The translations under genes were made by a program, and so were the position numbers. Source: a virus. Taken from it: a DNA stretch of 64,000 bases. Positions 1 through 64,000 of the stretch are shown one piece after another; positions within the stretch are counted from its first letter, which is position 1, and every line of letters starts with the position of its first letter. Location of the stretch: IMG/VR virus record IMGVR_UViG_3300009008_000022, positions 17,459-81,458 of that record; one strand, 5' to 3'. The notes under the pieces were generated by a model. The model ran no database searches. It was not told the DNA's origin and was given only the letters and a program-made list of their open reading frames with translations.

Positions 1-1331
1 GACGGGACCGGAGCGAGGCGCGGCTAACCTACCGCCTCAACATCGAGCTGGAGATCGTAGGCGCGGCCGAGAAGGCTAAATTCCTGGCTCCAGGGAAAAC
101 CGCGCTGCAAAAAATCAAGGACATGATCGCGGACGGCCGCAAGTACGCCAACATGCTGTCCGCCCAGGTGGACGAGCTAACCGCGGTGGCGGGGGAGCTG
201 AAAGGCGAGATTGCCAAGATCAGCGGCATCATCGACAGCGCGGGTCAACTGGTGAGCGCGTGCAACGATTTTATTACTGGCGTCAAGTCGTTTGTCGATA
301 TTCCGGCCGGCACCGTGAGCAGCCTGACCGATCTCGTTGACGAGGCCGGCGCCCTGGCGGCCAACGTGACAGATTGGGATGCTCAGTATGAGGCGTTTCA
401 ATCCATGGGGGATCAGATCGACGGGCTCAGCGCGACGTTTGAAGGCCACTTTGACGAGGGGCTAGACGCCAAGACGGCCGCGGTGGACAACGTAGCCACC
501 CGCAGCCAGGGGCTTAATCAGTCCTCGTGGAAGAAAGCCAAGGCAGCCAAGGATGCAGCCGCGAGCAGCGGCGGCGCCATGAGCAGCGCGAGCGCCTACG
601 GCAGCGAGTTTAAGCCGTCCGACTATGACAAGCTGAAAGCCGAAACCGGCGCCGGCAGTAGCGCCGGGTACAACGCTTTCGCAGAGCACACCGTGAAGCA
701 GGGCGATACGCTGCAATCAATCGCAGCTCAGCACATGGGCTCGCCGTCGAGCTGGATCGACGTGGCCCTGGCGAACGGGCTCAGACCGCCCTACGTCACG
801 CAGGGCGCCAGGGTGCCCAACGCCGTGCGGCCTGGGGATCCGATTCTAATCCCGATCCATAACCCGGCCGCCGCAGCGGACGTGAGCAGCACCGGCAACC
901 CCGCCCAGGGCGCGAGCCAGATCGAGGATCAGCTCGGCGTTGACTTACTGCTGGTCCGCCTGGACACCGGAAAATACGGGTGGGCCGTGGACAGCCAGCA
1001 CGGATCCGAGAGCATTCGGCGCGTGAGAGGTGCAAAGAATCTCAGTCAAGCTCTGGCGAAGCGGGTGCGTACTGAACAGGGCACAAACGTGTCGTTTCCA
1101 GAGGTGGGGCTACCTCGACTGATCGGTGAGAGCATCTTTGGCGGCGCGGACAGCGGCAGCGCCTACGCCATGGCGAGCTACGAGCTGCACCGGCAAATTG
1201 AGGCAGAGGACCGGATTCAGCGCGTAGCAAACATGACCTTTACAGTGGACAAGGACGCACTCACGGCCGTGATTTATGCTGTGCCCGTGGGGTATGATAC
1301 CTCCAGAGCAATAAACGTCACGCTAACCTAA
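1..1331 (+). CDS. Baseplate wedge protein, LysM plus gp25/GPW-like fusion (5' partial)
   Basis: The reading frame is open from base 3, so the true start lies upstream; the ATG at 123 is internal. The N-terminal third is helical and unrecognised. A LysM-type module follows (about 670-900, HTVKQGDTLQSIA then GDPILIPI), known from tail and baseplate proteins that bind peptidoglycan. The last ~130 residues contain GAKNLSQALAKRVRTEQG and an E-[DE]-R-[IV] segment followed by beta strands, which resembles the gp25/GPW baseplate-wedge fold. The baseplate J gene starts 10 bases downstream, the position expected of a wedge component. Function is assigned from fold-like motifs and synteny. The fusion of the two modules in one chain is unusual. 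Confidence 0.7.
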   Translation, partial: RDRSEARLTYRLNIELEIVGAAEKAKFLAPGKTALQKIKDMIADGRKYANMLSAQVDELTAVAGELKGEIAKISGIIDSAGQLVSACNDFITGVKSFVDIPAGTVSSLTDLVDEAGALAANVTDWDAQYEAFQSMGDQIDGLSATFEGHFDEGLDAKTAAVDNVATRSQGLNQSSWKKAKAAKDAAASSGGAMSSASAYGSEFKPSDYDKLKAETGAGSSAGYNAFAEHTVKQGDTLQSIAAQHMGSPSSWIDVALANGLRPPYVTQGARVPNAVRPGDPILIPIHNPAAAADVSSTGNPAQGASQIEDQLGVDLLLVRLDTGKYGWAVDSQHGSESIRRVRGAKNLSQALAKRVRTEQGTNVSFPEVGLPRLIGESIFGGADSGSAYAMASYELHRQIEAEDRIQRVANMTFTVDKDALTAVIYAVPVGYDTSRAINVTLT

Positions 1332-1341
1332 CGGGTGATTC

Positions 1342-2733
1342 ATGCCGTTTTCAATTCAGCGCATGGCAGAGATTTACGACGGGATGCGCAACCGCGTGGT
1401 GGCGCGCAGCACGTTGACAGACCTAACCCCCACCAGCGACGTGGCGATAATGCTTGCGGCCGTCGCGCGAGGCATCGAGAAGGCTTACCTGGAGATGGTG
1501 CGCCTGCTGGATAGCGTGGATATGTCCAAGGCCCGCGGCCAGGATCTTGACGAGTGGGGCAAGAGAATGAATCCCACGTCAATCAGTCGCCAGAGCCCGC
1601 AGACCGCCACGTCTACCGTTGTGTTTGGGCGCACCGGCACCACCGGCACAGTGACCATTCCCATCGGCACCACGGTGCAAGCTCCGGCGGCCGGTAAGAA
1701 CGGCGAGGATCTTGTTTTCGCCTCCACCGCGGCCGGCAGCATTGCGAACGGCAGCTCCACAAGCGCCGCGGTAGCCGTCAAGGCAGCGGCGGCCGGCGCG
1801 GAATACAATGTCTCGGCTGGCGCGATCAGCACCTTCCAAAACAAACCGTCCGGTGTGGAGACAGTGACCAACGCCAGCGCAGTAACCAACGGCAGCGACG
1901 AGGAGAAAGACGACGCCTACCGGCGGCGAATGCTGGCCCGAATGCTGAGCTTGCCCCGATCCACCATGACGGCAATCAAGGGCGCGCTGTTGGGCGTGAC
2001 CGATGGTGCCACCGCCAAAACGATCCGCCAGGTAACGGCAATCGAGGACAAATACAACCCTGGCAACGTCGAGATTTACATTGACGACGGCAACGGCACC
2101 GCCGAGTCAACGGCCACTGTCACCAGCCAGGGAGTGCTCACCGCGGTAGGTGGAGAGGTTGACTTTCCCCTGCCCCACAAGCCGATCAAGCCTGGCACGA
2201 CGTTCAACCTGTACCGGGATTGGGGCGCCGGCCCCAGCCTCATGGCGACGACGGAATACACGTTGCACTTGCCCAGCGGCAAGGTGCTGCTGGACTCGAC
2301 GCTCTACCCAAGCGGGTTGACCGCAAGCCACGTCATCACCGCGGATTACACCTACTACACCGGCCTGGTGGCGCTGGCTCAAAAGGTGGTGGACGGTGAT
2401 CCGCTTGATCGTGCCAACTATCCCGGCTATCGCGCGGCCGGCATTAGCGCCCAGGTGAAGGTGCCTCAGATTCAATCCCAGACGGTAATGATCCTGCTTA
2501 CCGTCAAGGTCGGGTTTGACCAGGCGACCGCCATAGCCGCGGTGAGCACCGCGGTGCAAGCCTACATTAACGGCCTGGGCATCGGTGACGACGTGATCCA
2601 CTCCGAGATCGTGGAGCGCAGCATGGCGGTGTCGGGCGTGTACGACGCCAAGGTTTTTCTGCCATCGGCAAACGTCGTCATTTCGAGCGAGCAGCTTGCG
2701 CGGGTGGCAGCCAGCCAGGTGACGGTGATCTAG
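1342..2733 (+). CDS. Baseplate J / gp47-family protein
   Basis: A 463 aa protein, normal length for baseplate J proteins, which form the wedge around the tail hub. Family features include the N-terminal LDSVDMSKARGQDLDEWGK segment, the central GSDEEKDDAYRRRMLARM arginine-rich helix, and a C-terminal repeat of small beta domains ending in a VYDAKV... strand. It lies just after the LysM/gp25 gene, and its TAG overlaps the GTG of the next gene, so the tail genes are co-translated. Assignment is by family pattern and order, not by a search. Confidence 0.88.
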   Translation: MPFSIQRMAEIYDGMRNRVVARSTLTDLTPTSDVAIMLAAVARGIEKAYLEMVRLLDSVDMSKARGQDLDEWGKRMNPTSISRQSPQTATSTVVFGRTGTTGTVTIPIGTTVQAPAAGKNGEDLVFASTAAGSIANGSSTSAAVAVKAAAAGAEYNVSAGAISTFQNKPSGVETVTNASAVTNGSDEEKDDAYRRRMLARMLSLPRSTMTAIKGALLGVTDGATAKTIRQVTAIEDKYNPGNVEIYIDDGNGTAESTATVTSQGVLTAVGGEVDFPLPHKPIKPGTTFNLYRDWGAGPSLMATTEYTLHLPSGKVLLDSTLYPSGLTASHVITADYTYYTGLVALAQKVVDGDPLDRANYPGYRAAGISAQVKVPQIQSQTVMILLTVKVGFDQATAIAAVSTAVQAYINGLGIGDDVIHSEIVERSMAVSGVYDAKVFLPSANVVISSEQLARVAASQVTVI

Positions 2734-3137
2734 TGACCATCACGATCAACTCTGTAACGCCGGACGTTCTGCCCATGCACGGCGGAATGCAGCTTGAGAT
2801 TCAAACGCCGCCCGCCGGCCTGGCGGCTGGCGTGGATTACGCGATCCACATCGGCCCCACCGGCACCACCGCGGACCTGGCTTGCTACTCCGGCGTTCCC
2901 GGCCAGGGCGCGGTGTGTCGCAGCTCGGACGGGGAGACAATCCTTTGCATTGCGCCCCCCATGGCCCGCGGCGCGCTTGTTCTGTCGATCCACGGCAACG
3001 GTGACAGCGGCACCTCCGCGGTGACAGCTCACGAGGAAAGCCACCTTGATACCGTGTGGGATATGCGCCAGCACTATCCGCCCTGGTACGACACCGGGCC
3101 GCGGAGGCTGGACGTTGAGCCCAGGCAGGACGGCTAA
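2733..3137 (+). CDS. Small IPT/TIG-like tail protein
   Basis: A 134 aa protein with a GTG start overlapping the stop of the baseplate J gene. It opens with INSVTPDVLPMHGG, the pattern that begins IPT/TIG immunoglobulin-like domains, and continues as beta strands to VLSIHGNGD. The last 35 residues are Pro/Trp/Asp rich. Such domains occur on phage tail surfaces. I infer a structural or decoration role in the baseplate from context; the exact role is unknown. Confidence 0.6.
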   Translation: MTITINSVTPDVLPMHGGMQLEIQTPPAGLAAGVDYAIHIGPTGTTADLACYSGVPGQGAVCRSSDGETILCIAPPMARGALVLSIHGNGDSGTSAVTAHEESHLDTVWDMRQHYPPWYDTGPRRLDVEPRQDG

Positions 3138-3140
3138 CCC

Positions 3141-5114
3141 ATGGTGGCAACACTCCGCAACCCGTTTCGGGCAGCTCTGAAGGCCGTAGGCGAGGCGCTA
3201 GGCGACCTGGCAGGAAAGCCCGTCACCCGATTAAAAGCTCCCCACGCCGTTGGAGCGACGACGCTGGACGTTGAATCGGTGTACCGGTTCAACACGGCCG
3301 GATCTCTGTGGGTTGGGGACGAGCCACGCGCGACGGCTTACACCGGCGTGGTCGCTACGGCCAACGGGCAGCAGTTCACCGGGTGCACGCCGCTGACCAG
3401 GGCGCACCGCGAGGACACTGAGGTGGCGGACGCCAATCGGGCGTTTAGCGCCCTGGATCGGTGCTGGCGGGCTCTGCATGTTGCCTACGCGCTAGGGCGC
3501 GACCTGGATCGGGTGGGCGGCAACCAGGGGATTCATCGGCCGCGCGGCGTGGGGGATACGATCTACCGTGCCATGATCGAGGTTTTGTCTTACCTGCCCA
3601 GGGCGCCGGTGTATTCGCTAGAGGTGTTTCTGGCCGCTGTTTACCCTGGCGGCGGCTGGACGATCTTTGAAGATCTGCAAAACAGCCCGTCCGAAGTGTT
3701 CATTACCGCCCCTGGCTACCTGGGCACCGCCGGACAGGGGCGGTCCTACATGGGGCACCGCGAAGCCGTTACCAGCTCCACCACTACCTCGATCACGCTG
3801 GCCGATGATCCCGCCCTGGTGCGGTCGGTCAAGCTGGTTCCGGTGCAGCACGCGCTGGCAATGGACGATCTGCCCAGCGCCGAAGGCTGGACGTTTGACG
3901 CGGACACCACCGGCCTTGAAGCAACCTATTTCAATATCGCCACCGGCAAGCTCCACCATGCCCAGACGGCCGGTGACGCGCACGGCGGGCGCTACCTCGT
4001 GCAGCCTGCCCCTTCCAGCTCCCCAGGAAAGTTTCGGTTTGAGGTTTACTGGATGGTGGACACCATTTCCACGGCCAACGGCTACCCGTGGAAGTTGATC
4101 TTTGAGGACGGCGAGCGCGAAATGGGGCTTATCTGGAATGCTACGCACGTCGCCCTGGGCCAGAGCAACGACACCGCCCTGGGCACGCCGGTAGCCTGGA
4201 CTCCGGGGTCAACCATCTGGCATCACATGGTGCTAGAGCGCGAAGGAAACGAGGTGCGCGGGTGGGTTGACGGCCAGCTCATAGCGCAGTACGCGCCAGC
4301 CAGCTTTAACGCCAGCTCTAACCGCATGGCTCAGTTTGGCTACTGGAACAACGGCGGCAATCAGAATTGGTCTGTGCTCTGGGATAACCTGACCCTGTAC
4401 GTCACTGAGGACACCGAGTATTGGAACCTGAAAGGCGAGCAGGGGCAGACCAGCTCTGGCTCTGACAACTTCACCGACTCGACTGCCAACCCGTTCGTTG
4501 CCGGTGACGCAAACAAGCTCATCCGGGTGGTGGACGAAAACACCGCCGGCTCGAAAGTCAACGGCCTGTGGAAAATCCTAGCTCACGTCAACCCCAGCAC
4601 CGTGCAGCTCGGCGGGATAACGCGGATCAACGGATACACGTCGGTACTCAACCCCACGAGCTTTTACTCCAGCGACCCCGTGTTTACGCCGTTCGACGTG
4701 ACCAAGATCATCACGGTGGCGACTGGCCCCAACGCTGGCCCGCATACCATCACGGCCTGGGTTAGCGAGCACGAGGTGGTTTGCGCTGGCAGCTCGTTTG
4801 TCACCGACACCGACACGTCATGGTCCTTTGACCCTGCATTCGCCACGCAAGGCGCGCTGAATTGGGAGCTGATAGCGGCCGGTGACGAGGCCGGCGGCGT
4901 GCTTACGCTGCGCGAGGGGCTGCCAGAGGCAAACTCCGCGGTGGTGGTGGATTACGCCGTGGTTAAATCAGCAGAGCTAATGAAGGATGAAAACATCGTC
5001 GCTCACACGGATCAGCGCCCACTGGCCCTGTGGGGTGTGGATCAGTGGATACAGGATCTTGCCGCTGACATTACCGCGGCCGGCGTGATAGCGACCTGGA
5101 AGCGGCGCTACTAG
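3141..5114 (+). CDS. Tail protein with gpI/gp48-like N-terminus and jelly-roll-like middle
   Basis: A 657 aa protein. Residues 1-190 resemble proteins that follow baseplate J in contractile tails (gpI/gp48 position; YRAMIEVLSYLPRAP and AVYPGGGW motifs). Residues about 240-430 look like a concanavalin/LamG-like jelly roll (GRYLVQPAPSSSPGKFRFEV, WHHMVLEREGNEVRGWVDGQ, then SVLWDNLTLYV), a fold used for glycan binding. The rest is beta-rich without a match I can name. It sits between the TIG-like gene and the fibre gene. I infer a baseplate-to-fibre connector with a carbohydrate-binding insertion. Confidence 0.6.
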   Translation: MVATLRNPFRAALKAVGEALGDLAGKPVTRLKAPHAVGATTLDVESVYRFNTAGSLWVGDEPRATAYTGVVATANGQQFTGCTPLTRAHREDTEVADANRAFSALDRCWRALHVAYALGRDLDRVGGNQGIHRPRGVGDTIYRAMIEVLSYLPRAPVYSLEVFLAAVYPGGGWTIFEDLQNSPSEVFITAPGYLGTAGQGRSYMGHREAVTSSTTTSITLADDPALVRSVKLVPVQHALAMDDLPSAEGWTFDADTTGLEATYFNIATGKLHHAQTAGDAHGGRYLVQPAPSSSPGKFRFEVYWMVDTISTANGYPWKLIFEDGEREMGLIWNATHVALGQSNDTALGTPVAWTPGSTIWHHMVLEREGNEVRGWVDGQLIAQYAPASFNASSNRMAQFGYWNNGGNQNWSVLWDNLTLYVTEDTEYWNLKGEQGQTSSGSDNFTDSTANPFVAGDANKLIRVVDENTAGSKVNGLWKILAHVNPSTVQLGGITRINGYTSVLNPTSFYSSDPVFTPFDVTKIITVATGPNAGPHTITAWVSEHEVVCAGSSFVTDTDTSWSFDPAFATQGALNWELIAAGDEAGGVLTLREGLPEANSAVVVDYAVVKSAELMKDENIVAHTDQRPLALWGVDQWIQDLAADITAAGVIATWKRRY

Positions 5115-5123
5115 GAGCAGGCA

Positions 5124-6812
5124 ATGAAGCTGGTTAAATGGACCCCGAACGAGCGCGTTGATCTGCCGGATCAAGAGGCCGGCATGGGCGGCCTGGCGCT
5201 GAAAGATCTGTTGCGCGTTAGCCGGCTGCGCATTCTGCCGGTGGGCCGCAACGGCGGCCAGGCCGGCACCGAAGCGCGGATCTTTGATGGATTCGATCTT
5301 TACGGCGCCGCGGGCGCGCTGGTTTACCTTCGCCGCGGCTCAGGGATCTTCCCGATCACGGTGGAGGGCGCGGTGCAGCTCGGCCTGGTCATGGGCGAGG
5401 TGGGCGACAGCTTCAAGACGATTGACTGCTCCGGCTTCAGCGACGGTGATCATGCCGTGTATGTCCGCGGTCGGTTTGTGGCGAGCACGCGCGAAAATCG
5501 CGTGCTGGTAGACGCCAGCGGTAACGAGTATGTGAGCCACGTTGACACGCGGTCTGAACTGACATGGGAGTACGTTGCGCAGGAGTGGGCCGCAGCTTCG
5601 CCTGGCGCGGAGTACGTCAAGGTTGGAAAGATCACAACCACGTCGGGCGCCGTGACAGCGACAGAGGATTATCGGCACTTCTTTTTCGAGGGCGACGGGG
5701 CAGCCGGAGCTGGACAGTGGGCCGCGGAATGGGGCGGCGGCGCCAATGACCGCAACGCAGACCGCGCCGCCTACGGGATCAAGGACTTGCACAAGTTCGT
5801 GCAGTTCACCCGCACGCAGTTTCAAAGCATCCTGGGCTCCGGCAAGAAGTATTGGGAGATCCCCGACCCCGATCTGACCGACTTAGCCGCAGAGCACAAT
5901 ACCAACGGCACGCACGGCAACGTCAACGCCGATCAGGTGGACATCGGCACGCCTGGCACGCATGAGTACCGGATCATGGCCGGCAGCGACGGCAGCGAGC
6001 GGTGGACGTTCTTTCGCTGCCTGGACGCTGCCAACCAGGGCGACATGGTGCTCACGCATGACAAGAGCGAAGTTTATGCTCGCGTAAGCATTCACCCCAA
6101 AGGGAACGGCAGCTCGCTTTCCAATGGCGATAACGGCGAGTTTTACGTCGGAGAGGACGGAGTAGGCGGCCCGCGCTACGGCTTCCGCGCTACGAAGGTG
6201 GGCGCCACGCAGACAGCTTACGCCCTGGGCAACCTGGCCGGATCTCCGGCCGTGCTGATTAACGAGGGTACCGGCTACGGCGCGTCAGCTCGCGGGATGG
6301 TGCTGCAAGAGGGCAGTTACCATCTGCCCGCGAAAACCAAGATGATCAGCTCGCCCACCATTGACTACTTGCCCAGCACAACCAACTGGACAAAGGGACT
6401 CAGGACACCGGGCGTACCGTCGATTTACATGGGCAGCCATGGCAACGGCACCGAAGTAGCCTATCTCCAGTCAAAGGAATTTCCATCGGATTGCACGTTG
6501 AACTATGTGCTGGTCAACCTGGCAATCAGTGGCGCGACCCCCACCACGCCGCTGACCGTCGCGGTTTACCGCTGTCGCAAGGGCGCCGGTGCGACAATCT
6601 CCCGCACGCTGCTACAGTCAGCTACCTACGCCCTGTCAACCACCGCAGGGGATACTCTCATGATCCTGACCACGGGGAGCAGTATGCTTGCCGAGACAGA
6701 CTGGATCGTGCTGGAGATAACTCCGGCCGATGCGGCATCAAGTGTCACCACGCACGTTGACACCGTGATCGATCTGAATTGCACCTTTAACGAGGCAAGC
6801 AAGTACGCATAA
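5124..6812 (+). CDS. Tail fibre-like protein
   Basis: A 562 aa protein with ATG preceded by AGGAGCAGG. The N-terminal half is a conserved-looking scaffold containing Gly/Ala strands, GVIVEGAVQL-like segments and an NDRNADRAAYGIKDLHKFVQFTR-type linker region. The C-terminal 180 residues are a Gly/Thr/Ser-rich beta domain ending in a jelly-roll-like segment (TPLTVAVYRCRKG, TDWIVLEITP). Last large gene of the tail module. Role as fibre or fibre base inferred from composition and position. Confidence 0.55.
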   Translation: MKLVKWTPNERVDLPDQEAGMGGLALKDLLRVSRLRILPVGRNGGQAGTEARIFDGFDLYGAAGALVYLRRGSGIFPITVEGAVQLGLVMGEVGDSFKTIDCSGFSDGDHAVYVRGRFVASTRENRVLVDASGNEYVSHVDTRSELTWEYVAQEWAAASPGAEYVKVGKITTTSGAVTATEDYRHFFFEGDGAAGAGQWAAEWGGGANDRNADRAAYGIKDLHKFVQFTRTQFQSILGSGKKYWEIPDPDLTDLAAEHNTNGTHGNVNADQVDIGTPGTHEYRIMAGSDGSERWTFFRCLDAANQGDMVLTHDKSEVYARVSIHPKGNGSSLSNGDNGEFYVGEDGVGGPRYGFRATKVGATQTAYALGNLAGSPAVLINEGTGYGASARGMVLQEGSYHLPAKTKMISSPTIDYLPSTTNWTKGLRTPGVPSIYMGSHGNGTEVAYLQSKEFPSDCTLNYVLVNLAISGATPTTPLTVAVYRCRKGAGATISRTLLQSATYALSTTAGDTLMILTTGSSMLAETDWIVLEITPADAASSVTTHVDTVIDLNCTFNEASKYA

Positions 6813-6831
6813 CCAACCGAAAGAGGGCGCC

Positions 6832-7107
6832 ATGAGTGAAGAAAACCCAACCAACAAACCCCCACCGCCAGAGCTGCGCCAGGTGACACCTGGGATGCAG
6901 GAGCTTGCCCAGGTCGAGGGCGTGCGGATCATGATGGACAGGTGCGCTCACAGTTTCGCGCTGGGCATTAACTCGCCGGTTGGTCTGGTGACGCAGGAGT
7001 TAGCCGGAGAGGCGCTGTGCCGGCTAGGGGTGGAACTGATACGACAGAGCGGATACGTCCACGACTTTACGCGCCGCGTTGATCCGCCGCCTCCATCAGA
7101 AGGATAA
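6832..7107 (+). CDS. Hypothetical protein after tail fibre
   Basis: A 91 aa soluble protein with ATG behind GAGGGCGCC, a leader used before several genes here (also 22187 and 26880). It has a Pro-rich N-terminus and a single helical segment with no recognisable family. Its last 41 bases overlap the 3' end of the convergent RHH gene. It may be a tail-fibre chaperone by position, but nothing in the sequence shows that. Confidence 0.6.
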   Translation: MSEENPTNKPPPPELRQVTPGMQELAQVEGVRIMMDRCAHSFALGINSPVGLVTQELAGEALCRLGVELIRQSGYVHDFTRRVDPPPPSEG

Positions 7108-7252
7108 CCGCCATGTTGGCTCGGCTCCGGTGCTCTTGATCGGCCAGAGCTTGAATCCGTACTGACAGATCCACCGGAACAGTGATCGTCAACCGCGTGG
7201 TTTGCGGTGCGGGTGGTGGTGCGGTTTTTTTGGGCTTTCTCGCTGGTTTCAT
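7067..7252 (-). CDS. Ribbon-helix-helix (CopG-like) small DNA-binding protein
   Basis: A 61 aa protein. The start at 7252 is chosen because AAGGA lies 7 bases upstream; an in-frame start at 7300 has no such site. Basic N-terminus, then RLTITVPVDLSVRIQALAD with an RSRANMAVILLMEAA helix, the strand-helix-helix arrangement of CopG/Arc-type repressors. Last gene of the leftward operon, tail-to-tail overlapping the 6832-7107 gene. Probably a regulator of phage genes; the target is unknown. Confidence 0.7.
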   Translation of the reverse strand: MKPARKPKKTAPPPAPQTTRLTITVPVDLSVRIQALADQEHRSRANMAVILLMEAADQRGA

Positions 7253-7296
7253 AGCGTCGTCCTTTTTCAACAGCTTGCCGTTGCAGCGGGGCGGTG

Positions 7297-8016
7297 TCAA
7301 GTGCTGCTATCGTCGGCAAACAGCGCGCCCTGGTCACGGTGGCGCTTGACCACCACGATCCTGGCGGTGGGGCCGATCTTGTCGGCCAGCCGATGCGCCT
7401 TGTCCGGTATGTTGGCCGCGTCCGCGATTACCAGATCCACGCCGGTCGGCATGAAGGCTTCAAATATCCCGCGGGTGTAAAGCGCCTGGCCGTCTACCAG
7501 GCCGCGGTAAATCTCCCGGTGCGCCAGGTAGACCATGGTTTTTCCCACCTCAAACCCGTTGGGGATCGCGGGCAGTTTGCGCGACACGCCCATTTCGGCC
7601 GCTTCGGCTGAGAACTTCTCCGGCGTGGGGTAGTGCGAGCTGCCGATCCAGATCAGACCGTGCTTGCCCAGGGGCGGGTTGCCCACCGGACAGGTACAGC
7701 ATTCCGGCCGGTGTGCCTCGGGCGCCTCGGTGTCAATGCCGGCCTGGGCGGCGGTTGCCTCGACGCAGCGCGTGGGCGCTCCCTGGAACAGCTTGAACGG
7801 CTCAATCCACGTCCAGCTCCGGGTGGGCTTAATGCCCTGGGAGCAGCACGGGCACACGTCCAGATCCCAGGGCAGGGCGCCGCAGTCCTCCCCGTGCGAC
7901 GGGCCTACCAAGTAGATCCCAACGCCGCTTTTGTCGGGCTTGCGGTAGCCGCAGCCACGGGCCTTTTCAATGCTCGTGACAACCTGGCGAACCACCTCTT
8001 GATCGAGTGTTTCCAT
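7297..8016 (-). CDS. Hypothetical protein with Cys-pair motif and C-terminal clamp-like peptide
   Basis: A 239 aa protein, start at 8016 with AGGGAGG six bases upstream. Contains CPCCSQG and CCTCPVG cysteine pairs that could bind zinc, and a mixed alpha/beta C-terminal half (MPTGVDLVIADAANI). It ends RDQGALFADDSST; QGALF resembles the QLxLF sliding-clamp-binding pentamer. No family recognised. Member of the leftward early operon. Function unknown. Confidence 0.6.
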   Translation of the reverse strand: METLDQEVVRQVVTSIEKARGCGYRKPDKSGVGIYLVGPSHGEDCGALPWDLDVCPCCSQGIKPTRSWTWIEPFKLFQGAPTRCVEATAAQAGIDTEAPEAHRPECCTCPVGNPPLGKHGLIWIGSSHYPTPEKFSAEAAEMGVSRKLPAIPNGFEVGKTMVYLAHREIYRGLVDGQALYTRGIFEAFMPTGVDLVIADAANIPDKAHRLADKIGPTARIVVVKRHRDQGALFADDSST

Positions 8017-8027
8017 TCTCATCCTCC

Positions 8028-8243
8028 CTAAAATGTGGGCTTTGGGTTGCACTTGCCAGGCGGCAGCGGTACGGGCTTTCTCGCTCGCTCCCACCGCTTT
8101 GGAACGAATCCCCCTTGGCACAGCCAGCGGTCCAGGTGCTCTACCTTTTCGGCTAACTGCTCGGCGTCCGCGTCCGCGTCCGGCTCTGACAGGATCAGGT
8201 TTGCAAGCTCCAGCATTTCTTCCAGCGCGCGATCCGGGTCCAT
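8028..8243 (-). CDS. Small conserved-type phage protein (MDPDRALEEMLELA)
   Basis: A 71 aa acidic protein. The ATG at 8243 overlaps the TAA of the upstream gene (TAATG), implying coupled translation. Two helices (ALEEMLELANLIL and AEQLAEKVEHLDRWL) followed by GGFVPKRW. I recall proteins with this helix-LDxWL-GGFxPxxW pattern as common unknowns in phage genomes. Function unknown. Confidence 0.65.
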   Translation of the reverse strand: MDPDRALEEMLELANLILSEPDADADAEQLAEKVEHLDRWLCQGGFVPKRWERARKPVPLPPGKCNPKPTF

Positions 8244-8458
8244 TAGCGGCACCACTGAGCTGGCGGCGGGTCCGGCCACACCACGCTGTGCTGCATGAAC
8301 ATCACGAAGGCGAGCCTGCCCAGGCAAAAATCCTTGCCCTGGAAACAGTTGGCCGGTCCCCAATGACCCTGCCCAGGGCGAAGCCAGAGAACAGAGATCG
8401 GGCCAATGTCGAACAGGTGGCGCCAGAGGCGGAAGCTGCGAAAGATTGGTTTCAGCAT
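8243..8458 (-). CDS. Hypothetical small aromatic-rich protein
   Basis: A 71 aa protein, start at 8458 with GAGGAG upstream; its TAA overlaps the next start. Trp/Phe/Leu-rich first half (MLKPIFRSFRLWRHLF) followed by a short hydrophobic stretch. It may associate with the membrane, but I see no clear transmembrane helix. No family recognised. Confidence 0.5.
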   Translation of the reverse strand: MLKPIFRSFRLWRHLFDIGPISVLWLRPGQGHWGPANCFQGKDFCLGRLAFVMFMQHSVVWPDPPPAQWCR

Positions 8459-9222
8459 CGTGTCTCCTCGATTAATTCGGCCAGGCGGCCGGTTGGGCTG
8501 CTTCCAAGCCAGGCGGCCAGAATCCGCCGGCCGGACTGGTAGATCTCCCACTTGGTTCCGGCGCTCATGTCCGGCCTGGCGCCGCTGATCTCCTCGATAG
8601 CGGCGGCGTACAGATCGTGAAAAGCTGGACCGTGAATCTGATCCTTGGGCACTTTGCCGCCGTTGGCTCTGAAGTGCGCCGAGTGCGCCAGCTCATGCAC
8701 GGCCAGGTTGAGGTTTTCGACCGCGCCGTCGTCGGCTGCTGTGATGCGCAGGGCAACCTCCCACCTTCCGCCGAATCCGGTGCCATGGTGCCCGTCCGGG
8801 TCACGCCAGCTTCGCCGTGTATAGCTCATCCGAAAGGCGGGCGGGTCAAACCGTCGCCGGCCGTTGTGGTGTCGGCGCCAGAAGGCGCCCTCCCAGGCGG
8901 CCAGGTGGCACAGGTGACGCGCTACAGCTTCCCACATGACAAGGGGACGCTTGCGTGCCGCGGCGGCCTCTTGCGCGGCCTGGCGCTGCTTGGCTGCGCT
9001 CTTGCGCTTGCCTTTCTGCTGAGCTGCGCGCCGCTCTGCCTTGGCTGCGCGCTGGCGCTCCAGGGCGGGGCAAGTGCGCTCTACCAGTTTTCCGGTTGCC
9101 TCGGAGCACGGCAGGCAGTACCGCCGCACGTCCAGCTTGCGCGGCCGGCTTGGAGCCAGAACGCCCGCGTTACACCGGGGGCATTTCCACCGCTTCAAGG
9201 GCTGCTTTTTTGCCTGTTTCAT
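8452..9222 (-). CDS. SprT-like zinc metallopeptidase (zincin) with N-terminal Cys pairs
   Basis: A 256 aa protein, start at 9222 with AAGGGGA upstream. CPRC (14-17) and CLPC (36-39) form a likely zinc ribbon, then a lysine/alanine-rich helix. The catalytic HELAH (176-180) is followed by HGPAFH (197-202), the spacing and third ligand seen in SprT-type zincins. SprT/Spartan proteins cleave DNA-bound proteins; whether this one acts on host or phage proteins is unknown. First gene after the promoter at 9251-9279, so probably expressed strongly and early. Confidence 0.7.
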   Translation of the reverse strand: MKQAKKQPLKRWKCPRCNAGVLAPSRPRKLDVRRYCLPCSEATGKLVERTCPALERQRAAKAERRAAQQKGKRKSAAKQRQAAQEAAAARKRPLVMWEAVARHLCHLAAWEGAFWRRHHNGRRRFDPPAFRMSYTRRSWRDPDGHHGTGFGGRWEVALRITAADDGAVENLNLAVHELAHSAHFRANGGKVPKDQIHGPAFHDLYAAAIEEISGARPDMSAGTKWEIYQSGRRILAAWLGSSPTGRLAELIEETRC

Positions 9223-9250
9223 CTGTAATTCCCCTTGGTTGTTATAACCC

Positions 9251-9279
9251 ATTATATCACAGATGTTTGCAGCAGTCAA
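9251..9279 (-). promoter_or_regulatory. Sigma70-type promoter (TTGACT-17-TATAAT)
   Basis: On the minus strand, -35 TTGACT is at 9274-9279 and a perfect -10 TATAAT at 9251-9256 with a 17-base spacer, in the short gap between two leftward genes. Transcription would start about 9244 and give the zincin gene a leader of about 22 bases containing its ribosome-binding site. Confidence 0.8.
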
Positions 9280-9299
9280 ATGCACGGTGCAGCGCCTTG

Positions 9300-9590
9300 C
9301 TACGCCCACCACGGATCGGCCGCCCAGGCTTGCCAGGCGGCCAGGCTTGCGTCGTCCATATATTTCAGGCGGTCCAGGTTCCAGCCGTGATAGGCATTCC
9401 AAACGTACAAGATGAAACGGGCCACCGCTTCGCTGCCGTGTGTTGGCTCCGGCCCGTCGAGCCACTTGAGCAGTAGCTCCACGTTCCACGGGTCCGCCCA
9501 GGGCTTGTCTCGCGCGCAGGGGAACGTCTTACACAGCTCAGTCATGCGCAGCTCTAGCGGAAAGATTGCTTTCAGTTCTGCCGGTGTCAT
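9300..9590 (-). CDS. Hypothetical protein, Trp-rich
   Basis: A 96 aa protein with AGGGAGG upstream of the ATG. Twelve aromatic residues, with a WNVELLLKWLDGPEP helix and a WQAWAADPWWA tail. No family recognised. Lies in the leftward operon just upstream of the internal promoter at 9251-9279. Confidence 0.6.
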   Translation of the reverse strand: MTPAELKAIFPLELRMTELCKTFPCARDKPWADPWNVELLLKWLDGPEPTHGSEAVARFILYVWNAYHGWNLDRLKYMDDASLAAWQAWAADPWWA

Positions 9591-9599
9591 GGTGCCTCC

Positions 9600-9908
9600 C
9601 TATCCGGTGAAGTAGATCGAAGCGCAGGCCAGGGCTTCGGCGTGGCCGCCCTTCATTGCGGTGTCGCGACCATCCCACCCGTCGCGGTATTTCCAGGCGC
9701 CGTCTGGGTAGCGCAACATGGAGGGGCCGAAACCCTCGAAGTTGCAGCTCACGAACCAGATCTCTTGCCCGTCCTCGGTTTCCATGCGCGTGTAAACCGC
9801 CTCGTTAGCAAAGCTCGGATCTTCTGACCAATGCTCCGCGGCGTTCTTGAGCAGCGCCAGATGCACCTCCCGCACGTCCGCGGGCATGTTTTCAGTTGGG
9901 GCGCTCAT
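9600..9908 (-). CDS. Hypothetical protein
   Basis: A 102 aa alpha/beta protein (EVHLALLKNAAEHW helix, QEIWFVSCNFEGFG strand pair, MLRYPDGAWKYRDG). Overlaps the upstream gene by 4 bases (ATGA), which indicates translational coupling. No family recognised; it may be an early host-interaction protein by position only. Confidence 0.6.
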   Translation of the reverse strand: MSAPTENMPADVREVHLALLKNAAEHWSEDPSFANEAVYTRMETEDGQEIWFVSCNFEGFGPSMLRYPDGAWKYRDGWDGRDTAMKGGHAEALACASIYFTG

Positions 9909-10213
9909 TCGTTGTCTCCAGTGGTGCCTTCCGGCACGATGATCAGTTCATCCAGCGCCCCGCACGTACACCGGCCAGCCACCTCGTTAATTCTCAGATT
10001 GCGCTTCAGGTATCGGCGGTCACTGTCAGCCCACCGCTTCTTCAGCGCCTCCCGCTCTGCTACCGCATAGTGCGCCTGTCGGATGAAGTACCAGACCGCC
10101 TCGCGAATGGTCTTGAACGGGATCAGCGCCTCTGGAGACATGACGGCCAGGACTATTTCCTCTAGTTCGGCCAGCGCCGCCTCAGCCTCAACCTGGACGG
10201 ATTCAACGCTCAT
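9905..10213 (-). CDS. Hypothetical protein
   Basis: A 102 aa, mostly helical acidic protein (two long helices, ESVQVEAEAALAELEEIVLAV and the AHYAVAEREALKKRW segment). It ends with a CTCG pair and an acidic tail. Overlaps both neighbours, so part of a tightly coupled operon. No family recognised. Confidence 0.6.
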   Translation of the reverse strand: MSVESVQVEAEAALAELEEIVLAVMSPEALIPFKTIREAVWYFIRQAHYAVAEREALKKRWADSDRRYLKRNLRINEVAGRCTCGALDELIIVPEGTTGDNE

Positions 10214-10535
10214 CGCCTGTGTCTCCTTGGGTGCTATTCAGCAACAGGATCCAACCAAACTGCTCGCACGCCACGCAGCAGACCACCCCAACGGGACGGC
10301 CGCCCATCCGATAGTCGAGCGTTAGCAGCTCGCCGCATTGCTCAGCTCGGCACACCGGGCACGGGTCCGCCCAGGGCGAACGGCCGGTGACGCTAACCTT
10401 GGCGCCGCCCAGCTCCGGCGGCAGAGTGACCCAATCCGGCCGATCTGCAATGACCATGGAGGGCGCTCCGATCTCCTCGGTGGCATCCATCACGATCTGG
10501 TTTGGCAGTCTCCCGCCCGTGTAAGTTTTTTTCAT
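10203..10535 (-). CDS. Zinc-ribbon hypothetical protein
   Basis: A 110 aa protein with CPVC...C and CCVAC cysteine clusters in the C-terminal half, consistent with a four-cysteine zinc ribbon. Its N-terminal half is beta-rich. Overlaps both neighbours (ATGA type). One of many small zinc-ribbon proteins in this early operon; role unknown. Confidence 0.6.
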   Translation of the reverse strand: MKKTYTGGRLPNQIVMDATEEIGAPSMVIADRPDWVTLPPELGGAKVSVTGRSPWADPCPVCRAEQCGELLTLDYRMGGRPVGVVCCVACEQFGWILLLNSTQGDTGDER

Positions 10536-10891
10536 GCTGACAACTCCTCTTTTTGGGCTTTCACCATGCGGTCAATTTCCTCGTCCAGCCCCGCGCGCAC
10601 CACGCGGCTGGCGTGATAGGTTTTGCGCAGGTAGATGCTCACCGCGAGCTGCACCGACAGCTTGTCCTCCGGCCGCCAGGGCACCATGATCACCCAATGC
10701 AGGTTGCGGGCGCGGTAGACGATCCGTGGCCGGCTGGTTTCGGACAGGCCCGTCACCAGCAGTCCGTCACCCTCAGCCAGCTCCATGCTGGTTTCGGCGC
10801 TCCAATCCTCCACAAGATCGGCCAGCCGATCCTGATTGCCGGTGACGCAGCGCAAATCAGCGGTGATCCAGTCCACCAGGCGGGGCTTCAT
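10532..10891 (-). CDS. Hypothetical protein downstream of helicase
   Basis: A 119 aa protein. The start at 10891 overlaps the stop of the helicase gene by 4 bases. Alpha/beta with a central amphipathic beta hairpin (PRIVYRARNLHWVIMV) and a helical C-terminus. No family recognised. The coupling to the helicase may reflect a shared role, but nothing in the sequence proves it. Confidence 0.6.
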   Translation of the reverse strand: MKPRLVDWITADLRCVTGNQDRLADLVEDWSAETSMELAEGDGLLVTGLSETSRPRIVYRARNLHWVIMVPWRPEDKLSVQLAVSIYLRKTYHASRVVRAGLDEEIDRMVKAQKEELSA

Positions 10892-12948
10892 GCTGTTTTC
10901 TCCTTGGGGTCCAGGCTTAGCGCCTCCCAGATATGCGGCCCAAGCTGGCGCCGGTAGGTGCGCGCCAGGCGCGTGCACAGCCAAACCTGCCCATCGGTGA
11001 GCTTGCCGGCCGCGGCAACAGAGGCCAATTCGTGCCCGATCCGGGTGTCGATCTTGTTAAATCCGGCGCCGTCCTCGGTCTGGGCGCCGTCGCACCGGCC
11101 GGCCAGGGTCATAACAGCCTCACCGGCGGCCTGACGCTGCGCCTCAGAGGCTTTCGGGTATTGCCGGGGGCGTTGGGGCCGCTTGCGGCCAGAGGGCGAC
11201 ACAGGCTCGGTGATGAGGGGCGCGGCGGTGTCGTTGTCCAGGGCCTTGTCCGCCCATGCCTGTTTTTGCACCAGCGCCTTAGCCATTTTGGAGTCCAGGC
11301 TGCCGTCGAACACGAGGTGTTGCACCAGCACGGCGTTTTCCTGCCCGATGCGGTGGGCGCGGTCCTCTGCCTGGCTCATGTCGCCAGGGGTCCAGGCCAA
11401 CTCGACAAACAGCACCGTGCTCGCCGCGGTGAGCGTGATCCCCACCCCGGCGGCCTTGATCTGGCCCACGAACACCCGCACGTCCGGGTCATTCTGGAAC
11501 CGGTCGATTGATACCTGGCGCGCGTCCATGCCCATCCGGCCGTCCAGCTTCACGGCCTGGGCGCCGAAGTGCTCCATGAGCGCGTCGATTACGTCATGGT
11601 GGTGGGCAAAAACGATGAGCTTGTCCTCTGTCGCTTCCAGCGCGTCGTCAATGTGCCCGGTGGCCGCCTCGACCTTTGCCAGCGCCAGTTTGTGCCGCGC
11701 CTGGGAGATCTCGGTAAACGCGAGCTGCATACCGTCCTTCAAGCGCGCCACCGCGGCCTGATAGGCGTCCTCGTTACCCGCCGCCGCGGCCAGTTCCAAA
11801 TCATCCCTGATTGCGTCGAGCTTATCCTCGTGGGCGGCCCATGCGCGCTGCTCCTGCTCCACCAGGCCGGAGCTGCCATTGGGCGGCAGTTCGATAACCT
11901 GGCGGCGCTTGGGCGGCAGCTCGGTTAAAACGTCGGCTTTCAGCCGGCGCACCATGACCGTGGCGCGGAGCTTTTCTTGCAGCTCGGGCAGGTTGCTGGC
12001 GCCGTCCATGTCCCAGCCCCACCGGGTTTGCTGGGCGTTGCAGTACCGCTTGGCGAAGGTGAAGAAGTTGCGCCAGGTGTCCGGGTCCAGGGCGTTGATC
12101 AGCGGAAACATCTCTTTCGGCCGGTTGAGCATCGGCGTTCCGGTGAGCAGCACCACGCGGCCGGCGCGGTGCACCAGGCCGTCTTTCGCTGCGATCTTCT
12201 TTCGTGGCTTGGCGGTGCGGCCGAAGCAGGCGACGGTGCGCTTGGCTTCGGGATTCTTGCAGTAGTGCGCCTCGTCCATGACCAGCAAATCCCACTCGCG
12301 AGCCATGAGCGAGTCAAACACCTCGGACTTGAGCAGCCGCTCGTAGTTGACGATAACCAGGGTGGCCGCGGCCGGAACCGGCGCGGTTTCCTCCACGACG
12401 TAAGGCGCCCAATGATCATCGGTGAGCCAGCGACCCGCCTCGCGGAACCAGTTGATGCGCAGGCTGGCCGGCACCACGATCAGGGCGGTGCGCGCGTCGG
12501 GGTCCGCGTTGAGGATCCCAAGCGCCTGGATCGTCTTTCCCAGGCCCATTTCATCACCGATCAAGGTGGCGCGGCGGCCCATGGCGTAGGCGATACCAGC
12601 GCGCTGATACGGCAGGTAGTCGTAGCCCTCCGGCGCGGGAATGTCCAAGTCGGTGGCGTCGGTGGCACGGGACGCCTCCACCGCGGCGGTGTGCTCGCCC
12701 AGGGCGGCGCGGGCACCATCGTCGGCATACTCGCTCAGGCGCGCGGCCTTGGCCGTGTCGGGGGTCCACCAGTGACCACCGGGCACGCCAGCCTCGCACG
12801 CCTTGCAGGGGTACTTTTTGCCGCGCCACTCCCGCTCGCCCGCGCAGCCCTTGGGGTGCCACCAGAAGCCGGCGTTTTTAACGGTTGCCTTTTCTTCAAA
12901 GTCGGACTCGGCGTAGAAGGCGCCGCCCTTGTGTAGTAGCAGCATCAT
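10888..12948 (-). CDS. SNF2-family (SMARCAL1-like) DNA helicase/translocase
   Basis: A 686 aa protein. N-terminal 60 residues hold CAGE...CKAC cysteines (possible zinc knuckle; FWWHPKGC). Two RecA-like domains follow: Walker A GDEMGLGKT (131-139), DEAH (225-228), LLTGTP (267-272), motif VI QAEDRAHRIGQ (526-536). The compact form without a long insert and the EDRAHRIGQ motif recall SMARCAL1/HARP-type annealing helicases, which remodel forks and reanneal ssDNA bubbles. I infer a role in early replication or in restarting forks. It is the largest gene of the leftward operon and is coupled at both ends by 4-base overlaps. Confidence 0.9.
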   Translation of the reverse strand: MMLLLHKGGAFYAESDFEEKATVKNAGFWWHPKGCAGEREWRGKKYPCKACEAGVPGGHWWTPDTAKAARLSEYADDGARAALGEHTAAVEASRATDATDLDIPAPEGYDYLPYQRAGIAYAMGRRATLIGDEMGLGKTIQALGILNADPDARTALIVVPASLRINWFREAGRWLTDDHWAPYVVEETAPVPAAATLVIVNYERLLKSEVFDSLMAREWDLLVMDEAHYCKNPEAKRTVACFGRTAKPRKKIAAKDGLVHRAGRVVLLTGTPMLNRPKEMFPLINALDPDTWRNFFTFAKRYCNAQQTRWGWDMDGASNLPELQEKLRATVMVRRLKADVLTELPPKRRQVIELPPNGSSGLVEQEQRAWAAHEDKLDAIRDDLELAAAAGNEDAYQAAVARLKDGMQLAFTEISQARHKLALAKVEAATGHIDDALEATEDKLIVFAHHHDVIDALMEHFGAQAVKLDGRMGMDARQVSIDRFQNDPDVRVFVGQIKAAGVGITLTAASTVLFVELAWTPGDMSQAEDRAHRIGQENAVLVQHLVFDGSLDSKMAKALVQKQAWADKALDNDTAAPLITEPVSPSGRKRPQRPRQYPKASEAQRQAAGEAVMTLAGRCDGAQTEDGAGFNKIDTRIGHELASVAAAGKLTDGQVWLCTRLARTYRRQLGPHIWEALSLDPKEKTA

Positions 12949-13133
12949 TCCACCTCGGTCGGGTCCAGCTCGGACAGCTCGGTAACGTAGGTGTTCATGT
13001 TGCCCTGGCTCAGCTCATGGGCGAGCGCGCTTGCGTCGTCGGTGCCCATCTCCTCTAGGTGGTCCGCCAGATCCAACATGGCCGTGAGCAGCTTGTGGGC
13101 CGCGGATTGAACATCTCCGAACAGATCTTCCAT
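12945..13133 (-). CDS. Hypothetical small acidic protein
   Basis: A 62 aa acidic helical protein (MEDLFGDVQSAAHKLL..., ELSELDPTEVE), 4-base overlap with the helicase start, which suggests coupled production. Acidic mimics of DNA occur in phages, but this one is short and I see nothing to support that role. Confidence 0.55.
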   Translation of the reverse strand: MEDLFGDVQSAAHKLLTAMLDLADHLEEMGTDDASALAHELSQGNMNTYVTELSELDPTEVE

Positions 13134-13145
13134 GGTTCGTGTCTC

Positions 13146-13532
13146 CTAGACGTTGGGGAAGGAAAGTTGCTGTGCTCCGGCCGTGCTGCGCTTGGGGCGC
13201 TTACGCACCGCCTGGCCGCCCTTGATGGTGTGGCAGTCGCCACAGAGCCAGTCGTCGCCCACCTTGCGCCAGTCCTCTGCATAAGCGGCATGGTCCGCCT
13301 GGCCGCAGTCGGGGCAAACGGCGTCAACCGGCGGGTAGTAGGCGGCAACTCGCCCTGGCGCGGGGTAGTAGCCGACAGAGTAAATCGACTCATCCTTGAT
13401 CTCGGTGTCGCGCTGGCCGTTGGGGTGCTCCCAGATAATCGCCTGGTAGACGCGGCCGTGCACGGCGGCCTTGCCGCGGTAGACGATCTCCCGCGGTGGC
13501 CCTGGCGCTACTTCGCTGATTCGCCGGCCCAT
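13146..13532 (-). CDS. Zinc-ribbon hypothetical protein with QQLSF tail
   Basis: A 128 aa protein with CPDC and CGDC pairs about 30 residues apart (zinc ribbon). The N-terminal half is beta-rich (REIVYRGKAAVHGRVYQAII). It ends AQQLSFPNV, a near match to the sliding-clamp-binding consensus. Overlaps the upstream gene by one base. No named family. Confidence 0.6.
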   Translation of the reverse strand: MGRRISEVAPGPPREIVYRGKAAVHGRVYQAIIWEHPNGQRDTEIKDESIYSVGYYPAPGRVAAYYPPVDAVCPDCGQADHAAYAEDWRKVGDDWLCGDCHTIKGGQAVRKRPKRSTAGAQQLSFPNV

Positions 13533-13843
13533 TAGCGCACCACCTTTTGAGCCCAGGCTGACAGGGGCGCGGCCGGAGCTTCGCCGCGGCGGTTGGCCTG
13601 GTAGTAGGCGCGCAGCTCAGCCTCGCGGCGCCAAACCGTGTTGCGGACGTGATCGTAGCTCTCGCCGGCCGGCTGATCTTCGGCGCCCTCGGTCCAGGCC
13701 GCGTCCCGCTTCGCGTGGCTCAGTCGGATGGTGGCGCCGTCGCCGTAGTTGGCGACCAAGCAAGCGGCGTCCTCGACGTGCTTACAGGCGGCAACATAGC
13801 GGCCTTCAGGGTTGAACACCTTGTATCTCGGAGCTGCTGCCAT
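13532..13843 (-). CDS. Hypothetical protein, first gene of leftward operon
   Basis: A 103 aa basic protein. Start at 13843 is set by GGGAGG 6 bases upstream; the longer form from 13876 has no site. YKVFNPEGRYVAACKHVEDAA is followed by a helical Arg-rich tail. No family recognised. It directly follows the leftward promoter at 13877-13905. Confidence 0.65.
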   Translation of the reverse strand: MAAAPRYKVFNPEGRYVAACKHVEDAACLVANYGDGATIRLSHAKRDAAWTEGAEDQPAGESYDHVRNTVWRREAELRAYYQANRRGEAPAAPLSAWAQKVVR

Positions 13844-13873
13844 TTTGAGCCTCCCTTGCTCTGTCCTTTCACC

Positions 13874-13896
13874 CACAATCTAATTGCTGCATTGTG
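13874..13896. promoter_or_regulatory. Inverted repeat CACAAT-11-ATTGTG over leftward -10
   Basis: CACAAT at 13874-13879 pairs with ATTGTG at 13891-13896. A further CAATGTG at 13910-13916 and ACATTGTGG at 13943-13951 repeat the same core. The dyad covers the -10 of the leftward promoter, so it could be an operator controlling the divergent pair. No repressor can be assigned. Confidence 0.4.
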
Positions 13897-13905
13897 CTGT
13901 GTCAA
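13877..13905 (-). promoter_or_regulatory. Leftward sigma70-type promoter (TTGACA-17-TAGATT)
   Basis: Minus-strand TTGACA at 13900-13905 and TAGATT at 13877-13882 with a 17-base spacer. It would drive the whole 7067-13843 operon. Confidence 0.7.
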
Positions 13906-13919
13906 GGTGCAATGTGATG

Positions 13920-13947
13920 TTGACAGCAGCTCTGGCGTGGCTACATT
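13920..13947 (+). promoter_or_regulatory. Rightward sigma70-type promoter (TTGACA-16-TACATT)
   Basis: TTGACA at 13920-13925 and TACATT at 13942-13947 with a 16-base spacer, 30 bases before the start of the 13978 gene. Its -35 lies 15 bases from that of the leftward promoter, giving a compact divergent control region. Confidence 0.65.
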
Positions 13948-13977
13948 GTGGTTGAGGGGAAAGCCAAGGAGGCGAGG

Positions 13978-14298
13978 ATGAAAACCAAAACGGTCGGAGC
14001 AACGGATTACTACAACGCGCTGCCCAACTGGAAGCCCTGGAAAGACGGCGACGGCAACCCGGCGGCCTGGGCTGAGCTGGCCTGGAGCGGCGACGGCGAG
14101 CCCCCCGCCCTGGGCGAGCGGGTGAACATCAACTTCAACGGCCTGGGCGACGGCGAGGTGGAGGGCTACTTCGGGGAGCACGGCTTCCTCGGGGTGCTGG
14201 TCAAGCTGGACCGGCCGCCGGCCTGGTACACCCGGCAGAACGGCGCGGACGCGCCCGCTTACGCCTTCGGCGCCGAGTGCGCGCCGCCCACCAACTAG
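13978..14298 (+). CDS. Hypothetical early protein
   Basis: A 106 aa acidic, Trp/Gly-rich protein. Start at 13978 has AAGGAGGCGAGG upstream. Beta-rich, with a central GERVNINFNGLGDGEVEGYF segment like a small SH3-type barrel. No family recognised. First gene rightward from the divergent promoter. Confidence 0.65.
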   Translation: MKTKTVGATDYYNALPNWKPWKDGDGNPAAWAELAWSGDGEPPALGERVNINFNGLGDGEVEGYFGEHGFLGVLVKLDRPPAWYTRQNGADAPAYAFGAECAPPTN

Positions 14299-14310
14299 GG
14301 AGGTGACAAA

Positions 14311-14853
14311 GTGACCGCTTACAAGCTCGACAAGGTGCCGGAGGCCGCTTCGGTGCTCTGGATTCTCGGTGACGATCAGGACGCGGAGATCGGCGTGTGC
14401 AAGCTGGCGGCGTTCCTGGCGGACAACGAATCCATGGAGCCGGCCGAACTTTGGGCGCTGGCTTCCCTGGAGCCGGGGCAGCTCCACACCGGCGGCGGCG
14501 GCGCGGCGCCCATCTGGCGCGTGCTCCGGCTGACGGATGAGTCAGAGTGCATGGGAGTGACCACCTGGCCCACGGTGGCCCTGGTGGACGACAGCGCCGA
14601 AACGCGGTGGGTTTACCGCGGGTGGGATAGCGGCGGCGACGACATGGAGTTTTACCAGGGCTACGGCGACCGGCTGTCTTACCCTGACTGGTCAGACGAC
14701 GCGGCGGTCAAGACCTGGGCGCGCACGCTGGCCGCCCAGCTCGCCGGAGCCGGAGAGGCTATCTGGCTCGCCAAGATTAGAACCTGCCCCACTTGCGGGA
14801 TGCACTACACGCCGGCCACCGGAACCTGCCCCCACGGCCAGCGCAGCAAGTAG
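14311..14853 (+). CDS. Hypothetical protein with C-terminal zinc ribbon
   Basis: A 180 aa protein with a GTG start behind GGGAGG. The body is alpha/beta and unrecognised. The C-terminus has CPTCGMHY...CPHG, a four-ligand zinc-binding tail. Ends just before the strong promoter at 14858-14886. Confidence 0.6.
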   Translation: MTAYKLDKVPEAASVLWILGDDQDAEIGVCKLAAFLADNESMEPAELWALASLEPGQLHTGGGGAAPIWRVLRLTDESECMGVTTWPTVALVDDSAETRWVYRGWDSGGDDMEFYQGYGDRLSYPDWSDDAAVKTWARTLAAQLAGAGEAIWLAKIRTCPTCGMHYTPATGTCPHGQRSK

Positions 14854-14857
14854 CCGC

Positions 14858-14886
14858 TTGACACTCCAGATTGCATCACCTATAAA
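14858..14886 (+). promoter_or_regulatory. Sigma70-type promoter (TTGACA-17-TATAAA)
   Basis: TTGACA at 14858-14863 and TATAAA at 14881-14886 with a 17-base spacer, the best rightward promoter in the window. It would drive the rightward early genes. An 80-base leader follows. Confidence 0.8.
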
Positions 14887-14895
14887 TTGAATCCA

Positions 14896-14955
14896 GGCGC
14901 GCTGGCGCGGCTACCCATTGCCCCCCCCTCGATGGACCCGCCGCCCTAGCGCGCC
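14896..14955 (+). promoter_or_regulatory. Structured leader with GGCGCGCT/AGCGCGCC stem
   Basis: In the transcript leader, GGCGCGCT (14896-14903) can pair with AGCGCGCC (14948-14955) over 44 bases that include an eight-base C tract; TTTT follows. This could be an attenuator or a structure affecting the start at 14976. Function not known. Confidence 0.35.
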
Positions 14956-14975
14956 ATTTTCATAAGGGGCACGCC

Positions 14976-15443
14976 ATGACTCACATCCGAAACACAGAGC
15001 ATTTGATCGCCTGGCTTGAAGCCAGCGGATACCGCAATATCGTGCTGGCGGTGGGCGACCTGTTGAACGTGCTGCCGGACTGGCAACGGATCGTCGCGGC
15101 AGAGGCCATGGGCGCGCACGCAGGCCGCTTGCCGGACGGCCCGCGGCCGGACGTTGACAGCCTGGACGGTGCCGCCCTGGGCGAGCTGCTGCGCAACCTG
15201 GCGGTGGACGGCTATCTGTGCCTGCCCGTGGATTACCTGGCCGGCCTGGACATGGATCGGCTGGCCGCGCTGCAAGAGGCGGTGTTTGCGTATCGCGAGT
15301 ATCGGCAGGCCATGTTTAAGCCGACTGTTTGGGAGGTTTGCGGCTGCGACGATCCTACTCGCTGCCCCATGTGCGACGGCCGCGGAGAGGTGGAGGTTTG
15401 CGTGGAGCTGAGCGAAGCTGAGCAAGAGCTGGCCCGCGGATAA
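14976..15443 (+). CDS. Hypothetical protein with CxC..CxxC zinc motif
   Basis: A 155 aa protein with AAGGGGCACGCC before the ATG. Helical N-terminal 110 residues, then CGCDDPTRCPMCDGRGEVEV, a DnaJ-like CxxCxG cysteine cluster that may bind zinc, and an acidic tail. No named family. First gene under the 14858 promoter. Confidence 0.6.
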   Translation: MTHIRNTEHLIAWLEASGYRNIVLAVGDLLNVLPDWQRIVAAEAMGAHAGRLPDGPRPDVDSLDGAALGELLRNLAVDGYLCLPVDYLAGLDMDRLAALQEAVFAYREYRQAMFKPTVWEVCGCDDPTRCPMCDGRGEVEVCVELSEAEQELARG

Positions 15444-15490
15444 CTGTCCACAAGGCCGCGCATTCTAGCACTTCCCCGTCGAGAAAGCCT

Positions 15491-15533
15491 GTTGACAACC
15501 TGTTGACTTAAAAAAACTTGCCAACGGTTGCCA
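15491..15533 (+). promoter_or_regulatory. Direct-repeat region upstream of RHH gene
   Basis: GTTGAC occurs at 15491-15496 and 15502-15507 (11-base step) and TTGCCA at 15518-15523 and 15528-15533 (10-base step). Helical-turn-spaced direct repeats are typical of ribbon-helix-helix operators, and an RHH gene starts at 15555. No convincing promoter is seen. Confidence 0.35.
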
Positions 15534-15554
15534 GCCTTTGCTAGTTTGGCCGGC

Positions 15555-15737
15555 ATGGCAATTTCAATCTCGTTATCCATTCCCGAAGATCTCAAAAAGA
15601 AGCTCGACGCAGCCCACGCCGCGGCGGTGAAAGACTTGCCGGACGGCGCCACACTTTCATGGTCCGCGTTCGTGTGCTCCCACTTGCGTGACTCTCTGGG
15701 CAACGGTCACAAGGCCAAAAAACGCACCGCAAAATAG
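15555..15737 (+). CDS. Ribbon-helix-helix protein
   Basis: A 60 aa protein, start at 15555 rather than the in-frame 15528. AISISLSIPEDLKKKLDAAHAAA is a strand followed by a helix, then a second helix (LSWSAFVCSHLRDSL) and a lysine tail: a CopG-like repressor. Its own upstream region carries paired direct repeats (15491-15533), so autoregulation is plausible. Confidence 0.65.
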   Translation: MAISISLSIPEDLKKKLDAAHAAAVKDLPDGATLSWSAFVCSHLRDSLGNGHKAKKRTAK

Positions 15738-15746
15738 GGGGGAGTC

Positions 15747-16598
15747 ATGGCAAAGAAACGTCCGGCGTTTCAGTTCTACCCTGGCGACTGGCGGCGCGAT
15801 CTGAGCTTGCAAAGCTGCTCGCTCATGGCTCGTGGGCTTTGGTTTGAGATCATGTGCCTGGCCCATGACGGCAAGCCGTATGGGCACCTGAAAGTCAACG
15901 GCCACGCGATCAAGGTGGAACAGCTCGCGCGCATGGTGGGCGAAGGGCTGGACAACGTGCGCGCCGGCCTGGCCGAGCTGGAGAATGCCGGGGTGTTTTC
16001 GCGCGCCGATGATGGAACGATCTACAGCCGGCGCATGGTGCGGGATGAGAAAACCAGGGAGGCGCGACGGCTGGCCGGCTTGAAGGGCGGCAACCCTGCT
16101 TTGCTTAACCAAGGGGATAACCCGCGGGATAAGCAATCCGTAGCAGATGCAGATGCAAATGCAGAAAGCAAGGGAGGGGGTGCAGGGGGAGGGAAGCCGA
16201 AACCCTGGGAGGATGAAGCCTGGCCCGGTCACGCGCTGGTCAAGCTCTGGTTTGAGGGACACCCGTATTTTGCCGGCAATGGGGGGCGGGTGACAGAGCC
16301 CGTGCGAAAGCGCGTGGTCAAGGCGGTGGACGGGCTGCTCCGGCTAGATGAGCGCGACCCGGAGCAAGTGTTCCTGATGTTTCGCTGGATATTCAGGGAT
16401 GCGCCGCGCGGAGACTGGCAAGGGTGGGCGGCCGTCATGCGCAACCCGCAGAAGCTCCGCGAGCTGAGCAAGGACGGGATCAGTCGATATTGGGACGTGA
16501 TTAAAGACCAGATGGATAACCCGCGGAAGCCGAGCGGGGGCGGCCGGCGCCACGAGCCGACCATGGAGGAACTGCGCCGTTCCTGGGAGGGTGAATGA
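15747..16598 (+). CDS. DUF1376-type phage replication protein
   Basis: A 283 aa protein with GGGGGGAG upstream. Opens RPAFQFYPGDWRRD...LSLQSCSLMARGLWFEIM, the signature of DUF1376/YdaU-like replication initiator or replisome-organiser proteins, with a winged-helix-like N-terminus. A low-complexity linker about residues 115-150 (NPALLNQGDNP then ADADAN and Gly-rich) is followed by a helical C-terminal domain. Followed by a DnaC-like loader with 4-base overlap, the usual pair. A decayed second copy of its linker region lies at 38249-38372. Confidence 0.8.
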   Translation: MAKKRPAFQFYPGDWRRDLSLQSCSLMARGLWFEIMCLAHDGKPYGHLKVNGHAIKVEQLARMVGEGLDNVRAGLAELENAGVFSRADDGTIYSRRMVRDEKTREARRLAGLKGGNPALLNQGDNPRDKQSVADADANAESKGGGAGGGKPKPWEDEAWPGHALVKLWFEGHPYFAGNGGRVTEPVRKRVVKAVDGLLRLDERDPEQVFLMFRWIFRDAPRGDWQGWAAVMRNPQKLRELSKDGISRYWDVIKDQMDNPRKPSGGGRRHEPTMEELRRSWEGE

Positions 16599-17368
16599 GC
16601 GACGATAAGCGCATAACGGCAGAGGAAGCGCAGCGCCAGTTAGACCAAGCCAGGGAGAACGCTGGAGTGTCTAGCGAGCCCGCGCCAATCTCCGAGCTGG
16701 TAACGCCGGACAAGGTAGGCCGCGGCCGGCCGCCGGCATTCGGGGAAGTGGTGCCGGTTTACCGCACGCGCGTTCCCTGGGAAGAAAGCGAGATCAAGCG
16801 CGCGGAGCAGAGCGGGGACGGTGACAAGATCCGCGCGGCCAAACTGCGCACCATGATCCGCGCGAAGGGCATACCGCCGCGGCTGGCCCGCGCCCTGGTG
16901 GACGGCAAGAATGAGCACGGCGAGCCGTTAGACAAGCGCGAACAGGACAAGCGCGTGTGGGCAGCTCTGAAAGGCGGGCGCAGTCCGATTGCCCTGTATG
17001 GTCCGCCTGGCACCGGCAAGAGCTTAACCGCGGCGCGCGTGGTGGCTAAGAATCGACGCGCGGTCTGGATTCGTGGCTACGACGTTAGCCGAGCCAAGCG
17101 GGAGGAGATCGACGCCTGGCGCGCGGCCGATATGCTGGTGATCGATGAGATCGGCCGCGGCGCGGAGTGGGCCGGCCGGGAATCAGAGGAGCTTGTGCAC
17201 CACCGCTGCGATTACATGCTGCTCACGATCCTGATAACCAATTTCGAGCAACCAAGCGGGTGGATCATGCGACGGGCCAGGGCGTATGGGGAGCTGATCG
17301 GGTGCGATCACTTCTACTGCCCTGGAGTGACCCCAGCCGACAGAGGTAAGGGCGAGAGTAAGAAATGA
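16595..17368 (+). CDS. DnaC-like helicase loader ATPase
   Basis: A 257 aa AAA+ protein. Walker A GPPGTGKS (136-143), Walker B MLVIDEIG (180-187), sensor-like LLTILITNF, arginine RRARAYGELI near the end. Overlaps the DUF1376 gene (ATGA). DnaC-type proteins load the replicative helicase on the origin-initiator complex. No helicase or primase gene is seen in the window, so the partner could be the host DnaB or a gene outside it. Confidence 0.85.
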   Translation: MSDDKRITAEEAQRQLDQARENAGVSSEPAPISELVTPDKVGRGRPPAFGEVVPVYRTRVPWEESEIKRAEQSGDGDKIRAAKLRTMIRAKGIPPRLARALVDGKNEHGEPLDKREQDKRVWAALKGGRSPIALYGPPGTGKSLTAARVVAKNRRAVWIRGYDVSRAKREEIDAWRAADMLVIDEIGRGAEWAGRESEELVHHRCDYMLLTILITNFEQPSGWIMRRARAYGELIGCDHFYCPGVTPADRGKGESKK

Positions 17369-17727
17369 GCATTTACACCTACAAGGCGCAGTCAACCAGG
17401 GTGGTAGACGGCGATACGATTGATTTTAGGGTGGATCTCGGCTTTGGGGTTTACATGGCGTTGCGCGTCCGCCTCCGCGGCGTTGACACGCCAGAGCTGC
17501 GCAGCCGCAACGCCGCGGAGCGCGCCCACGCGCAAGAGGCCGCCGCCCTGGTGCGCGCCGAGCTGGACAGCCGGCCGGACGTGACGCTGAAAACCTACAA
17601 GGACCGCACCGGCAAATACGGCCGCTATCTGGCGGACGTGATCTTCAGCAACGGTGACAGCCTGGTAGAGATGCTGATCGCAGAGGGCATGGAAAAACGC
17701 GACGTTTACCCGGAGCCCGCGGAGTGA
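17365..17727 (+). CDS. Thermonuclease-family nuclease
   Basis: A 120 aa protein of the staphylococcal-nuclease fold. VVDGDTIDF (13-21), RLRGVDTPE (36-44; R36 and E44 match Arg35 and Glu43 of the S. aureus enzyme), YGRYLADV (R87 matches Arg87). No signal peptide, so it acts in the cytoplasm. It may degrade host DNA or process phage DNA; both are inference. ATGA overlap with the loader; the next gene is convergent, 2 bases away. Confidence 0.88.
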   Translation: MSIYTYKAQSTRVVDGDTIDFRVDLGFGVYMALRVRLRGVDTPELRSRNAAERAHAQEAAALVRAELDSRPDVTLKTYKDRTGKYGRYLADVIFSNGDSLVEMLIAEGMEKRDVYPEPAE

Positions 17728-17729
17728 GT

Positions 17730-18530
17730 TTACTTGAGGTTGAGCCCCACGGCGGAAAGCCAGGTGCCGGCATGGGTCTGGACCTGGCCGCTGGCCTGAT
17801 CGGGACACCGGAAGTTGATCTCCAGCGTGTCACCGTTCGATACATAAATCGCCCGCTGCATCATGTAGGTTTCCGCCGAGCCGGCCAGCCTCATGCGCGA
17901 GAACAGATCCGGCGCAGCTCCGTTGTGAGAGATACCCATCTGGTAGTTATTTACCTGGCTGGACCCGCCGAAAAAGTGGACCGTGATCAGCGCCCAGCAC
18001 GGATCTGTGCCCTGGTAGGTCAGCGTTGCGTTTTTGGTTCCGCCATGCGTGAACAGATCGCTATCCACCGCGGTGCAAACCAGGCTGCCGGAGTCGTCAA
18101 GGGCGTACCAAGTGTTTTGGGTGGTCAGGGTCAGCGACCCGTCCGTTGTGACCTGGAACGCGCCGGAGACAACCTCTTGAGCCTTGTCAATGCGCAGGAA
18201 CAGATCGGTGGCGTTGAAAGCAATCCCCACCCGTTGCTGGTTTGCTGGCGCGGTGGTAGTCAGCGCGCCGGACGTGCCCAGGAAATAGTTGTCGTCAAAG
18301 GTCATGCCCGTGGAGAAACCCTCAAACAGCCCACGGGTCTGGACCCTGCACGTTGTGGAGTCGATCACCTCGCAGACCAGGCCAAAAACCCGGTGTCCGC
18401 TGCCGGCGCTGGCCGGCGCCACCTTGCCCGCCGCCACGAGGTAAACGGCGTCCTTAACCGCAACGGCGTCGGTGTCGTTCGTGCATTGATCGATGCAAAA
18501 GCTGTTGAGCTGCTTTCTCGTGATAGCCAT
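17730..18530 (-). CDS. Adhesin-like surface protein with TNF/C1q-like C-terminus
   Basis: A 266 aa protein, start at 18530. The N-terminal part (VAVKDAVYLVAAGKVAPA, NYFLGTSGALTTTAP, QRVGIAFNATDLFLRI) matches the repeats of phage head or tail fibre proteins. The C-terminal 140 residues form a beta-sandwich like TNF/C1q (ALITVHFFGGSSQ, MQRAIYVSNGDTLEINFR). It is alone on the minus strand inside the rightward early region and has its own promoter, a moron-like arrangement. It may be a late or independently expressed decoration or receptor-binding protein. What it binds is unknown. Confidence 0.6.
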   Translation of the reverse strand: MAITRKQLNSFCIDQCTNDTDAVAVKDAVYLVAAGKVAPASAGSGHRVFGLVCEVIDSTTCRVQTRGLFEGFSTGMTFDDNYFLGTSGALTTTAPANQQRVGIAFNATDLFLRIDKAQEVVSGAFQVTTDGSLTLTTQNTWYALDDSGSLVCTAVDSDLFTHGGTKNATLTYQGTDPCWALITVHFFGGSSQVNNYQMGISHNGAAPDLFSRMRLAGSAETYMMQRAIYVSNGDTLEINFRCPDQASGQVQTHAGTWLSAVGLNLK

Positions 18531-18537
18531 GGGCGGA

Positions 18538-18543
18538 ATTGTA
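18538..18543 (-). promoter_or_regulatory. Extended -10 promoter TGGTACAAT for 17730-18530 gene
   Basis: On the minus strand TG-G-TACAAT (hexamer 18538-18543) has the extended -10 form; a weak -35 lies about 16 bases upstream. The ATG follows 7 bases later, so the message would start at or next to the start codon, a leaderless transcript. Confidence 0.5.
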
Positions 18544-18547
18544 CCAG

Positions 18548-18883
18548 ATGAGGCGAGCTGCAAAAGTGGACGGGAACCAGTCGCAGATCGTGGCCGATCT
18601 CCGGCGGTGCTACCTGTCGGTGTGGCCCACGCACCAGTTAGGGAAGGGGTTTCCTGATATTGCGGTGGGCTACCAGGGCCGCAACTACCTGTTTGAGATC
18701 AAAGACCCTGCCCAGGAGCCAGCTCGACGCCGGCTTACCGAGGATGAGGCCGATTGGCACCTTGCATGGAGAGGCCAGGTGCACGTCATTGAAACGTCGC
18801 GGGACGCCATGATTATCCTGGGCATGGTGAAGGGTACGCCGGACGATTTAGCCCGGATCAAATCGCAGCAAATTAAATCTTGA
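18548..18883 (+). CDS. VRR-NUC-type nuclease
   Basis: A 111 aa protein. Nuclease core with Q11, GFPDI (35-39) and FEIKD (49-53), then QVHVIET, the Q-PD-ExK layout of VRR-NUC domains of the PD-(D/E)XK superfamily. Such stand-alone phage VRR-NUC proteins act on branched DNA. Start chosen at ATG 18548; a TTG at 18539 is also in frame. Divergent from the adhesin-like gene by 17 bases. Confidence 0.8.
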   Translation: MRRAAKVDGNQSQIVADLRRCYLSVWPTHQLGKGFPDIAVGYQGRNYLFEIKDPAQEPARRRLTEDEADWHLAWRGQVHVIETSRDAMIILGMVKGTPDDLARIKSQQIKS

Positions 18884-18909
18884 CGCTGCAATATGCTGTG
18901 AACTATAAC
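18880..18909 (+). promoter_or_regulatory. Sigma70-type promoter (TTGACG-18-TATAAC)
   Basis: TTGACG 18880-18885 and TATAAC 18904-18909 with an 18-base spacer, overlapping the end of the VRR-NUC gene and serving recT. An ATG at 18917 lies 7 bases past the -10, so one in-frame start would be leaderless. Confidence 0.65.
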
Positions 18910-18940
18910 CAACGGTATGTCAAAGCCATGGGAGGGCATG

Positions 18941-19834
18941 ATGCCACCGAGGAAAAGCGCGAAGAAGGCTGTAAGCCAGGAGCTTGCGCCGCGAGAGAAT
19001 CAGCAGCTTTCACAAGAACAGCGCGGTGGTTCTGCCGCGTTTATGTCCATTCTTTCCAAGCACAAGGGGAAGATCGCAGAGGCCGCCGGCAAGTCCATGG
19101 ACACCGACCGGTTGATCAAGATCGCCATGATGGCGAGCAGCCGTAACCCGCAGCTCTTGCAATGCACGCCGCTGTCCATGCTGGCCGCGGTGATCGACGC
19201 GGCGTTTCTCCAGCTTGAGCCGGTCGGCGCCCTGGCCCACGCCTACCTCGTGCCGTACCGCAATCGCAAGGCGGGAGGCTGGGAGGTACAGCTCCAGATC
19301 GGCTACAAGGGCATGATGGCCCTGGCGGTGCGGGCCGGCATTCGTACCGTGATCGCGGAGGTGATCCGTGAGGGCGAAGTGCTGGAGTACCAGATCGGCA
19401 GCGGCGCCGATGATCACTTCAAGCACGTTCCCGGCATGTACGACAGCAACCCGCCGCCCATCATCGGCGCCTGGGCAAAGGCAATCTGGCCGGACGGAAC
19501 CACTTTGCTGCGCGTGATCGACCTGGCCGAGATCAACAAGGCCAAGCAGAACAGCCAGAGCGGGCGCAAGGGTTTTGGCCCGTGGAAAGACCACTACGAG
19601 GCCATGGTGCGCAAGACCGCGGTGCGCCGCCTGTGCACGTTCCTTCCGCAAACCACCCTGGCAGCCCAGGCCGCTTCAATCGAGGAGTCCCAGGAGCAGT
19701 ACGGCCGTGACCACGCCTCTTTCTCCGACCTGATCGGTGACGGCAGCAGCGTGATGGACATGGAGCCGGAGCCGGAGCCTGGCACCGATGGCGGTGAGCC
19801 GCCGCGGGAGCGCGAGCCTGGGGAGGATGGTTAG
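18941..19834 (+). CDS. recT: RecT-family ssDNA annealing protein
   Basis: A 297 aa protein. Core of the RecT family: NPQLLQCTPLSMLAAVIDAA, LQLEPVGALAHAYLVPYRN, QLQIGYKGMMALAVRAG, and FGPWKDHYEAMVRKTAVRR. It anneals complementary ssDNA during recombination. The start at 18941 has GGGAGGGC five bases away; 18938 and a leaderless 18917 are alternatives. The C-terminus is acidic and Pro/Glu-rich. An exonuclease gene lies two genes downstream, the usual RecT/exonuclease pairing. Confidence 0.93.
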   Translation: MPPRKSAKKAVSQELAPRENQQLSQEQRGGSAAFMSILSKHKGKIAEAAGKSMDTDRLIKIAMMASSRNPQLLQCTPLSMLAAVIDAAFLQLEPVGALAHAYLVPYRNRKAGGWEVQLQIGYKGMMALAVRAGIRTVIAEVIREGEVLEYQIGSGADDHFKHVPGMYDSNPPPIIGAWAKAIWPDGTTLLRVIDLAEINKAKQNSQSGRKGFGPWKDHYEAMVRKTAVRRLCTFLPQTTLAAQAASIEESQEQYGRDHASFSDLIGDGSSVMDMEPEPEPGTDGGEPPREREPGEDG

Positions 19835-19836
19835 CC

Positions 19837-20094
19837 ATGGCAACGCTGATACAGGTGGACGGCGTGCGGGTTGACGTGCTGGGGGAGGGCGAAAACGGCG
19901 CGCTAACCAATGAGCAAATCCAGGGGTTGATCGGCGGCTACTACGCCCACACCTACTTGGACGCGAATCGGCTGGCGCTCTATGACGAGGAAGGCAACTT
20001 GAAAAAGCTGCCGGTCAACATGGCTGCATCGGAGATCGTTGGGTATCAGGTGGTTGGCCCGGTGCTGCTCGTTTCAATCAAGGAGATGCGCTGA
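19837..20094 (+). CDS. DUF3846-like hypothetical protein
   Basis: An 85 aa protein, 2 bases after recT. LTNEQIQGLIGGYYA, DEEGNLKKLPVN and IVGYQVVGPVLLV follow the order of small DUF3846-type phage proteins. Function unknown; lies between recT and its exonuclease, so it may belong to the recombination module. Confidence 0.65.
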   Translation: MATLIQVDGVRVDVLGEGENGALTNEQIQGLIGGYYAHTYLDANRLALYDEEGNLKKLPVNMAASEIVGYQVVGPVLLVSIKEMR

Positions 20095-20766
20095 ATGCCT
20101 GCCATTGTCTACATGAACGAGGCAGGGGAGCGCGTGCCGAGCGTTACCACGGTGCTGTCGGGCAACCTGGCTTGGAACAAGCGCCAGCTCATGATCTGGG
20201 CAAACAAGCTGGGCTTGAGCGGTCAAGACCTGTGGAGCGACGACAAGACCGAGGCCACGGTGGGCACCGTCGCGCACGCCTACGTTACCGATGATGCGGC
20301 CGGTGATCCGCTGGACGTGGATCACATCACGCAAGGCAACTGGCCGGCGCTGAGCGAGGAACAGCTCGCCAAGGTGCGGTACTGCTGCAAGGCGTGGTTG
20401 CTCTGGAAGGAAATGCACGGGTTTGAAACCGTGGCCGATGAGTGCTCGCTGGTCAGCGAAACACACCAGTTTGGCGGCACGCTGGACCTTGCCATGGTGC
20501 AGGGGCGCCGGATGATCTGCGACCTGAAAACCGGCAAGGGCGTCTACCGGGACATGCTGCTCCAAATCGCAGCTTACGGAATGCTGTGGAACGAAACCCA
20601 CCCCAATGAGCCCGTCGAGGGGTACGCGCTGCTGCTGCTGGGCAAGTACGACGGCGCGTTTCACTACCACGTTTGGCCGGAGCTGGAGCTGGAAAAGCTC
20701 GCGTTCATTCATTGCCTGGAGCTTCACAAGATCCATCAAACGATCAAGCAACAGAGGGGAATCTAA
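20095..20766 (+). CDS. PD-(D/E)XK exonuclease (Cas4/RecB-like)
   Basis: A 223 aa protein. GTVAHAYV (57-64, H61), GGTLDLAM (127-134, D131), CDLKTGKG (142-149, D-LK catalytic pair) and QIAAYGMLW (157-165) give the RecB/Cas4 nuclease motifs in order. It likely resects DNA ends for RecT. TAA/ATG overlap with the methylase downstream. Confidence 0.85.
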   Translation: MPAIVYMNEAGERVPSVTTVLSGNLAWNKRQLMIWANKLGLSGQDLWSDDKTEATVGTVAHAYVTDDAAGDPLDVDHITQGNWPALSEEQLAKVRYCCKAWLLWKEMHGFETVADECSLVSETHQFGGTLDLAMVQGRRMICDLKTGKGVYRDMLLQIAAYGMLWNETHPNEPVEGYALLLLGKYDGAFHYHVWPELELEKLAFIHCLELHKIHQTIKQQRGI

Positions 20767-21422
20767 TGTCAGACCGCGAGTGCTTTTGCTTGAAACACCC
20801 GCCGATGCCTGGCCTGGCGAAGAATCACGACTTTTACCGCACGCCGCAGGAAACCACGACGCTGTTGATCGACGGTAGCCCACCGGACCCTGCCAGCCTG
20901 CTAATCGAGCCGAGCGCGGGAGAGGGCCATATTTGCCGCGCGCTGGAGTGGCACGGCTACGTCGTCAGCCTGGCGGTGGAGCTGCGAGCGGAGGAGCGGG
21001 AACGGCTGGAGCAAGACGCGGTGACGGTGATCATTGGCGACTGGCTCAACCTCGTGCGCCAGGATTCGTTTCGCGACGATCTTCAAGTGCAAATGACGGA
21101 CGCCGGGATCTCTATCGTGGGCAACCCGCCGTGGTCCTTGGCTTGCCAGTTTATCCAGGCGTGCCTGTCGCTTAACCCGGATTATTTAGCCCTGCTGTTG
21201 CCCTGGCAGCTCCCCGCCAGGCCGCCGAGCAAAAAGACCCGCGCCGCGGAGCGTGACGCCTGGGAGGTGGTGTTCTCAGGGCACCAGCCCACCGGGCTGC
21301 ATCCGGTGCCCAGGCCGAGCTTCACCATGGACGGCAAGTCGGGCGTGAGTGAGTGCGGGTGGTTCGTTTGGCAGAAGGGCCAGAGCCGGGTCAACCTGCA
21401 ACCTTGGATGGAGGGCAAGTAG
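20766..21422 (+). CDS. Adenine-N6 DNA methyltransferase-like protein
   Basis: A 218 aa protein. Motif I EPSAGEGHI (48-56) and motif IV GNPPWS (119-124) are the SAM-binding and catalytic (N/D)PP(Y/W/F) motifs of N6-adenine methylases. The C-terminus is short. Start ATG overlaps the TAA of the exonuclease. It may modify phage DNA against restriction; the recognition site is unknown. Confidence 0.75.
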   Translation: MSDRECFCLKHPPMPGLAKNHDFYRTPQETTTLLIDGSPPDPASLLIEPSAGEGHICRALEWHGYVVSLAVELRAEERERLEQDAVTVIIGDWLNLVRQDSFRDDLQVQMTDAGISIVGNPPWSLACQFIQACLSLNPDYLALLLPWQLPARPPSKKTRAAERDAWEVVFSGHQPTGLHPVPRPSFTMDGKSGVSECGWFVWQKGQSRVNLQPWMEGK

Positions 21423-21424
21423 CC

Positions 21425-21973
21425 ATGCCGGAGCAGATGAGCTTTTTTGACCAGCCGCCGGCCCGTGACACGCTGCAAGAGGCGCGGGACAAGGTGCGCG
21501 ACGGGCTAGAGGACGGTGTTGAATGCCCGTGCTGTAAGCAGCTCTGCAAGCTGTACGCGCGGAACATGAACAGCGCAAGGGCCAGGGCGCTGATCTGGCT
21601 GGTAAACAAGCATGAGCTGGCCCTGTTGAGGCGATCTCCGCATTCAATCGCCCATGGTCAGACGTGTTGGACGCATATCAGGACCGAGGCGCCGAAATGG
21701 CTAATCGCCCTGGGCGGCGAGTTTGCGAAGCTGCGCTATTGGGGATTCATCACCGAACGGCCCAACGACGACAAGCGCAAGCGCACGTCCGGCTACTGGA
21801 AGCCAACGCAGGCCGGCCGGGACTTTGCGCACGGCCGCGCCATGGCAATCAAAACCTTCTACGTTTTCGACGGGGAGGTACAGCGCGCCTCGACTGAGCT
21901 AATCAGCGTGCGCGCCGCCCTGGGCGAGCAGTTTGACTACCAGGAGCTAATGAATGGCAAAGACAGCGTATAG
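21425..21973 (+). CDS. Zinc-binding hypothetical protein with N-terminal QMSFF
   Basis: A 182 aa protein. N-terminal MPEQMSFFD resembles the sliding-clamp-binding peptide Q-L/M-S-x-F. CPCCKQLC (33-40) and a C-H pair around ARALIWLVNKHELA support a zinc site. The rest is alpha/beta (YWGFITERPNDD, RTSGYWKPTQAGRDF, a winged-helix-like segment). No named family. Overlaps the next gene by 20 bases. Confidence 0.65.
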   Translation: MPEQMSFFDQPPARDTLQEARDKVRDGLEDGVECPCCKQLCKLYARNMNSARARALIWLVNKHELALLRRSPHSIAHGQTCWTHIRTEAPKWLIALGGEFAKLRYWGFITERPNDDKRKRTSGYWKPTQAGRDFAHGRAMAIKTFYVFDGEVQRASTELISVRAALGEQFDYQELMNGKDSV

Positions 21974-22169
21974 CGGCGACCTGGACGCGCTTGCTTGCGC
22001 GTGCGGACAACCGGACTGCCCAGAACAGGTGTACTTTCACAGCCGGTGCCACCCCAAGGCGCCAACGTGGGCGCGGTACGACAAAAAGACGCGGACCATC
22101 ACCATCGAATGCAGCGTGTGCAAGCAGGAGTTGATCGTCGCGTCGGTGGCGGTCAGCCGTGAGAACTAG
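21954..22169 (+). CDS. Small zinc-ribbon protein
   Basis: A 71 aa protein with CACGQPDC and CSVCKQE cysteine groups and a central beta hairpin (RTITIECSVC). Two zinc-ligand pairs suggest a zinc ribbon. Overlaps the preceding gene. Function unknown. Confidence 0.6.
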   Translation: MAKTAYSGDLDALACACGQPDCPEQVYFHSRCHPKAPTWARYDKKTRTITIECSVCKQELIVASVAVSREN

Positions 22170-22196
22170 GGCCACACGGCCAACATGGAGGGCGCC

Positions 22197-23690
22197 ATGG
22201 GAAACGATCCACTGACTATCAAGTCGTTAGAAATTTCAAACATCAAAGCGGTGCGCCACTTTCGGCTGGTAGGCCGGCCGGGAGTGACCGAGATTGCAGG
22301 CGACAACGGTGTGGGCAAGACCACGATCTTGAGCGTGCCGCGCTGGCTCATGGAGGGCAAAAAAGCCCTGGGCAAAATGCCGATCACGCAGGGCAAGCAG
22401 CACGGCGCCGCGCGCATGGACCTGGGCGAGTATGTGATCACTCTCCAGCTCACCGAGGGCAAGCCGCCGCGGTGGGAGATCCGCAGCGCGGACGGTGGCA
22501 AGTACCCGCTGAAAACTACCAAGGGGTTTTTGTCCGCCTGGACCTTTGACCCCCTGGCGTTTGCCAACATGCCCGCCAAGGATCAGGAGCGGACCTTTCG
22601 CGAGTTTGCCGGCGAGGAGTGGTGCGCGGAGCTGGACCGCTTGCAGGATGAAATGGAGGCCGCGGTTGCCAAGCGTACCGGCGCGTTCCACGACAAAAAA
22701 GCCCTGGGCAACCCGGAAGTGCCGGTCGAGGAAGTTGAGCCGGTGGACACCGCCGCCCTGGCCGACGAACTGCGCCAGATCGAGGACTGGAACGATTCTC
22801 AGGATCAGGTTGATGCGCAGCGCGTGGAGTTGTTTGCCGCCGCTGAGCAGGCAGAGCGGGAGGCAGAGCGCAAGGTCGAGACTGCCACGCGAGAGGCAGA
22901 GCTGAGCGAAGCCCAGGCCGAGGAGTTGGCCGAGACAGCACGCCTGGAAGTGGGCGACCTGGAGCGGAAGATCCAGAACCTACAAGCCAAGCTCAAGGGC
23001 GCTGAGCGCCGGCATGAACAGTCGGTTGACAACCTGGCCGCGGTGCGTATGCGGTTGCAGGGCGAGGTGCACGCCGCACGCGAGGCCGCCACGGAGGAAC
23101 TGAGGGAGGCGCGAGATGCCGCCGCCGCCGCGCCGCGCGGAGCCGAGCGCCGGGATCCCGCGCCGGTGTTGGAGCAGCTTGACCAGGCCGGAGAGGCGCA
23201 GCTCCGCTATGTGGAGTATGAGCAGGCGTTGCAGGCGGTGGAGCGGGCGAACCTGGCCGCACAGCGCCACAAGGCAGCCGACAGCAAGGTCAAGTCGCTC
23301 AAGGGCCAGGTGGAAAAGCACTACCAGGGCGCCGATCTGCCCGTCGAGGGGATTGAACTGCGCGCCGATGGCATTTGGGTTGACGGACTGCCGTTTACCG
23401 AGCTGGCGCGAAGCCGGCAGATCCAGGTGAGCCTTGAGGTGGGCATGGCGCTTAACCCGCGGTTGCGGTGTGTGTTTGTGGACGACGCCGAAGCCCTGGG
23501 AGATACCCTGTACCGGGAGATCGAGGCCACCGCGGTGGAGCGCGGGTATCAGGTGCTCATGGCGACGGTGGGCAAGGGCCACACCGACGACGCGATCATG
23601 ATCGAGGTGCAAGAGCCCGACGACGACGACGATGAGCTGAGCCCGGTTGACGTGGCCGGTGATCATGGCGTGATTGAGGTGCCGGAGTGA
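22197..23690 (+). CDS. SbcC/RecF-like AAA (SMC-type) ATPase
   Basis: A 497 aa protein. Walker A GDNGVGKTT (35-43) with an N-terminal RecF-type strand (SLEISNIKAVRHF). Long alternating Arg/Glu/Ala coiled-coil about residues 130-340. C-terminal signature-like SRQIQVSLEVGMAL and Walker B CVFVDDAEAL. This is the minimal AAA_23/SbcC plan, found in phages next to recT. Start at 22197 preferred because GGAGGGCGCC lies before it. It may organise recombination or end processing with RecT. The C-terminus is very acidic (DDDDDEL). Confidence 0.85.
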   Translation: MGNDPLTIKSLEISNIKAVRHFRLVGRPGVTEIAGDNGVGKTTILSVPRWLMEGKKALGKMPITQGKQHGAARMDLGEYVITLQLTEGKPPRWEIRSADGGKYPLKTTKGFLSAWTFDPLAFANMPAKDQERTFREFAGEEWCAELDRLQDEMEAAVAKRTGAFHDKKALGNPEVPVEEVEPVDTAALADELRQIEDWNDSQDQVDAQRVELFAAAEQAEREAERKVETATREAELSEAQAEELAETARLEVGDLERKIQNLQAKLKGAERRHEQSVDNLAAVRMRLQGEVHAAREAATEELREARDAAAAAPRGAERRDPAPVLEQLDQAGEAQLRYVEYEQALQAVERANLAAQRHKAADSKVKSLKGQVEKHYQGADLPVEGIELRADGIWVDGLPFTELARSRQIQVSLEVGMALNPRLRCVFVDDAEALGDTLYREIEATAVERGYQVLMATVGKGHTDDAIMIEVQEPDDDDDELSPVDVAGDHGVIEVPE

Positions 23691-23923
23691 GCAACCCCAC
23701 GGTGCTGGAGATGGTGAAAGCGGCGTTGATAGGCGGCGGTTATGACGGCCTGGTAGCATCGGCTGGCGAGTGCGCCTGCATCGTTACCGACCTGGCGCCG
23801 TGCGGTGAGATACAGGATAGCTGCATTGCGGGCTACCTGGCGCCCTGCCCCGATGATTGCCGGGATCATGACTTTCATATCGTGGTTAAAAAACCGATCT
23901 ATGTGGAAAAGTCGAAGCTGTAG
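23687..23923 (+). CDS. Small Cys-rich phage protein
   Basis: A 78 aa protein with a GTG start overlapping the ATPase stop. GGYDGLV...ECACIVTDLAPCG...C...APCPDDC holds seven cysteines in a spacing I recall from small phage proteins of unknown function. A metal-binding role is likely. Confidence 0.65.
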   Translation: MSNPTVLEMVKAALIGGGYDGLVASAGECACIVTDLAPCGEIQDSCIAGYLAPCPDDCRDHDFHIVVKKPIYVEKSKL

Positions 23924-23925
23924 CC

Positions 23926-24519
23926 ATGCCCCACCGATCCGACAAAAAATGGTCCGCCTTGCTGGCAGAGGCGCGTGAGCTGGGGTTGCATTATCTCGGC
24001 AACGACATAGCCGAGCTGCGCAACATCGTGGACCAGGAGCGCGCGGTGCGCGAGGGCAAGCCTGACTGCTACAGCCAGAGCTACAGCCGGACAGACCCGC
24101 GGTGCGGACGGTGCGAGGCTTCGCAGGACTGCTCAGGGCTCATGCTCCGGCCGCAAATCGGCCTGTTTGACGTGCCGGAAATGATCGGGTGCGACTGGTG
24201 CGACGGCGACCTGATCATGGAGCTGACAGACGACACCGGAGCGGTGATAGACCGCGCTTGCAGCTCGCCGGATTGCCATAACACGGCCCGTAACCAGCGC
24301 CGCCGCCGGACGGTGACAAAGTTTCTCAAGAGCAAGCCCACCGGCGCAGACCTGGCGGCGTTGCGCGAAGATCTCTGGGTAACGCTAGACAACCTGGCCG
24401 CGGTGCTGCAAGTGGACCGCGCCAGGCTTAAATCAGCCATTGCCAGGCCGGATGATCGGCTGAGCAAGGAAACGCGGGAGGCGTTTATAAAGTGGGTCAA
24501 GCGGACGACGATCTTATAA
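23926..24519 (+). CDS. Cys-rich protein with clamp-like QIGLF peptide
   Basis: A 197 aa protein. A cluster of CxxC-type cysteines (CGRCEASQDC, CDWCDG, CSSPDC) frames residue 77-81 QIGLF (24154-24168), which matches the QLxLF sliding-clamp consensus. The second half is helical with an HTH-like AAVLQVDRARLKSAI segment. It may bind DNA at a clamp, but this is inference. Confidence 0.6.
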   Translation: MPHRSDKKWSALLAEARELGLHYLGNDIAELRNIVDQERAVREGKPDCYSQSYSRTDPRCGRCEASQDCSGLMLRPQIGLFDVPEMIGCDWCDGDLIMELTDDTGAVIDRACSSPDCHNTARNQRRRRTVTKFLKSKPTGADLAALREDLWVTLDNLAAVLQVDRARLKSAIARPDDRLSKETREAFIKWVKRTTIL

Positions 24520-24545
24520 TCACCCCAGGAATGGGGGAGGCAGAC

Positions 24546-24809
24546 GTGCTGAATTGGCTGGACGCTAAGCTGGCAGAGTTTGACGAGCTGGTAGACCGGC
24601 GGCCGGCCGATAACATGCCGATCAACGTCAACGCCGCGCGCTTGTGGCGCCACAAGATGATCCTGCTTTACGGTCGGATGGTGGGCGCGATTGAATCCCT
24701 GGCGACCTTTGGACACTTGGCGCCCAGGGCGGCCGAGATGATGAACCACCGGATCAAGGGCGCGACGTACCGACACATAGCCCGACACCTAACAGGAGCG
24801 GATCAGTGA
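24546..24809 (+). CDS. Hypothetical helical protein
   Basis: An 87 aa helical protein. The GTG at 24546 is preferred because GGGGGAGG lies five bases upstream; GTG 24492 and ATG 24531 in the same frame lack a well-placed site. ATGA-type overlap with the next gene. No family recognised. Confidence 0.5.
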   Translation: MLNWLDAKLAEFDELVDRRPADNMPINVNAARLWRHKMILLYGRMVGAIESLATFGHLAPRAAEMMNHRIKGATYRHIARHLTGADQ

Positions 24810-25168
24810 GCAAGAAAAAGAGCGTGAGAAAGGCCAAGTGGCACCGCCTGACTGAAATGGTCATGGTGGACGGCGAGATCGTGAGCGTGGGAGAGGATCA
24901 GGATCCCGTGCTGGTCAGCGAAAAGCTCTACACCGCGGACGGTGAGCCGGTGCTGCTCGTGGCGCGTGTGCCCATGGGCGCGGTGGCGCCGGGGCACCTG
25001 GAGATGCTGCGCCAGTTGATCAACGCCTCAATCAATGCCGACGACGGGGTAGAAACCCTGATCACTGACTCCGCGGTGGAGATGATGAAGCTGGCGCCGA
25101 TGAGCGACATTGACGCCAGGCGACTGATTGACCAGCTCCGGCGGCGCGAGCAAGAACAGGGCGCGTGA
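24806..25168 (+). CDS. Hypothetical protein
   Basis: A 120 aa protein with a GTG start overlapping the preceding stop. N-terminal lysine-rich tail, then beta strands (WHRLTEMVMVDGEIV), and a helical acidic half (EMLRQLINASINAD...). No family recognised. Confidence 0.55.
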   Translation: MSKKKSVRKAKWHRLTEMVMVDGEIVSVGEDQDPVLVSEKLYTADGEPVLLVARVPMGAVAPGHLEMLRQLINASINADDGVETLITDSAVEMMKLAPMSDIDARRLIDQLRRREQEQGA

Positions 25169-25181
25169 TAGGATCGAACCA

Positions 25182-25664
25182 ATGACCGACGACAAAGACA
25201 ACGTGCCTGTGCCGCCAGATCTTGAGCTGGACCCGAAAGAGGAAGCGGCAATCAAGGAAGCCCACCGGCTGTTTGAGCTGTGGCAGGAGCGCCGTGCGAA
25301 GCGTGAAAAGTCCGGCGTAAGGCTGCCACCTGGCGGTGCGGTGACGTGTCACCCGGTCGAGCTGGCCTATTGGGCGCTCAGGGTGGAACTACACGAGGAG
25401 CTGTGCTCTAAGCTCAACCTGCCAGGCCATGCGGTAAGCGTGGTGCTTGAGGCGAGCGGTAACGGCGTGGTTCCGCGGGTGGATTACCAGATCCCAAAGA
25501 GCTGGATCGCGCCGGCCGCGGCTGGAGATACCGAGGGTAAAAACCGGGCGTATATCCAGCAGCAGACCGTCCTTCTCAGTGACCAGGCCAGCCGGATCTA
25601 CAACCATCGGTTGCAGGAGCTTGGAAAGTGGCAGACGACAACGGCGACGGCGACAAACGAGTAA
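25182..25664 (+). CDS. Hypothetical protein (helical N-terminus)
   Basis: A 160 aa protein, start ATG at 25182. Acidic helical N-terminus (ELDPKEEAAIKEAHRLFELWQ) then Arg-rich and beta-rich segments. It overlaps the next gene by 37 bases. No family recognised; a subunit of a packaging or replication complex is possible. Confidence 0.55.
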   Translation: MTDDKDNVPVPPDLELDPKEEAAIKEAHRLFELWQERRAKREKSGVRLPPGGAVTCHPVELAYWALRVELHEELCSKLNLPGHAVSVVLEASGNGVVPRVDYQIPKSWIAPAAAGDTEGKNRAYIQQQTVLLSDQASRIYNHRLQELGKWQTTTATATNE

Positions 25665-26335
25665 CTGTCACCCTGCCCGCGGCGCCGGAGAAAGAAACCG
25701 CCCTGGTGGACCGCGTAGCAGACCAGATCGAGGCGGTGGAGCCTGGCGACACCGAGGTGCACCTCGACGTGATGGTGCTCAGGGCGCAGATCGCTTACAT
25801 GACGGATTCAGAGCGCCGGCCGCCGGACGCTTTCTACCCCGTGGTAGCGCGCCACATGACGATTACGGCCTACTACCACCGGGTAAGGGATGGTCGCTGG
25901 AGAGAGGCCAGGGAACAGCTCTGGGCCAGGGCGCAGCGCCGGTTGGTAGAGCGCCTGTCCGGCCAAGTGGTAGAGCAGCGCGTGCGGGAGATGGAACAGC
26001 TTACCAGCTTGCGGGAGCACTACCTGGACCTGATCACGCCGGACGAGGTTGAAGTGGTAAACGAGGACACCGGCCTGGTGGAGCGCCACCGGCGATTCAA
26101 GGTCGAGCCCAAGTCGCTGGGGGAGGCGGTGCGGAGCTTCAAGGATCTGACCCTTCTGTTGGAAATGACCCGACGAAACGTGTTTGGCGAGCTGGATAAC
26201 CACGTTCCCGCGGTGGAGATGCAAAACGCGGAGGAAGCCGGCGGTGCCGGGGACTACTTCTCCCAGGATGAGCTGGCAGAGTTGGCGCATGGGCTGCTCA
26301 AGCGCCGAAGTGGGCTGGACGATGGCAACAACTAA
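25628..26335 (+). CDS. Helical protein, possible small terminase-like
   Basis: A 235 aa protein, GTG start. Long helical central part (WREAREQLWARAQRRLVERLSG) and a C-terminal KSLGEAVRSFKDLTLLLEM helix reminiscent of small terminase subunits, but the large terminase is 9 kb away and no HTH is certain. Listed as a weak alternative only. Confidence 0.5.
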   Translation: MADDNGDGDKRVTVTLPAAPEKETALVDRVADQIEAVEPGDTEVHLDVMVLRAQIAYMTDSERRPPDAFYPVVARHMTITAYYHRVRDGRWREAREQLWARAQRRLVERLSGQVVEQRVREMEQLTSLREHYLDLITPDEVEVVNEDTGLVERHRRFKVEPKSLGEAVRSFKDLTLLLEMTRRNVFGELDNHVPAVEMQNAEEAGGAGDYFSQDELAELAHGLLKRRSGLDDGNN

Positions 26336-26531
26336 CCAGGCCGGAGACATGGTGAGCTGTCAGCGGTGCGGCGTAGGTGGGCGCCTGTGGAGCGGGCCGT
26401 TCCTTCGCGGTGCGGCGGTGCGCGTTGAAACCGGAAATGACGCGCTGGTCATTCACCTGTGCTCAGGGTGCCGGGAGCGACTTTTCAACTGGCTTAACGG
26501 TGAGCAGAACGGCTACGGGATGGTGCACTAA
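26322..26531 (+). CDS. Small zinc-ribbon protein
   Basis: A 69 aa protein with CQRCGVGG and CSGCRER pairs around a beta hairpin, a compact zinc ribbon. Overlaps the previous gene by 14 bases. Function unknown. Confidence 0.55.
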   Translation: MATTNQAGDMVSCQRCGVGGRLWSGPFLRGAAVRVETGNDALVIHLCSGCRERLFNWLNGEQNGYGMVH

Positions 26532-26540
26532 TGGGGAGCC

Positions 26541-26867
26541 ATGCCGGTTGATAGGCCAGGGATAAACGAGCTGCTACCTGTCCGCCCCTGTACGGTGACG
26601 CGCAACCGCTGGCGGCGCCTGCTAACCACCATGGGGCCAAACTGGACGCCGCTTAAAAAGCGCCTGCATCACCGCACGGTCTGGGCGCTGAAACGGCACG
26701 GATTGATAGAGTACAAGTCCGGCTACCACTTGGTAATGGTACGCCTAACCCCGCGCGGGGTAGCAGTACGGGACCGCTGGCTAGAACTTGATGCCTGGCG
26801 GTTAGACAAGCGCATGAAACGAAAGTATCCAGGCCGGGAGAACAGAAGGCCGAAGATTCAAATCTGA
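26541..26867 (+). CDS. Winged-helix DNA-binding protein
   Basis: A 108 aa basic protein. WTPLKKRLHHRTVWALKRHGLIEYKSGYHLVMVRLTPRG: helix-turn-helix then a beta wing ending in LTPRG, as in small phage winged-helix proteins. Arg/Lys-rich tail. May regulate the next genes. Confidence 0.6.
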   Translation: MPVDRPGINELLPVRPCTVTRNRWRRLLTTMGPNWTPLKKRLHHRTVWALKRHGLIEYKSGYHLVMVRLTPRGVAVRDRWLELDAWRLDKRMKRKYPGRENRRPKIQI

Positions 26868-26892
26868 AGTGATAAAACTGGAGGGCGCCAAA

Positions 26893-27978
26893 ATGACTGT
26901 ACTTTCCGATGCCGTGAAACTCGCGGCTACGTTTTCTGACACGAAAAGCCCACACGAGGGATACCGCGGCGTGCAGCTCCGGCCGGATGGCCTGTCGGCT
27001 ATTTGCAACGGCCGCGCGGTGACGGTGCGGCTGGACTTGGGAGAGGTGGAGGGCGTAGCCAACGCGACCGATCTCAAGCGCGCGGTGTCCGCCCTGGGCG
27101 ACGACGTAGAGCTAGAGGTTGACGGCAACATGCTGTCGGTCATTCGCGACGGTGGGCGCGGTGTGCTGTCTCTGCCCCTGCTGTCTCTGGCTCATGCGGT
27201 CAAGGTGCCGGAGCCGCCGGAGGATGCGACCTGGCACGAGGTGGAAGGGTGGGAGGCGGTCAAGCGCGCCTCGTGGTGCACAGGGTCCGACGTTAGCCGC
27301 CCCTGGCTTTGCGCGGTGCACCTTAGCCCGCTGGGCTGGGTTGAGGCGACAGACGGCCACGCGGGCGTGCGGGTGCGACTCGGTGACGTGCTGGAGGACA
27401 GCGGCGAAGTGGTGGCGGACCTGTCCAGCGTGTTTGGCTCTGGGATCTTGGTCCGGCCGGACGTGCTAGGCGGTGGGGAGTCGAGCAAGGCGCAGATCAC
27501 GAGGGAGAAAGATTGGCTATTCGTGCGCGGCCTGGGCGACGGCGGTGTGAGGGGAATCAAGGTGGTGGACAGCAAGTTCCCGGCGGTCCAGCGCGTGTTT
27601 GAGGATCCGCGCGACTATCCCACCGTGAGCGTTGATCCCGCGGAGCTGCTAGACGTGGCGCGGGAGGCCGCGGTGGTGGGCGGCCCGGTGTCGCTGGGGT
27701 TGGAGGCGGGCATGGACATTTTGCACGTCGAATGCGAGGGGCCAGGGACCGAGGCGGGGCATTACAAGGGCGAGGTTGGCGTGGTGGGCATGGCCGGAGA
27801 TCACGAATTGGGGTGGGTTGCCCTGGAATCGCGCCTGCTGATCTCGGCTATCCAGGCGGCCGGAGAGGAAGTGATCAGGGTGGGCTTTAAGCTGGTGCCC
27901 AACGGATCACTTGAGCCGGTTTATCTGTCAGACGACAGCGGCGAATATGAGGCCGTGATCATGCCGATGAGAATGTAA
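26893..27978 (+). CDS. DnaN-like DNA polymerase sliding clamp
   Basis: A 361 aa protein, the length of bacterial DnaN. It shows repeated clamp-type beta-alpha units (ICNGRAVTVRLDL, ATDLKRAVSALGDD, DGNMLSVIRDGG, ATDGHAGVRVRLGD) and ends SGEYEAVIMPMRM, which matches the DnaN C-terminus (xVVMPMRL). The start at 26893 is taken because GGAGGGCGCC precedes it. It would encircle DNA and recruit partners through QLxLF peptides; fifteen candidate peptides occur elsewhere in the window. The match is by motif and length; divergence is high, so a search is needed. Confidence 0.75.
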   Translation: MTVLSDAVKLAATFSDTKSPHEGYRGVQLRPDGLSAICNGRAVTVRLDLGEVEGVANATDLKRAVSALGDDVELEVDGNMLSVIRDGGRGVLSLPLLSLAHAVKVPEPPEDATWHEVEGWEAVKRASWCTGSDVSRPWLCAVHLSPLGWVEATDGHAGVRVRLGDVLEDSGEVVADLSSVFGSGILVRPDVLGGGESSKAQITREKDWLFVRGLGDGGVRGIKVVDSKFPAVQRVFEDPRDYPTVSVDPAELLDVAREAAVVGGPVSLGLEAGMDILHVECEGPGTEAGHYKGEVGVVGMAGDHELGWVALESRLLISAIQAAGEEVIRVGFKLVPNGSLEPVYLSDDSGEYEAVIMPMRM

Positions 27979-27980
27979 CC

Positions 27981-28544
27981 ATGGGCGCTCAATACCAGTG
28001 GAACAAAGAGGTGCGGGGGATGCTCGTTAATTGGGACACGATAGCGGCGCCCGCGTTGGGGAAGTTGCCCGCGGTGGTGGTGAAAGCGGGGGAGTTTGAA
28101 AGGATGCGTCCGGCCGTGTGGATGCACCACGACGGCCGGAGGCCAGAGTACGAAATAAGCCCACCGATGGCTGACACGGCGTGGGCTTTGGCGAAGTGCC
28201 AAGGATCGCAGGTTTTGCTGTCAATCGTTATGGGCTACGCCTACGGCAGAAGGCACAGCCACAGCCGTTCTCCCGTGTGGCGCAAACTCCAGATTGGCGC
28301 GTCCGCGGCCTGGGAGCGGGACCAGCGGCAATCTCCCGCGGGGCATGTGGCCTGGTACTGGAACGGTAACGCGCGTCATGTTCTGCCCCCTGTCCCTGGT
28401 TTGCGGTCGGAGTCTTACAAGCTGGAGACTGATCCCATGGTTGCCTATGCCGATGCCGTGGCCGCCGCGGTGCGCTATTGGGAGGGCGTGCTCAGCGAAT
28501 ACAGGATCGAGCTGGGGCCGAGCGCAGCAAAGGAACTGGTGTAA
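27981..28544 (+). CDS. Hypothetical protein after clamp
   Basis: A 187 aa alpha/beta protein starting 2 bases after the clamp. Contains LVNWDTIAAPALGKLP, a MADTAWALAKCQG helix and SHSRSPVWRKLQIGASAAW. No family recognised. Position suggests a replication role. Confidence 0.55.
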   Translation: MGAQYQWNKEVRGMLVNWDTIAAPALGKLPAVVVKAGEFERMRPAVWMHHDGRRPEYEISPPMADTAWALAKCQGSQVLLSIVMGYAYGRRHSHSRSPVWRKLQIGASAAWERDQRQSPAGHVAWYWNGNARHVLPPVPGLRSESYKLETDPMVAYADAVAAAVRYWEGVLSEYRIELGPSAAKELV

Positions 28545-28546
28545 CC

Positions 28547-29092
28547 ATGGGCTTTCCAATAGTCGAAGGGCCGGAGGTGGAGCTGGTGCCCATGGAGCTG
28601 TTCCAGGCCGCCATGGTGGGCGTTTACCGCCGCCTGGACGCCATGCGCAAGAATCGAAAGGACAAGGAACGGGACGCCGGCAAGTGTGACCATCTGTCGT
28701 TCTGGCAAAACGAGATCGAAGGGGCCGCGGGCGAGGCCGTGGTATCCAAGTACCTGGGCCTGTATTGGAGCGGTTCCCCTGGCGAGCTGTTCAAGCCGGA
28801 CGCTGGCGGTTGCGAGGTTAAAACCACGCCGTATGAGTACGGCCGCCTGCTGATCAGGGACCGTGAAGCGAAGGAACGGCCGGACAAGATCCAAAAGCCG
28901 TGGATTCTGGTGACTGGCGGCTATGGCAGGTATGTAATCCGCGGCTGGCTCTGGCCCGAGCCGTATGTATCGGAGGGCAAGAGCAGCCCGTACTGGTGCG
29001 CGCCGGACGGCGTACAGTATTGCTGGGCGCTACCTCAAGACAAACTCAGCCCGATCTCCGAGCTGCCGAAAGACGAAACCCTGGTGCTGTGA
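28547..29092 (+). CDS. Putative PD-(D/E)XK-like nuclease
   Basis: A 181 aa protein, ATG 2 bases after the previous stop. GAAGEAVVSKYLGL (E), DAGGCEVKTTPYEYG (D, ExK) and LLIRDREA (R/D) form a possible restriction-like nuclease core. C-terminal Trp/Tyr-rich beta segment. Assignment is from motif order only and not certain. Confidence 0.55.
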   Translation: MGFPIVEGPEVELVPMELFQAAMVGVYRRLDAMRKNRKDKERDAGKCDHLSFWQNEIEGAAGEAVVSKYLGLYWSGSPGELFKPDAGGCEVKTTPYEYGRLLIRDREAKERPDKIQKPWILVTGGYGRYVIRGWLWPEPYVSEGKSSPYWCAPDGVQYCWALPQDKLSPISELPKDETLVL

Positions 29093-29331
29093 TGCCTCGT
29101 TACCTCGTGTCAATTCAACCCGAATACAGCTTGGATCCAGAGGACGCCTTACACGTCACGATCAAGACGGTGGACCTGGGCAACAAGTGGACCGCTTACC
29201 ATGTAAGCCCCGAGGGGGAGGTGGGCTGGCGTGCGTTTGGAAAGACAGAGGCAGAGGCGGTGCTGGATCTGCTCCGGCGGGATGAGATACCCGACGTTCC
29301 CGAGCTGCCCACCGGTGAGTGGCCGGGATGA
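29092..29331 (+). CDS. Small beta protein
   Basis: A 79 aa protein, start ATG at 29092 overlapping the previous TGA. HVTIKTVDLGNKWTAYHVSPEG and a short C-terminal helix (KTEAEAVLDLLRR) suggest a dsRBD/HicB-like alpha-beta fold. No name can be given. Confidence 0.55.
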   Translation: MPRYLVSIQPEYSLDPEDALHVTIKTVDLGNKWTAYHVSPEGEVGWRAFGKTEAEAVLDLLRRDEIPDVPELPTGEWPG

Positions 29332-29822
29332 GCACGCTACAGCTCGTGCTGATTCTGGCGCTGGCCCTGGCCCAACCTGCCAGGCCGGTGGACACCGGAA
29401 TAGCGAGCTTGTATCGCCCCTGGCGCAAGGGTCCGCTTGTTCCCTACGCGAGCTATCCAGGCCGGCCGAAAGTGGCGCCGAAGCCAAGCGATCTAGTCTG
29501 TGCTGCTCGCTACCGCTACGGCCGCCACCGGATCAGGTTTGGCACGGTGCTGCGCCTCGTGAGCGTGACCAGGGCGGGCAAGGTGCGCGGGATAGGGCTT
29601 TGCATGGTGCTGGATCGCGGCCCCTACGGCACTTGTGAGCCGTCGCCAGGCCACAAGGGGCGAAGGTGCCCAGAGGGGTATAAATGGGGCGTGAACGTCA
29701 AAGCGGCGCCGCCTGGTGGGTGGTATCGCGGCGTGGTGGACGCAACGCCGGACGTGCACAAAATGATGCGCAGCTCCGGCTGGACGCGCGTTAGAATGGA
29801 AATTCTCAAGGCGGGAAAATGA
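29328..29822 (+). CDS. RlpA-like double-psi beta-barrel secreted protein
   Basis: A 164 aa protein. Signal-peptide-like start (TLQLVLILALALAQPARP). Double-psi barrel motifs: GIASLYRPW (24-32), VLDRGPYG (94-101), VDATPDVHKMM (137-147). RlpA-type proteins are lytic transglycosylases or bind denuded glycan, so a role in lysis or cell-wall remodelling is plausible. Overlaps the next small ORF (ATGA). Confidence 0.7.
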   Translation: MSTLQLVLILALALAQPARPVDTGIASLYRPWRKGPLVPYASYPGRPKVAPKPSDLVCAARYRYGRHRIRFGTVLRLVSVTRAGKVRGIGLCMVLDRGPYGTCEPSPGHKGRRCPEGYKWGVNVKAAPPGGWYRGVVDATPDVHKMMRSSGWTRVRMEILKAGK

Positions 29823-29956
29823 ACGGCGTTACCTGGCATTGGTCAAACGTAAATCAGGCGTGGTTGATCCTGTGGAACGAAACCCTGTTGGCGGTCAAGA
29901 ACACGGCAGCGGAGCGCGACGATTACTTGCGCGAGCTGGGGATCGAGTCCCGGTGA
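29819..29956 (+). CDS. Small ORF, 45 aa
   Basis: A 45 aa ORF whose ATG overlaps the previous TGA (ATGA) and whose TGA overlaps the GTG of the next ORF. WHWSNVNQAWLILWN gives an amphipathic helix rich in Trp; the rest is a charged helix. Tight overlaps at both ends support translation. Confidence 0.5.
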   Translation: MNGVTWHWSNVNQAWLILWNETLLAVKNTAAERDDYLRELGIESR

Positions 29957-30084
29957 GCTGGCGACTGTCAATCAGTGGGCCTTACCGGCGGCAAGGTTGC
30001 AGTCCGGCCGCGGCAAGCAGGGCCGCCGCGGTGTGTCTCGCCCTGGCCGCCATGATCGCGCTGTACTGGTGCGGGGGAGGATGA
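29953..30084 (+). CDS. Small membrane protein, 43 aa
   Basis: GTG start overlapping the TGA at 29954-29956; ends at TGA 30082-30084, overlapping the next ATG. Basic N-terminus and one hydrophobic helix (AAAVCLALAAMIALYWC), a type II membrane topology. It follows a secreted cell-wall protein, so a lysis accessory is possible. Confidence 0.5.
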   Translation: MSWRLSISGPYRRQGCSPAAASRAAAVCLALAAMIALYWCGGG

Positions 30085-30086
30085 AA

Positions 30087-30629
30087 ATGGTTCTGTACTT
30101 CATTGGCAACGCAGCTCAGTTTGACCTGTTAGACGCCATGGCAAAGGGGCTGTTCAAGCCAGGAGAAAAGCAAGTCTGGGGCGCGCGGTGCCTTGAGGTG
30201 GAGCCGAGCCATAAGAAGGCAATGATCGGCTACGGGATGCTCCTGGGCTTCACCGTGACGGATGAGGCCGGAGATCTGCTGACCGACGCCGGCCACCCCA
30301 TGTGGCGCAGCAAGCTCGACGAGAGCCCGTCCGAGGGCAAGTGCAAGTGCTCCGGGTGCTCCCAATTTGAGGCGCCCGCTATCGGGTACGGCGAAGGCGA
30401 GCCGCCCGATGAGGTGGTGGAGGTGTCTTATGCGGTTATGGATCTATTGCGGAGCATGGACACTCCCTACGACGTTGGAATCAGCGCGCTGCTTTCGATT
30501 GTCGTTACCGCGCTTGCCAGGCCAGGACACACCCCCGAGCTGGTTCAACAGCTCCACGATGCGATTGATCGGGCGTTTGATGAGGCCGCCCCATGCCACC
30601 CCGCGCGGCCTGCCGGTGAAGCGAACTAG
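30087..30629 (+). CDS. Hypothetical protein
   Basis: A 180 aa protein. Start at 30087 is favoured over 30081 since GGGGGAGG then lies six bases away. C-K-C-SGC cluster about residue 93-98 (CKCSGC), helical C-terminal half (VVEVSYAVMDLLRSM, LSIVVTALA). No family recognised. Confidence 0.55.
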   Translation: MVLYFIGNAAQFDLLDAMAKGLFKPGEKQVWGARCLEVEPSHKKAMIGYGMLLGFTVTDEAGDLLTDAGHPMWRSKLDESPSEGKCKCSGCSQFEAPAIGYGEGEPPDEVVEVSYAVMDLLRSMDTPYDVGISALLSIVVTALARPGHTPELVQQLHDAIDRAFDEAAPCHPARPAGEAN

Positions 30630-30654
30630 GTTTAGCGGTACGCCGGCCGGGTCC

Positions 30655-30873
30655 ATGGTGGACTCGCACCAGCCAAAGCTAGACCTGGACCCGTTCATGC
30701 GACGGGTACGCCGGTTGATCGGGTGGGCTATCCTGAAAGGCGCCACGCCGCATAGCTGCATTCTCGCCCTGGACGGAGTGCGCGCCGAGCTGGAGAAAAT
30801 GAACTGGCATTACAAGAGCAGATCCGCCGCGGTGGCGGACCTGCAATCCCACGACTGGCGCCGTCGCGCTTGA
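30655..30873 (+). CDS. Hypothetical helical protein
   Basis: A 72 aa basic helical protein (DPFMRRVRRLIGWAIL, ALDGVRAELEKMNW). In-frame starts at 30580 and 30616 (GTG) are possible and none has a good ribosome site, so the N-terminus is uncertain. No family recognised. Confidence 0.45.
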   Translation: MVDSHQPKLDLDPFMRRVRRLIGWAILKGATPHSCILALDGVRAELEKMNWHYKSRSAAVADLQSHDWRRRA

Positions 30874-30875
30874 CA
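30870..30875 (+). promoter_or_regulatory. Isolated TTGACA (-35 only)
   Basis: A perfect TTGACA at 30870-30875 upstream of the wHTH gene; the bases 17-18 downstream (AAATGT) are a poor -10. It may be used by an activator-dependent promoter or be chance. Confidence 0.25.
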
Positions 30876-30901
30876 GCAAATCACAGCCGATCAAATGTAG
30901 T

Positions 30902-30918
30902 CGCTGTAAATAACAGCG
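30902..30918. promoter_or_regulatory. Palindrome CGCTGT-AAATA-ACAGCG, candidate operator
   Basis: A perfect 6-base inverted repeat with a 5-base centre, ten bases before the ATG at 30929 of the winged-helix gene. Size and position fit an operator at which that protein represses its own transcription. Confidence 0.5.
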
Positions 30919-30928
30919 GAGATAGACC

Positions 30929-31162
30929 ATGGCAATGCTCAGCCTCACCCCGACACAGCTCGCACTTCTGGAAACCCTGGACGGCCGCCGGCTGACCCAC
31001 TACAAGGATGCTGCTATCGCCATCGGCAAGGACAACGGCCCGGTTATGCGGTCGCTGCGCAGCCTGGAGGACAAGGGGCTGGCCGTCGCCAACGCCGCGG
31101 GTGACAGCTTCAAGCGCACGTCCGCCGGAAGCTCCGAGATCAAGGTGCGGCTGCATAACTAG
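30929..31162 (+). CDS. Winged-helix regulator
   Basis: A 77 aa protein. LTPTQLALLETLDGRRLTHYKDAAIAIG, a helix-turn-helix, then SLRSLEDKGLAVANAAGDSFKRTSAG, helix and beta wing ending in a basic tail. Such MarR-like cores act as repressors. A palindrome CGCTGT-AAATA-ACAGCG at 30902-30918 sits upstream as the candidate operator. Confidence 0.65.
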   Translation: MAMLSLTPTQLALLETLDGRRLTHYKDAAIAIGKDNGPVMRSLRSLEDKGLAVANAAGDSFKRTSAGSSEIKVRLHN

Positions 31163-31163
31163 C

Positions 31164-31901
31164 ATGGGCGCAGCTCAAGACATACGGCTGCGCAGCTCCG
31201 AGGATCTAGCCGCCCTGGCAAACCCGAGCTGTAGGCGGTGCTACGGCCGCGGCTACACCGGCCGCAACGTGATCAACGGGGCGCTGCTCTGGTGTCGATG
31301 CGTGGTCAAGGCGGTGGAGGAAGGCAGGCAACCCACCGAAGAAGCGCGCCAGGCCGCCGCAGGCAAGCTCAAGCCGAGCGAGATAAACAAGGCCCGAGCC
31401 GAGCGCCTGTCCACCCTGGTGGAAGGGCTGGAAGCCAAGGCTGCGCAGTATGAGCGCGAAGTGGACGAGGAAACAGCCGACCTGGCCGCGGAGGTGGAGG
31501 ATCTAGCCATGGCCGCGGAGTGGATCGAGGCCGAAGCCAGCGCCATACATGCGGCCGGATCGTTGCTCGAAACCAAGGCGGCCGAGCTGCTGTTTGACGT
31601 GGTAGCAGCTCAGCAGCGAATCGAGGATGAGCGGCGGCTAATCCGGCAGCTTAAAGCGCAGGCGGTGGAGTGCGATACCGAGGGGGAGCGCAAGCGGCGT
31701 GAAGCCCAGGCTATGATCGATGAGTCCCGATACAATGGGGCGCACGCGCAGCTCGCGAGAGGCCAGCGCGACATGAGCCGGCAGAGCCGTAAGAAGCTAC
31801 GCAAGGCAACCGAAGCCCGACGACGGGCGGACAAACTGCGCAAGCGGCTGCATGGCCTGCAAGCGCGCATAGATGGAGGGCAAGAGAATGGATCGGATTA
31901 A
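31164..31901 (+). CDS. Coiled-coil protein with CxxC...CxC head
   Basis: A 245 aa protein, start ATG at 31164. CRRCYGRGYTG and WCRC near residues 25-45 form a possible zinc head; the rest is a long alpha helix rich in Arg/Glu/Ala with heptads (coiled coil). Resembles DksA/TraR-like or polymerase-accessory coiled-coil proteins in shape only. Function unknown. Confidence 0.55.
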   Translation: MGAAQDIRLRSSEDLAALANPSCRRCYGRGYTGRNVINGALLWCRCVVKAVEEGRQPTEEARQAAAGKLKPSEINKARAERLSTLVEGLEAKAAQYEREVDEETADLAAEVEDLAMAAEWIEAEASAIHAAGSLLETKAAELLFDVVAAQQRIEDERRLIRQLKAQAVECDTEGERKRREAQAMIDESRYNGAHAQLARGQRDMSRQSRKKLRKATEARRRADKLRKRLHGLQARIDGGQENGSD

Positions 31902-32124
31902 CAACATTCTGAAAGGCGACAGCGCCGCGGGCAAGACCATCACCTCGACGCTGCCGAAGCCGGACGTTGACAAGCTGGACGCGCTGTGCCGGCAGCTTAG
32001 CGTGCGGCGGTCGGAGTTTATCAAGGCGGCCGTGATGGACTCGGCGGACAAGATCGCGACCGAGCGCGGCGGGTGGGATGCGGTTGTCGCCGCGGACATG
32101 CCCGAGCCAGGCGACGACGAGTGA
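31888..32124 (+). CDS. Ribbon-helix-helix-like protein
   Basis: A 78 aa protein; GGAGG precedes the ATG at 31888. TLPKPDVDKLDALCRQLSVRRSEFIKAAV is strand-helix-turn-helix typical of CopG-like proteins. Acidic C-terminal tail. Could regulate the lysis genes that follow. Confidence 0.6.
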   Translation: MDRINNILKGDSAAGKTITSTLPKPDVDKLDALCRQLSVRRSEFIKAAVMDSADKIATERGGWDAVVAADMPEPGDDE

Positions 32125-33164
32125 GCAAGCTACCGCAGAGCCAGGCCGCGGCGCGTGACTTGCTGGAGGTGATGCGAGCCGCCAGCAAACCGATCCTTGC
32201 CGCCAACGGCATACGGGAGTCGCCAGGCCGGCGCGTGACAACCTGGGAGGACGGCCGTGGGCCGGCTGGCATGGCGTACCACTGGACCGGCGGCTGGAGC
32301 TGGAAAGGGGCGGCCAACTGGCTTAACTTCCCCTGGACAATCATCAAGGGCGGCGAGACAGAGCCAGGCAACCGTGGCAGCTCTGCTCAAGTACTGATCA
32401 TGGACCGGGATTGCATCGGGGACGCCTGGCCCGCCGAGCTGCGCAGCCTGTTTCCTGTGCCCACCCTGATCCTGTCACCCTGGACCGCTTCAACGTGGTG
32501 CACGAATTGGGTAAACAAGCTATGCGTCGGGGTGGAGCTGCGCAACAGTGGCCCCTGGCGCAAGGGCGAAACCCACCTGGGCAAAGCGCCCATGATGGCT
32601 TACGGGCAGCAATTCGAGCCGTACACGCAAGAGCAGATGATCAGCGCGATCAACCTTGGGCGCCTCGTGCGACAGTGGCGCGGTGACAAGCTGGATCCCA
32701 AGTGGATCGTCGGGCATTCCATGATCTCGATCAACAAAGCCGACCCTGGCCCGCTGTGCCCCATGCACCGCATGAGGTGGGCAATCTGGGATACCAAAGA
32801 TCCGGCCGAATACTGGTGGGTCCAGCGGCTACCCGAGGCGCCCTCAAACGAGGGCGTAGATGAGCCTGTCGCCCTGGGCGACGATGATCGCAACGGGCCG
32901 GACCTGTCGGAAATGATCCTGGTACATGACAAGTTTGTCGGCCTGGACGATCCAGGGTTTGCCACCGAGGCGCTATGGTGGCTGGGCTGGCAGGTTGGGC
33001 CGGAGCAGTTGCCACCGGCCGCGCTGAAAGAGTTTGTCTCCTACTACCAGCGCCACACCCGGTGCACTAAGAACAAAACGCTCCACCTGAAGGTTGACGG
33101 CGTACCAGGGCCGAAAACGTGCGCCAGCATGGACGCCAGGCTACGGCGCCTTGGGTTGCGGTAG
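32121..33164 (+). CDS. N-acetylmuramoyl-L-alanine amidase endolysin
   Basis: A 347 aa protein, GTG start. Amidase_2 zinc ligands H54 (HWTGG), H199 (VGHSMIS), with D208 in KADPGPLCPM; GVELRN (137-142) is the family core strand. Residues ~280-345 (ALWWLGWQVG..., GVPGPKTCASMDARL) form a peptidoglycan-binding-like domain. It cleaves the amide bond between MurNAc and L-alanine to lyse the host. No signal peptide, so release probably needs the holin. Confidence 0.85.
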   Translation: MSKLPQSQAAARDLLEVMRAASKPILAANGIRESPGRRVTTWEDGRGPAGMAYHWTGGWSWKGAANWLNFPWTIIKGGETEPGNRGSSAQVLIMDRDCIGDAWPAELRSLFPVPTLILSPWTASTWCTNWVNKLCVGVELRNSGPWRKGETHLGKAPMMAYGQQFEPYTQEQMISAINLGRLVRQWRGDKLDPKWIVGHSMISINKADPGPLCPMHRMRWAIWDTKDPAEYWWVQRLPEAPSNEGVDEPVALGDDDRNGPDLSEMILVHDKFVGLDDPGFATEALWWLGWQVGPEQLPPAALKEFVSYYQRHTRCTKNKTLHLKVDGVPGPKTCASMDARLRRLGLR

Positions 33165-33194
33165 CCCGTCGAGAACAGGTATCGTCGTGGGGCT

Positions 33195-33584
33195 ATGACA
33201 AATGACATTCCGAGCAGACTAGCGAAGCTAGAGCAGAGACAGGAGCACGTCGAAAAACAGACCGCAGAGCATGATGCTACAATGAATCAGCTCGCGCATT
33301 GGAGGGCGTCAACGGAGGGGCAATGCGCAGAGCACGGGGCGCGGATAACGGAGATTCTAGGGCGGGTGGGCGAAGTGGAGGCGCTAGTGGAGCGGTTCAA
33401 GGGCGCACGGATTATGCTGGTGCTGATCTTCACAGCTCTGATGAGCATGATCGGGATGATGTTTTCCGCATACCAAATCTACCGCGAGAAGCCCAAGTCA
33501 CCGGCTGCGCCGGCTGTTCAGCGTGTACCTTCACCCCGCGTATCACAGACAGCTCCACCTCAACCCAAAGTGAGGCGAAAATGA
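33195..33584 (+). CDS. Coiled-coil/TM protein, XhlA-like
   Basis: A 129 aa protein. Heptad helix (AKLEQRQEHVEKQTAEHDATMNQL then EILGRVGEVEALVERF), a single membrane segment (MLVLIFTALMSMIGMMFSAY) and a Pro-rich tail. The coiled-coil plus TM order resembles XhlA-like lysis proteins. Lies between endolysin and holin. Confidence 0.6.
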   Translation: MTNDIPSRLAKLEQRQEHVEKQTAEHDATMNQLAHWRASTEGQCAEHGARITEILGRVGEVEALVERFKGARIMLVLIFTALMSMIGMMFSAYQIYREKPKSPAAPAVQRVPSPRVSQTAPPQPKVRRK

Positions 33585-33829
33585 CAGAGAAGAAAAGCAG
33601 CCCCGGCTACAAAACAACGGAGTTTTGGCTCAGCCTGATCGTGGTGGTTCTGGGCGCGTTCATGGCGTCGGGCATGGTTCCCGGCGACCACGTTGCGATC
33701 AAGGTCGGCGGCATGGTGATGGCGGTGCTTTCCGGCATGGGTTACACGGCTGGCCGGAGCAAGATCAAGGCCGCGGCCGAGGTGAGCAACGGCAAGCATC
33801 CCCCCGTGGCAAAGGATGGTGAAAAATGA
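33581..33829 (+). CDS. Probable holin
   Basis: An 82 aa protein with two hydrophobic helices (FWLSLIVVVLGAFMASGM and VGGMVMAVLSGMGYTAG), short charged ends and overlapped neighbours. Size, two TM segments and location by the amidase suit a class II holin. The ATG is next to an A/G-rich AGGCGAAA leader. Confidence 0.65.
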   Translation: MTEKKSSPGYKTTEFWLSLIVVVLGAFMASGMVPGDHVAIKVGGMVMAVLSGMGYTAGRSKIKAAAEVSNGKHPPVAKDGEK

Positions 33830-34299
33830 GGCGGCCCCTGCAAGCAGCCGGCGCCCTGGTGCTGGCCCTGATTCTCTCCATGACCGTTGCCTGTGGCACG
33901 TCAACGCTCAAGAAGATCCACATGGCGAATGAAGGCGTGGCAGCTCTAACCAGGGCGGTTATCCCCGCCTGGGATCAAGCCTGCCAGGACAAGGCGAGCG
34001 AGTGCAACACGACGGCCAAGGCCGAGCTGGGCAAGTGCAAGGCCGGAGCTGCCGATGAGGCGGCCACCGCGGCGTGCGTCGAGGCGGCCAAGTCCGGCGC
34101 CCTGGCGTGCATCAAGCCGTGCAAGGAAGCCCGAGCGGCCTACTACAAGGCGGCCAACGGCGCCCACGTTGCGTGCGCGTCCGCGGCCGTGCTGGCGACC
34201 CTGGAAAAAGAGGACGCCGCGATTGCCAAGCTATCCACCGCCCTGGGCGCGCTCAAGACAGCTCAGGAGCTTGCTACCAAGGCCGGACTGATCAAGTAG
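33826..34299 (+). CDS. Lipoprotein, o-spanin-like
   Basis: A 157 aa protein with ATGA overlap. A signal peptide ends in a lipobox-like TVAC; mature part is Ala/Lys-rich helix with several paired cysteines (CNTTAKAELGKC). A membrane-anchored lipoprotein beside the holin fits an outer-membrane spanin subunit, though such spanins are usually shorter, so this is tentative. Confidence 0.55.
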   Translation: MRRPLQAAGALVLALILSMTVACGTSTLKKIHMANEGVAALTRAVIPAWDQACQDKASECNTTAKAELGKCKAGAADEAATAACVEAAKSGALACIKPCKEARAAYYKAANGAHVACASAAVLATLEKEDAAIAKLSTALGALKTAQELATKAGLIK

Positions 34300-34312
34300 C
34301 TGGCCTAACCAA

Positions 34313-34633
34313 ATGACGTGGATCCCCTGCCATTGCGGTGAGTACTGGTGCACGGTGCACAAGTGCCACACTTTTGAGTGCTCGTGTCCGCCGATAGAAG
34401 AATGGGAAACAGACCCTTACCGGGAGGTTGAAATGGATTGGTCAAGCATCATCGGAACAGGTATCGGCGCGCTGGCTCAGGCCGCGGTCGGTTTCGCCAA
34501 GTCGGCGTTTGGCGTGGACGTAAAAGCGGACGACGTGATCAAGGCGGCCAACGGTTACATTGCAGCCAATACCAGCGCCCAGGCCGAAGCTGACAAGGCA
34601 GACGACGCAACCGCCACCGAAGGTCTGGAGTAG
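34313..34633 (+). CDS. Cys-rich module plus membrane helix, with strong internal start
   Basis: A 106 aa protein. The first 40 residues (CHCGEYWCTVHKCHTFECSC...PPIEEWETDPY) form a metal-binding module I recall as common in small phage proteins. The ATG at 34433 inside it has GGGAGG five bases upstream, so a 66 aa second product (MDWSSIIGTGIGALAQ... hydrophobic helix) is probably made too. The long form's start at 34313 has no clear site. Function unknown. Confidence 0.5.
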   Translation: MTWIPCHCGEYWCTVHKCHTFECSCPPIEEWETDPYREVEMDWSSIIGTGIGALAQAAVGFAKSAFGVDVKADDVIKAANGYIAANTSAQAEADKADDATATEGLE

Positions 34634-34642
34634 CCCGCCGCA

Positions 34643-34957
34643 ATGCCGATCCGTGAGTACAAATGCCGGCGGTGCGGCCTGGTGAGTGAGCACCTCATCC
34701 TGTCCAGCTCAGACCGGCCGGAGGAGTGCCCCGGCTGCCCTGGGCTACCGGACGCGCTAGAGCTGGTGACGATAAGCCGGAGCAGCTTTGTCATGGGGCG
34801 GCCCAACGTGGGCAAGGTCTACACGTCCGACGCGCAGATGGAAGCGGAGCACGGCGCGGACTGGCGCGAAACACCCGGCAGTCGAGCCATGACGGACGGC
34901 AACCCCATACCAGAGCGGCAGCATTTTGACCAAAAGGCGAAAGCTAGGGCAGAATGA
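34643..34957 (+). CDS. FmdB-like zinc-ribbon protein
   Basis: A 105 aa protein. IREYKCRRCGL and CPGCPGL are the FmdB/CxxC zinc-ribbon pattern. The remainder is charged and Pro-rich. Small phage proteins of this type are frequent; role unknown. Confidence 0.6.
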   Translation: MPIREYKCRRCGLVSEHLILSSSDRPEECPGCPGLPDALELVTISRSSFVMGRPNVGKVYTSDAQMEAEHGADWRETPGSRAMTDGNPIPERQHFDQKAKARAE

Positions 34958-34961
34958 TCGT

Positions 34962-35486
34962 ATGCCCGACGACGACGCCCCAAAGCCCCTGCCCCCGTCC
35001 GCCCGTTGGATTAACTACGCCAAGGCCGCGGCCATCTTGATCCCCGTCATTTACGCCGTCTACCAGGGCCACACCGGCAAGGAATCGGCGGACAAAAACA
35101 CCGCGAAGGTGGGAGAGGCATGGGGACTGCTCCAGCCCACCGTCAACACGCAGACCGACGCGCTACATGATCTGTTTGAAAGGGTCCGGCGCCTGGAGAG
35201 CGCAGCCATGGCCGGTATGGGCATGGGAGGCATGGACTTGCCGCGGCCGGCGCGTGTGGTGGTGGAGGAATACAAGCCGAAGCCCAAAAAACCCAGGGTT
35301 AAAAAGCCAAAGCGGCGCCCAAGGCCAGGGGAGCCGGTAGCAGCCAGCCCCATGAGCCGGACGCCGCCCCCACCGAAGCCGGCGCCCAGGCCGGACGCCG
35401 GAGCACCGCCAACTCGCAAGTTCAAGCTGCGCAAGTTGCCAACCAACCTCACGGCCCAACAGCGTGCGCCAGCAGCCAGTTTATAG
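34962..35486 (+). CDS. TM plus coiled-coil protein with basic Pro-rich tail
   Basis: A 174 aa protein. One membrane helix (AAAILIPVIYAVYQG), a coiled coil (TQTDALHDLFERVRRLESAAM), then a long Lys/Pro-rich tail. This is the i-spanin or XhlA-like order; the basic tail is unusual. Membrane-bound, probably part of lysis or DNA transfer. Confidence 0.55.
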   Translation: MPDDDAPKPLPPSARWINYAKAAAILIPVIYAVYQGHTGKESADKNTAKVGEAWGLLQPTVNTQTDALHDLFERVRRLESAAMAGMGMGGMDLPRPARVVVEEYKPKPKKPRVKKPKRRPRPGEPVAASPMSRTPPPPKPAPRPDAGAPPTRKFKLRKLPTNLTAQQRAPAASL

Positions 35487-35655
35487 ACCGCCACCGGTTG
35501 CCCCTGCCACGCCTGGCGAGCCCACCTGGCACAAGTGCACAGCCTGTGGGGGGCTGACCCTGGACCCGCGGCCTGGCACCTACTCCTGCCCCCGATGCGA
35601 CGGTACAATGGCAGAGGTGCCCGAGGATGAGATCAACCCGCAAGCTGCCGAATAA
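35464..35655 (+). CDS. Zinc-ribbon protein preceding terminase
   Basis: A 63 aa protein with a GTG start. CTACGGLTL and CPRCDGT (zinc ribbon), acidic end, Pro-rich N-terminus. Its 3' end overlaps the terminase start by 29 bases. It may be a terminase accessory by position only. Confidence 0.55.
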   Translation: MRQQPVYRPPPVAPATPGEPTWHKCTACGGLTLDPRPGTYSCPRCDGTMAEVPEDEINPQAAE

Positions 35656-37393
35656 CTGCCTACGCAGGCACGATCCACCGGTACGCACGCCCGTTGTGGG
35701 CGGCCAAGTCCAGCGGTCGCTCAAGGACGTAATCAGCGAGATCAAGGATCAGGGCGAGCTGCAATCTTCGCTCACGTCCGCCACAACTCAGGCCGCGCTG
35801 CATGAGCACATGCTCGTGGCGAGCTGCGCTTACTTCGCAGAGGCGACGATCAGCGGTCCTAACGAGGAGCCTTACAACGGCCGGTTTCTAATCGCAAAGC
35901 ACCACCTGGCATGGGATGAGGCGCTGCTCAGCAACAAGAAGCTCTGCATTCAGGCAGCTCGTGACCACGGCAAGAGCCACTTTTGGGCGGTCGCTTTCCC
36001 AATCTGGCTTGGCGGGTGGCGAATGCCTGGCGGCCTGGGCTATATGTTCAGCGCGAGCCAGGAGCTTGCCGAGGAAAAGCTGGAGCTGGTCAAGCGCGAG
36101 ATCAAACAGAACGAGGCGCTGCATTGGCTGATACCCGAGAGCGGTGAGCGGTACTGGTCAAAGCGGGAGATCCGGCTGAGCACCGGAACCATCATCCGAG
36201 CCCGCGGTTGGGGCGTCCGCGTCCGAGGCGGCCACCCTCAGTGGATCATTGCAGACGACGTGTTAGACGACGACTGCTTGTATTCGGAAACCATCCGGCG
36301 CCGGTCGGTTGAGTACTTCTTCAGCGTGCCCGTCAACATGGTGGTGCCGAACGGCTGGCTCGTCGTGGTCGGTACGCCGTTTCACTTCGCGGACCTGTAC
36401 CACAAGATCGCGGAAACCGGGAAATACGCCTGCTTAACTTTTGCCGCCCTGGACGGCGAAGATCCGCTATTCCCGCAGCGGTACAACGCAGCTCGCTTGC
36501 AGGACAAACGAGAGGAGATCGGAGAGATCCGGTTTGCTCGCGAGTTTCTGTGCCGGCCGCTATCCGATGAGGCGTCCCTGTTTCCGTCGCACCTGTTTGA
36601 AGGTGACGAGGTGCGCGTGCCGTACCGCCTGGGCATGGGCGCGGACCATTGGGAGGAGCGAAACATGCTCCGGTACACCGGCGTTGACCTGGCCTTTTCC
36701 GCCGAGACTGGCGCGGACTACACCGTGATCATCACGATTGCAGTAGACCCGCACGGCAACCGGTGGCTGGCAAACATGCGCAGGGGCCGCGGTTGGGGCT
36801 ATTCCAGGCAGATCCAGGAGATGAAAGAGGAGTACGCGCTCATGCGGCCTGATATGTTCCACATCGAGGCCAATCAGGCTCAGCGCATCCTGGGCGATTC
36901 AATCGCAGCTCAGTCCATTTTGCCCGTCCGGCTTTTCTTCACGGCCGGCGCTCAGCCCAAAAAGCCCTGGACCCGCGGCATGACCAGCATTACCGCAGGC
37001 AAGCACAGCCTGGACCGCGGCGTACCGAGCTTGAGGCTGGCATTCGAGCGCAAGAAGTGGCGGATCCCGCGCGGTGACGCGCACGCCATTGACATGACCG
37101 ACACCTGGATCGCGGAGTTTAATTGCATTGCCTACGAAAACGGCAAGGTTGAGTCCGTGGGCGAGCATGACGATTGCGTGATGGCTACTTGGATGGCGGA
37201 CACCGCAGCTCGCATGGGCGAAGGTGTTACGATGGTATTCGGAGGAGAGGAAGCAGAGCCGGAAAATGTTGATCCAGACGCGCCCGAAGCGGAGGATCTA
37301 GACTACTTCGGGCTAGGTGAGTACGATGCTGGGGAGGAACAACCCCCGCAGTACAACCTGGGAAGCCTGATCGGAGACAGAACAGGAGAGTGA
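35627..37393 (+). CDS. Large terminase subunit (DNA packaging ATPase/nuclease)
   Basis: A 588 aa protein. ATPase: Walker A-like ARDHGKS (111-117), Walker B WIIADD (206-211), coupling VVGTPFH (247-253). Nuclease: YTGVDLAFS (350-358), HIEAN (412-416), EHDDC (513-517), with metal-binding acids. Packages DNA into the prohead and cuts it. Acidic C-terminus. Start at ATG 35627 inside the previous gene. No small subunit is certain; 25628-26335 is a weak candidate. Confidence 0.92.
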   Translation: MRSTRKLPNNCLRRHDPPVRTPVVGGQVQRSLKDVISEIKDQGELQSSLTSATTQAALHEHMLVASCAYFAEATISGPNEEPYNGRFLIAKHHLAWDEALLSNKKLCIQAARDHGKSHFWAVAFPIWLGGWRMPGGLGYMFSASQELAEEKLELVKREIKQNEALHWLIPESGERYWSKREIRLSTGTIIRARGWGVRVRGGHPQWIIADDVLDDDCLYSETIRRRSVEYFFSVPVNMVVPNGWLVVVGTPFHFADLYHKIAETGKYACLTFAALDGEDPLFPQRYNAARLQDKREEIGEIRFAREFLCRPLSDEASLFPSHLFEGDEVRVPYRLGMGADHWEERNMLRYTGVDLAFSAETGADYTVIITIAVDPHGNRWLANMRRGRGWGYSRQIQEMKEEYALMRPDMFHIEANQAQRILGDSIAAQSILPVRLFFTAGAQPKKPWTRGMTSITAGKHSLDRGVPSLRLAFERKKWRIPRGDAHAIDMTDTWIAEFNCIAYENGKVESVGEHDDCVMATWMADTAARMGEGVTMVFGGEEAEPENVDPDAPEAEDLDYFGLGEYDAGEEQPPQYNLGSLIGDRTGE

Positions 37394-37397
37394 CACC

Positions 37398-37976
37398 ATG
37401 AGTAATCGCAGCGTATCGACCCCCGACCGCGCCGGCAAAACGCCGTCCGAGATCGCCAATCGCAACAGCAAGCTCTGCCAGGATCTTGAGGCGCTGCGCA
37501 CCTTCATGCGCAACCATATCCAGGGCGGCTACCTCAAGGCGCCGACTACCAGCAGCGCGCAGCTCACCGGCAGCGGCAACACCACGTTCAATGTGAACTA
37601 CGAGTCCGGCCTGGCCGTGGTCGATGGCGTGGCCGCCAGCGTGCCCCTGAAGGCGGACCTGTCGATCCATGCCGGCAGCAACATCGGTTGGGCAGCTCTG
37701 ACAACCAAGTCGTGCGTGGCGGCCGTGGTTGCCAAGTCCGTTTCCGGCGTGATCACCCTGGTGGCGGTCAAGGGGACCGTGGACCTGGACGCCGACGCCG
37801 TTGGCCCGACCGACGCCGTGATCCAGGCGGCCGTGGGCGCTGGCAACCCGTGGGTCAAGGTGGGGGAAACCACCCTGGAGCGCACCGCGGACACCACCGT
37901 GGTCCAGACCTACGACAATACCAAGCGGCCGATCCTGTGCGTCAACGAGGACAGCCAGCTTGGGGACTGGAGCTAG
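37398..37976 (+). CDS. Hypothetical structural-type protein
   Basis: A 192 aa protein starting 4 bases after terminase. Helical first 45 residues (LCQDLEALRTFMRNHIQGG) then a beta-rich Ala/Val region (VAVVAKSVSGVITLVAVKGTVDLD, LERTADTTVVQTYDN), much like small tail or head decoration proteins. No named family. May be a virion protein; position before the polyvalent genes fits packaging-linked expression. Confidence 0.5.
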   Translation: MSNRSVSTPDRAGKTPSEIANRNSKLCQDLEALRTFMRNHIQGGYLKAPTTSSAQLTGSGNTTFNVNYESGLAVVDGVAASVPLKADLSIHAGSNIGWAALTTKSCVAAVVAKSVSGVITLVAVKGTVDLDADAVGPTDAVIQAAVGAGNPWVKVGETTLERTADTTVVQTYDNTKRPILCVNEDSQLGDWS

Positions 37977-38113
37977 AGCCCCGATACAGGGCACCGGCCG
38001 GCGCTAAACCGGCCGCGAATGGCGCCCTCCAAGCGCGGCCCAATGGCCCGGCCGGCGCCCTGCTTTTGGAGCTGGATCGCGCATGGGCTACCCTGTTTCG
38101 CGTAGGTGGTTTT

Positions 38114-38144
38114 GCTTAACCACCACCTTAACTAGCAGCTTAAC
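38114..38144 (+). repeat. Three 12-base-spaced CTTAAC repeats (copy 1)
   Basis: GCTTAAC at 38114, CCTTAAC at 38126 and GCTTAAC at 38138, exactly 12 bases apart. The same unit recurs at 38269. Read in frame it is LN-xx-LN with TAG in place of CAG (Gln), so decayed coding sequence is the leading explanation; iterons are the alternative. Confidence 0.5.
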
Positions 38145-38207
38145 TAGGTGCTGTCCCTGCCACCTGGACGCGAGCCGTCCGCCCCCGTCATTTTTGTCCG
38201 TCCGAAG

Positions 38208-38225
38208 CGGTGGAATTGTCCACCG
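38208..38225. repeat. Perfect dyad CGGTGGA-attg-TCCACCG
   Basis: Seven-base arms (38208-38214 and 38219-38225) around a four-base loop in the non-coding region. Could be a protein-binding site or stem. No T tract follows, so not a terminator. Confidence 0.45.
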
Positions 38226-38268
38226 ATACGGTAAAGGTGCGAGATGATTGGGGGCGGCCTGTCGTTTT

Positions 38269-38299
38269 GCTTAACCTATGGCTTAACTAGCAACTTATC
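38269..38299 (+). repeat. Three 12-base-spaced CTTAAC-like repeats (copy 2)
   Basis: GCTTAAC at 38269 and 38281 and a degenerate ACTTATC at 38293, again 12 bases apart and 155 bases from the first set. Part of the DUF1376 relic. Confidence 0.5.
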
Positions 38300-38321
38300 C
38301 AATTCGTAGCAGATGCAGATG

Positions 38322-38340
38322 CAGATGAAGATCTGTTTTT
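38322..38340 (+). terminator. Weak hairpin plus T tract
   Basis: CAGAT (38322-38326), loop GAAG, ATCTG (38331-38335), then TTTTT (38336-38340). A rho-independent terminator shape, but the stem is five pairs and AT-rich. It lies between terminase-side transcripts and the giant-gene operon. Confidence 0.3.
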
Positions 38341-38381
38341 AAGGGGGGGTGCAGGGGGGGAAACCGGGAGAAGGATCCGCC

Positions 38382-41300
38382 ATGCCTATTTGGCTAAAAC
38401 AACCGCCGCAGCCCGCGCCGATAATCCAGGCGAACAGCGCCTTGCTCACCATGCGCCAGGCAGAGCGCACGCCACCGGCCAGCCGCGGTGAGTTTGGGAA
38501 CATGAAGCAGGCCAACAGTGTGCGTGACGTGCTGGACGGGCTAGGTCTGGGGATGGATCTTGAGCGCGCCCTGGGCGAGCGCGTTGAGCAATGGCTGGCC
38601 TGTCGTACCCAGGTTGAGATCATGGAGCGCGCACGGCACGATCTGGCCGGAGCTGTGGCGGATCCCTACGTCCGGCGCGAGATCATGGGCCGCGCCATGA
38701 ACCTGTGGCTGCGCACCGTGCAACCGGCCGAGCGGGCGCCGAACCATGGGACCATGATCATCAAGGCCCAGGCTGCGCAGTTCGCACCGGACAACCGGCG
38801 GCGGTGGGGAGGTGGGAAGCCCTACGGCGGGCAACGTCCGCCCTTGAGCCGGACGGTGACAGGACAGCCGAGCGGTGGAGGGTGGGAGGAAGTAAAGAAC
38901 AGCGCCCATGGAGGTTGGCGCAGGCCGGACGGCCGCGGTGGTTACGAATATTGGTATCCAGGGCAGGGCGGCCCCGGTGGCGGCCCTGGGGGAGCTGGGG
39001 GCGAAGCCAAGCCTCACCCGAATGAGGGCCAGGGCAAGGGCGATCCAAAGCCACCTGGCGTAAGGTGGGCACCTGTGCCGCACCATGCGCCGGGAACATT
39101 CCGCCGGCCAGCCGAAGATCATTCCGCGGGCGGGCCAGCTCACGCTTCACGCATGGAGGCGCAAGGGATTGCCTCAGAGCCGCACCGCGGGGCAGCGGAG
39201 GGGGAGAGTCAAGGCAACGAAACCCAGGGCGACAAGCCCGCAGAATCAGGAAAGGACTCCGGCATCCCGCCAGAGCTGCAAGCGCAGCTCGCCCAGGCCA
39301 TTGAAGCCTACGGTATGGACGCGGTGAAAAAGGGGCTGGGGAGCGTGACAGAGGCCGCGGCGAAGGCGGCCGATGAGCAGTACCAGGCCAAGGCCGCGGA
39401 GCTGGGGAAACATGAGACAGTCCAGGCCGCGGTAAAAGAGCACTTCGGCGGCAAGCTGCGCAGCAAGCCGAGCGAGCAAGAGGTTAAACAGCTCGCAAAA
39501 AAGCTGGGCAACGATCCCGAGATCCGCAAGCTGGCTGAAACGGCCATGCAGGGCGCCGATGGTGCGGTGGTGGACGCGATAGCCCAGGCCGCGGTGGACG
39601 CAGCCCCCAAGGCCGATCCTGGCCTGGCTAAAAAGCTCCTGGTAGGCGCCAAGGTCGCAGCCAAGGCAGCTCTGCCGAGCGCGGCGTTTGGTTTCGTGGA
39701 CAACTTCATGCTGTACCTGGCAGGGGCGAGCATTGACACCATGATCGCAGCCATGGGTTTCGGCGCCGCGGTGGTGGCCGGCCTGGGCAACGCAATCAGT
39801 GATTCAGTGGGCGAAGCCGTGGCTGACAAGATGGAGCGTTTCCTCGACAAACTGCCAGGGCTGAAAGAGGACGAGAAGGATGTTCTGACCCCGGAGCAGC
39901 GTCAGAAGATCGAGAGCAAGGCTAAGGTCGCGGGCGTGTTTGTTGGCGCGATCATCGGCATGTGCCCGTTGCTGGTAGGGATCGGGTTTGGGGGAGCGCC
40001 AGCCGCCAAGTCAGAACGGCTGGTATTTGCCGGCGGCCGGTTGCTGCTCAAGAGCGAGCCGGACCCGTTGCCCGCCCTGGACGGAGCGCCCGAGCTGGTG
40101 TTTGTCATGGTGGACACCGAGCCGCGCGACGGCCTGTTTCTGGTCAAGGGAGCGGGGCACAAGTACCTCAGACGGATCCGCAACCCGAGCCCACCGCCCA
40201 ACTGGCGCTATCTGTACAAGTACCCAACCAGGAAGGGTTTGGTACACGACGATCACCTCGTTGAAGGGGCGAAATTCAAGGGCAAACACGGCGACCTGGA
40301 GGGCCACTTTGAAGTAACCGGAGTGGTCAAAAAGAAGGGCAAGCACGTTATCGCGCTGAAGCACGACGAGTCCGGCAAAACGATCTACGTTCACCGCAAG
40401 GACATTCAGGGAATGCTCACCCGCTATCACAAGGATGCGGGCACGCATAAGGAGCCGCGCAAGCGCAAGCCCAGGGCGCCCAGGGCGCCGGCTAAGAGCT
40501 TTCCCGAGCCGGACAAGAGCAAGGCAACCGAGGGCACCTACAGCGGCGAGCTGCCGAAGATCGGGCTCAGGGACACTCACGCATGGGAGGAGATGAAAGG
40601 CTTTGCTGACGATGAGCAAGCCGCGCGGGAATTGCTGGCGAGCTGGGACACGCACGGCCAGGAGTACGGCCTGATACCGCAGCCCAACGGGGTGATGATT
40701 ATGCGCCGGACAGCTCGCACCGGCAGCAAGGCGGTGAAAGAGGGCGCGTCTACCGTGGTGGCGTTCAAGGGCGACGGCAAGATAGAGCGCCAGCAAGGCG
40801 AGTACATGGTCATGGAAATGAGCGAGCTGATCCCGAGCCACAAGCCAGGGAGCTTTGCGCCGGACCCGCGCTACCCCGATGGTGTTCAGGAGCGCGTTTA
40901 CCACGACGATCCAAACGAGCGCGCGAAGGTGGAGGAGATCGCCCGCGGCCTGGATCCTTTTTTCGTGATCAACACCAATAACGACGGCGTTGGAGGGCCG
41001 CCCGTGATCACTCCAGACGGGATCGTGCTAGGCGGCAACGGTCGCACCATGGGGATCATGACGGCATACACGCACTACCCGGAGAGCGGGCAGAAGTACA
41101 AGGATCACCTGGCAAGCCAGGCCAGCGACTTTGGTTTCAGCTCGCATGACATTCAGGGCATGAGCCAGCCGGTGCTAGTGCGGCGCGTGGCGGTGGACGC
41201 GAATAACACGCAGAAGGCTCGCATGTGGGCGCGCGTGCTGAATGAGCCGTTGACGCAGGGCATGGACCCGCGCACCGAGGAAGTTGCGGTCGCGAAGAAC

Positions 41301-42332
41301 CACATGAACGAGCGCGTGATCGCCGCCCTGGTGGCCGGCATGAAAGAGGGCGAGACAATCCACGCCTTTTTGAGCGGGGCACATAGCCGTGAGTTTGTGG
41401 ACGGGTTGAAGCTGGCCGGCATCATCGACCGGTACAACGAAAGCAAGTATCGCCACGTTGACGCCACGGCCGGAGCTGACAAGCAAGGGCTGCTTAACGA
41501 GGAAGGGATCATGAGGATCCAGCGCGTGCTAATCGCCTCGCTTATCCCTGATTCTCGGCTGCTCAAGCGTATGCCGAAAAACATGATCACAGCTCTGGCC
41601 GGCAGCGTGCCGCACCTGTACCGCGCCCAGGCCGCCGGTTGGGATCTGTCCGGCGCGCTGGCCGCGGCGGCGGACGCCTGGCTTGACGCGAAACACCGGG
41701 AGTACAAGACAGCCGCCGCCTACCTCAAGGCCACCGAAATGGACTACGGCGACGGCGATAACAAGATGGCGCCGTTGATGAAAGATCAGGCCGCGGAGTT
41801 TATGTTTCGGATCCTGTTCAAACCGCAGGCCACCGCGACGGCCACAAAGATGCGCGAGCTGGCAAACCGCGCGGGAATGGCGAAGCAAGCCCGAGAGGAG
41901 CAGGACAGCGGCGGCATGTTTGCCATGCTGGGCGAAACCGCGGACGCGCCAGAGCCGGAGAAGTTGACCGACGCGCTTGATACGATCTGGGGTATCACGG
42001 CAGAGGGGCGCGGCCGGCGCCAGGCGGAAAAGGACGCGGCCAGGGCGGAACAGCTCAAGGCGTACCAGGCGCGAGCCGATGAAATGGGAATGCACGTCGA
42101 GCAGTACGAGGCTTACCAGGATTGGGCCGCGGAGGACAAGAAGTGGCAGGACCGGCAGAACAAGCGCAAGCGCAAGGCGCGCAAGCCGGACCCGAGGCCG
42201 GAGAAGCCGCCGATCATCCAAGGGCTGAGAGTGGGACACCGGGAGCACAACATGGGGCTATTCCGCGAGCACGATGCGAAGCGACGGCGCGAGCAGATGA
42301 AAGACGACAGCCGGGAGCGGGAGGCAAGTTAA
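38382..42332 (+). CDS. Polyvalent protein: WYP module, TMEM65-like, ddrB-type ParB
   Basis: A 1316 aa protein, ATG with GGAGAAGG upstream. N-terminal helical domain to about 125, WYP module (164-196, GGWRRPDGRGGYEYWYPG), Gly/Pro linker, helical stretch (300-420). Residues about 433-538 match TMEM65: FGFVDN, GASIDTMI, GLGNAISDSVG and VGAIIGMCPLLVG, two membrane hairpins. A degenerate module at 592-620 (HKYLRRIRN...WRYLYKYP). Residues 805-950 are ddrB-type ParB (IPSHKPG, IVLGGNGRTM at 882-891), then its helical extension. Charged C-terminus. DdrB/ParB domains in injected virion proteins are thought to protect or process DNA. The membrane domain could aid DNA entry; this is inference. TAATG overlap with the next gene. 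Confidence 0.75.
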   Translation: MPIWLKQPPQPAPIIQANSALLTMRQAERTPPASRGEFGNMKQANSVRDVLDGLGLGMDLERALGERVEQWLACRTQVEIMERARHDLAGAVADPYVRREIMGRAMNLWLRTVQPAERAPNHGTMIIKAQAAQFAPDNRRRWGGGKPYGGQRPPLSRTVTGQPSGGGWEEVKNSAHGGWRRPDGRGGYEYWYPGQGGPGGGPGGAGGEAKPHPNEGQGKGDPKPPGVRWAPVPHHAPGTFRRPAEDHSAGGPAHASRMEAQGIASEPHRGAAEGESQGNETQGDKPAESGKDSGIPPELQAQLAQAIEAYGMDAVKKGLGSVTEAAAKAADEQYQAKAAELGKHETVQAAVKEHFGGKLRSKPSEQEVKQLAKKLGNDPEIRKLAETAMQGADGAVVDAIAQAAVDAAPKADPGLAKKLLVGAKVAAKAALPSAAFGFVDNFMLYLAGASIDTMIAAMGFGAAVVAGLGNAISDSVGEAVADKMERFLDKLPGLKEDEKDVLTPEQRQKIESKAKVAGVFVGAIIGMCPLLVGIGFGGAPAAKSERLVFAGGRLLLKSEPDPLPALDGAPELVFVMVDTEPRDGLFLVKGAGHKYLRRIRNPSPPPNWRYLYKYPTRKGLVHDDHLVEGAKFKGKHGDLEGHFEVTGVVKKKGKHVIALKHDESGKTIYVHRKDIQGMLTRYHKDAGTHKEPRKRKPRAPRAPAKSFPEPDKSKATEGTYSGELPKIGLRDTHAWEEMKGFADDEQAARELLASWDTHGQEYGLIPQPNGVMIMRRTARTGSKAVKEGASTVVAFKGDGKIERQQGEYMVMEMSELIPSHKPGSFAPDPRYPDGVQERVYHDDPNERAKVEEIARGLDPFFVINTNNDGVGGPPVITPDGIVLGGNGRTMGIMTAYTHYPESGQKYKDHLASQASDFGFSSHDIQGMSQPVLVRRVAVDANNTQKARMWARVLNEPLTQGMDPRTEEVAVAKNHMNERVIAALVAGMKEGETIHAFLSGAHSREFVDGLKLAGIIDRYNESKYRHVDATAGADKQGLLNEEGIMRIQRVLIASLIPDSRLLKRMPKNMITALAGSVPHLYRAQAAGWDLSGALAAAADAWLDAKHREYKTAAAYLKATEMDYGDGDNKMAPLMKDQAAEFMFRILFKPQATATATKMRELANRAGMAKQAREEQDSGGMFAMLGETADAPEPEKLTDALDTIWGITAEGRGRRQAEKDAARAEQLKAYQARADEMGMHVEQYEAYQDWAAEDKKWQDRQNKRKRKARKPDPRPEKPPIIQGLRVGHREHNMGLFREHDAKRRREQMKDDSREREAS

Positions 42333-44725
42333 TGGCGAAGGCAGAGAAGAAGGGCGCCGCCGCGGCCGGAGTCCGGTACGTCATGGACTGCCTGCTGGTG
42401 GAGGCCAAATTCGAGGTACAAGGGGCGGTGCACCTGTCCATGATTAAGGACCGGAGCGTGAGCGTTAAAACCTCAGAGATCGTCGCGCGCCTCAAGAAGT
42501 TCGCCCAGGCCAAGCTGGAGCTGGACCCGCGGTTTCGCGCCGGTTGGGGCAGCTCGCCAGTGACCGATGAGCAGCTACACGCAATCGTCGGGCCGTTGGT
42601 TGAAATGCGGGCCGGAAAGATCGTCAAGGGCGGTGAGCGGATCTGGTGCCAGGGAGGGCCAGCTCCGCGCCCTTTCGTTAAGGGCGAGCGGCCGTCCGGC
42701 GCAGGCTGGCAGGCCGTACCAAATACCAAATTTGGCGGGTACAGGCGCCGCGGCAAGGGCGGCAAGTGGGAGTATTGGTATCCCGAAAAGCACGCCAAGT
42801 TGGGCCATGGGTTTGAAGCTGAGCATGTGGAGCTGCGCGAAAAGCGCGACCGCGTTGCGGCCGACATAGAGCGCCGCGGCCTGGGGGTGGAGTACGAAAC
42901 GAGCCCAGGCCGGTATCTGGTTGTCATGCCGGACCCGTCGCACGCGGGCAAGGTCCGCACGCAGAGCTACGATGAGCACGGATTCTCTGGGCACCGCACC
43001 TATGACGATCTGCCAGCTCTGGCCGCGGACGTTGCCAAGTGGGAGTACAACGGGATCAAGCCAGCTCAGGCCGGCACGCTAGACAAGCTCGCCCAGGGCG
43101 AGCCATGGCGCCAGGCCGCCCTTCACCAGCAAGCGTTAAGGGAGATCGAAAGCCTGGAGAGGCAGGGGCAGGACGTGAGCGAGCTACACGCGGTCCTAGC
43201 TCGCAAAGGGTCAGAGGCGCTACTGGCGCACCTGGGCAAGTCGGAGGCGCCGCGGTTGCTCGCCCTGGGCGACCGGTTGGTCAAGGCTGGCGTTGGAGCG
43301 GAGCGGCAACAGATCATGTTTGCAGCTCGCCAGCGCAAGCAGTACCCGCCAGGTTACAAGCCGGAGCACAAGGTCAAGGGAAAGACGGTCAAGGTCCACA
43401 CTAACGGCTGGCAGGCTATCCCCAAGGGGCACAAGGGAGGCTATCGGCGCCGGACCCGCGGCGGGTGGGAGTACTGGTATCCAGACCATCACGCGCGGCC
43501 TGGGCTACACGCACCGAGCGTGGAGCCGCACGGCGGCACGTTGGCCGAAGCGGTGGAGCTGCGCGAAAAGCACGGCGTGCCGATCCATGTAAGCTGTGGC
43601 GCTGGGGTGGACAGTACCGGTTTGCTGGTAGGCATGTATCAGCAGGGGATCCGGCCGGATGCGGTTGTGTTTGCGGACGTGGGGAACGAAAACCCGCGCA
43701 CTTATATGTTCCTTCCCCACCTGGACGCATGGCTGAGATCGGTTGGCTTCCCGCCCCTAACCGTGGTGCGAAACAAGCCGACCGTTAGCGCCTCAGAAAT
43801 GGTGAGAGAGGCGCGCGGAAAGACTTACGCCACGTTGGAACAGAACGTGGTGCTGCATGAAACCCTGCCGTCAATCTCACTGGCCGGTGGCCGCGGTTGC
43901 AGCCAGAAGTGGAAACACCAGCCTCAAGAAGCCTGGGCAAACCAGCGCGAGGATTGCCAGTCGGCATGGGAGCAGGGCTTCAAGGTCACGAAGCTAATCG
44001 GCTACAGCTCTGACCCGGCGGACAAGCGCCGGCCGGATATGCCGGACGATGAGAAGTATCACTATCAGTACCCGTTGCGTGAATGGGGGTGGGATCGGGA
44101 GCGGTGCAAGAAAGAGATCGCCGCGGCCGGTATGCCCGTACCAGTCAAGAGCGCGTGCTGGTTTTGCACAGCGACCAAGCCGCACGAGCTGCGCCGCATA
44201 GTGAGCGAGTACCCCGACATCGGCCGCCGGATAATCCAGATGGAGGCCGCCGCGGAGGACAACCTACGCAAGATCCGCGGCCTGTGGGGCACACCGGTGA
44301 AGGGGGCCAGGGGCGCGCTAAAGAAGCCGGGAACAATGGCAGAGTGGATCATCGGGGAGGAGTTGCTGCCGGAGTTTAAGGGCCAGGATATTGTTGACCC
44401 GTGGTGGCGCCAATCAGGCCAGGTGACGCCCGGTAACGAGCACTTCAAGGTGGCGGACGTGATGCACCTTGTAGACGCGCCACCGCCGCCGGTGAGCCCG
44501 CTTGAGGATCTAAGCGGCCTGGCTCCGGTGGACACCGACGAGCTGCGCGAGCAGAGCAAGGCGCGAAAGCGAGGTGGTGCGGTTCAGACCAGCTTGTTTA
44601 AGAGCGCGCCCAGGGCGACGATGAGGGACGGAGATCAAAAGTTCTGGGCAGCCATGGCATTGATCCAGGCGTTTGATCAATTCGACAGCATGGGCAAGGA
44701 CGGCAAGCGGCATGGATCTGAATGA
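42332..44725 (+). CDS. Polyvalent protein with PP-loop (PAPS-reductase-like) domain
   Basis: A 797 aa protein. N-terminal unknown domain (1-115), WYP module (about 123-160, WEYWYPEKHAK), helical region, second WYP module (358-394), then a PP-loop ATP pyrophosphatase domain: SCGAGVDSTG (421-430), CSQKWKHQP, DKRRPDMPDDE, YPLREWGWD and CWFC (609-612). This resembles phosphoadenosine phosphosulphate reductase and DndC-type ATPases. Cys pairs may hold an Fe-S or zinc. It ends with QTSLF (44585-44599), the sliding-clamp consensus. Substrate is unknown; DNA sulphur modification or a nucleotide-activating step is possible. Confidence 0.75.
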   Translation: MAKAEKKGAAAAGVRYVMDCLLVEAKFEVQGAVHLSMIKDRSVSVKTSEIVARLKKFAQAKLELDPRFRAGWGSSPVTDEQLHAIVGPLVEMRAGKIVKGGERIWCQGGPAPRPFVKGERPSGAGWQAVPNTKFGGYRRRGKGGKWEYWYPEKHAKLGHGFEAEHVELREKRDRVAADIERRGLGVEYETSPGRYLVVMPDPSHAGKVRTQSYDEHGFSGHRTYDDLPALAADVAKWEYNGIKPAQAGTLDKLAQGEPWRQAALHQQALREIESLERQGQDVSELHAVLARKGSEALLAHLGKSEAPRLLALGDRLVKAGVGAERQQIMFAARQRKQYPPGYKPEHKVKGKTVKVHTNGWQAIPKGHKGGYRRRTRGGWEYWYPDHHARPGLHAPSVEPHGGTLAEAVELREKHGVPIHVSCGAGVDSTGLLVGMYQQGIRPDAVVFADVGNENPRTYMFLPHLDAWLRSVGFPPLTVVRNKPTVSASEMVREARGKTYATLEQNVVLHETLPSISLAGGRGCSQKWKHQPQEAWANQREDCQSAWEQGFKVTKLIGYSSDPADKRRPDMPDDEKYHYQYPLREWGWDRERCKKEIAAAGMPVPVKSACWFCTATKPHELRRIVSEYPDIGRRIIQMEAAAEDNLRKIRGLWGTPVKGARGALKKPGTMAEWIIGEELLPEFKGQDIVDPWWRQSGQVTPGNEHFKVADVMHLVDAPPPPVSPLEDLSGLAPVDTDELREQSKARKRGGAVQTSLFKSAPRATMRDGDQKFWAAMALIQAFDQFDSMGKDGKRHGSE

Positions 44726-47700
44726 CCTGTTACAGCGAGGGTTGAGAAAGGCGGAACAGCTCGATCTGTTTGGGCCGGAGCAACTAACCTCAGACAGAGG
44801 GCCACGAGACACCGTGAAGCCGGCCACGCCGCGCCGAGTTGGTAAGCCAGGCCGCGGCAAGCGCCGCAAGAGCAAGCGCGTTATACCGCCGCACCAGGGC
44901 CACATGACGCCACCTGGCAAGGGTTGGCAGGCTATCCCGCGGGGCAAGAAGGGCGGTTTCAGACGCAAGGGCAGCAACGGCAAGTGGGAGTACTGGTATC
45001 CCAACAGGGGAATCACTCCCAGCCCGCACCATAAAGACATTCCCGACAGGCCCGATCCGGCGAAGGATCCGAAGGGCGCGCTGGCATGGTGGGGGATGCG
45101 CCTTTATGAAGGCACCGTCAACGACGAGGGGTTTTGGCAGGACCACCGGAGGACAACCGGAGCCAGGCCGCGGGTTTACAGCTTGAGTTGGGATTATGGC
45201 CGAATGAGCCTGGCCCTGTTTGATGCAGTCGAGGGCATACCTCAACAGCAAAGGGCCGCCATTTTGGAGCCGACGCGGGAGCGAGCGCACTTCCCCCGCG
45301 ATCAGTTCACCGACATGGCCGAAAGCTATCGCCGGTTGGAGGAATACCAAGTCGCGGTGCGATTGAATGCCGAGCGCCGGCCGGCCGCCCCCGTCGAGGA
45401 CGTTGACGCCGCGGTGGACAGCCTGCAAGGGGTGGAGCCGGAGTCCGCCCAGGGCGCCGACGTGCCGCACCTGGAAGTTGAGGAGTACGACGGCCGCGAG
45501 GGCGATCCAAACCACCTTACGCGCAAGGAAACCGGCCGCGTAACGCCGCAAAGCCTGGCTCACTTAAAGGGGGCCAGGAAAGAGCACGGCTACATGCGCT
45601 GGCACGACGGCAGCGCCATTGGAGCGAAGGATCCAGGGGAATACTTCGGCAGATATACCAGGGAAAAGTGGGAGGCGTTTGTTGCCGACATTAAAGCGCG
45701 CGGCGTTCAGGATCCGGTTTTCATCGTTAGGAACCCAGAGCCAGGCACGCGGCACGATCCGGCTGGAACGTGGGTGTATGAGGGCAATCACCGCATAGCC
45801 GCGGCATTGGAGGCGGGGGTTAAAACGATCCCGGTAGAGATCCGCTACTTCGGCCACACTGAGCGCGACGGCCAGGCTGCGCCAGGGTGGGATCGTATGC
45901 CCGAGAGTGAGCCCGCCCAGGGCGAGCCACACGAGCCGGGGCCGGATACGTTTCACGGCAAACTTACGGCGCTACGGGCCGAGGCTGAAAGGCTGGACTT
46001 GCCCACGGCCGCCAGGCTGCTTAACCCGGAAGGCTGGCCCACGGACGATGAGAAGTTGGGCAGCGTGCTAATGGACGCCACCGCGGAGCTGGGCGGGTTG
46101 CTAGTAGGGGAGGATACGCCGGACAACCGCCGCCGCCGTGAGCTGCTAATCGAGGGGATCAAGGTCTGGACCAAGGATGGCGAGTACGAGCCGATCACGT
46201 CCCTGCATACCAGCCGCGAGGATCTTCAACGGCTGGGGTTTAGGACCATTGCCAAGTTCACTGATCTGAAAAAGCTGGGCTACCGTATCGTTCAGTGGGC
46301 GCGCGTGGTGGGCGAGGTGTACGGCGACAACAAGGACATGGCCGGTTGGGAGATCGTTCACGAGTATGACCCGATGCACCCCGACGCGGGCAGCGGCGCA
46401 GGGCTGGCCGGCAAGCGTGATCACAAGACGGGTGACGGGTTGGGCTATTGGGAGGCTCCAGCGCCCGGTGATGCGCCAGGGATGAGCCCCGAGGCGGTGC
46501 GCTACACGGCGCCGGCCGGACCCGCGACAAGCAAGGTCCATGAGCTGTTGACGGGGGAAGCTACGCGCTTGACGTTGCCAGGCGTAGACATGAAGGGCAC
46601 CAGCGTGCGCAAGCGCGGTGTTAATCCGGCCGATGCAATGGACCGCGGAAGGGCAGAGCGGGACAAGGCCAGGCGGGCGCAGACCAGCCTGGGGTTTGAC
46701 TACTCCGGCGACAGCCCGCACCACCAGGCAGAGCGCGCCAGGGAGCTTAGTATGGGGGCGGCCTGGGCGATCCTTAACCCGGATTTTGAACATACCTCGA
46801 CCGACGTTAAGCGCGTCCGGCAGCAGCTCGCAGATGATGCGGTTGAGCTGGCGAAGCTACAGGCCAGCGAGCCGGATAGCGAGGCAACGCGCGAGCTGGC
46901 TGAAATGCAGAAGCTCCGGCGGGCCGCGTTGCGCACGGTGAAGCCCAAAGGCAAGCGAGCCGCGGCGCTGACAGCTCGTGGGGAGAGTAAAAAAAAAGAT
47001 CCGGCCGCCGGGATTTATGAGCGGGTAGCCCAGGCATCGGGAAGTTCCGCAGCTTGGATGGTGCAAAGCAAGGCCCGCGAGGTTGCTCATATGCAGCCTG
47101 GCGACCACTTTATGAAGCCAGGCGGGATTTACGCGACCGCGGCCAAGATCACGTCAACCCATGTGATCGATACCCTGGGCAAAAAGCACACGCTGGCGTC
47201 CCTGTTTGGGCTGAAGCTGAAGGATAAGGATCTGGTAACGCTGGCCCTGGCGGAAGGCGCCAAAGAGCCGCCGCCCAAGCGCGGACCAAACCCGGATTGG
47301 GTAGCCGGCTGGGAGCGCATGAAGCCAGGCGACAGCTTCACCTTGCCAGCCGATCCGCGAGGGCTGAGCTACCACGGGCCAGTGTTGGCCGGAGCGCGCG
47401 AGTACAAGGTTACAAGGCGGGTGGGAGATCGGACCTTTGAGGTGGAATTTCAGCACCCGGAAGGGCCAATAACCGAGGCCGAAGCCAGGGCGGCGCATGT
47501 AGACCACAAGGGGCGCCCGCGCGGGAACAGCGGCCTGGCCTACCATGGGCAGAAGTTCCGAGCTGAGATCAGCCGTTACCATGATGGATCGTGGGGCGTT
47601 GATCTCCTCGACCCTAACCCCACGTCTTACATTTCAGCTCACCCGGACGGCGGTGGAGCGGCGCCCACTGAGCAGAACAATGGAGGGCACGAGGGGATCG

Positions 47701-49601
47701 AAGTGGACCCGGTGATTCATCATCGGTCGGCGCCGATGCTGCGCGCCATGGCCGGACAGAAGGCCAAAATGCCGGAGCCGGGAAGCATCACCGTCAACCT
47801 GGCAGAGCTGGCGAAGAAAACCGGAGCAGACTACCACGACAACCTAACCCTGGCGGCCAGCGTTGCTCAGGCTTTCTTGACGGGTAGCGACAACCTGCCC
47901 GTGATCCTGCCGATGCTGATTAAGCATGTGAAAAAGGATCAGGCCGCGATTGATGAAGGCCGGGAGAAGTGGGACAGCCTGCCCGCGGCGCTCAAATACG
48001 ACTACGCCAAGATGGCAGAGTTGCACGAGCGGCGCCGATCCGTACTGGATCAGGTTGAACCAGGGTGGGACCGTATGCCGGACAGCGAGGGCGGCGAAAG
48101 CCCTGGCGACAAGATGATGCGCATGACGCGCGAGGGTCCGAAGCTCACCGCGGAGGGGCTGTCTCCCGGCGGGCCGGAGCCAGCGCCGGCCGAGGTGGAG
48201 GCGAAACGCAAGGCGCTGCTAGACCGCGCGAAGGATCTGGAGCGGCGCTCTGACAGAGAGTTTGAGCAGGCGCGCGGCATAATCCAGCACCATACCGGGC
48301 AGCCTATCCAGGCGAGCGGGCACCATTCCAGGGGCCGGCACATGCGCGAGCTGGAGCGGCACGACGAGAAAGCCGCCCGAGCAATTCGGACGCAGAAGCA
48401 GGCCGAAGCTCTACGCGCCCGCGCTGAGCGGGTGGAGGATGAGCTGCGCGGTGCGCGCAAGGCGTCCGCCGGCAAGCCGGAGGCCAGCGGCGACAGATGG
48501 ATCCGCCTGGGCGAAGGGACCACGCGCCGGCAAGCCATGCGGGCAGCTCGCAAGGGCGACTTTGGACCGCCGGTGGGCAGGCAGGTTCAAAACGCGATCT
48601 GCATTGCCCTGGACGTAAACGGCCGGTGGTGGGTTGGGGAGCGCGGCACCTTGGAGGGCGGCAGCTCCGGCGGACACCCGCTTAGGCTTATCGCCTATAC
48701 AACGCCGAAGAAGGGCGCGAAGTGGGAGCCCACGGTGGGCAAGTATTCCGCCCGATCAATGGACGAGGCAGAGGAAACCGCCCGCAGTTATTTTGCCAGC
48801 CTGGCAGACGGCACCCGAGAGGTGACGATACCGGACAGCGACAAGATCAATCAGCCGCCGATAGACCTGGAGCACGACGGGTGGACCGCGGAGTCATGGC
48901 AGGCGTTCCGCCAGGGCGAGCTGGACGGCCAAGCCGAAGCGAAGCGGAAAGCAGAGGCAGAGCGCCAGGCCAGGGTTGAGGCGCAGGAGCGGCGAGAGGC
49001 CGAGGCAAGAGCCAAGCGCGAAGCGGAGGTTAAAAAGCGACAGCAGGAACAGGAGCGCAAGCGCCAGAAGCGGGTTGAGTCCGGCAAGCCAGCGCGGGCA
49101 TTGTGGGAGGGATTGCAGCCTGGCGATAAGTTCCAGTTTCCCCCCATGGGCGCCTATGGGGACTATGACCCGCACGTTTACGTTGTGAAAGCGGTGGGCC
49201 GAAGTGAGATAAGCGGGGAGCCGGAGATCGTTATCCGGCGGCACCGCGCCCGTAAAACCATGACGGCCACGATGGATGAGTTTGGGCATGTTTCCGCCAT
49301 TCCCGAGGGAAAGCAGAGCTGGCTGAGCCGAAGCCTGGGCAGGCCGGAGCCGTTTGAAAAGCCGAAGCCCGAGCCGGCCGGCACCATGGGGCCAGGCGCG
49401 CACCCTTACACCGCGGAGCTGCAAGCCAAACTGAAAGAGCTGGAGGCAATCTATCAAAAGCACAAGATCAAGGGGCCGAAGGCCGACCGCGTTATGGCGG
49501 CGTTTCGCGAGGTGGTGGTGGAGGTGTCTAACCTTCCGGCCGACGCGGACGTGGGCACGGCCAACAGCTTTTCCACACGAGCCCCGCGGTCCAGGGCGTA
49601 A
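44712..49601 (+). CDS. Polyvalent protein with ParB-like domain and PGDxF repeats
   Basis: A 1629 aa protein, ATG at 44712 overlapping the previous stop by 14 bases. N-terminal helix with QLDLF (44757-44771), WYP module (about 67-108), then a helical part. Residues 321-383 look ParB/Srx-like (VQDPVFIVRN, YEGNHRIAAA, IPVEIRYFG). Middle contains QTSLGF (46680-46697), a hexameric clamp-type peptide. Three PGD[HSK]F repeats (about 47089, 47317, 49111) mark repeated small beta domains. PGWDRMP[ED]SE occurs twice (about 45888 and 48063). A long Arg/Glu coiled coil (48930-49080) precedes the last repeat. Ends with a TAA in frame with the next gene. Confidence 0.65.
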   Translation: MDLNDLLQRGLRKAEQLDLFGPEQLTSDRGPRDTVKPATPRRVGKPGRGKRRKSKRVIPPHQGHMTPPGKGWQAIPRGKKGGFRRKGSNGKWEYWYPNRGITPSPHHKDIPDRPDPAKDPKGALAWWGMRLYEGTVNDEGFWQDHRRTTGARPRVYSLSWDYGRMSLALFDAVEGIPQQQRAAILEPTRERAHFPRDQFTDMAESYRRLEEYQVAVRLNAERRPAAPVEDVDAAVDSLQGVEPESAQGADVPHLEVEEYDGREGDPNHLTRKETGRVTPQSLAHLKGARKEHGYMRWHDGSAIGAKDPGEYFGRYTREKWEAFVADIKARGVQDPVFIVRNPEPGTRHDPAGTWVYEGNHRIAAALEAGVKTIPVEIRYFGHTERDGQAAPGWDRMPESEPAQGEPHEPGPDTFHGKLTALRAEAERLDLPTAARLLNPEGWPTDDEKLGSVLMDATAELGGLLVGEDTPDNRRRRELLIEGIKVWTKDGEYEPITSLHTSREDLQRLGFRTIAKFTDLKKLGYRIVQWARVVGEVYGDNKDMAGWEIVHEYDPMHPDAGSGAGLAGKRDHKTGDGLGYWEAPAPGDAPGMSPEAVRYTAPAGPATSKVHELLTGEATRLTLPGVDMKGTSVRKRGVNPADAMDRGRAERDKARRAQTSLGFDYSGDSPHHQAERARELSMGAAWAILNPDFEHTSTDVKRVRQQLADDAVELAKLQASEPDSEATRELAEMQKLRRAALRTVKPKGKRAAALTARGESKKKDPAAGIYERVAQASGSSAAWMVQSKAREVAHMQPGDHFMKPGGIYATAAKITSTHVIDTLGKKHTLASLFGLKLKDKDLVTLALAEGAKEPPPKRGPNPDWVAGWERMKPGDSFTLPADPRGLSYHGPVLAGAREYKVTRRVGDRTFEVEFQHPEGPITEAEARAAHVDHKGRPRGNSGLAYHGQKFRAEISRYHDGSWGVDLLDPNPTSYISAHPDGGGAAPTEQNNGGHEGIEVDPVIHHRSAPMLRAMAGQKAKMPEPGSITVNLAELAKKTGADYHDNLTLAASVAQAFLTGSDNLPVILPMLIKHVKKDQAAIDEGREKWDSLPAALKYDYAKMAELHERRRSVLDQVEPGWDRMPDSEGGESPGDKMMRMTREGPKLTAEGLSPGGPEPAPAEVEAKRKALLDRAKDLERRSDREFEQARGIIQHHTGQPIQASGHHSRGRHMRELERHDEKAARAIRTQKQAEALRARAERVEDELRGARKASAGKPEASGDRWIRLGEGTTRRQAMRAARKGDFGPPVGRQVQNAICIALDVNGRWWVGERGTLEGGSSGGHPLRLIAYTTPKKGAKWEPTVGKYSARSMDEAEETARSYFASLADGTREVTIPDSDKINQPPIDLEHDGWTAESWQAFRQGELDGQAEAKRKAEAERQARVEAQERREAEARAKREAEVKKRQQEQERKRQKRVESGKPARALWEGLQPGDKFQFPPMGAYGDYDPHVYVVKAVGRSEISGEPEIVIRRHRARKTMTATMDEFGHVSAIPEGKQSWLSRSLGRPEPFEKPKPEPAGTMGPGAHPYTAELQAKLKELEAIYQKHKIKGPKADRVMAAFREVVVEVSNLPADADVGTANSFSTRAPRSRA

Positions 49602-49628
49602 ACGGCCGCATGGAAGATCAACGAATAC

Positions 49629-52205
49629 ATGCGCGAGCTGGCGCAGCGGCGCACGGCCGCCAAGCGCAAGGCGGCGAAGAAAGCGGCGGCGCAACGGGAG
49701 GTAGAAGGCAAGGCCACCGAGGGCACCGCGCCCGCGGAGCTGGAGAGCACCGAGCCGTCCGAGTTGATGCGCAAGCCTGCTTACAAGGCGGCGCTGGACC
49801 TTCACGAGCATGTTAGCGAGCGGCGTATCCTCGACAGCTACACGATAGAGGACTATCCGATCTCCCGGCACCACCGCGGCGCGGTCAAGGTGTGGGTACA
49901 GCACCGGCCAGGCTACGGATGGCGCCTCATGCGGCAAACCTCGAAACCCTACGGAGGGTGGGCCAAGCCGAAAAATTGGGGCACCTACTCCCACAGCCCG
50001 ATTTACATCGTGGAGCCCAAGCCAGGATCCGATGAGCGCGGGATCGTGCTGCGCATACACGAGGAGTGGCACGCTGGCGCTACGCTGAGCACCATCACGG
50101 GCACACAGGTTATGGGCTGGTCAAACGACGACAGGGGAGGCAGCAACGACAATTCGCCCGACGTGAAGCTCGCCCACGAGATCAACGCCCTGGCGCGGTC
50201 CAGGCGCGTGGCCGAAGCGGCAGAGGTGGCGCCGGAGCAGGTAGCAGCTCAACAGGCAGAGAACCAGGAGCGCGCTATCGAGGCCGTAACCAGCAAGTTT
50301 GAGCGCGGCCTGGCGGAAGCGCGTCACCGGTTGGATCAGGTGCGCGGCACGGCAGACCCGAACCGGTTGGGCAGCCAGAAACGCCGGAGCTACGAAACGG
50401 CGTTGAGGATCCTGTCAGACTACGGCGTTGACTCCAGCACGGGCGAGATCAGCTCATGGGGCAAGTTGGGCAAGTGGGCCGCCAAGCTCGCCAGGTGGAC
50501 ACCGGACGCGCCCGCGCTGCCGGATAACGTCAACGCGCCCGCCCAGGGCGACCGGCCGAAAACCGGACCCGAGCGCATGGCAGAGCTGAAACGGATGCAG
50601 GATAACAAGCCCACGCCGCGGTTGACGCCGCACCAGCGGGCCATGGGCCAGTTCAATACGCCGCACCCGATTGCCTATCGCATGGCAGAGCTGGCCGGCG
50701 TGAAGGGAAAGACGGTGCTGGACCCGACCGCGGGAGAGGGCCGGCTGTTGCAGTACGCGCGTGAGCAAGGCGCGGACAAGGCGCACGGGTTTGAGATCGA
50801 CAGCAGCTTGACCGACTACGCCAGCCAGCACGGCGTATTGCACGCCGATTTTATGAGCGTGCCAGCGGCCAAAAACCAGGCGGACGTGGTGCTGCTAAAC
50901 CCGCCGTTTACGACTCGCGGCGGGCCGGATACCGCGGGGATCATGCGCAAGGCGCTGCATGATTGCTGGACCGGCGAAGGCCGCGCGGTGGTACTTCTGC
51001 CGGCTGGCCCGAGCGGGGAGAAGTTGATCGCGCCGTACCGCGATATGGTGGTAGATGAACATGATCTAGCTGACGATGCGTTCAGGCGCGAGGGAACTAG
51101 CGTGCGGTCCAGGCTGTATGTGCTGGAGAAGGAATCAACCGCCAAGTCCGAGCGGCTGATCTTGGAGGGCGAGCCGATGGAAAAATGGGATGGCTACCTA
51201 CTTCACAAGGGGCAGCGCCGGCCACCTGGCGCCGGCTGGCAGCCTGCACCCCACAGCAAAAAGGGCTACTGGCGAAAGCGTGGCCCTGGCAACCGTTGGG
51301 TGTACTGGAATCCAGCTCACGGCGTGCACCAGGAAGGCGGCGACCTGTTTAACCGCGGTGGTACAGAGGAAGTGGGCCGGCTGAAGCCAGAGGATAGCCA
51401 GCGCGAGGCAGAGCACCACGAGGCCATGACCGAGGTTATCCAGGCGCGCGAGCTGGCGAAGCGGACCAAGGCCAGGTTTGGCAACGGCAGCCACAGTGAG
51501 CGGGTAGCCGCGGCCCTGTCGCGTGGGGATCACGAGGCGGTGACGCGCACGCATAGCGCGGAGGCGGCGCACGCTACCACCACGGCAGAGCTGGACAAGA
51601 TTAAGGGCCAGATCGCGCGGAGCCGGGACATACACCGGATCCACGAGCTGCAAGACAAAGCACGGCGGATAGCCGCGGCCGGAACGGCGCTCATGCACCA
51701 CTACGAAACCCGCCAGGCCAGCCTGTTTGACGAGGACACTTCGATCCCCGAGGTGAAGCGGCTGAGCCGCGCGGAGCTGCATGATCATTCCGAGTCGTTG
51801 ATGGAGATTGAGCGGGCTGCGCAGCGCCACCACCGCAAGGGCAACGAGGACCAGGCCACCGCGGAGATCCGGCGTTTGGCCGATGCAAAAGACAAGCTCA
51901 AGGCAGAACTGCCGAAAGGTGAGTTTCAGAAGGTTCTGGATCGGTTTCAGGAAACCGTAGCGCGCGAGCAGCGCGAGCGGTGGAAGCGGCAACGCGAAGC
52001 CGGCAAGGGCAAGCGCAAGAAGGCGCCGCCGGTGGCGGACATGAGCCAGTCGAGCCTGGCCCTGGGCGGCAAGGGAGACAAGGGCGGCCAGCGCGAGGCG
52101 AAGTTGGAGCACGGCGGAAAGAAGCCGAAGCAAGCCAGGGCAACCCAGGGCAGCCTGTTCACCGATGGCGACCTGGGCGGCACCGGCCGGTTGCCGGGGT
52201 TTTAA
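49629..52205 (+). CDS. Polyvalent protein with N6-adenine DNA methylase
   Basis: An 858 aa protein. Its frame is that of the upstream gene, separated only by TAA at 49599-49601; nine sense codons precede the ATG and no strong ribosome site exists. Basic helical N-terminus, then a beta domain (70-150). The methylase domain is about 340-510: QFNTPHPIAYRMAEL, DPTAGEG (364-370), LLNPPF (422-427). A WYP variant (WVYWNPAHGVHQ) ends near residue 570. Clamp-like peptides QASLF (51714), QSSLAL (52047) and QGSLF (52146) lie in the C-terminal coiled-coil. Likely methylates adenines in the phage DNA. Confidence 0.7.
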   Translation: MRELAQRRTAAKRKAAKKAAAQREVEGKATEGTAPAELESTEPSELMRKPAYKAALDLHEHVSERRILDSYTIEDYPISRHHRGAVKVWVQHRPGYGWRLMRQTSKPYGGWAKPKNWGTYSHSPIYIVEPKPGSDERGIVLRIHEEWHAGATLSTITGTQVMGWSNDDRGGSNDNSPDVKLAHEINALARSRRVAEAAEVAPEQVAAQQAENQERAIEAVTSKFERGLAEARHRLDQVRGTADPNRLGSQKRRSYETALRILSDYGVDSSTGEISSWGKLGKWAAKLARWTPDAPALPDNVNAPAQGDRPKTGPERMAELKRMQDNKPTPRLTPHQRAMGQFNTPHPIAYRMAELAGVKGKTVLDPTAGEGRLLQYAREQGADKAHGFEIDSSLTDYASQHGVLHADFMSVPAAKNQADVVLLNPPFTTRGGPDTAGIMRKALHDCWTGEGRAVVLLPAGPSGEKLIAPYRDMVVDEHDLADDAFRREGTSVRSRLYVLEKESTAKSERLILEGEPMEKWDGYLLHKGQRRPPGAGWQPAPHSKKGYWRKRGPGNRWVYWNPAHGVHQEGGDLFNRGGTEEVGRLKPEDSQREAEHHEAMTEVIQARELAKRTKARFGNGSHSERVAAALSRGDHEAVTRTHSAEAAHATTTAELDKIKGQIARSRDIHRIHELQDKARRIAAAGTALMHHYETRQASLFDEDTSIPEVKRLSRAELHDHSESLMEIERAAQRHHRKGNEDQATAEIRRLADAKDKLKAELPKGEFQKVLDRFQETVAREQRERWKRQREAGKGKRKKAPPVADMSQSSLALGGKGDKGGQREAKLEHGGKKPKQARATQGSLFTDGDLGGTGRLPGF

Positions 52206-55200
52206 GTGGGCCAGCAACAGCAACTTGGATTTGACTTTGGCGGCGAAAAAAAGCGCGTCAAGGTACTGAGCGCAGGCGGCGGCCTTGACTCCTGGGCAAT
52301 GTGGCTCAGGGCCAAGGCGCGCGGGGAGCTGCCGGATCTGGTTATTTTTGCGGACGTGGGAGATCCCGAGGGCAAGCACCCCGCGGAGTGGCCGAGCACC
52401 TACCAGCACTTGAGGGAGGTATTCCGGCCGGATGTTGAGGCGCAAGGCGTTGAGTTTAAGTGGCTGACCGCCGAGGACATACCCGTTCGATCCCACCGAA
52501 AGAGCTGCAAGAGTTGCGGGGAGCAGCACCCGGAGGGGTTTGACAGCCTGTATGCCTATCTCCGGCACATGCGAAACCTGCCAACTGGCTCGTCAAAAAT
52601 GTGCACCAGCGCGGGCAAGGTGGAGCGGATCGGCCAGTGGGTTGAGGACCGATACCCCGACGTAGACGAGATCGAAATGTGGATCGGGTACGGCGCAGAG
52701 GAAACCGGCCGCCTGAAGAAAAACAGGTACGCCCAGGGCCAGGGGCGGCGCGTCAACCGATACCCGTTGATTGAAGAAAAGCTCTGTCGGGAAAAAGAGC
52801 TGGTGATTGCCATGGCGAGCGGGCACCCCGTGCCGCGCAAGAGCGCGTGCGTTTACTGCCCGATGAGCAGCCGCGGTGACTTTCTCACGCTGCTTAAAGA
52901 GCAGCCCAAGATGTTCCAAATGACGCTGGACATGGAGGAAAACTCAAAGCTAACCGAAGCCCGACGCAAGCGATTGCGCTACTCCGGCACCGGCGAGCAT
53001 ATGCCGAACTTGCTTGAGTGGGTCACGAACACCGGCCGGTACGAATTTACGCCAACCGGACGCCGGACCAAGCCGTATATCTCCAGCCGAGACAAAGAGG
53101 ATTGCCCCTGTTGCGGGAACAAGAAAGCCAGCAAGGCGACAGGCTCAGACTACGCGCACGCTGGCACCGGCCGCGAGATCCCGGTTGACGTTACAGAGCT
53201 GGACGCGCCAGGGCACGTCATTGCGATCCATGTGGACAAAAAGACAGGCGAGCCATACGTCGATCACAAGCTCAATATCCCTTACATGGAGGAAGCCCAC
53301 GGCCCGATCACGCCGGAAACGCCGATCATAAACTACGGAACCAAGCCGATAGTGGGCCTGGAAACCACGTTTACGCCCCACATCCTGTACGTTGGCCCAC
53401 GGGGCGGCCGGTGGGCAGACCCGAAACACCGGATACATTGGGATCCGAAGGTGCACGGAACGGTGACAAGTCAAACCAGGCGGATAAAGAAAGCCGAGGT
53501 GATGCTCAAGGGCGGCAAGTTTCCAATCGGGACAATCCGCACCTGGCGGGACGGCAAGCGGTATAGAAAGGTCAGAGAGGGCCAGTGGCAAGAGGTAGCG
53601 CCAGCTCGCCAGGCACAGCAGCTCGATCTGTTTGCGGCCATGGATTCGCGCGTTACCGAAAAGGACCGCGAGCCGATTTGCAGCCGGCCGCCGCCGGTCA
53701 GTGTGCCACCGGAGATCAAAGACGCCCTGGACCGCGGCGGATACCTGATTATCAACAGCTCCGGCGGCAAGGACTCGCACGCGCTGACCTACGCCCTGGC
53801 GACCTGTCCCGAGCTGGCGGCCTACAAGGACCGCATGATCGTCTATCACGCGGACCTGGGCAGGGCCGAGTGGCCGGGAGCTGGTGCCAAGGCAGAGGAG
53901 ATCGCCAAGCAGTTCGGGTTGCCGTTCGTGAAGGTCAAGCGGGACGCGAGTATCAACCGGGAGACAGGCAAGCGGGAGGTGTGGGAAGGCGACATGCTAA
54001 CCCACATGGAGGAGCGGGCAGCCTGGCCTAGCATGACAACGCGAATTTGCACGTCCGCCTTAAAGACAGGCCCGATCTGGAAAGCCCTACGGCGCCGGTT
54101 TTCCAAGGAAGGCGTGCCGATTGTTTCCGCCCTGGGCGTGAGAAGGCAAGAGGGCGAAGGCGACAAGGTAAACGCGGGCAGCCGGTGGTTTGCAGAGGAG
54201 TGGCACCAGGGCGGCGACTTTGGAACAAAATCAGTCAAGGAGCCGGTGCGCCTTGAGGTGCGCGAGGTATCTCACGAGCTGGCGCCCTGGCCTAGCCCGA
54301 GCAAAAAGGATCTCCGCGCGGTGAAGCGGGGGACAGTAAACCGGTCTGTCAAGCGGGAAGCCTACGAATGGAATCCCCTTGTGGATTGGGATCTGTCGCA
54401 CGTTTGGGGGGCCACGCGCGAGTCCGGCGTGGATCGGCATTACGCCTACGATCTGGGGTCCAGCCGGTTGAGCTGCTTGTGGTGTCCGTTGTCCAGCCAG
54501 GCGGACAAGGTAGCCGCAGCCAAGGCCCACCCGGAGATATTGCGCCAGTGGCTTGACGCTGAGAACAAAATGCGCGCCACGCATGAGCAGCGCCGAGGAT
54601 TTTGGGCAGAGCACATAGACCGCGGCCAGGTTGAGGGCGGCATGGAAGTAACAGAGCCGAAAGACGGCGGTGTGCCCCTGTATGCGTTCGACGCGGCCAG
54701 AATGAGCCAGGCCGAGATCGTGGATATGAAGCGCAACGGGGGGAAGTACAGCAAGAAGCGCGGGACCGTCGAGATCCCCAAGCGATACCTCAAGCCGTTT
54801 CTGGAGTACGGCACGAAGGGCAACCAGGGCGAGAGCTTGCTTGCCTTAATGGCCCGGTTAGGCGTCACGCTGGAGAAGGCAGCCAGCGATCCGGCATTCG
54901 TGCGAGAGTTGGTCAAGCGAGCACGCGAGCACGGCCGCCAGATGGACCGCTACCAGCTCGCAGTCGAGCGGGTGATAGAGGTTAAGGACCGCGTTGCAAG
55001 GGCCAACGGCGCCACCAGAGAGCGCCTGTTGCGGCTGTATCAGCGGGAGATGGATCAGCTTGCCGGCATTGGCGCGCAGCTCAAGGGCTCGCACCCGTTC
55101 CCCTCGTCCGGCGAGGGCATAGCCAGGGAGCAGGCCGCGCGTAAGTCGCTGCTGGACCGCGGCCAGGCCGTAGCAGCTCGCATGGAGGAACGGATGGAGA

Positions 55201-57104
55201 AGGCGCGCAAGGCGCCAGAGAATCAGCTTGGGTTTGACTTTAGCAGCCATGAGCCGAAGCCGGCAGCCAAGGCAGCCAGAGCGGCCAAGCCGACCGGCGG
55301 CGAGTCGCACGCGCAGCTCTTAGGCATGGGCTGGCGCCCGATTGAGCACCCGCGGGGAGGCAAGCACGGCTACTTTAAGATCGTGGGCGGCAAGAGGCGG
55401 TATTACTACCCTGACTTTGTGCCACACGGGCACCACGGGCACCGGCCGCCGCCAACCGCCACAGACGGAGAGGAGTTGTTTAGGACCAAAGCCGCGCGCT
55501 GGTATGAGGATAAAAACGGCGTGCTGTTGGTAGTAGATCGCGATCCTTTCTATGATCCACCGCGCGGTTACGGCGTTTATCGGGCGAAGCCGATACCCCA
55601 CAAGGACACGCACCAGCTCAGACGACACCGGGGATTCTCTTTTCACCCCACGGCCGGAGAGGCGCAACACGCCCTGTCAATAAAAGCCGAGCGCGAGGGG
55701 TGGCGACACGTTCCCATGGACGAAATAAAAGAGGCGGCGGAAGCCAGGGCAAGGCCAGCGCCGAAGCCGAAGCCGAAGCCGGCGCCAGAGCCAGAGCCCC
55801 GGCAGGCCAGCCTTGCTTTTTCTCCAGGCGAAACGGTGGAGGTTGCACAGGCGACCTTTACGCCCAAGCGGGTGGGCAACACCATAGCCGCGGTGCGCGG
55901 TGAGGTGTTTCACGCCCTGGGCACGTCCGGCAATCAGTGGGAGGCGTTGATCCCGGTGGACTACGCCGATGATGGCAAGGGCGGTGCGTTCCCGGTTTAC
56001 AAGATGCCGAGCGGGTATCAGCTCGTTGACACGCACCTGAGATCGGCACACGCGGCGGGGGTGGACGGCACGAGCTGTCAGATATGCGGGACGCGGATCA
56101 AGAATGTTTGCCATATCGTGCACCACGACAAACGGATCCGGTTGGAGGTGGGCAGCGAGTGTGTTCAGAAGTTTTCCAACGCGGAAATGCCACAGCAGGC
56201 CCAGGCCGCGATCAAACTGCTCAAGATCAAGATCAAGCCGGAGGAGTTGCCCCACATTAACGAGCTGGCAGAGCGCGGCGTACCGATGGACGTGGCCGTT
56301 GTTCGCGCCAGGGCGCGCAGCGCGGCCGGCCGAGCTTGGGACAAGAAGCACAGCCCGCCCACCGCGGAGCAGGAACAGTGGTGGAGCACCATCGGCCAGG
56401 GCCAGCTAGAGGAAGCGCGCCGCGGCAAGCGTGGGGGCGGCTATGTGGCGGATCACCTGTATGAGCGGCTAATGCACCCGGCGCACGACGCACCAGGCAG
56501 CGGGCACAACGGCCTGGGCTGGCACAATTCCAGTTGGTCACGCACCAACCGCGGCGGCCGGTGGGAGTTGCACGAGGGGCTAACGCTGGCGGAAAACTAC
56601 GATGAGGCCCGCGCCGCGGCCATGGAAGCCAGAGAGGAGAAGGCCGCGATCAAGGCTTATCCCGAGCTGATCAAGTGGGCCACGATCCTGAAAGAAACCC
56701 GCGGTCACAAGCTCACCGATGCGCAGCGCGCGGAGATCCGCCAGGCGCACGACGCCGCTACAAAGTCCGGCGAAACCAGAGTGCCAGCCCAGACGGACCA
56801 TGATCGGCTAGTGGGCCTAAACGCCGTGGCAAAGCGCCGCGCCCAAGTGGCCTGGGATGATGAGCACGAATACCCGCGCCGTACCAATGAGGCCAAGGCC
56901 GCGCGAAACGCCTTGGAGGACTACTTTGAAGCGCAGGATAAGCTCCGGTCCTACACCGACTATGGCTATAGCCCGCCGGACGCCTTGAAGTATCGAGCCA
57001 GCGGCGAGTCAATCACGCGGTTTAGATACCTCGACGCGCTAGGGCCGAATGAGCGAGAATACTACCGGCAACGCTTGAAAGAGGCTGGTTTGGAGCTGAA
57101 ATGA
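52206..57104 (+). CDS. Polyvalent protein with two PP-loop domains and zinc finger
   Basis: A 1632 aa protein, GTG start directly after the previous TAA. Begins with QQQLGF (52215-52232). PP-loop domain 1: SAGGGLDS (22-29), CVYCPMSS. A small WYP variant (VGPRGGRWADP) near 53390. QLDLF at 53619-53633. PP-loop domain 2: SSGGKDS (518-524), RICTSALKTGP, CLWCPLSS, the canonical PAPS-reductase/DndC-type pattern. Then QLGFDF (55224), WYP variant (YYYPDF), QASLAF (55803) and a zinc finger CQICGTRIK...EVGSEC (about 1291-1320), known from other phage polyvalent proteins. Helical C-terminus. The two PP-loop domains differ in sequence, so they need not have the same substrate. ATGA overlap with the next gene. 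Confidence 0.75.
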   Translation: MGQQQQLGFDFGGEKKRVKVLSAGGGLDSWAMWLRAKARGELPDLVIFADVGDPEGKHPAEWPSTYQHLREVFRPDVEAQGVEFKWLTAEDIPVRSHRKSCKSCGEQHPEGFDSLYAYLRHMRNLPTGSSKMCTSAGKVERIGQWVEDRYPDVDEIEMWIGYGAEETGRLKKNRYAQGQGRRVNRYPLIEEKLCREKELVIAMASGHPVPRKSACVYCPMSSRGDFLTLLKEQPKMFQMTLDMEENSKLTEARRKRLRYSGTGEHMPNLLEWVTNTGRYEFTPTGRRTKPYISSRDKEDCPCCGNKKASKATGSDYAHAGTGREIPVDVTELDAPGHVIAIHVDKKTGEPYVDHKLNIPYMEEAHGPITPETPIINYGTKPIVGLETTFTPHILYVGPRGGRWADPKHRIHWDPKVHGTVTSQTRRIKKAEVMLKGGKFPIGTIRTWRDGKRYRKVREGQWQEVAPARQAQQLDLFAAMDSRVTEKDREPICSRPPPVSVPPEIKDALDRGGYLIINSSGGKDSHALTYALATCPELAAYKDRMIVYHADLGRAEWPGAGAKAEEIAKQFGLPFVKVKRDASINRETGKREVWEGDMLTHMEERAAWPSMTTRICTSALKTGPIWKALRRRFSKEGVPIVSALGVRRQEGEGDKVNAGSRWFAEEWHQGGDFGTKSVKEPVRLEVREVSHELAPWPSPSKKDLRAVKRGTVNRSVKREAYEWNPLVDWDLSHVWGATRESGVDRHYAYDLGSSRLSCLWCPLSSQADKVAAAKAHPEILRQWLDAENKMRATHEQRRGFWAEHIDRGQVEGGMEVTEPKDGGVPLYAFDAARMSQAEIVDMKRNGGKYSKKRGTVEIPKRYLKPFLEYGTKGNQGESLLALMARLGVTLEKAASDPAFVRELVKRAREHGRQMDRYQLAVERVIEVKDRVARANGATRERLLRLYQREMDQLAGIGAQLKGSHPFPSSGEGIAREQAARKSLLDRGQAVAARMEERMEKARKAPENQLGFDFSSHEPKPAAKAARAAKPTGGESHAQLLGMGWRPIEHPRGGKHGYFKIVGGKRRYYYPDFVPHGHHGHRPPPTATDGEELFRTKAARWYEDKNGVLLVVDRDPFYDPPRGYGVYRAKPIPHKDTHQLRRHRGFSFHPTAGEAQHALSIKAEREGWRHVPMDEIKEAAEARARPAPKPKPKPAPEPEPRQASLAFSPGETVEVAQATFTPKRVGNTIAAVRGEVFHALGTSGNQWEALIPVDYADDGKGGAFPVYKMPSGYQLVDTHLRSAHAAGVDGTSCQICGTRIKNVCHIVHHDKRIRLEVGSECVQKFSNAEMPQQAQAAIKLLKIKIKPEELPHINELAERGVPMDVAVVRARARSAAGRAWDKKHSPPTAEQEQWWSTIGQGQLEEARRGKRGGGYVADHLYERLMHPAHDAPGSGHNGLGWHNSSWSRTNRGGRWELHEGLTLAENYDEARAAAMEAREEKAAIKAYPELIKWATILKETRGHKLTDAQRAEIRQAHDAATKSGETRVPAQTDHDRLVGLNAVAKRRAQVAWDDEHEYPRRTNEAKAARNALEDYFEAQDKLRSYTDYGYSPPDALKYRASGESITRFRYLDALGPNEREYYRQRLKEAGLELK

Positions 57105-60100
57105 GCAAGATAGACGATCTGGTAGCACGCGGGGAGGAACGGCTGAGCAAGATGATGCAGCTTGGCTTGTTTGACAACCTGGGCGGATCGTCGGGAGCTG
57201 GGGAGCATTTGCCCGACTCCCATACCAGCAAGCCGAAGCGCGAAGCGCGCCACCAGGGCGAAACCAAGCCGGACAAGCCGAAGCGCCCGCCAGGGCCGGA
57301 CCTGAGCACGATTCACGAGGTTGACGCCCACCGCGACAGCGCGCAGCAACACCGCGCGCACGCGCACCGCGCCAAGCTATCCGGTGACGCGGAGCTGTCA
57401 GACCTTCACCGCGCCGCGGCATTTCGGGCGGATCTCGTGGCAACGTACCTGGACGCTGGCAAGCCGGCCGCGGAGGTTGAAACCGCCAAGCAATCCGTTG
57501 CGGAGGCGGTAGACACCATCGGCCGGTTAGAGGCGAGCCGTAAAGCCGAGGCCGAGCATGAGCGCCAGCGCCAGCACCGCGAGAAGCAGATCAGCGGCGC
57601 CAGGGGGCACGCTTCTGCTCTGGTCAGCGCCGGCAAGGCCACGCCGGAGGGGCTGCGCGTGCTGGCCCGTGGAATGGAGGATAGGGGCTGGAAACACGCC
57701 GCGAAGGAATACCACCGCGCCGCAGACCAGTTGCAAGGCGCGCAGGCTACGGTGAGCCAGGCGCAGCTCGCAACAATGCTGGACGAGGTTACTGAGCGCC
57801 GGCCTGGCGGGCGGGTGGTTAAGCCAGGGACAACGCCGGAGCAAGCGGCGAAAGCTGCCGATGCCCTGGAGTCAATGCTGGACGCTAACCCGGTAGAGAA
57901 GCGCACAAGGGCGGACGGCAGCAAAAACTGGCAAGAGACAAACCAGCACGCCGTACTGCGAGTTATCGTTGAAAAGCTCAGGGAGCACGCAAGCCCAGGG
58001 CCAGAGGTCGCAGAGGCAGCCAAGCCGGCCGCGGCGCCAGCTCCGGCCAGCAAGCACCACGCTGGCGAGCCGCCCCCCGGTGGAGGTTGGCGCCGGACCA
58101 CGAAAGGGTGGGCCAGAGGCCGCGGCCAGCGTTACGAATGGAAGCCGGTGGAGTGGTGGAAAGAGGGAGAGGGGAAAGCCAAGCCAGCGGCCAAAAAGAA
58201 GCCCAAGCCACAGAGGGAGAGGCCCGATGTTCGACCCGAAGAAAATGATCAGCCCCGAGCCGCCCGAGCTGCCGGAGCACCTGAAGCTAAACCCGAGCCC
58301 GAGTCTGAGGTATCAGGTAGACGGCCTGGACGATCTGCCGGAGGACGAGCAACAGCAGATCCTAGCCATGATGCGGACGCCGGAGAAGCCGAGCACACCG
58401 CGCCCGACCTAGCCGCCCTGGAGGCCGGCGCCCAGGCGCAGCAAGGCAAGCGCCAGCCGACCGGCAAGAAAAGCGGCCCGTCTATCCAGCTTGAGGCGGA
58501 CCTGTTGCCGCCGATCCCAGATGAGGCGCGGATCAGGCCGGACATTGCACCGTTCCCTGTGCCGCAGGGGCCGATCAAGGATCTGTACCCGCACCAGCGA
58601 GAGGCCGCGGAGCGGATCCTGGCGAGCTGGCGCGAGCGGGACGGCTGCCTGATTGCCGATGAGGCCGGCCTGGGCAAGACGCTATCCGGCGTTGCCGCCA
58701 TGATGCAGCGCGGAGGGCGCCGGAACCTGATCGTGGTGCCTACCAAGGGCAAACGCGGCCTAATGCGCCAGTGGCAGGATGAAGGGCTGGCCCTGTACGG
58801 AGTCCGCGGCAAAGGGAAGGATGAGCTGGACCCGGAGATCGATGGAACATGGCTCATTGGCTACAATGATCTGTATGAATCCGTGGCCGCCGAGGATGAG
58901 TTTGACGACTGGCACGTCGTTGACACCGACGCGGTTGAGGAGATCCTGAATCGCTACACGCACCGCCGTGCGCAATGGTGGAGCGCCGGCCTGGCCGACA
59001 GGGCAGCCGAAGCGATCAAGGATGAGATCGAGTGGCAGGAATGGGGCACCCGCAAGAACAAAGAGGAGATCGCAGAGCTGCGCCGGAATTGGGCCGATGC
59101 GGTTGAGATCGCGAAGCGGATCGAAAAGCGTTACCAGGGGGATTACCCGGACGGTCTGCCACAGCGAGTCATGTTCCAGGGAATGTCAGAGCTGGCGACA
59201 GAGGTGCAAGAGGACCGTCGCGCAGCTCAGCGGGAGAAGCTGAAAGGAAAGCGGACGCGGCGGTTGCGCAAGGCTCTGTTTGACGGCCAATTTGACACGA
59301 TCTTGTTTGATGAGTGTCACGGCATGGTCAACCAGAAAACCACCACCGCCAAGGCGGGCAAGCTGCTACAGGACCAGGCCGGCAAGGTGCTTTACATGAG
59401 CGCCACGCCTTACACCTACATTCGGGACATGAGCTACCTCAAGCGCCTGGGGTTGTTTGAGCCGGAATTTAACGAGGACAAGAACAGGCTGGAAACCTCA
59501 GACGAGGCGTTTATCCGGTGGGTTGTTTCTCTGGGCGGCGAGCCGTCCGAGGGGTGGGTTGCAGACCCGAAAACGCCCAAGGCCAAGGTCGCGGTGGCGG
59601 CCAAGATGCACACCGAAGGGTCCAGAATCAAGCGCGTGACCAGCCTTGAAGGCACGCGATCCATGTTCCACATGATGCCGCAAGAATCTCTGTCGGAGGA
59701 CGCGCAGAAAACGCTGGAGATCGGCGGCAAGGTGTTTGGGATCATGGAGCGGTATTGGAGGAGCCTGGCCGGCGCGCACTACAAGAACTGGAGCCGGCAG
59801 TACTTGGAGACACAGAAGGTAGACGCCGCGGTTGCCATTGCGCGGCGCGAGCTGGAGAAAAACCCCAACGCTCAGATCGCGTTCTTCACCTCGTTCAAGG
59901 AATCGGACCACGGCCATATCCGCAACGCGCCGGACGGGATCCGGCGCCTGGCGGAACGGGCCGCAGAGGATCCCGAAAAGTACTTTTGGTTCGACCCCGC
60001 CCAGGCCGCGGAGGACATAGCCGAGATAGAGGCGCTGATACCGCAGCTCCCGCCCGTGCTGCGCGGGCCGGACGGTGAAAACGAGGCGATAGTTGACCGC

Positions 60101-63100
60101 CTGACCCGAGAGTTTGGAGGGCCGAAGAAGGTCGCTCAGATCCACGGCCGGACCAGCAAAAAGCCGGAGGTTGAACAGGCCCGTTACCAGAGCGGAGAGG
60201 CCAAGGTCGCGGTCTGCACCATGAGCAAGGGCGGCACCGGGATCAGCCTGCACGACAAGGTTGGCAATGCGCCGCGGATCCAGATCAACCTGTCCCTGCC
60301 CTGGACGGGCAATGAGTTTGATCAGGTTAAGGGCCGGTCGCACCGCCTGGGCAGCAAGAGCAACACAGACATTCACTGGATGGTGGGCGACCACCCGACC
60401 GAGCAGCACAACGCCGCGATTTGTGGCAAGCGCCTACAGGCCGCGGGCAGCCTCACGATTGGCAACCAGGATCTTGCCCAGGACAGCGCGCACCTGGCGG
60501 ACTTTGACGAGGGGGACGGCGCCGGCGCGGATCTGACCGACGATCCCGCCGAAGCCTATCGGATCTCGCACGGCACAGACCGAATGATCCGAGAGGGAGA
60601 GGGCACCGACGAAGGCAAGGAGCAGCGGTGGCACTTTCGGAAAGTGGCCGAGCGACACCGGGCAGGCGGCGACGTTGTTGGGGAGGTGACAGAGCACTTG
60701 GAAGCGCAGCGCAAGCGCAAGACAGAGCTGGAAGCGCGCCGAGCATCCGAGCAGCTAAAGCAGGCCGCCGGCATTAACACGCATTGGGATCCGACCGCGC
60801 ATGTTTGGGTATTGGATCGTAACTCGCTGAATTGGAGCCAGAGCGAAGCCCTGGATCGGTTTATCGCGCGCAAGACAACCAACGCGCGGAGCTTGTTTTA
60901 CCTGCATGAAACCCACATTGACGCCCACAGTATGCCCGCCCTGGCGAAGATCATGGAGGCGGACAAGCATCCGGTGGATATGCGGGACGTGGTGCAAAAA
61001 GCGGTGAAGGCAGAGCGCGCGATCATTGACACGATGCGCGGAGCCACCCGCAGGCGTGACATACGAATGGAGCCGGTAATTAACGGCGACGGGGATCTGG
61101 AGTTTCACCTGTCCGGCAACAGCTTTGCGTATCAGCACGGCATGGAGGCGGCCGGCGCCAGCCTGGTAGACATGGGCGACGGCGACGTGCGGCGCTGGAC
61201 GTGGGTTGTACCGGAGCAGGCCGCGGCCAACGTGATGGAAAATTTCGAGCGGGTTGACCAGGAGCGCGACTACCCGCACCGCTTGAACACCTACGGCCGC
61301 GCCAGGATCGATGAATACAGGGAGATGCACGGCATGGATAAGTCAGAACGGCTAGAGGCTCTGTTTGCGAGGGGCAACGCCTTGCGCAAGGGCGAGAGTC
61401 CTCCGAGTGGATTCACGCAGATCACGGGCAGCGCCAAGGGCGGCTGGCACAAGAAAGAGGGGAACCATTACGTCTACTGGTATCCCGGCCAGGGCGTTGT
61501 CAGTTCGCGCCACAGCAGCGACGTGCACGCGGATCACTCCAAATTGCCGGAGGGGTTTAACAAGATGCCCCTGGAGGACCGCGCGGAAATGACCGCGCAT
61601 TGGGATCACGTCCGGCAAAACCTGGCAGAGTACAAGCCGCGCACCTACCACGGCGATACGCAGGCGGCCGTGGTGGAACATCTGGAGGACATGCGCCGAG
61701 CTGGCAACCTCGTGCCGTCGAATGCTGCCCTGGCAAAGAAGATGATGCTCACGCAGCTCAAGCACGGCCGCGCCGCGGGGATCCCTGAGCCCGCCCTGGC
61801 GAAGCTCATGGAAGAAAACGTCCGCAAGCTCTGTATGCAAGAGGTGGAGAGCGTTGGGCGCACCCTGGGAGATCACGGCGTGCGCCACCTGGCGAAAAAC
61901 GCCGAGCAGACCGACCGGATCTTTGACGCGGTAGTCGCGGGAGGCGGCCAGATCACGCCCATGGAGCGGTTCATGGCCCATCAGGTGCACATCGATCACG
62001 ACATGGGCTACACCATCGGCGCGATTGCCAAGGGCGGGTTTGCCGTTGCGGACAAGTACCACCCGCAGGCCAGCGCCGTGCTGGTGAGGCAGCAGGCGGA
62101 CAAGTACAAGGCGCTGTTTGGCGACAAGTACCAGGCGTTTCACCAGGCCGTGCTAACCCACAGCCGCAGCGGCGTGGACTGGAAAAACGATCCGTTTACC
62201 AGCGCGATCCGGCTGGCCGATAACACTCACCTGTTTGCGGACAAACTGCCCGAGGTGTTGATGGACTCCCGCCTGGGCTCCGAGGTGATGGTAAAGATCA
62301 AGCTGGCCGCCGAGCTGATCCCGCCCACCGTGGAGGTGCGAAAAACCGACCCGAAAACCGGAAAGGTCAAGGTGAAAATGAAGCGCACCGAGCAAGATAA
62401 GGCGCGCTTTAATGCCCTGATTGGGAGCATTCGAGGCCAGATGCACGCCGCGGTGGACGGCAATTCGGAGCTGCCAAAGTCGATCAAGGCTGCGCTGAAA
62501 AAGGCCATCGGTGAGATCGGGGAGCTTACGCCCAAGTTTCTGGTGTCGCGCCTGGCGGGACGTGATCCACAGTTCCGGTTTGAGGGCGGCGACATGCACG
62601 TCACGATCCAGCAGAGCGCAGCTCGTGAAACCATCGGGCAAGTGTTTGGCGACGATCAGCCCGACAAGCAGTTCCGCAAACTGCTGGAGGACTACGACAC
62701 GAGCCCCGAATCGGCGTTTGACGCCAAGCCGCCGCCGCCGCATGTCCAGGTGGGCAAGGACGGCAACGGGCTGTTTTTCCAGTGGCAGAGCGGGGAGTCC
62801 GAAAACCAATCCCACCCCGTTGAACAGCGCCACCGGGAAGTGATGGAGCGCGTTAAGGGGGAGTTTGAAAGGGTCAAGGCCATGCCGGCGGGCAAGGCAA
62901 AGCAGGCCGCCCTGGACAAGTTCTTTGCGACGGACGTTGCCAAGGCGCTGCGCCAAATCTGGACGCTGATCAAGGCGGACAAGGCGCGCGAGGATGAGCA
63001 AGAGCAGGAGCCGCCCAAGGGCAAGGGCGAGGCCCCACCGGACAAGCCGGAGGGCGAGGAGCCGCCGCCAGAGGGCGAGGATGAACAGGATCCGCTGGCG

Positions 63101-63727
63101 TCAGAGGACGGCGAGCCTGACCAGGGCGAAGGGGAGGACGGCGGCGAAGGGGAGGCGGAAGGTACGCTTCACACCACGCCGGCCGATGCAGCGAAGCTCA
63201 TAGAGCGCCAGTTTCCACAGGTGAGCGTGCACGAAACAGCGGACGGTGAAGGGTTGCACCTGTACGGCCAGGGCGCCGATCAAGCGGTCCATATGATGCT
63301 GAAAGAGGGGTGGGCGGTGAGCCAGGGCAGCGACGGGTCCATGACCATCCGGCCGCCTGGCGCCACCATTCCAGAGCACGAGCGGTGGGATAACACGCAC
63401 CACCCGCACGCCCAGGACCAGGGGCCGGAGATGGAGGATGAACAGGAGCAAGGGCCGCCGAATGGACAGCCGCGGCCAGCGCCAGGTAGTATGGGCAAAA
63501 GCTACGCTACGGCGGATTGGCACCAGTCCAGAGCCGATTATCTGTCCAGGTTAGGCGGCGAGATGATGTTTAAGAGCGAATATCACGGGTTTGTGAGCCA
63601 GCTCGATCATCTTATTGGCGCCCACCGCAACGCCGCGGAACAGCTCGCCAACGGAAATAGCCGAGAGGCGCGGTACTCCAGTTTCCATGCGCTAACCCTG
63701 GACCGCAAAACCATTCGGAGCAAATGA
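57101..63727 (+). CDS. Polyvalent protein: SNF2-type helicase and HD phosphohydrolase
   Basis: A 2208 aa protein, ATGA overlap. QLGLF (57158-57172) at the N-terminus, then a helical region, a degenerate module (58066-58165), a low-complexity part that includes the nested ORF 58227-58412, and a helicase: Walker A EAGLGKT (521-527), DECHG (737-741), MSATPY (766-771), KGRSHRLGS (1076-1084). The short insert with DECH and the extended motif VI suggest an SNF2/Strawberry-notch-like enzyme. WYP module at 61390-61515 (YVYWYPGQG). HD domain about 1590-1720: HGVRHL, HIDHDMGY, THS and LADN, which give H...HD...H...D metal ligands. Acidic linker and a small C-terminal domain. HD enzymes hydrolyse nucleotides; cyclic dinucleotides or dNTPs are possible targets. 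Confidence 0.8.
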   Translation: MSKIDDLVARGEERLSKMMQLGLFDNLGGSSGAGEHLPDSHTSKPKREARHQGETKPDKPKRPPGPDLSTIHEVDAHRDSAQQHRAHAHRAKLSGDAELSDLHRAAAFRADLVATYLDAGKPAAEVETAKQSVAEAVDTIGRLEASRKAEAEHERQRQHREKQISGARGHASALVSAGKATPEGLRVLARGMEDRGWKHAAKEYHRAADQLQGAQATVSQAQLATMLDEVTERRPGGRVVKPGTTPEQAAKAADALESMLDANPVEKRTRADGSKNWQETNQHAVLRVIVEKLREHASPGPEVAEAAKPAAAPAPASKHHAGEPPPGGGWRRTTKGWARGRGQRYEWKPVEWWKEGEGKAKPAAKKKPKPQRERPDVRPEENDQPRAARAAGAPEAKPEPESEVSGRRPGRSAGGRATADPSHDADAGEAEHTAPDLAALEAGAQAQQGKRQPTGKKSGPSIQLEADLLPPIPDEARIRPDIAPFPVPQGPIKDLYPHQREAAERILASWRERDGCLIADEAGLGKTLSGVAAMMQRGGRRNLIVVPTKGKRGLMRQWQDEGLALYGVRGKGKDELDPEIDGTWLIGYNDLYESVAAEDEFDDWHVVDTDAVEEILNRYTHRRAQWWSAGLADRAAEAIKDEIEWQEWGTRKNKEEIAELRRNWADAVEIAKRIEKRYQGDYPDGLPQRVMFQGMSELATEVQEDRRAAQREKLKGKRTRRLRKALFDGQFDTILFDECHGMVNQKTTTAKAGKLLQDQAGKVLYMSATPYTYIRDMSYLKRLGLFEPEFNEDKNRLETSDEAFIRWVVSLGGEPSEGWVADPKTPKAKVAVAAKMHTEGSRIKRVTSLEGTRSMFHMMPQESLSEDAQKTLEIGGKVFGIMERYWRSLAGAHYKNWSRQYLETQKVDAAVAIARRELEKNPNAQIAFFTSFKESDHGHIRNAPDGIRRLAERAAEDPEKYFWFDPAQAAEDIAEIEALIPQLPPVLRGPDGENEAIVDRLTREFGGPKKVAQIHGRTSKKPEVEQARYQSGEAKVAVCTMSKGGTGISLHDKVGNAPRIQINLSLPWTGNEFDQVKGRSHRLGSKSNTDIHWMVGDHPTEQHNAAICGKRLQAAGSLTIGNQDLAQDSAHLADFDEGDGAGADLTDDPAEAYRISHGTDRMIREGEGTDEGKEQRWHFRKVAERHRAGGDVVGEVTEHLEAQRKRKTELEARRASEQLKQAAGINTHWDPTAHVWVLDRNSLNWSQSEALDRFIARKTTNARSLFYLHETHIDAHSMPALAKIMEADKHPVDMRDVVQKAVKAERAIIDTMRGATRRRDIRMEPVINGDGDLEFHLSGNSFAYQHGMEAAGASLVDMGDGDVRRWTWVVPEQAAANVMENFERVDQERDYPHRLNTYGRARIDEYREMHGMDKSERLEALFARGNALRKGESPPSGFTQITGSAKGGWHKKEGNHYVYWYPGQGVVSSRHSSDVHADHSKLPEGFNKMPLEDRAEMTAHWDHVRQNLAEYKPRTYHGDTQAAVVEHLEDMRRAGNLVPSNAALAKKMMLTQLKHGRAAGIPEPALAKLMEENVRKLCMQEVESVGRTLGDHGVRHLAKNAEQTDRIFDAVVAGGGQITPMERFMAHQVHIDHDMGYTIGAIAKGGFAVADKYHPQASAVLVRQQADKYKALFGDKYQAFHQAVLTHSRSGVDWKNDPFTSAIRLADNTHLFADKLPEVLMDSRLGSEVMVKIKLAAELIPPTVEVRKTDPKTGKVKVKMKRTEQDKARFNALIGSIRGQMHAAVDGNSELPKSIKAALKKAIGEIGELTPKFLVSRLAGRDPQFRFEGGDMHVTIQQSAARETIGQVFGDDQPDKQFRKLLEDYDTSPESAFDAKPPPPHVQVGKDGNGLFFQWQSGESENQSHPVEQRHREVMERVKGEFERVKAMPAGKAKQAALDKFFATDVAKALRQIWTLIKADKAREDEQEQEPPKGKGEAPPDKPEGEEPPPEGEDEQDPLASEDGEPDQGEGEDGGEGEAEGTLHTTPADAAKLIERQFPQVSVHETADGEGLHLYGQGADQAVHMMLKEGWAVSQGSDGSMTIRPPGATIPEHERWDNTHHPHAQDQGPEMEDEQEQGPPNGQPRPAPGSMGKSYATADWHQSRADYLSRLGGEMMFKSEYHGFVSQLDHLIGAHRNAAEQLANGNSREARYSSFHALTLDRKTIRSK
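58227..58412 (+). CDS. Nested out-of-frame ORF, 61 aa
   Basis: In the third frame within the 2208 aa gene, ATG 58227 with AGGGAGAGG seven bases upstream, stop TAG 58410-58412. MFDPKKMISPEPPELPEHL and DGLDDLPEDEQQQILAMM look like real protein, and third codon positions are mostly G/C here, as in the rest of the genome. In the frame of the large gene the same stretch uses many A/T-ending codons (CGA, GGA, GCT, GCA) and is low-complexity Arg/Ala/Pro. Either a nested gene or the trace of a compensated frameshift. Confidence 0.45.
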   Translation: MFDPKKMISPEPPELPEHLKLNPSPSLRYQVDGLDDLPEDEQQQILAMMRTPEKPSTPRPT

Positions 63728-64000
63728 TGAGCCACGAGCGACGGCGCGAGGAGCTGCTAGAGAAGGCGCGGCAAAACCGATCTGACAAGCAGCTCAGCCT
63801 GTTTGGGGTGGCCGCGGTAAACGAGGGGGAGACAGGCGACCTGTTTAGCCAGGGCGCCGGCCGCGGCCTGAGCGCGCCGAAGCCCAAAGCCAAGCCCAAG
63901 CCCAAGCCCAAAGCCGAGCCCAAGCCCAAAGCCGGAAAAATGACCGTCACCCTGGCGGCAGCTCCAAACCACGACTTTGGCGCCGGATCTCCAGAGGCCA
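63724..64000 (+). CDS. Next polyvalent-type gene (3' partial)
   Basis: ATG at 63724 overlaps the previous TGA; a second ATG follows at 63727. N-terminal helix then QLSLF (63790-63804), the canonical clamp-binding pentamer, followed by DLFSQG and a Lys/Pro repeat (KPKAKPKPKPKAEPKPKA). The rest is outside the window. The design (helix, QLxLF, linker) repeats that of the genes at 44712 and 57101. Confidence 0.6.
   Translation, partial: MMSHERRREELLEKARQNRSDKQLSLFGVAAVNEGETGDLFSQGAGRGLSAPKPKAKPKPKPKAEPKPKAGKMTVTLAAAPNHDFGAGSPEA

Follow-up and report, generated by a model that had tools for sequence, protein, structure and literature searches.

Few phage proteins are as large or as poorly understood as the polyvalent proteins, including in how their many enzymes reach their site of action. 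The 64,000-nucleotide stretch of viral DNA analysed here (the window) raises this question directly, encoding both a DnaN-like clamp and a series of giant multidomain proteins in which short peptides resembling bacterial clamp-binding motifs are repeated: could these peptides hold polyvalent enzymes on a sliding clamp?

The sliding clamp gene and the giant genes

The clamp gene (26893-27978, plus strand) encodes 361 aa from its ATG and ends in EAVIMPMRM, consistent with the terminus xAVIMPMRM reported by an earlier, sequence-only reading of this DNA; the longest ORF at the locus begins upstream, at 26869. A full-length match (residues 10-369, E=1.2e-24) to the phrog_947 'DNA polymerase processivity factor' family supports the DnaN-like identity proposed in that reading, and because PF00712 and PF02768 of Pfam both fell below threshold, the clamp is considered divergent. 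An AlphaFold model of the clamp was weak and of low confidence (pLDDT 48); the 50 PDB matches listed for this weak model by Foldseek were beta clamps, the best with a TM of ~0.44. Comparison with the E. coli clamp revealed identity at 13 of 18 peptide-pocket residues, against 55 of 345 aligned residues overall (16%). The pocket residues changed are N320 and Y323 in subsite II, R176 and L177 in subsite I, and V344; the absence of the first four weakens the clamp-docking explanation that we favour below. Judged by these comparisons, the gene is a divergent DnaN-type clamp with its peptide pocket largely kept. Phage-borne members of the same clamp family include a 'DNA polymerase III subunit beta' of M. 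abscessus prophages (phrog_947; ~25-29% identity), which, unlike the present clamp with its MPMR pocket motif, ends in IGIRG and lacks MPMR.

The giant genes, all on the plus strand, lie directly downstream of the terminase large subunit gene (TerL; 35627-37393, plus strand; phrog_38, E=5.6e-54). Gene 81 (38382-42332; 1316 aa) carries a ddrB-ParB domain (PF18763, E=3.8e-21), and gene 82 (42332-44725; 797 aa) a PP-loop domain (phrog_424, E=1e-25 over residues 412-649) together with two GW...WEYWYP elements. These are followed by gene 83 (44712-49601; 1629 aa), with ParB-like and DUF3560 domains, and gene 84 (49629-52205; 858 aa), with a DNA methyltransferase domain (phrog_6263, phrog_799). Two PP-loop (PAPS-reductase-like) domains were identified in gene 85 (52206-57104; 1632 aa), where phrog_424 matches in two stretches (E=8.8e-49), the second domain spanning residues 503-797 and including a PF01507 match at 515-761. 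Gene 86 (57101-63727; 2208 aa) encodes a Strawberry-notch-like helicase (PF13872, E=8.1e-14; PF13871, E=4e-11), and gene 87 (63724-63999) is truncated by the contig end. Several unrelated enzymatic domains are therefore combined with domains of polyvalent type, an assignment based in this stretch on PF18763 in gene 81 and on the PP-loop, methylase and helicase domains of genes 82-86; PF18763 is also present in relatives, and PF18760 and N6_Mtase occur together in one protein of relative L070. In being giant and multidomain, with ddrB-ParB, ART-PolyVal, methylase, helicase and Strawberry-notch modules, these products resemble the polyvalent proteins described from phages and conjugative elements (Iyer et al. 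2017, PMC5512222).

Clamp-binding-type peptides in the window

The published bacterial clamp-binding consensus is QL(S/D)LF, with QLDLF the strongest known peptide, and motifs of this kind include those of Pol II (QLGLF), Pol V (QLNLF), Pol III epsilon (QTSMAF), Hda and others (PMC11139829). Fifteen peptides had been listed as fitting QLxLF or QxxLxF, and all were found in frame at the positions given. Three depart from these forms in detail: QSSLAL, which lacks the final F, QMSFF, with F at position 4, and QLGFDF, with F in place of L.

Within the giant genes, QTSLF (44585-44599) lies in the C-terminal tail of gene 82, while gene 83 carries QLDLF at residue 16 (44757-44771), 53 aa before a GW...WEYWYP element, and QTSLGF (46680-46697) in an internal linker. 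Gene 84 contains QASLF at residue 696 (51714-51728), QSSLAL (52047-52064), a weak and doubtful hexamer-like match, and QGSLF (52146-52160) in its C-terminal tail (residue 840 of 858); QTSLF, QTSLGF and QGSLF fit only a wider form of the motif. The N-terminus of gene 85 has QQQLGF overlapping a QLGFDF (52215-52238), immediately ahead of the first PP-loop domain, and QLDLF at residue 472 (53619-53633) similarly precedes the second PP-loop domain; farther along are a QLGFDF (55224-55241) in a linker 33 aa before a GW...YYYP element, and QASLAF (55803-55820) in a Pro/Lys/Glu-rich linker. QLGLF occurs at residue 20 of gene 86 (57158-57172) and QLSLF at residue 23 of gene 87 (63790-63804); gene 81 contains neither a QxxLF nor a QxxLxF peptide. 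The CBM form Q-aliphatic-x-[L/M]-[F/L], or its hexamer, is seen in both QLDLF peptides, QLGLF, QLSLF, QASLF and QASLAF. With N-terminal positions in genes 83, 85, 86 and 87, C-terminal positions in 82 and 84, and sites between domains elsewhere, the peptides do lie mostly in flexible linkers or at termini, as had been claimed, and the disorder score of their flanks is modestly raised (p ~0.04). The original list was incomplete, omitting for example the QLGFDF at 52221, which overlaps QQQLGF, and, within a PP-loop domain, the probable chance match QFGLPF at 53910.

Relative to shuffled sequences, these motifs are in marked excess. Across the whole called proteome (88 ORFs), QxxLF occurs 10 times compared with 1.85 expected (0/1000 shuffles), and QL[SDG]LF 5 times compared with 0.02 expected; the controls ExxLF, RxxLF, KxxLF, SxxLF, QxxFL and the reversed motif show no enrichment in the same proteome. 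The excess is confined to the giant genes: genes 82-87 (42332-64000) contain 7 QxxLF (0.46 expected), 4 QLxLF (0.022 expected) and 4 QxxLxF (0.47 expected), each with 0/500 shuffles, and the remainder of the record holds 3 QxxLF compared with 1.37 expected (75/500 shuffles). Counting QLxLF in shuffled proteomes, the check suggested alongside the original list, places the motifs of the giant genes far above chance. The peptides outside the giant genes, namely QGALF at the C-terminus of gene 25 (7318-7332, minus strand), QMSFF at the N-terminus of gene 51 (phrog_2693; 21434-21448, plus strand) and QIGLF in gene 55 (24154-24168, plus strand), are as a class indistinguishable from chance, and the fifteen peptides do not therefore form the single set originally supposed. 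QMSFF was also rejected as a conserved docking motif, being not retained in most relatives (QQLSLL in L002, none in L003 or phage I3).

At the nucleotide level, a recombination site or similar signal behind the repeated CAG...CTGTTT strings was considered and is not supported: the fuller strings are mostly in the sense frame, their codons vary, and the hexamer forms add one codon. Counting somewhat against the docking explanation, antisense reading frame 0 also contains 7 QxxLF strings, as codon bias permits.

Recurrence and conservation in related phages

Relatives gathered through the terminase numbered 67 after deduplication. They were looked at after the first matches, with a replication rule, applied uniformly, that selected proteins 900 aa or longer encoded downstream of TerL (28 proteins). 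In these 28 giant proteins QxxLF occurs 16 times compared with 2.8 expected, and QLxLF 5 times compared with 0.14 expected (0/200 shuffles for each), while the remaining proteins at the same loci show no excess (24 QxxLF, 33 expected). Furthermore, 22 of 25 motifs in giant proteins have S, G or D at position 3, which the search left unconstrained, compared with 4 of 27 in ordinary proteins. Motif position is kept between homologs of 27-63% identity; for example, QASLF of gene 84 aligns with QQQLF of its L070 homolog (27% identity), QLGLF of L070 with QLSLF of L071, and QLDLF of L074 with QFDLF of L076 and QLGLF of L073. At one aligned site a pentamer is exchanged for a hexamer (QFGLDF of L145).

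Some motif-bearing linkers are homologous among giant proteins, and the recurrence of motifs in relatives is due in part to common descent of linker modules. This might suggest chance and neutral copying, in which Q-rich disordered linkers are simply duplicated among the giants; such an origin is very improbable, given that within-protein and 40-residue-window shuffles yield almost no motifs, and that flanks and codons vary among the copies while Q, L and F are retained. Alternatively, the peptides might help to mark proteins delivered by the virion for packaging or processing, jointly with the nearby GW..IP..GGYRR..WEYWYP element. This would be in keeping with genes that directly follow the terminase and with the 10 of 27 motifs located at most 60 aa upstream of a GW..WEYWYP element (~5% expected). 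We regard this role too as improbable, if less so, since the residue preferences fit the clamp consensus, pentamers are replaced by hexamer variants, many motifs have no element nearby and several elements are without a motif.

Single-protein scans with the clamp, gene 85 and gene 86 found no close relatives, tblastn of the clamp and gene 86 in phages gave zero matches at 1e-5, and a DNA pattern for WEYWYP had zero matches in viral contigs. Among DarB, DdrB and DarA of phage P1, the sole match to Q..[LMF]F is one QGDMF, in DdrB.

Candidate clamp partners and roles

Taken together, these findings make it likely that the peptides of the giant proteins are docking motifs holding polyvalent enzymes on a sliding clamp. 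Of the tethering of methylase, PP-loop and helicase modules put forward from the sequence alone, what stands is that the peptides are of clamp-binding type, adjoin or lie between catalytic modules and recur in relatives; the tethering itself is a prediction. Through the beta-clamp-type pentamers (QLxLF) and hexamers (QxxLxF) in tails and linkers, each neighbouring module, whether methyltransferase, PP-loop enzyme, helicase or ParB-like, would dock onto a DnaN clamp, in its hydrophobic pocket, and be held at sites of DNA synthesis. A likely use would be to act on phage DNA as it replicates, for instance by modifying new strands or protecting them against host defence.

Which clamp would be engaged was considered from several directions. 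In relative G005 (98.8 kb, searched in full) the peptides are present with no detectable clamp gene, and the host clamp is therefore at least as likely a partner as a phage clamp. Among 62 loci of other clamp-bearing viral contigs there is no motif excess (19 QxxLF, 27 expected), such that clamp ownership alone does not predict the peptides, and their association with a phage-encoded clamp is loose. The record carries replisome-organizer-like and DnaC-like loader genes, with no PolIII alpha or Pol A found, from which it probably uses the host polymerase. If polyvalent proteins enter with the DNA, the docking partner would probably be the host clamp first and the phage's own clamp, where one is encoded, later.

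Alternatively, the main purpose of engaging the host clamp might be to attack host replication or take it over, the many motifs per virion competing with host polymerase and repair proteins for the clamp, and either stalling host synthesis or diverting the replisome onto phage DNA. The motifs of clampless G005, the probable reliance on host polymerase and the strength of QLDLF as a clamp peptide (PMC11139829) are compatible with this purpose, which we nevertheless consider unlikely, though not remote: a pure blocker would need no motif beside every enzyme domain, the phage provides its own clamp, and a known phage clamp inhibitor, Gp168 of Twort, uses the DNA channel rather than the peptide pocket (PMC11139829).

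If docking of the phage's own enzymes is correct, a conserved clamp-docking code would directly and testably answer how polyvalent enzymes reach their targets: they would act on DNA in the course of replication. Clamp-tethering, familiar from cellular repair, would then also apply to phage DNA modification and counter-defence, phage enzymes coupled to replication could be spotted by a simple motif, and one would have to ask whether the clamps of phage and host compete. In eukaryotes, DNMT1 is coupled to PCNA, a DNA-modifying enzyme riding on a clamp; the phage arrangement differs in both clamp and peptide, and has many modules per polypeptide. Contacts between transposases and the beta clamp provide a case of a mobile-element enzyme riding on the clamp (PMC4549789). 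The phage peptides share with bacterial clamp-binding motifs the pentamer or hexamer consensus, S, D or G at position 3, and placement in tails and loops, but whereas the bacterial motifs occur on polymerases and repair proteins, these putative docking peptides are repeated many times on polyvalent proteins of the injected type. We found no earlier report of such putative clamp-docking peptides in polyvalent proteins; clamp, DnaN and PCNA are unmentioned by Iyer et al. 2017 (PMC5512222), whose description is extended here by candidate docking peptides and by clamp fusions.

Such fusions, which count in favour of the docking explanation, were identified in two divergent relatives, G014 and G015, whose giant proteins contain no QxxLF and include some that carry a DnaN domain as an in-frame C-terminal fusion. 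More tentatively, and with somewhat less confidence than we would need to favour it, this phage group might use the sliding clamp as a platform on which a toolbelt of polyvalent enzymes assembles, reached through peptides in some phages and through DnaN fusion in others, coupling modification and protection of phage DNA to replication. Gene 81 shares homology with the N part of the G015 clamp fusion (45% identity, residues 587-688).

Putative clamp-binding motifs in the polyvalent-protein genes

The source IMG/VR virus record (81,458 bases; window at positions 17459-81458, right end inside gene 87) derives from a contractile-tailed phage, since a tail sheath, baseplate genes and a terminase are encoded in the window. 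Using 88 genes called by a codon-usage script and comparing motif counts with those in shuffled proteins, we identified 10 QxxLF motifs against 1.85 expected (0/1000 shuffles as high), with a similar excess when shuffling was confined to 40-residue windows (2/1000). Control motifs, with a different first residue or reversed order, were not enriched in the called window proteins. The excess is limited to genes 82-87 (42332-64000), where observed and expected counts were 7 vs 0.46 for QxxLF, 4 vs 0.022 for QLxLF and 4 vs 0.47 for QxxLxF; elsewhere in the window, QxxLF occurs 3 times vs 1.37 expected. All fifteen clamp-binding-like peptides listed by the sequence-only reading lie in frame at their positions. 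Given the counts outside this block of genes, the peptides at 7318, 21434 and 24154 cannot be told apart from chance occurrences; QSSLAL does not properly fit the motif.

Although the search constrained only Q, L and F, leaving position 3 free, 22 of the 25 motifs in giant proteins have S, G or D at this position, vs 4 of the 27 in ordinary proteins. Glycine here is shared with the clamp motif of Pol II, QLGLF. Serine and aspartate follow the published preference, QL(S/D)LF, and QLDLF, described in the same work as the strongest binding peptide (PMC11139829), occurs twice in the window.

Recurrence among terminase relatives

Single-protein searches for relatives returned no close match. Terminase alignment identified 80 viral loci at up to about 51-54% identity. 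In the nearer of these, the gene for the terminase large subunit (TerL) is followed by genes for giant proteins that share homology with segments of window genes 81, 82, 84 and 86. Applied to 67 deduplicated loci, a uniform rule (length ≥900 aa, encoded downstream of TerL) yielded 28 proteins (39,683 aa) containing 16 QxxLF vs 2.8 expected and 5 QLxLF vs 0.14, a replication, though not a blind one, as the rule was fixed after hits in some loci were already known. Control motifs were flat in these proteins, and the remaining 1286 proteins of the 67 loci showed no QxxLF excess (24 vs 33 expected).

In the alignments, motif position is kept between giant proteins while their linkers diverge. QASLF of window gene 84 aligns with QQQLF of viral locus L070 (proteins 27% identical); QLDLF, QFDLF and QLGLF of loci L074, L076 and L073 align with one another; and QLSLF of L071 aligns with QLGLF of L070, as does QLGMF of L071 with QMGLF of L069. 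The hexamer QFGLDF of L145 occupies the site of pentamers in other giants, a swap that a clamp pocket taking both forms would allow.

Clamp genes and clamp fusions

The proposed DnaN-like clamp gene (26893-27978) was borne out by a phrog_947 match along its length (E = 1.2e-24); Pfam clamp models fell below threshold, and the clamp is therefore divergent. When aligned with E. coli DnaN, it retains 13 of the 18 peptide-pocket residues given in PMC11139829 (R152, L155, T172, G174, H175, P242, R246, V247, V360, M362, P363, M364 and R365; changed are N320, Y323, V344, R176 and L177), vs 55/345 identities over all aligned residues. Its AlphaFold model was poor (pLDDT 48), and 50/50 of the Foldseek PDB matches listed were beta clamps. 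A profile built only from this clamp and that of relative G006 also gave a beta clamp as top PDB match, weakly (E = 0.002).

Among relatives, G006 possesses a separate clamp gene (27% identity, ending VIMPTRM) and three motifs, G009 a weak clamp candidate (E = 2.9e-6), and G005 motifs with no clamp gene detected across its full sequence. In G015, a 2116-aa open frame (L171:2792-9139; phrog_947; TIGR00663 E = 2.9e-5) carries a C-terminal DnaN domain ending IMPLRV; another assembly contains the identical frame, and its final 1030 aa are also present on a third contig. G014 encodes a similar fusion in a 1426-aa frame open at the contig edge (L172:3-4280; phrog_947), ending IMPLRM. Loci L205 and L206 also carry such fusions, which fall into two divergent sequence types in all. 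Of the three clamp domains, the fused part spans approximately the final two. The N-terminal portion of the G015 protein shows homology to window gene 81 (45% across 102 aa). Gene 81 (38382-42332) also contains a TMEM65-like stretch within its polyvalent protein (PF10507, residues 429-531, E = 3.6e-16). The giant proteins of G014 and G015 lack QxxLF, and an 835-aa G015 protein has an N-terminal QLPLVF; complementarity between fusion and motifs is suggestive only, with two sequence types.

Clamp ownership alone does not predict QxxLF peptides: in 62 loci, mostly drawn from the 56 viral loci of the clamp alignment (A2), there was no excess (19 vs 27 expected). Many viral contigs (L020-L023, L026, L041, L047, L049, L053-L065) encode short DnaN-like clamps of ~200-230 aa, perhaps two-domain clamps, most with TDGH-like and FPDYRRV-like motifs and without the MPMR end. 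In L019, a 116-aa open frame (11116-11463), starting at the end of a phage clamp gene, terminates exactly in QMELF.

Proposed tethering to a sliding clamp

The best reading is that, through these motif peptides, polyvalent modules become tethered to a sliding clamp. Their placement fits: one motif precedes each PP-loop domain of gene 85, another lies near the N-terminus of the helicase protein, and others lie in the C-terminal tails of genes 84 (methyltransferase protein) and 82 (PP-loop protein). The replication genes include a replisome-organizer-like protein, DnaC-like loader, RecT, exonuclease, methyltransferase and SbcC-like ATPase; neither Pol III alpha nor Pol A domains were found in the record, so the phage probably uses the host polymerase. 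Because polyvalent proteins are believed to be delivered alongside the DNA (PMC7824862, by the authors of the polyvalent-protein paper), the host clamp would be the first they could reach, with the phage clamp a later partner. The main rival is that the peptides capture or block host replication. For tethering, the most natural use would be coupling DNA modification or protection to replication. Less probable is a function in packaging or processing; in its favor, a ~29-residue element, GxGWxxIPxGKxGGYRRRxGxxWEYWYP, adjoins the motifs. Window genes 81-86 carry this element, for which no named family was found; one instance is at 42698-42787 (residues 123-152 of gene 82). Giant proteins of this phage and of its relatives have 1-3 copies each, often located 10-60 residues past a clamp motif.

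Each of the three components (clamp-binding motifs, phage clamps and polyvalent proteins) is already known; we found no report of their combination in open-licence literature, and the polyvalent-protein paper (Iyer et al. 2017, PMC5512222) mentions neither clamp, DnaN nor PCNA. Outside polyvalent proteins, Pseudomonas phage Dolphis gp104 (L007:15735-16976), a DNA methyltransferase encoded beside a PP-loop gene, carries a QQDLF close to the C-terminus that could be a host-clamp motif. In phage P1 DdrB (L204), a single QGDMF, resembling the Pol III alpha motif QADMF, lies in what looks like a linker (residue 355).

Follow-up and report, generated by a model that had tools for sequence, protein, structure and literature searches.

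The window analyzed here is a 64,000-nucleotide stretch of viral DNA corresponding to bases 17459-81458 of an 81,458-base IMG/VR virus record. On its plus strand, two genes downstream of the large terminase gene (35627..37393; phrog_38, E 5.6e-54), lies a coding sequence for a 1316-residue protein, which reads as an open frame from the ATG at 38382 to the stop at 42332 (38382..42332), with an alternative GTG start at 38349 that would add 11 residues. The protein is organized, in order, into an N-terminal part, a GG...YWYP motif, an alanine-rich helical stretch, a TMEM65 domain (PF10507; 39666..39974, plus strand, residues 429-531), a middle part, a DdrB-type ParB domain (PF18763; 40785..41189, plus strand, residues 802-936), and a basic C terminus. 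Pfam matches to PT-VENN and SseC in the same protein fell below the cut-off and were set aside.

Five large genes, several of which overlap or abut, follow on the plus strand and together with the TMEM65 gene form a cassette of six. The first is an SspD/PAPS-reductase-like gene (42329..44725), whose ATG overlaps the TMEM65 stop codon, followed by a gene with ParB-like and DUF3560 domains (44715..49601; domain scans were made on the protein as read from 44673), an N6-methylase-like gene with an NPPF motif (49629..52205; Pfam match below the cut-off), a PAPS-reductase/SspD-like gene (52206..57104), and a gene for a strawberry-notch-type helicase (57101..63727; AAA_34, E 8.1e-14; Helicase_C_4, E 4e-11), the class that is joined to methylases in DarB. 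NCBIfam yielded no match for six proteins searched. The occurrence of two SspD/PAPS-reductase-like genes (42329-44725 and 52206-57104) in a single Dar-like cassette may point to a connection with sulfur-based modification of DNA or with its evasion.

Another feature of the cassette (38382-63727) is a recurrent motif of the form GG(Y/W/F)(R)RR..GG.(W/Y)EYWYP, which reads GG(R)RR..GG.YEYWYP in the 1316-residue protein, with YWYP at 38949..38960 (plus strand, residue 190). Strict YWYP is found in four of the six proteins, twice in the product of the 42329 gene and once in that of the 44715 gene; the 52206 gene has a degenerate YYYP, and the motif is absent from the 49629 gene. YWYP was also observed in large proteins on the terminase contigs of three of four related loci (L135, L136, and L138). 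A phage search with one 39-residue copy as the query gave no match at E 1 or less, and the literature searched contained no relevant report on this motif, which is a sequence-based candidate for a shared packaging or processing tag.

TMEM65 domain of the 1316-residue protein

The first-pass annotation had proposed, without a database search, that residues 433-538 (39678-39995) resemble TMEM65, a mitochondrial inner-membrane protein, and had placed a ddrB-ParB domain downstream. The coordinates and the open frame were borne out, and the proposal proved right on both domains: PF10507 matched residues 429-531 with 59.5 bits (E 3.6e-16; curated cut-off, 25 bits), covering profile positions 2-106 of 109, and PF18763 matched residues 802-936 with 75.9 bits (cut-off, 27.6; E 3.8e-21). 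When all six frames of the 81,458-base record were searched, TMEM65 was located at a single place, the frame of the 1316-residue protein. An independent profile built from seven homologs (four cellular and three phage sequences), with the window copy left out, scored 51.9 bits (E 1e-14) on the protein, whereas none of 2300 shuffles, 2000 made from the domain and 300 from the complete protein, scored above 12.5 bits, so that the match is not an effect of composition; 47 of the lines reported with E values up to 10 were shuffles. Collectively, the sequence comparisons make a solid case for residues 429-531 being a TMEM65-family domain.

The characteristic motifs GFVDN, AGLGNAISD, and VGAIIGMCPLL start at residues 437, 466, and 521, respectively. 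An alignment of 34 rows, selected among the recovered loci, has ten invariant columns (G, D, N, A, G, G, N, S, D, G), corresponding to GxxDN, AGxGNxxSD, and the glycine positions of helix 3, and all ten are kept in the window copy. Several of these are polar residues inside predicted helices, and, according to PMC13254257, purified mammalian TMEM65 forms homodimers and, in liposomes, is reported to carry out Na+/Ca2+ exchange. Because the invariant polar residues survive in a relative of a reported exchanger, a working transporter might be injected by the phage, namely, a cation (Na+/Ca2+) exchanger or channel delivered into the host membrane with the DNA that would change ion gradients during entry or exclude later phages, with the ParB domain as a separate passenger. 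Although we consider it unlikely, such a retention of ion exchange is the chief alternative to the membrane insertion model developed below; the near-invariant cysteine of helix 3 is replaced by alanine in the window copy, which argues against it.

Predicted structure and hydropathy

AlphaFold2 modeling of residues 405-548 with the 34-row alignment yielded three long helices (mean pLDDT 90.0, pTM 0.77): helix 1 at residues 414-457 (39621..39752), which contains GFVDN; helix 2 at residues 462-490 (39765..39851), which contains AGLGNAISD; and helix 3 at residues 504-535 (39891..39986), which contains VGAIIGMCPLL, all on the plus strand. The hydropathy values of the three segments are 1.25, 1.76, and 2.39, such that two of the three pass the usual threshold of 1.6 and the first falls under it, being the lowest among the 34 homolog rows scored. 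When the six large cassette proteins were scanned with a 19-residue mean, peaks of at least 1.3 were found only in the 1316-residue protein, both of them within the TMEM65 domain (1.76 and 2.39). The helix 3 peak, the highest, exceeds the 99.8% quantile (2.25) of 500 shuffles. The charges flanking the domain (+5/-2 on the N-terminal side and +4/-2 on the C-terminal side) leave its orientation undecided.

The low hydrophobicity of helix 1 counts against insertion in a membrane and is compatible with the helices serving assembly, as a glycine-rich bundle for self-association or docking on the head or portal that would never enter a bilayer. The membrane regions of T7 gp16 have been reported to be globular in the capsid (PMC8954989), and the homodimers of TMEM65 (PMC13254257) also fit such a role. 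Nevertheless, the strongly hydrophobic helix 3 and the solo relatives of the domain, which comprise hardly more than first and third helices of membrane-like character, speak against it, and we regard an assembly function as distinctly improbable. The weakness of helix 1 is common to the three long versions found (see below), in which this segment scores 1.25-1.44 vs. 1.82-2.47 in four cellular and four jumbo-phage solo copies; the values of 23 small solo copies (1.40-2.07) overlap slightly with those of the long versions, of which there are only three. A weak helix 1 in the long versions would agree with a need for the protein to remain soluble inside a capsid.

PDB sequences searched with a 14-row profile gave no domain match; the lowest E value, 6.4e-4, belonged to chain FD15, with 38 of 106 positions aligned and no stretch passing alone. 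A Foldseek search of the PDB with the domain model returned nothing under E 5. VIA-align comparison with 203 chains gave a Z score of 7.0 for aquaporin-3 (rmsd 5.7 over 107 residues) and 4.3 for a formate channel, a range common for helical models, and we claim no fold kinship to either. Among viral models (BFVD), the top match was a 94-residue protein (probability 1.00, TM-score to target 0.83, 35% identity), with an E value of only 0.03. The same search listed proteins of giant viruses, Heterosigma akashiwo virus 01 and Mimivirus LCMiAC01 (A0A1C9C5H2 and A0A481YZV9), with probability 1.00 but weak E values of 0.18 and 0.83.

Distribution and phylogeny of TMEM65 domains

Aquatic phages commonly encode TMEM65 as a solo protein of ~90 residues, whereas the domain is rare in the bacterial genomes sampled. 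An IMG/VR scan with a solo copy recovered 63 loci; in a second scan, with a mixed alignment as the query, 93 candidates came up and 38 were confirmed, a set that overlaps the 63. The resulting family of ~90-residue TMEM65-like phage proteins is large and mostly marine (L002, L003-L065, and L084-L127). Its members are annotated as hypothetical and, in one record, as an amidase; Pfam showed no amidase match in the three solo copies scanned. PF10507 scored 26.5 and 27.8 bits on two of these copies, over the cut-off of 25, and 22.4 bits, under it, on the third. An extended form was seen in four loci (L086-L089), where the solo protein carries a C-terminal extension and measures 222 residues in three and 220 in one. 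In the uncultured phage LR756500, a 120-residue solo ORF, linked to one of the long versions (L075) by tblastn, is out of reach of the Pfam profile.

The neighbors of the solo genes, 10 of 142 listed neighbor proteins having been scanned, include early autographivirus genes, tRNAs, SbcCD-like genes, a tail sheath stabilizer, and terminase; a general role as holins was rejected, the neighbors being varied and not lysis genes. The presence of solo proteins in so many contexts suggests an activity of their own, which favors retained transport in the window copy. Yet the solo copies, with their scores of only 22-28 bits, lack most of the loop between the second and third transmembrane segments (TM2-TM3), which weighs on the other side.

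Cellular copies were found in four metagenome-assembled genomes in a collection scan. Among 398 genomes of one phylum, the sole TMEM65 match was the starting genome, and scans of 150 genomes from another class and of 4 from an order likewise gave one match each. A plasmid search with a single cellular solo copy as the query found no TMEM65.

A 38-row tree divides the family in two, one clade (support 96/96) consisting of 27 small solo phage proteins of ~90 residues and the other comprising the three long versions together with the solo copies of jumbo phages and the copies from cells. Within the latter clade, the window copy groups with the full-length type (95/86); its terminal branch is the longest in the tree (3.83), and because of this branch its exact place is unsure. 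The divergence argues against a working exchanger and fits the possibility that a TMEM65 gene was captured by a rapidly evolving polyvalent protein and is now neutral or in decay there, as does the failure to find a sister phage with the same fusion. Such decay appears highly unlikely, given that all ten invariant columns and the open frame were kept despite the strong divergence.

Beyond the small solo type, TMEM65 was found in only three longer chains, namely, the 1316-residue window protein, L074 (568 residues), and L075 (284 residues). A single origin of the three is compatible with the tree topology (p-AU 0.144). A stretch of ~280 residues aligns between L074 and L075 at 34% identity (E 1e-47), and in both of these homologous proteins the TMEM65 domain is C-terminal; they scored 21.4 and 21.0 bits with Pfam, under the cut-off, and 28.5 and 23.4 bits in the genome search, which placed L074 over it. 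Both contigs carry genes that, judged by eye, are tail-sheath-like. The start of the L075 protein, MQNILPYSEYNILLEE, resembles that of T4 IPII/IPIII, MKTYQEFIAE, and N-terminal sequences of this type have been reported to target T4 proteins into the capsid and to be cleaved (PMC9026906). On the L074 contig, five genes (3741-9812) encode a common N terminus, M(A)RLSxQL...EA; the one directly behind the TMEM65 gene starts with MRLSEQLTEA and the four others are closely similar, whereas the TMEM65 protein itself lacks this start. Going by these resemblances, the N termini of L075 and of the L074-contig proteins may be capsid-targeting-like sequences. Each of the five M(A)RLSxQL N termini contains LxE, a possible prohead-protease cut. 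Whole-protein and domain scans of IMG/VR revealed no second fusion of TMEM65 with DdrB-ParB, and no TMEM65 motif was present in the listed ORFs of the terminase relatives L135-L138 (41-42% identity).

DdrB-type ParB domain and the Dar-like cassette

For the DdrB-type ParB domain, tblastn gave matches in 33 phage records, including P1 DdrB. DdrB-ParB polyvalent proteins have been described beside late genes, with injection inferred (Iyer et al. 2017, PMC5512222), and this late-gene setting recurs in the window, with terminase upstream and the methylase-like and strawberry-notch helicase genes further on. P1 DdrB has been detected as a head protein (PMC9024508), and Dar proteins were reported to be ejected together with the DNA (PMC12810830). 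Given the Dar-like cassette behind terminase and the known head location of P1 DdrB, the context lends good support to a role of the window protein in protecting DNA after ejection from the virion.

Hydrophobic segments are infrequent in such proteins. A hydropathy peak of at least 1.6 was found in 2 of 11 phage DdrB-ParB proteins examined from the 33 matched records (P1 DdrB included), those of Pseudoalteromonas phage Y7, where the peak is Gly/Ala-rich and precedes the ParB domain (residues 225-243), and of Shewanella phage Y11, where it lies near the C terminus; TMEM65 motifs are absent from both segments. The Y7 protein (L146, 126-14153) is a giant, DarB-like protein. With few peaks and no TMEM65 motifs among the others, the window protein is unusual among DdrB-ParB proteins. 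Conversely, since P1 DdrB and eight of the ten others have no peak of at least 1.6, a membrane domain is not usually needed by DdrB-type proteins, which counts against the insertion model given below.

Possible function in DNA entry

The reading that we favor, to which we would give roughly an even chance, is that the window protein is a virion-packaged, ejected DdrB-type anti-restriction (polyvalent) protein with a TMEM65 module that inserts in the host inner membrane. The protein would be packaged in the head and ejected with the DNA through the tail, whereupon the three TMEM65 helices would insert into the inner membrane. Because the number of helices is odd, the parts before and after the module would come to lie on opposite membrane faces; in the simplest useful layout, the N-terminal part would be outside or in the tail channel, and the ParB part would be in the cytoplasm beside the incoming DNA, anchored or translocated by the module, as in T7 gp16. 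We infer packaging, ejection, insertion, and orientation, and a benefit to DNA entry or protection; the domain may help the DNA cross the inner membrane or anchor it there, as the first-pass annotation had proposed.

The insertion model draws support from the strong TMEM65 match, the confident three-helix model, the position of the domain between the N-terminal part and ParB, the Dar-like context, and the second long-protein lineage, L074/L075, with its C-terminal TMEM65 domain and capsid-targeting-like sequences. A further precedent is a type VI secretion system (T6SS) DNase, which was reported to need a glycine zipper to pass the cytoplasmic membrane of the target (PMC10240207). Several observations count against it in addition to the weak helix 1. 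Mammalian TMEM65 is reported to have its N terminus in the matrix and its C terminus outside (PMC13254257), the opposite of the N-out/C-in layout proposed here, and no recognized packaging signal was found at the N terminus of the 1316-residue protein. Furthermore, if the domain were a simple anchor, the conservation of the polar D-N and N..SD residues would go unexplained.

The presence of TMEM65 in phages is not itself new, PF10507 being noted in the GenBank record of Vibrio phage 2.275.O (AUS02913.1). In the published literature searched, we found nothing on phage TMEM65, and the fusion of TMEM65 to an ejected Dar-type anti-restriction protein appears to be new within the searches made. A broader and more tentative proposal, which we hold to be doubtful, is that phages inject an anti-restriction protein acting on DNA to which a ready-made TMEM65-type module, for cation exchange or membrane translocation, is fused, and that TMEM65 is a largely viral membrane family among prokaryotes. 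If true, the mitochondrial calcium exchanger and phage-entry proteins would share one ancient module. A defined membrane module of 100 residues in a protein of this kind would make the passage of giant ejected proteins, DarB and DdrB among them, through the inner membrane testable by deletion and fusion. The findings also tie the mitochondrial Na+/Ca2+ exchanger, the prokaryotic relatives of which are hardly described in the literature searched, to a broad set of phage proteins, the small members of which (about 84-95 residues) might offer a simple way to study the structure and transport of TMEM65.

Comparison with known systems

The window copy shares with mitochondrial inner-membrane TMEM65 a domain-wide profile match, the conserved motifs in the same order, three predicted helices, and a full-length TM2-TM3 loop, but differs in its location inside a 1316-residue phage protein, with no mitochondrial context, in the less hydrophobic helix 1, and in the substitution of the near-invariant cysteine. 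The 94-residue solo copies of Pelagibacter phage HTVC109P (AXN54069.1) and Vibrio phage 2.275.O (AUS02913.1) belong to the same domain family; unlike the window copy, they are not fused to a packaged protein and have tRNAs, early genes, SbcCD-like, tail, or terminase genes as neighbors.

P1 DdrB/Dar and the window have in common the DdrB-type ParB domain and an operon beside head or packaging genes with methylase-like and helicase proteins. However, P1 DdrB (995 residues), in which no hydropathy peak of at least 1.6 is found, has ~25% similarity to the window protein over 22% of the protein. P1 DdrB is also said to carry a C-terminal metallopeptidase (PMC5512222), whereas HExxH, the zincin metallopeptidase motif, is absent from the window protein, although one is present in the product of the neighboring 49629 gene. 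Lacking HExxH, the window protein is not a plain P1 DdrB ortholog; it shares the ParB domain with it. More generally, it resembles the polyvalent proteins described by Iyer et al. 2017 (PMC5512222) in being large, multidomain, and late, with the hub domain DdrB-ParB; the terms "transmembrane" and "TMEM65" have 0 occurrences in the main text of that paper, which names no such domain.

In its presumed mode of action, the window protein can be compared with T7 gp16, an analogy of function for which we claim no sequence homology. According to PMC8954989, T7 gp16 has ~1318 residues, is soluble in isolation, and inserts into the membrane with a periplasmic N terminus and a DNA-binding C terminus in the cytoplasm, thus combining, as the 1316-residue protein would, membrane regions in a soluble virion protein with a DNA-binding C-terminal part.

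Follow-up and report, generated by a model that had tools for sequence, protein, structure and literature searches.

What would a phage do with three divergent PP-loop domains, of the kind often annotated as PAPS reductases, in the giant proteins of a single locus? The question arises from a virus record of 81,458 bp, of which we analyzed positions 17459-81458 (64,000 nucleotides, G+C 63.2%; hereafter the window). Six very large genes follow one another on the same strand, at 38349-63727 of the window, downstream of the terminase gene (Table 1). The whole record begins within the major head gene (L004:42-323, phrog_752), so the six-gene run probably lies among the head genes, part of this region being missing from the record. 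No near DNA match to 38349-63000 was found among 50,697 phages.

Three PP-loop domains in a run of giant proteins

The first-pass annotation had described three PP-loop domains in one locus, each with a cysteine pair further on. The motifs are all present, in frame, in the translations, and a cysteine pair does follow each of them. The three domains are real, with the correction that they lie in two proteins rather than three: domain A in P0003, and domains B and C together in P0004. The ORFs that hold them are open, with a coding-type GC content at the third codon position, and each domain has an additional conserved Cys accompanied by a Lys. We assigned A and B to class I (weak SspD matches) and C to class II (BrxP/PF01507-like). 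A, B and C matched phrog_424 separately in a search of the whole 81,458-bp record, and the B/C protein matched this family in two stretches (8.9e-49); among the three domains, only C passed the Pfam threshold of PF01507. Sequence searches of the PDB with A, B or C alone gave nothing credible, and the class I profile gave nothing at 0.01. The top structural matches of the predicted models of A and C were (P)APS reductases, NcsA, TtuA, LarE, TilS and GMP synthetase. More precisely, the A model matched the yeast PAPS reductase 2oq2_D (Z 12.5, rmsd 3.8, 184 aligned) and NcsA (Z 11.6, rmsd 3.0, 165 aligned), and the C model matched NcsA 6scy_A (Z 13.9, rmsd 5.9, 196 aligned). By motif, A, B and C are PP-loop ATP pyrophosphatases, with a HUP-type fold where modelled (A and C); the modelled fold settles the superfamily, not the substrate.

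Table 1. Positions of the features discussed in the text, numbered from the first nucleotide of the window
Feature	Position	Strand	Matches and remarks
Phage DNA polymerase processivity factor, sliding-clamp homologue	26869-27978	+	phrog_947 1.2e-24, full length
Terminase large subunit	35627-37393	+	phrog_38 5.6e-54; directly 5' of the polyvalent gene run
P0001, polyvalent-type protein: module, TMEM65-like stretch (39666-39974), DdrB-like ParB domain (40785-41189)	38349-42332	+	PF18763 3.9e-21, PF10507 3.7e-16
P0003, 798 aa: two GW..YWYP modules and domain A	42332-44725	+	
PP-loop domain A, class I	43565-44278	+	SCGAGVDST 43592-43618, CSQKWK 43898-43915, CWFC 44156-44167; phrog_424 1e-25; PADLOC SspD 1.3e-7; AF2 pLDDT 87, pTM 0.87
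P0005, polyvalent-type protein: module, second ParB-like domain (45654-45845), DUF3560 (48198-48551)	44673-49601	+	phrog_4715 6.8e-7; PF12083 2.7e-6
NPPF-type DNA methylase (about 50634-51155) and one module	49629-52205	+	phrog_9133 7.8e-19, phrog_6263 3.2e-8, PADLOC mad2 3e-14
P0004, 1632 aa: domains B and C, one module, C-rich stretch near residue 1291	52206-57104	+	
PP-loop domain B, divergent class I (Ib)	52248-53126	+	SAGGGLDS 52269-52292, CTSAGK 52602-52619, CVYC 52848-52859; phrog_424; PADLOC SspD 7.5e-13; tree
PP-loop domain C, class II	53694-54605	+	SSGGKDS 53757-53777, CTSALK 54048-54065, CLWC 54474-54485; PF01507 5.7e-6; PADLOC BrxP 3.3e-9; AF2 pLDDT 77.7, pTM 0.79
2208-aa protein with Strawberry-notch/SNF2-type helicase (about 58580-60508)	57101-63727	+	PF13872 8.1e-14, PF13871 4e-11
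GW....GGYRRR....YWYP module copies	38868-38960, 42692-42784, 43403-43483, 44913-45002, 51225-51314, 55323-55412, 61403-61486		
QTSLF, clamp-binding-like	44585-44599	+	after domain A
QLDLF, clamp-binding-like	44757-44771	+	
QASLF, clamp-binding-like	51714-51728	+	then QGSLF at 52146-52160
QLGFDF, clamp-binding-like	52221-52238	+	just before domain B
QLDLF, clamp-binding-like	53619-53633	+	just before domain C; QLGLF kept at this place in L178/L179
QLGLF, clamp-binding-like	57158-57172	+	

A methylase and helicases do stand beside the PP-loop domains, as the first-pass annotation had noted in proposing a defense countermeasure, and ParB domains add to this counter-defense setting. Disparate domains, two or more per polypeptide, are joined in P0001 (TMEM65-like and DdrB-ParB), in P0005 (ParB-like and DUF3560) and in P0004 (two PP-loop lineages). 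DdrB-ParB, methylase and SWI2/SNF2 domains are described as hubs of the polyvalent proteins of phages (Iyer et al. 2017, PMC5512222). The neighbors found here (DdrB-ParB, a second ParB, the methylase and the Strawberry-notch helicase), together with the late-gene position, 3' of the terminase in a record that starts in the major head gene and with a relative next to a portal gene (see below), led us to consider the six products as polyvalent proteins. A zincin-like MPTase (PF18818), common but not universal in such proteins, had no match in the six. All six carry the GW....GGYRRR....YWYP module of about 30-35 residues, in seven copies altogether, which may serve as a tag for docking or for targeting to the head; outside the six proteins, the module was found only in L178/L179 among the loci compared, one extra match at E 0.75 not being credible. 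Gene order and the architecture of the relative suggest that these polyvalent-type giants are probably delivered with the phage DNA in the virion. As side observations, the stretch of P0001 that resembles TMEM65 is of membrane type and is embedded in the polyvalent-type protein, and a second SNF2 helicase is encoded on the minus strand (10888-12948), related to the ZorD, DrmD and DpdE models and with relatives in loci L244 and L161.

Family placement and conserved residues

We gathered relatives from phages, plasmids, GTDB genomes (best 80 of 341) and IMG/VR (best 80 of 524 and best 80 of 306), and drew reference DndC, SspD, CysH, CysD and BrxP proteins from genomes. Scans of viral contigs with single proteins gave no relative, whereas alignment searches did. 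The tree was a quick one, with SH-aLRT support only, on 73 of 176 rows; DndC_L261, near-duplicates and the remainder of a random sub-sampling were left out. Domain C grouped with its L178 homologue (support 100), A with L018 (85) and B with L150_8944 and L271 (82). The placement proposed by the first-pass annotation puts A, B and C outside the DndC (87) and SspD (99) reference clades, CysH also forming its own group (94). Support is shallow, with 20 of the 70 inner branches drawn open, and BrxP is represented by a single partial row. Class I is not one clade (4 changes), class I and CysD counts being spoiled by a CysD row (L288) with a very long branch, probably in a wrong frame. Given their separate positions in this tree, A, B and C look like three old, separate lineages rather than recent copies.

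The profile scores are in line with this placement. Against the SspD profile, A and B reached 29.6 and 46.8 bits, versus 307-456 bits for SspD proteins; DndC proteins also match this profile at 39-49 bits, hence the SspD match of A and B shows only the branch to which they belong. The DndC model (TIGR03183) had no match at 0.01 in an NCBIfam scan of P0003 and P0004. We thus rejected a DndC identity (no model match, position outside the DndC clade) and an SspD identity (scores far under those of SspD proteins, exclusion from the SspD clade). The kinship with DndC-like sulfur-transfer enzymes that had been suggested stands at the level of the common DndC/SspD branch, whose bacterial members insert sulfur into DNA, in a divergent form; membership of either family does not. 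No DUF3440 (IbrA-type) was found among 143 genomes, so IbrA could not be placed.

Class I (25/25 rows), class II (20/20), DndC (4/4) and SspD (8/8) all retain the PP-loop Ser, the first Cys, the Lys and the two cysteines of CxxC. The PP-loop Asp is kept in every class II, DndC and SspD row (20/20, 4/4 and 8/8), and in class I the position is D, N or Q in 18, 6 and 1 rows; both D and S are present in A, B and C. Since all three keep the C...K...CxxC set of DndC and SspD, the domains are not degenerate, and the dead, degenerate homologues feared in the first-pass annotation are not what the sequences look like: judged by these and the catalytic positions, A, B and C are intact. In the CysH references the PP-loop D is lost, the S is mostly lost and the cysteines are present in only 4 of 8. 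Their catalytic ECGLH, found in 8/8, is absent from all class I (0/175) and class II (0/118) ORFs, the window's own two ORFs included. We therefore rejected a CysH identity. The absence of ECGLH, the conserved D and S and the three cysteines argue against a classical reductase and for an ATP-pyrophosphatase chemistry with a three-cysteine site. The active site of DndC has been described as a 4Fe-4S center held by three cysteines (PMC10853773), and three cysteines occupy the [4Fe-4S] cluster positions in all rows of both classes, where such a cluster may be bound.

Relatives, gene pairs and clamp-binding-like motifs

The closest relative is L179, whose C-like domain has a near-identical copy in L178 that is 59% identical to C. 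In L179, a portal gene (3682-5355, phrog_15361 2.8e-52) lies upstream of the gene of an 1881-aa protein (6009-11651), which has a class II domain at residues 670-921 and a Mom-like DNA-modification domain at 1411-1536 (phrog_1384 5.7e-12). Between them, residues 1086-1204 match, by PHROG, a domain common to minor head and DarB-like proteins. This domain bears the motif DGDHLDVF, which we take to be a pyrophosphatase signature; the PPase-like identity is our assumption, made from this motif and the shared-domain PHROG match rather than from an InPase model. A PPase domain behind a PPi-releasing enzyme and a Mom-like domain in the same chain both fit a DNA modification delivered from the head, and the L179 fusion is the strongest single link between these PP-loop domains and DNA. 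We also read the first 450 residues of this protein, by eye, as MuF-like and C39-peptidase-like, which neither PHROGs nor the PDB confirmed.

Class I and class II genes recur together. Both are present at 24 of 80 genome loci (best 80 of 341) and at 9 of 160 viral loci (best 80 each of 524 and 306). Counts from a further set of records, selected in part for carrying such pairs, do not enter these rates. Across 39 genomes totalling about 202.6 Mb, 17 of the 35 class II matches fell inside 40 class I loci (40 of the 80 fetched), versus 0.09 expected, an excess that is inflated by near-copies (L072, L073, L077, L079, L082 and L087; L041-L043; L093/L097; L031/L059, among others) and that remains far from chance after a rough collapse of these copies. 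Most of the fetched relatives are single genes with no partner within the fetched stretch. We scanned representatives of ten gene clusters found beside the pairs: six matched ArdC with MPTase, ParB, SSB, YAcAr, Strawberry-notch helicase and DpdA, respectively. Of the remaining four, three matched nothing and one gave just an AAA match below the threshold. B-type genes adjoin ArdC, near ParB, on a rhizobial conjugative plasmid; among plasmid records, 61/146 of the B-like, 67/142 of the A-like and 45/305 of the C-like ones are typed conjugative. The DpdA-like protein occurs beside class I/II pairs in L062 (1838-2965, PF23859 2.8e-14) and, by BLAST cluster, in L027, L039 and L081. Streptomyces phage Gilgamesh has, two genes past its class II gene, one that is named queuine tRNA-ribosyltransferase. 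Pseudoalteromonas phage KB12-38 (L005:9016-16642) has two PP-loop genes, one of each class, with methylases and an annotated DndB, all as separate genes of one cluster.

Motifs of the QLxLF type bind sliding clamps, and such motifs are enriched here. The pentamer Q.[SDGA]LF occurs 6 times in the six proteins (8,465 aa), versus 0.14 in shuffles, and 3 times in the 76 remaining proteins that the record encodes (17,818 aa). With a wider pattern, Q.[SDGATM][LMF]F, independent relatives had matches at 11/170 class I termini (0.47 expected), at 1/84 class II termini (0.16 expected, little enrichment) and at 10/926 termini of neighboring genes (4.76 expected). The difference between class I and the neighboring genes (p = 8e-5) is exploratory, because the pattern was widened after the window was seen. 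These motifs predict that the polyvalent-type proteins may bind a clamp. The window encodes a clamp homologue of its own, which had no NCBIfam match and no PDB relative by sequence.

A candidate function and known systems

DNA modification is the use best supported by these data, and sulfur is the likeliest group predicted to be added. Our leading explanation, to which we give a little less than an even chance, is a clamp-tethered, probably virion-delivered modification of DNA, probably a thiolation, by three PP-loop domains housed in polyvalent proteins. The late-encoded giants would most likely be carried in the virion. Each PP-loop domain would adenylate its target at the expense of ATP, with release of PPi, and the sulfur would come from a [4Fe-4S] cluster on the first Cys and the CxxC pair, fed by a host cysteine desulfurase, or from the cysteines themselves. 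Classes I and II would act as a pair, and the QLxLF motifs would dock the proteins on the sliding clamp of the host or of the phage. With the methylase, ParB and helicase domains alongside, phage DNA would in this way be marked against nucleases of the host as it enters and as it is replicated. A further-reaching proposal, which we consider rather doubtful, sets the locus apart from both Dnd and Ssp as a new system of DNA modification delivered by the virion. Two different PP-loop enzymes, or three in the present phage, would form a clamp-docked relay that thiolates phage DNA, or marks it in some other way, when it enters the cell and just after its replication. The class I/II pair is also found in other phages and on conjugative elements, encoded there by separate genes.

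The phosphorothioation-like modification suggested by the first-pass annotation gains from the DndC/SspD branch and the intact residues. Phosphorothioation as such is unproven, since no cysteine desulfurase (Aminotran_5) was found in the incomplete record, no DndD/E, SspB/C or other Dnd/Ssp partner was found among the PADLOC families listed (65 other proteins, 25 of 45 families), and the domains are neither DndC nor SspD. In its strict form, A and B would act as SspD and C as DndC or BrxP; IscS would come from the host, and DndD/E or SspB/C would be replaced by proteins of either host or phage. The SspD and BrxP profile matches (Table 1) and the annotated DndB with two such genes in the Pseudoalteromonas phage point this way, and DndA can be replaced by IscS in vitro (PMC10853773). 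However, the score of B on the SspD profile is one that DndC proteins also reach, no partner ATPase or DNA-recognition protein was identified, and we regard strict phosphorothioation as unlikely. We judge no more favorably the thiolation or repair of tRNA or mRNA, as by TtuA, NcsA, TtcA or TilS, to counter tRNA-cutting defenses: the strong fold matches to NcsA, TtuA and TilS and a match of the class II profile to the N-terminal part of TtuA (6.1e-7) speak for it, whereas no tRNA gene was found in the window, no RNA-binding domain is among the family matches, and the partners (methylase, ParB, helicase, Mom-like, DpdA) are all DNA proteins.

The recurrence of ParB partners is also consistent with PP-loop and ParB domains that adenylate or destroy nucleotides of host defense, nucleotide targets having been suggested for DdrB-ParB and InPase domains (Iyer 2017, PMC5512222). 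Such nucleotide or signal processing leaves the shared three-cysteine set and the Mom-like fusion unexplained, and we think it quite improbable. An auxiliary role in sulfate assimilation, as a PAPS or APS reductase, is what the name of phrog_424 and the annotation of many phage genes imply. Its classical mechanism is contradicted by the missing catalytic cysteine, CysH itself lacks the PP-loop D-S kept here, and this role seems to us very improbable.

Homologues of PAPS reductase have been described in mobile elements, BREX, type IV-B CRISPR and phosphorothioation, with their role left open, and those of phages were said in 2024 to "deserve further investigation" (PMC11437467); the role of the CysH-like protein of type IV-B systems was also left open (PMC8175902). 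Among the papers found, few of them from subscription journals, none connects these PP-loop domains with a clamp or with polyvalent proteins, and two that contain both terms use them separately. The two classes, paired here, are unconnected in this literature.

The locus shares with known polyvalent proteins the giant, multidomain, late-context architecture and the DdrB-ParB, methylase and SWI2/SNF2-type helicase domains, and a relative shows a link to the portal and to domains of Mom-like and PPase-signature type. It differs in that the main text of the founding paper contains none of "PP-loop", "PAPS" or "phosphoadenosine" (PMC5512222), and in having the recurrent GW..YWYP module and no MPTase match in the six proteins. 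With SspD and DndC, A, B and C share the PP-loop and the C...K and CxxC positions, and A and B have weak profile matches to SspD, as C has to BrxP. In contrast to SspD, DndC and BrxP, they fall in separate clades, have no identified Dnd or Ssp partners and are fused into polyvalent-type proteins. The PDB entry 21fy_C (PptA) aligns with the class II profile along almost all of its length (1.8e-4) and keeps CT..LK and CxxC, but has an altered PP-loop. Finally, the phage "PAPS reductases" (phrog_424; for example in KB12-38, PaV-LD and Dolphis) are homologous to these domains, with about 23-39% identity to A or C in annotated phages, but among the records compared are mostly single genes of a few hundred amino acids, whereas here three domains lie in two polyvalent-type proteins. 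Such phage genes are widespread and often counted among sulfur-metabolism genes; our data argue against a classical reductase chemistry and set them beside DNA-modifying and anti-restriction functions.
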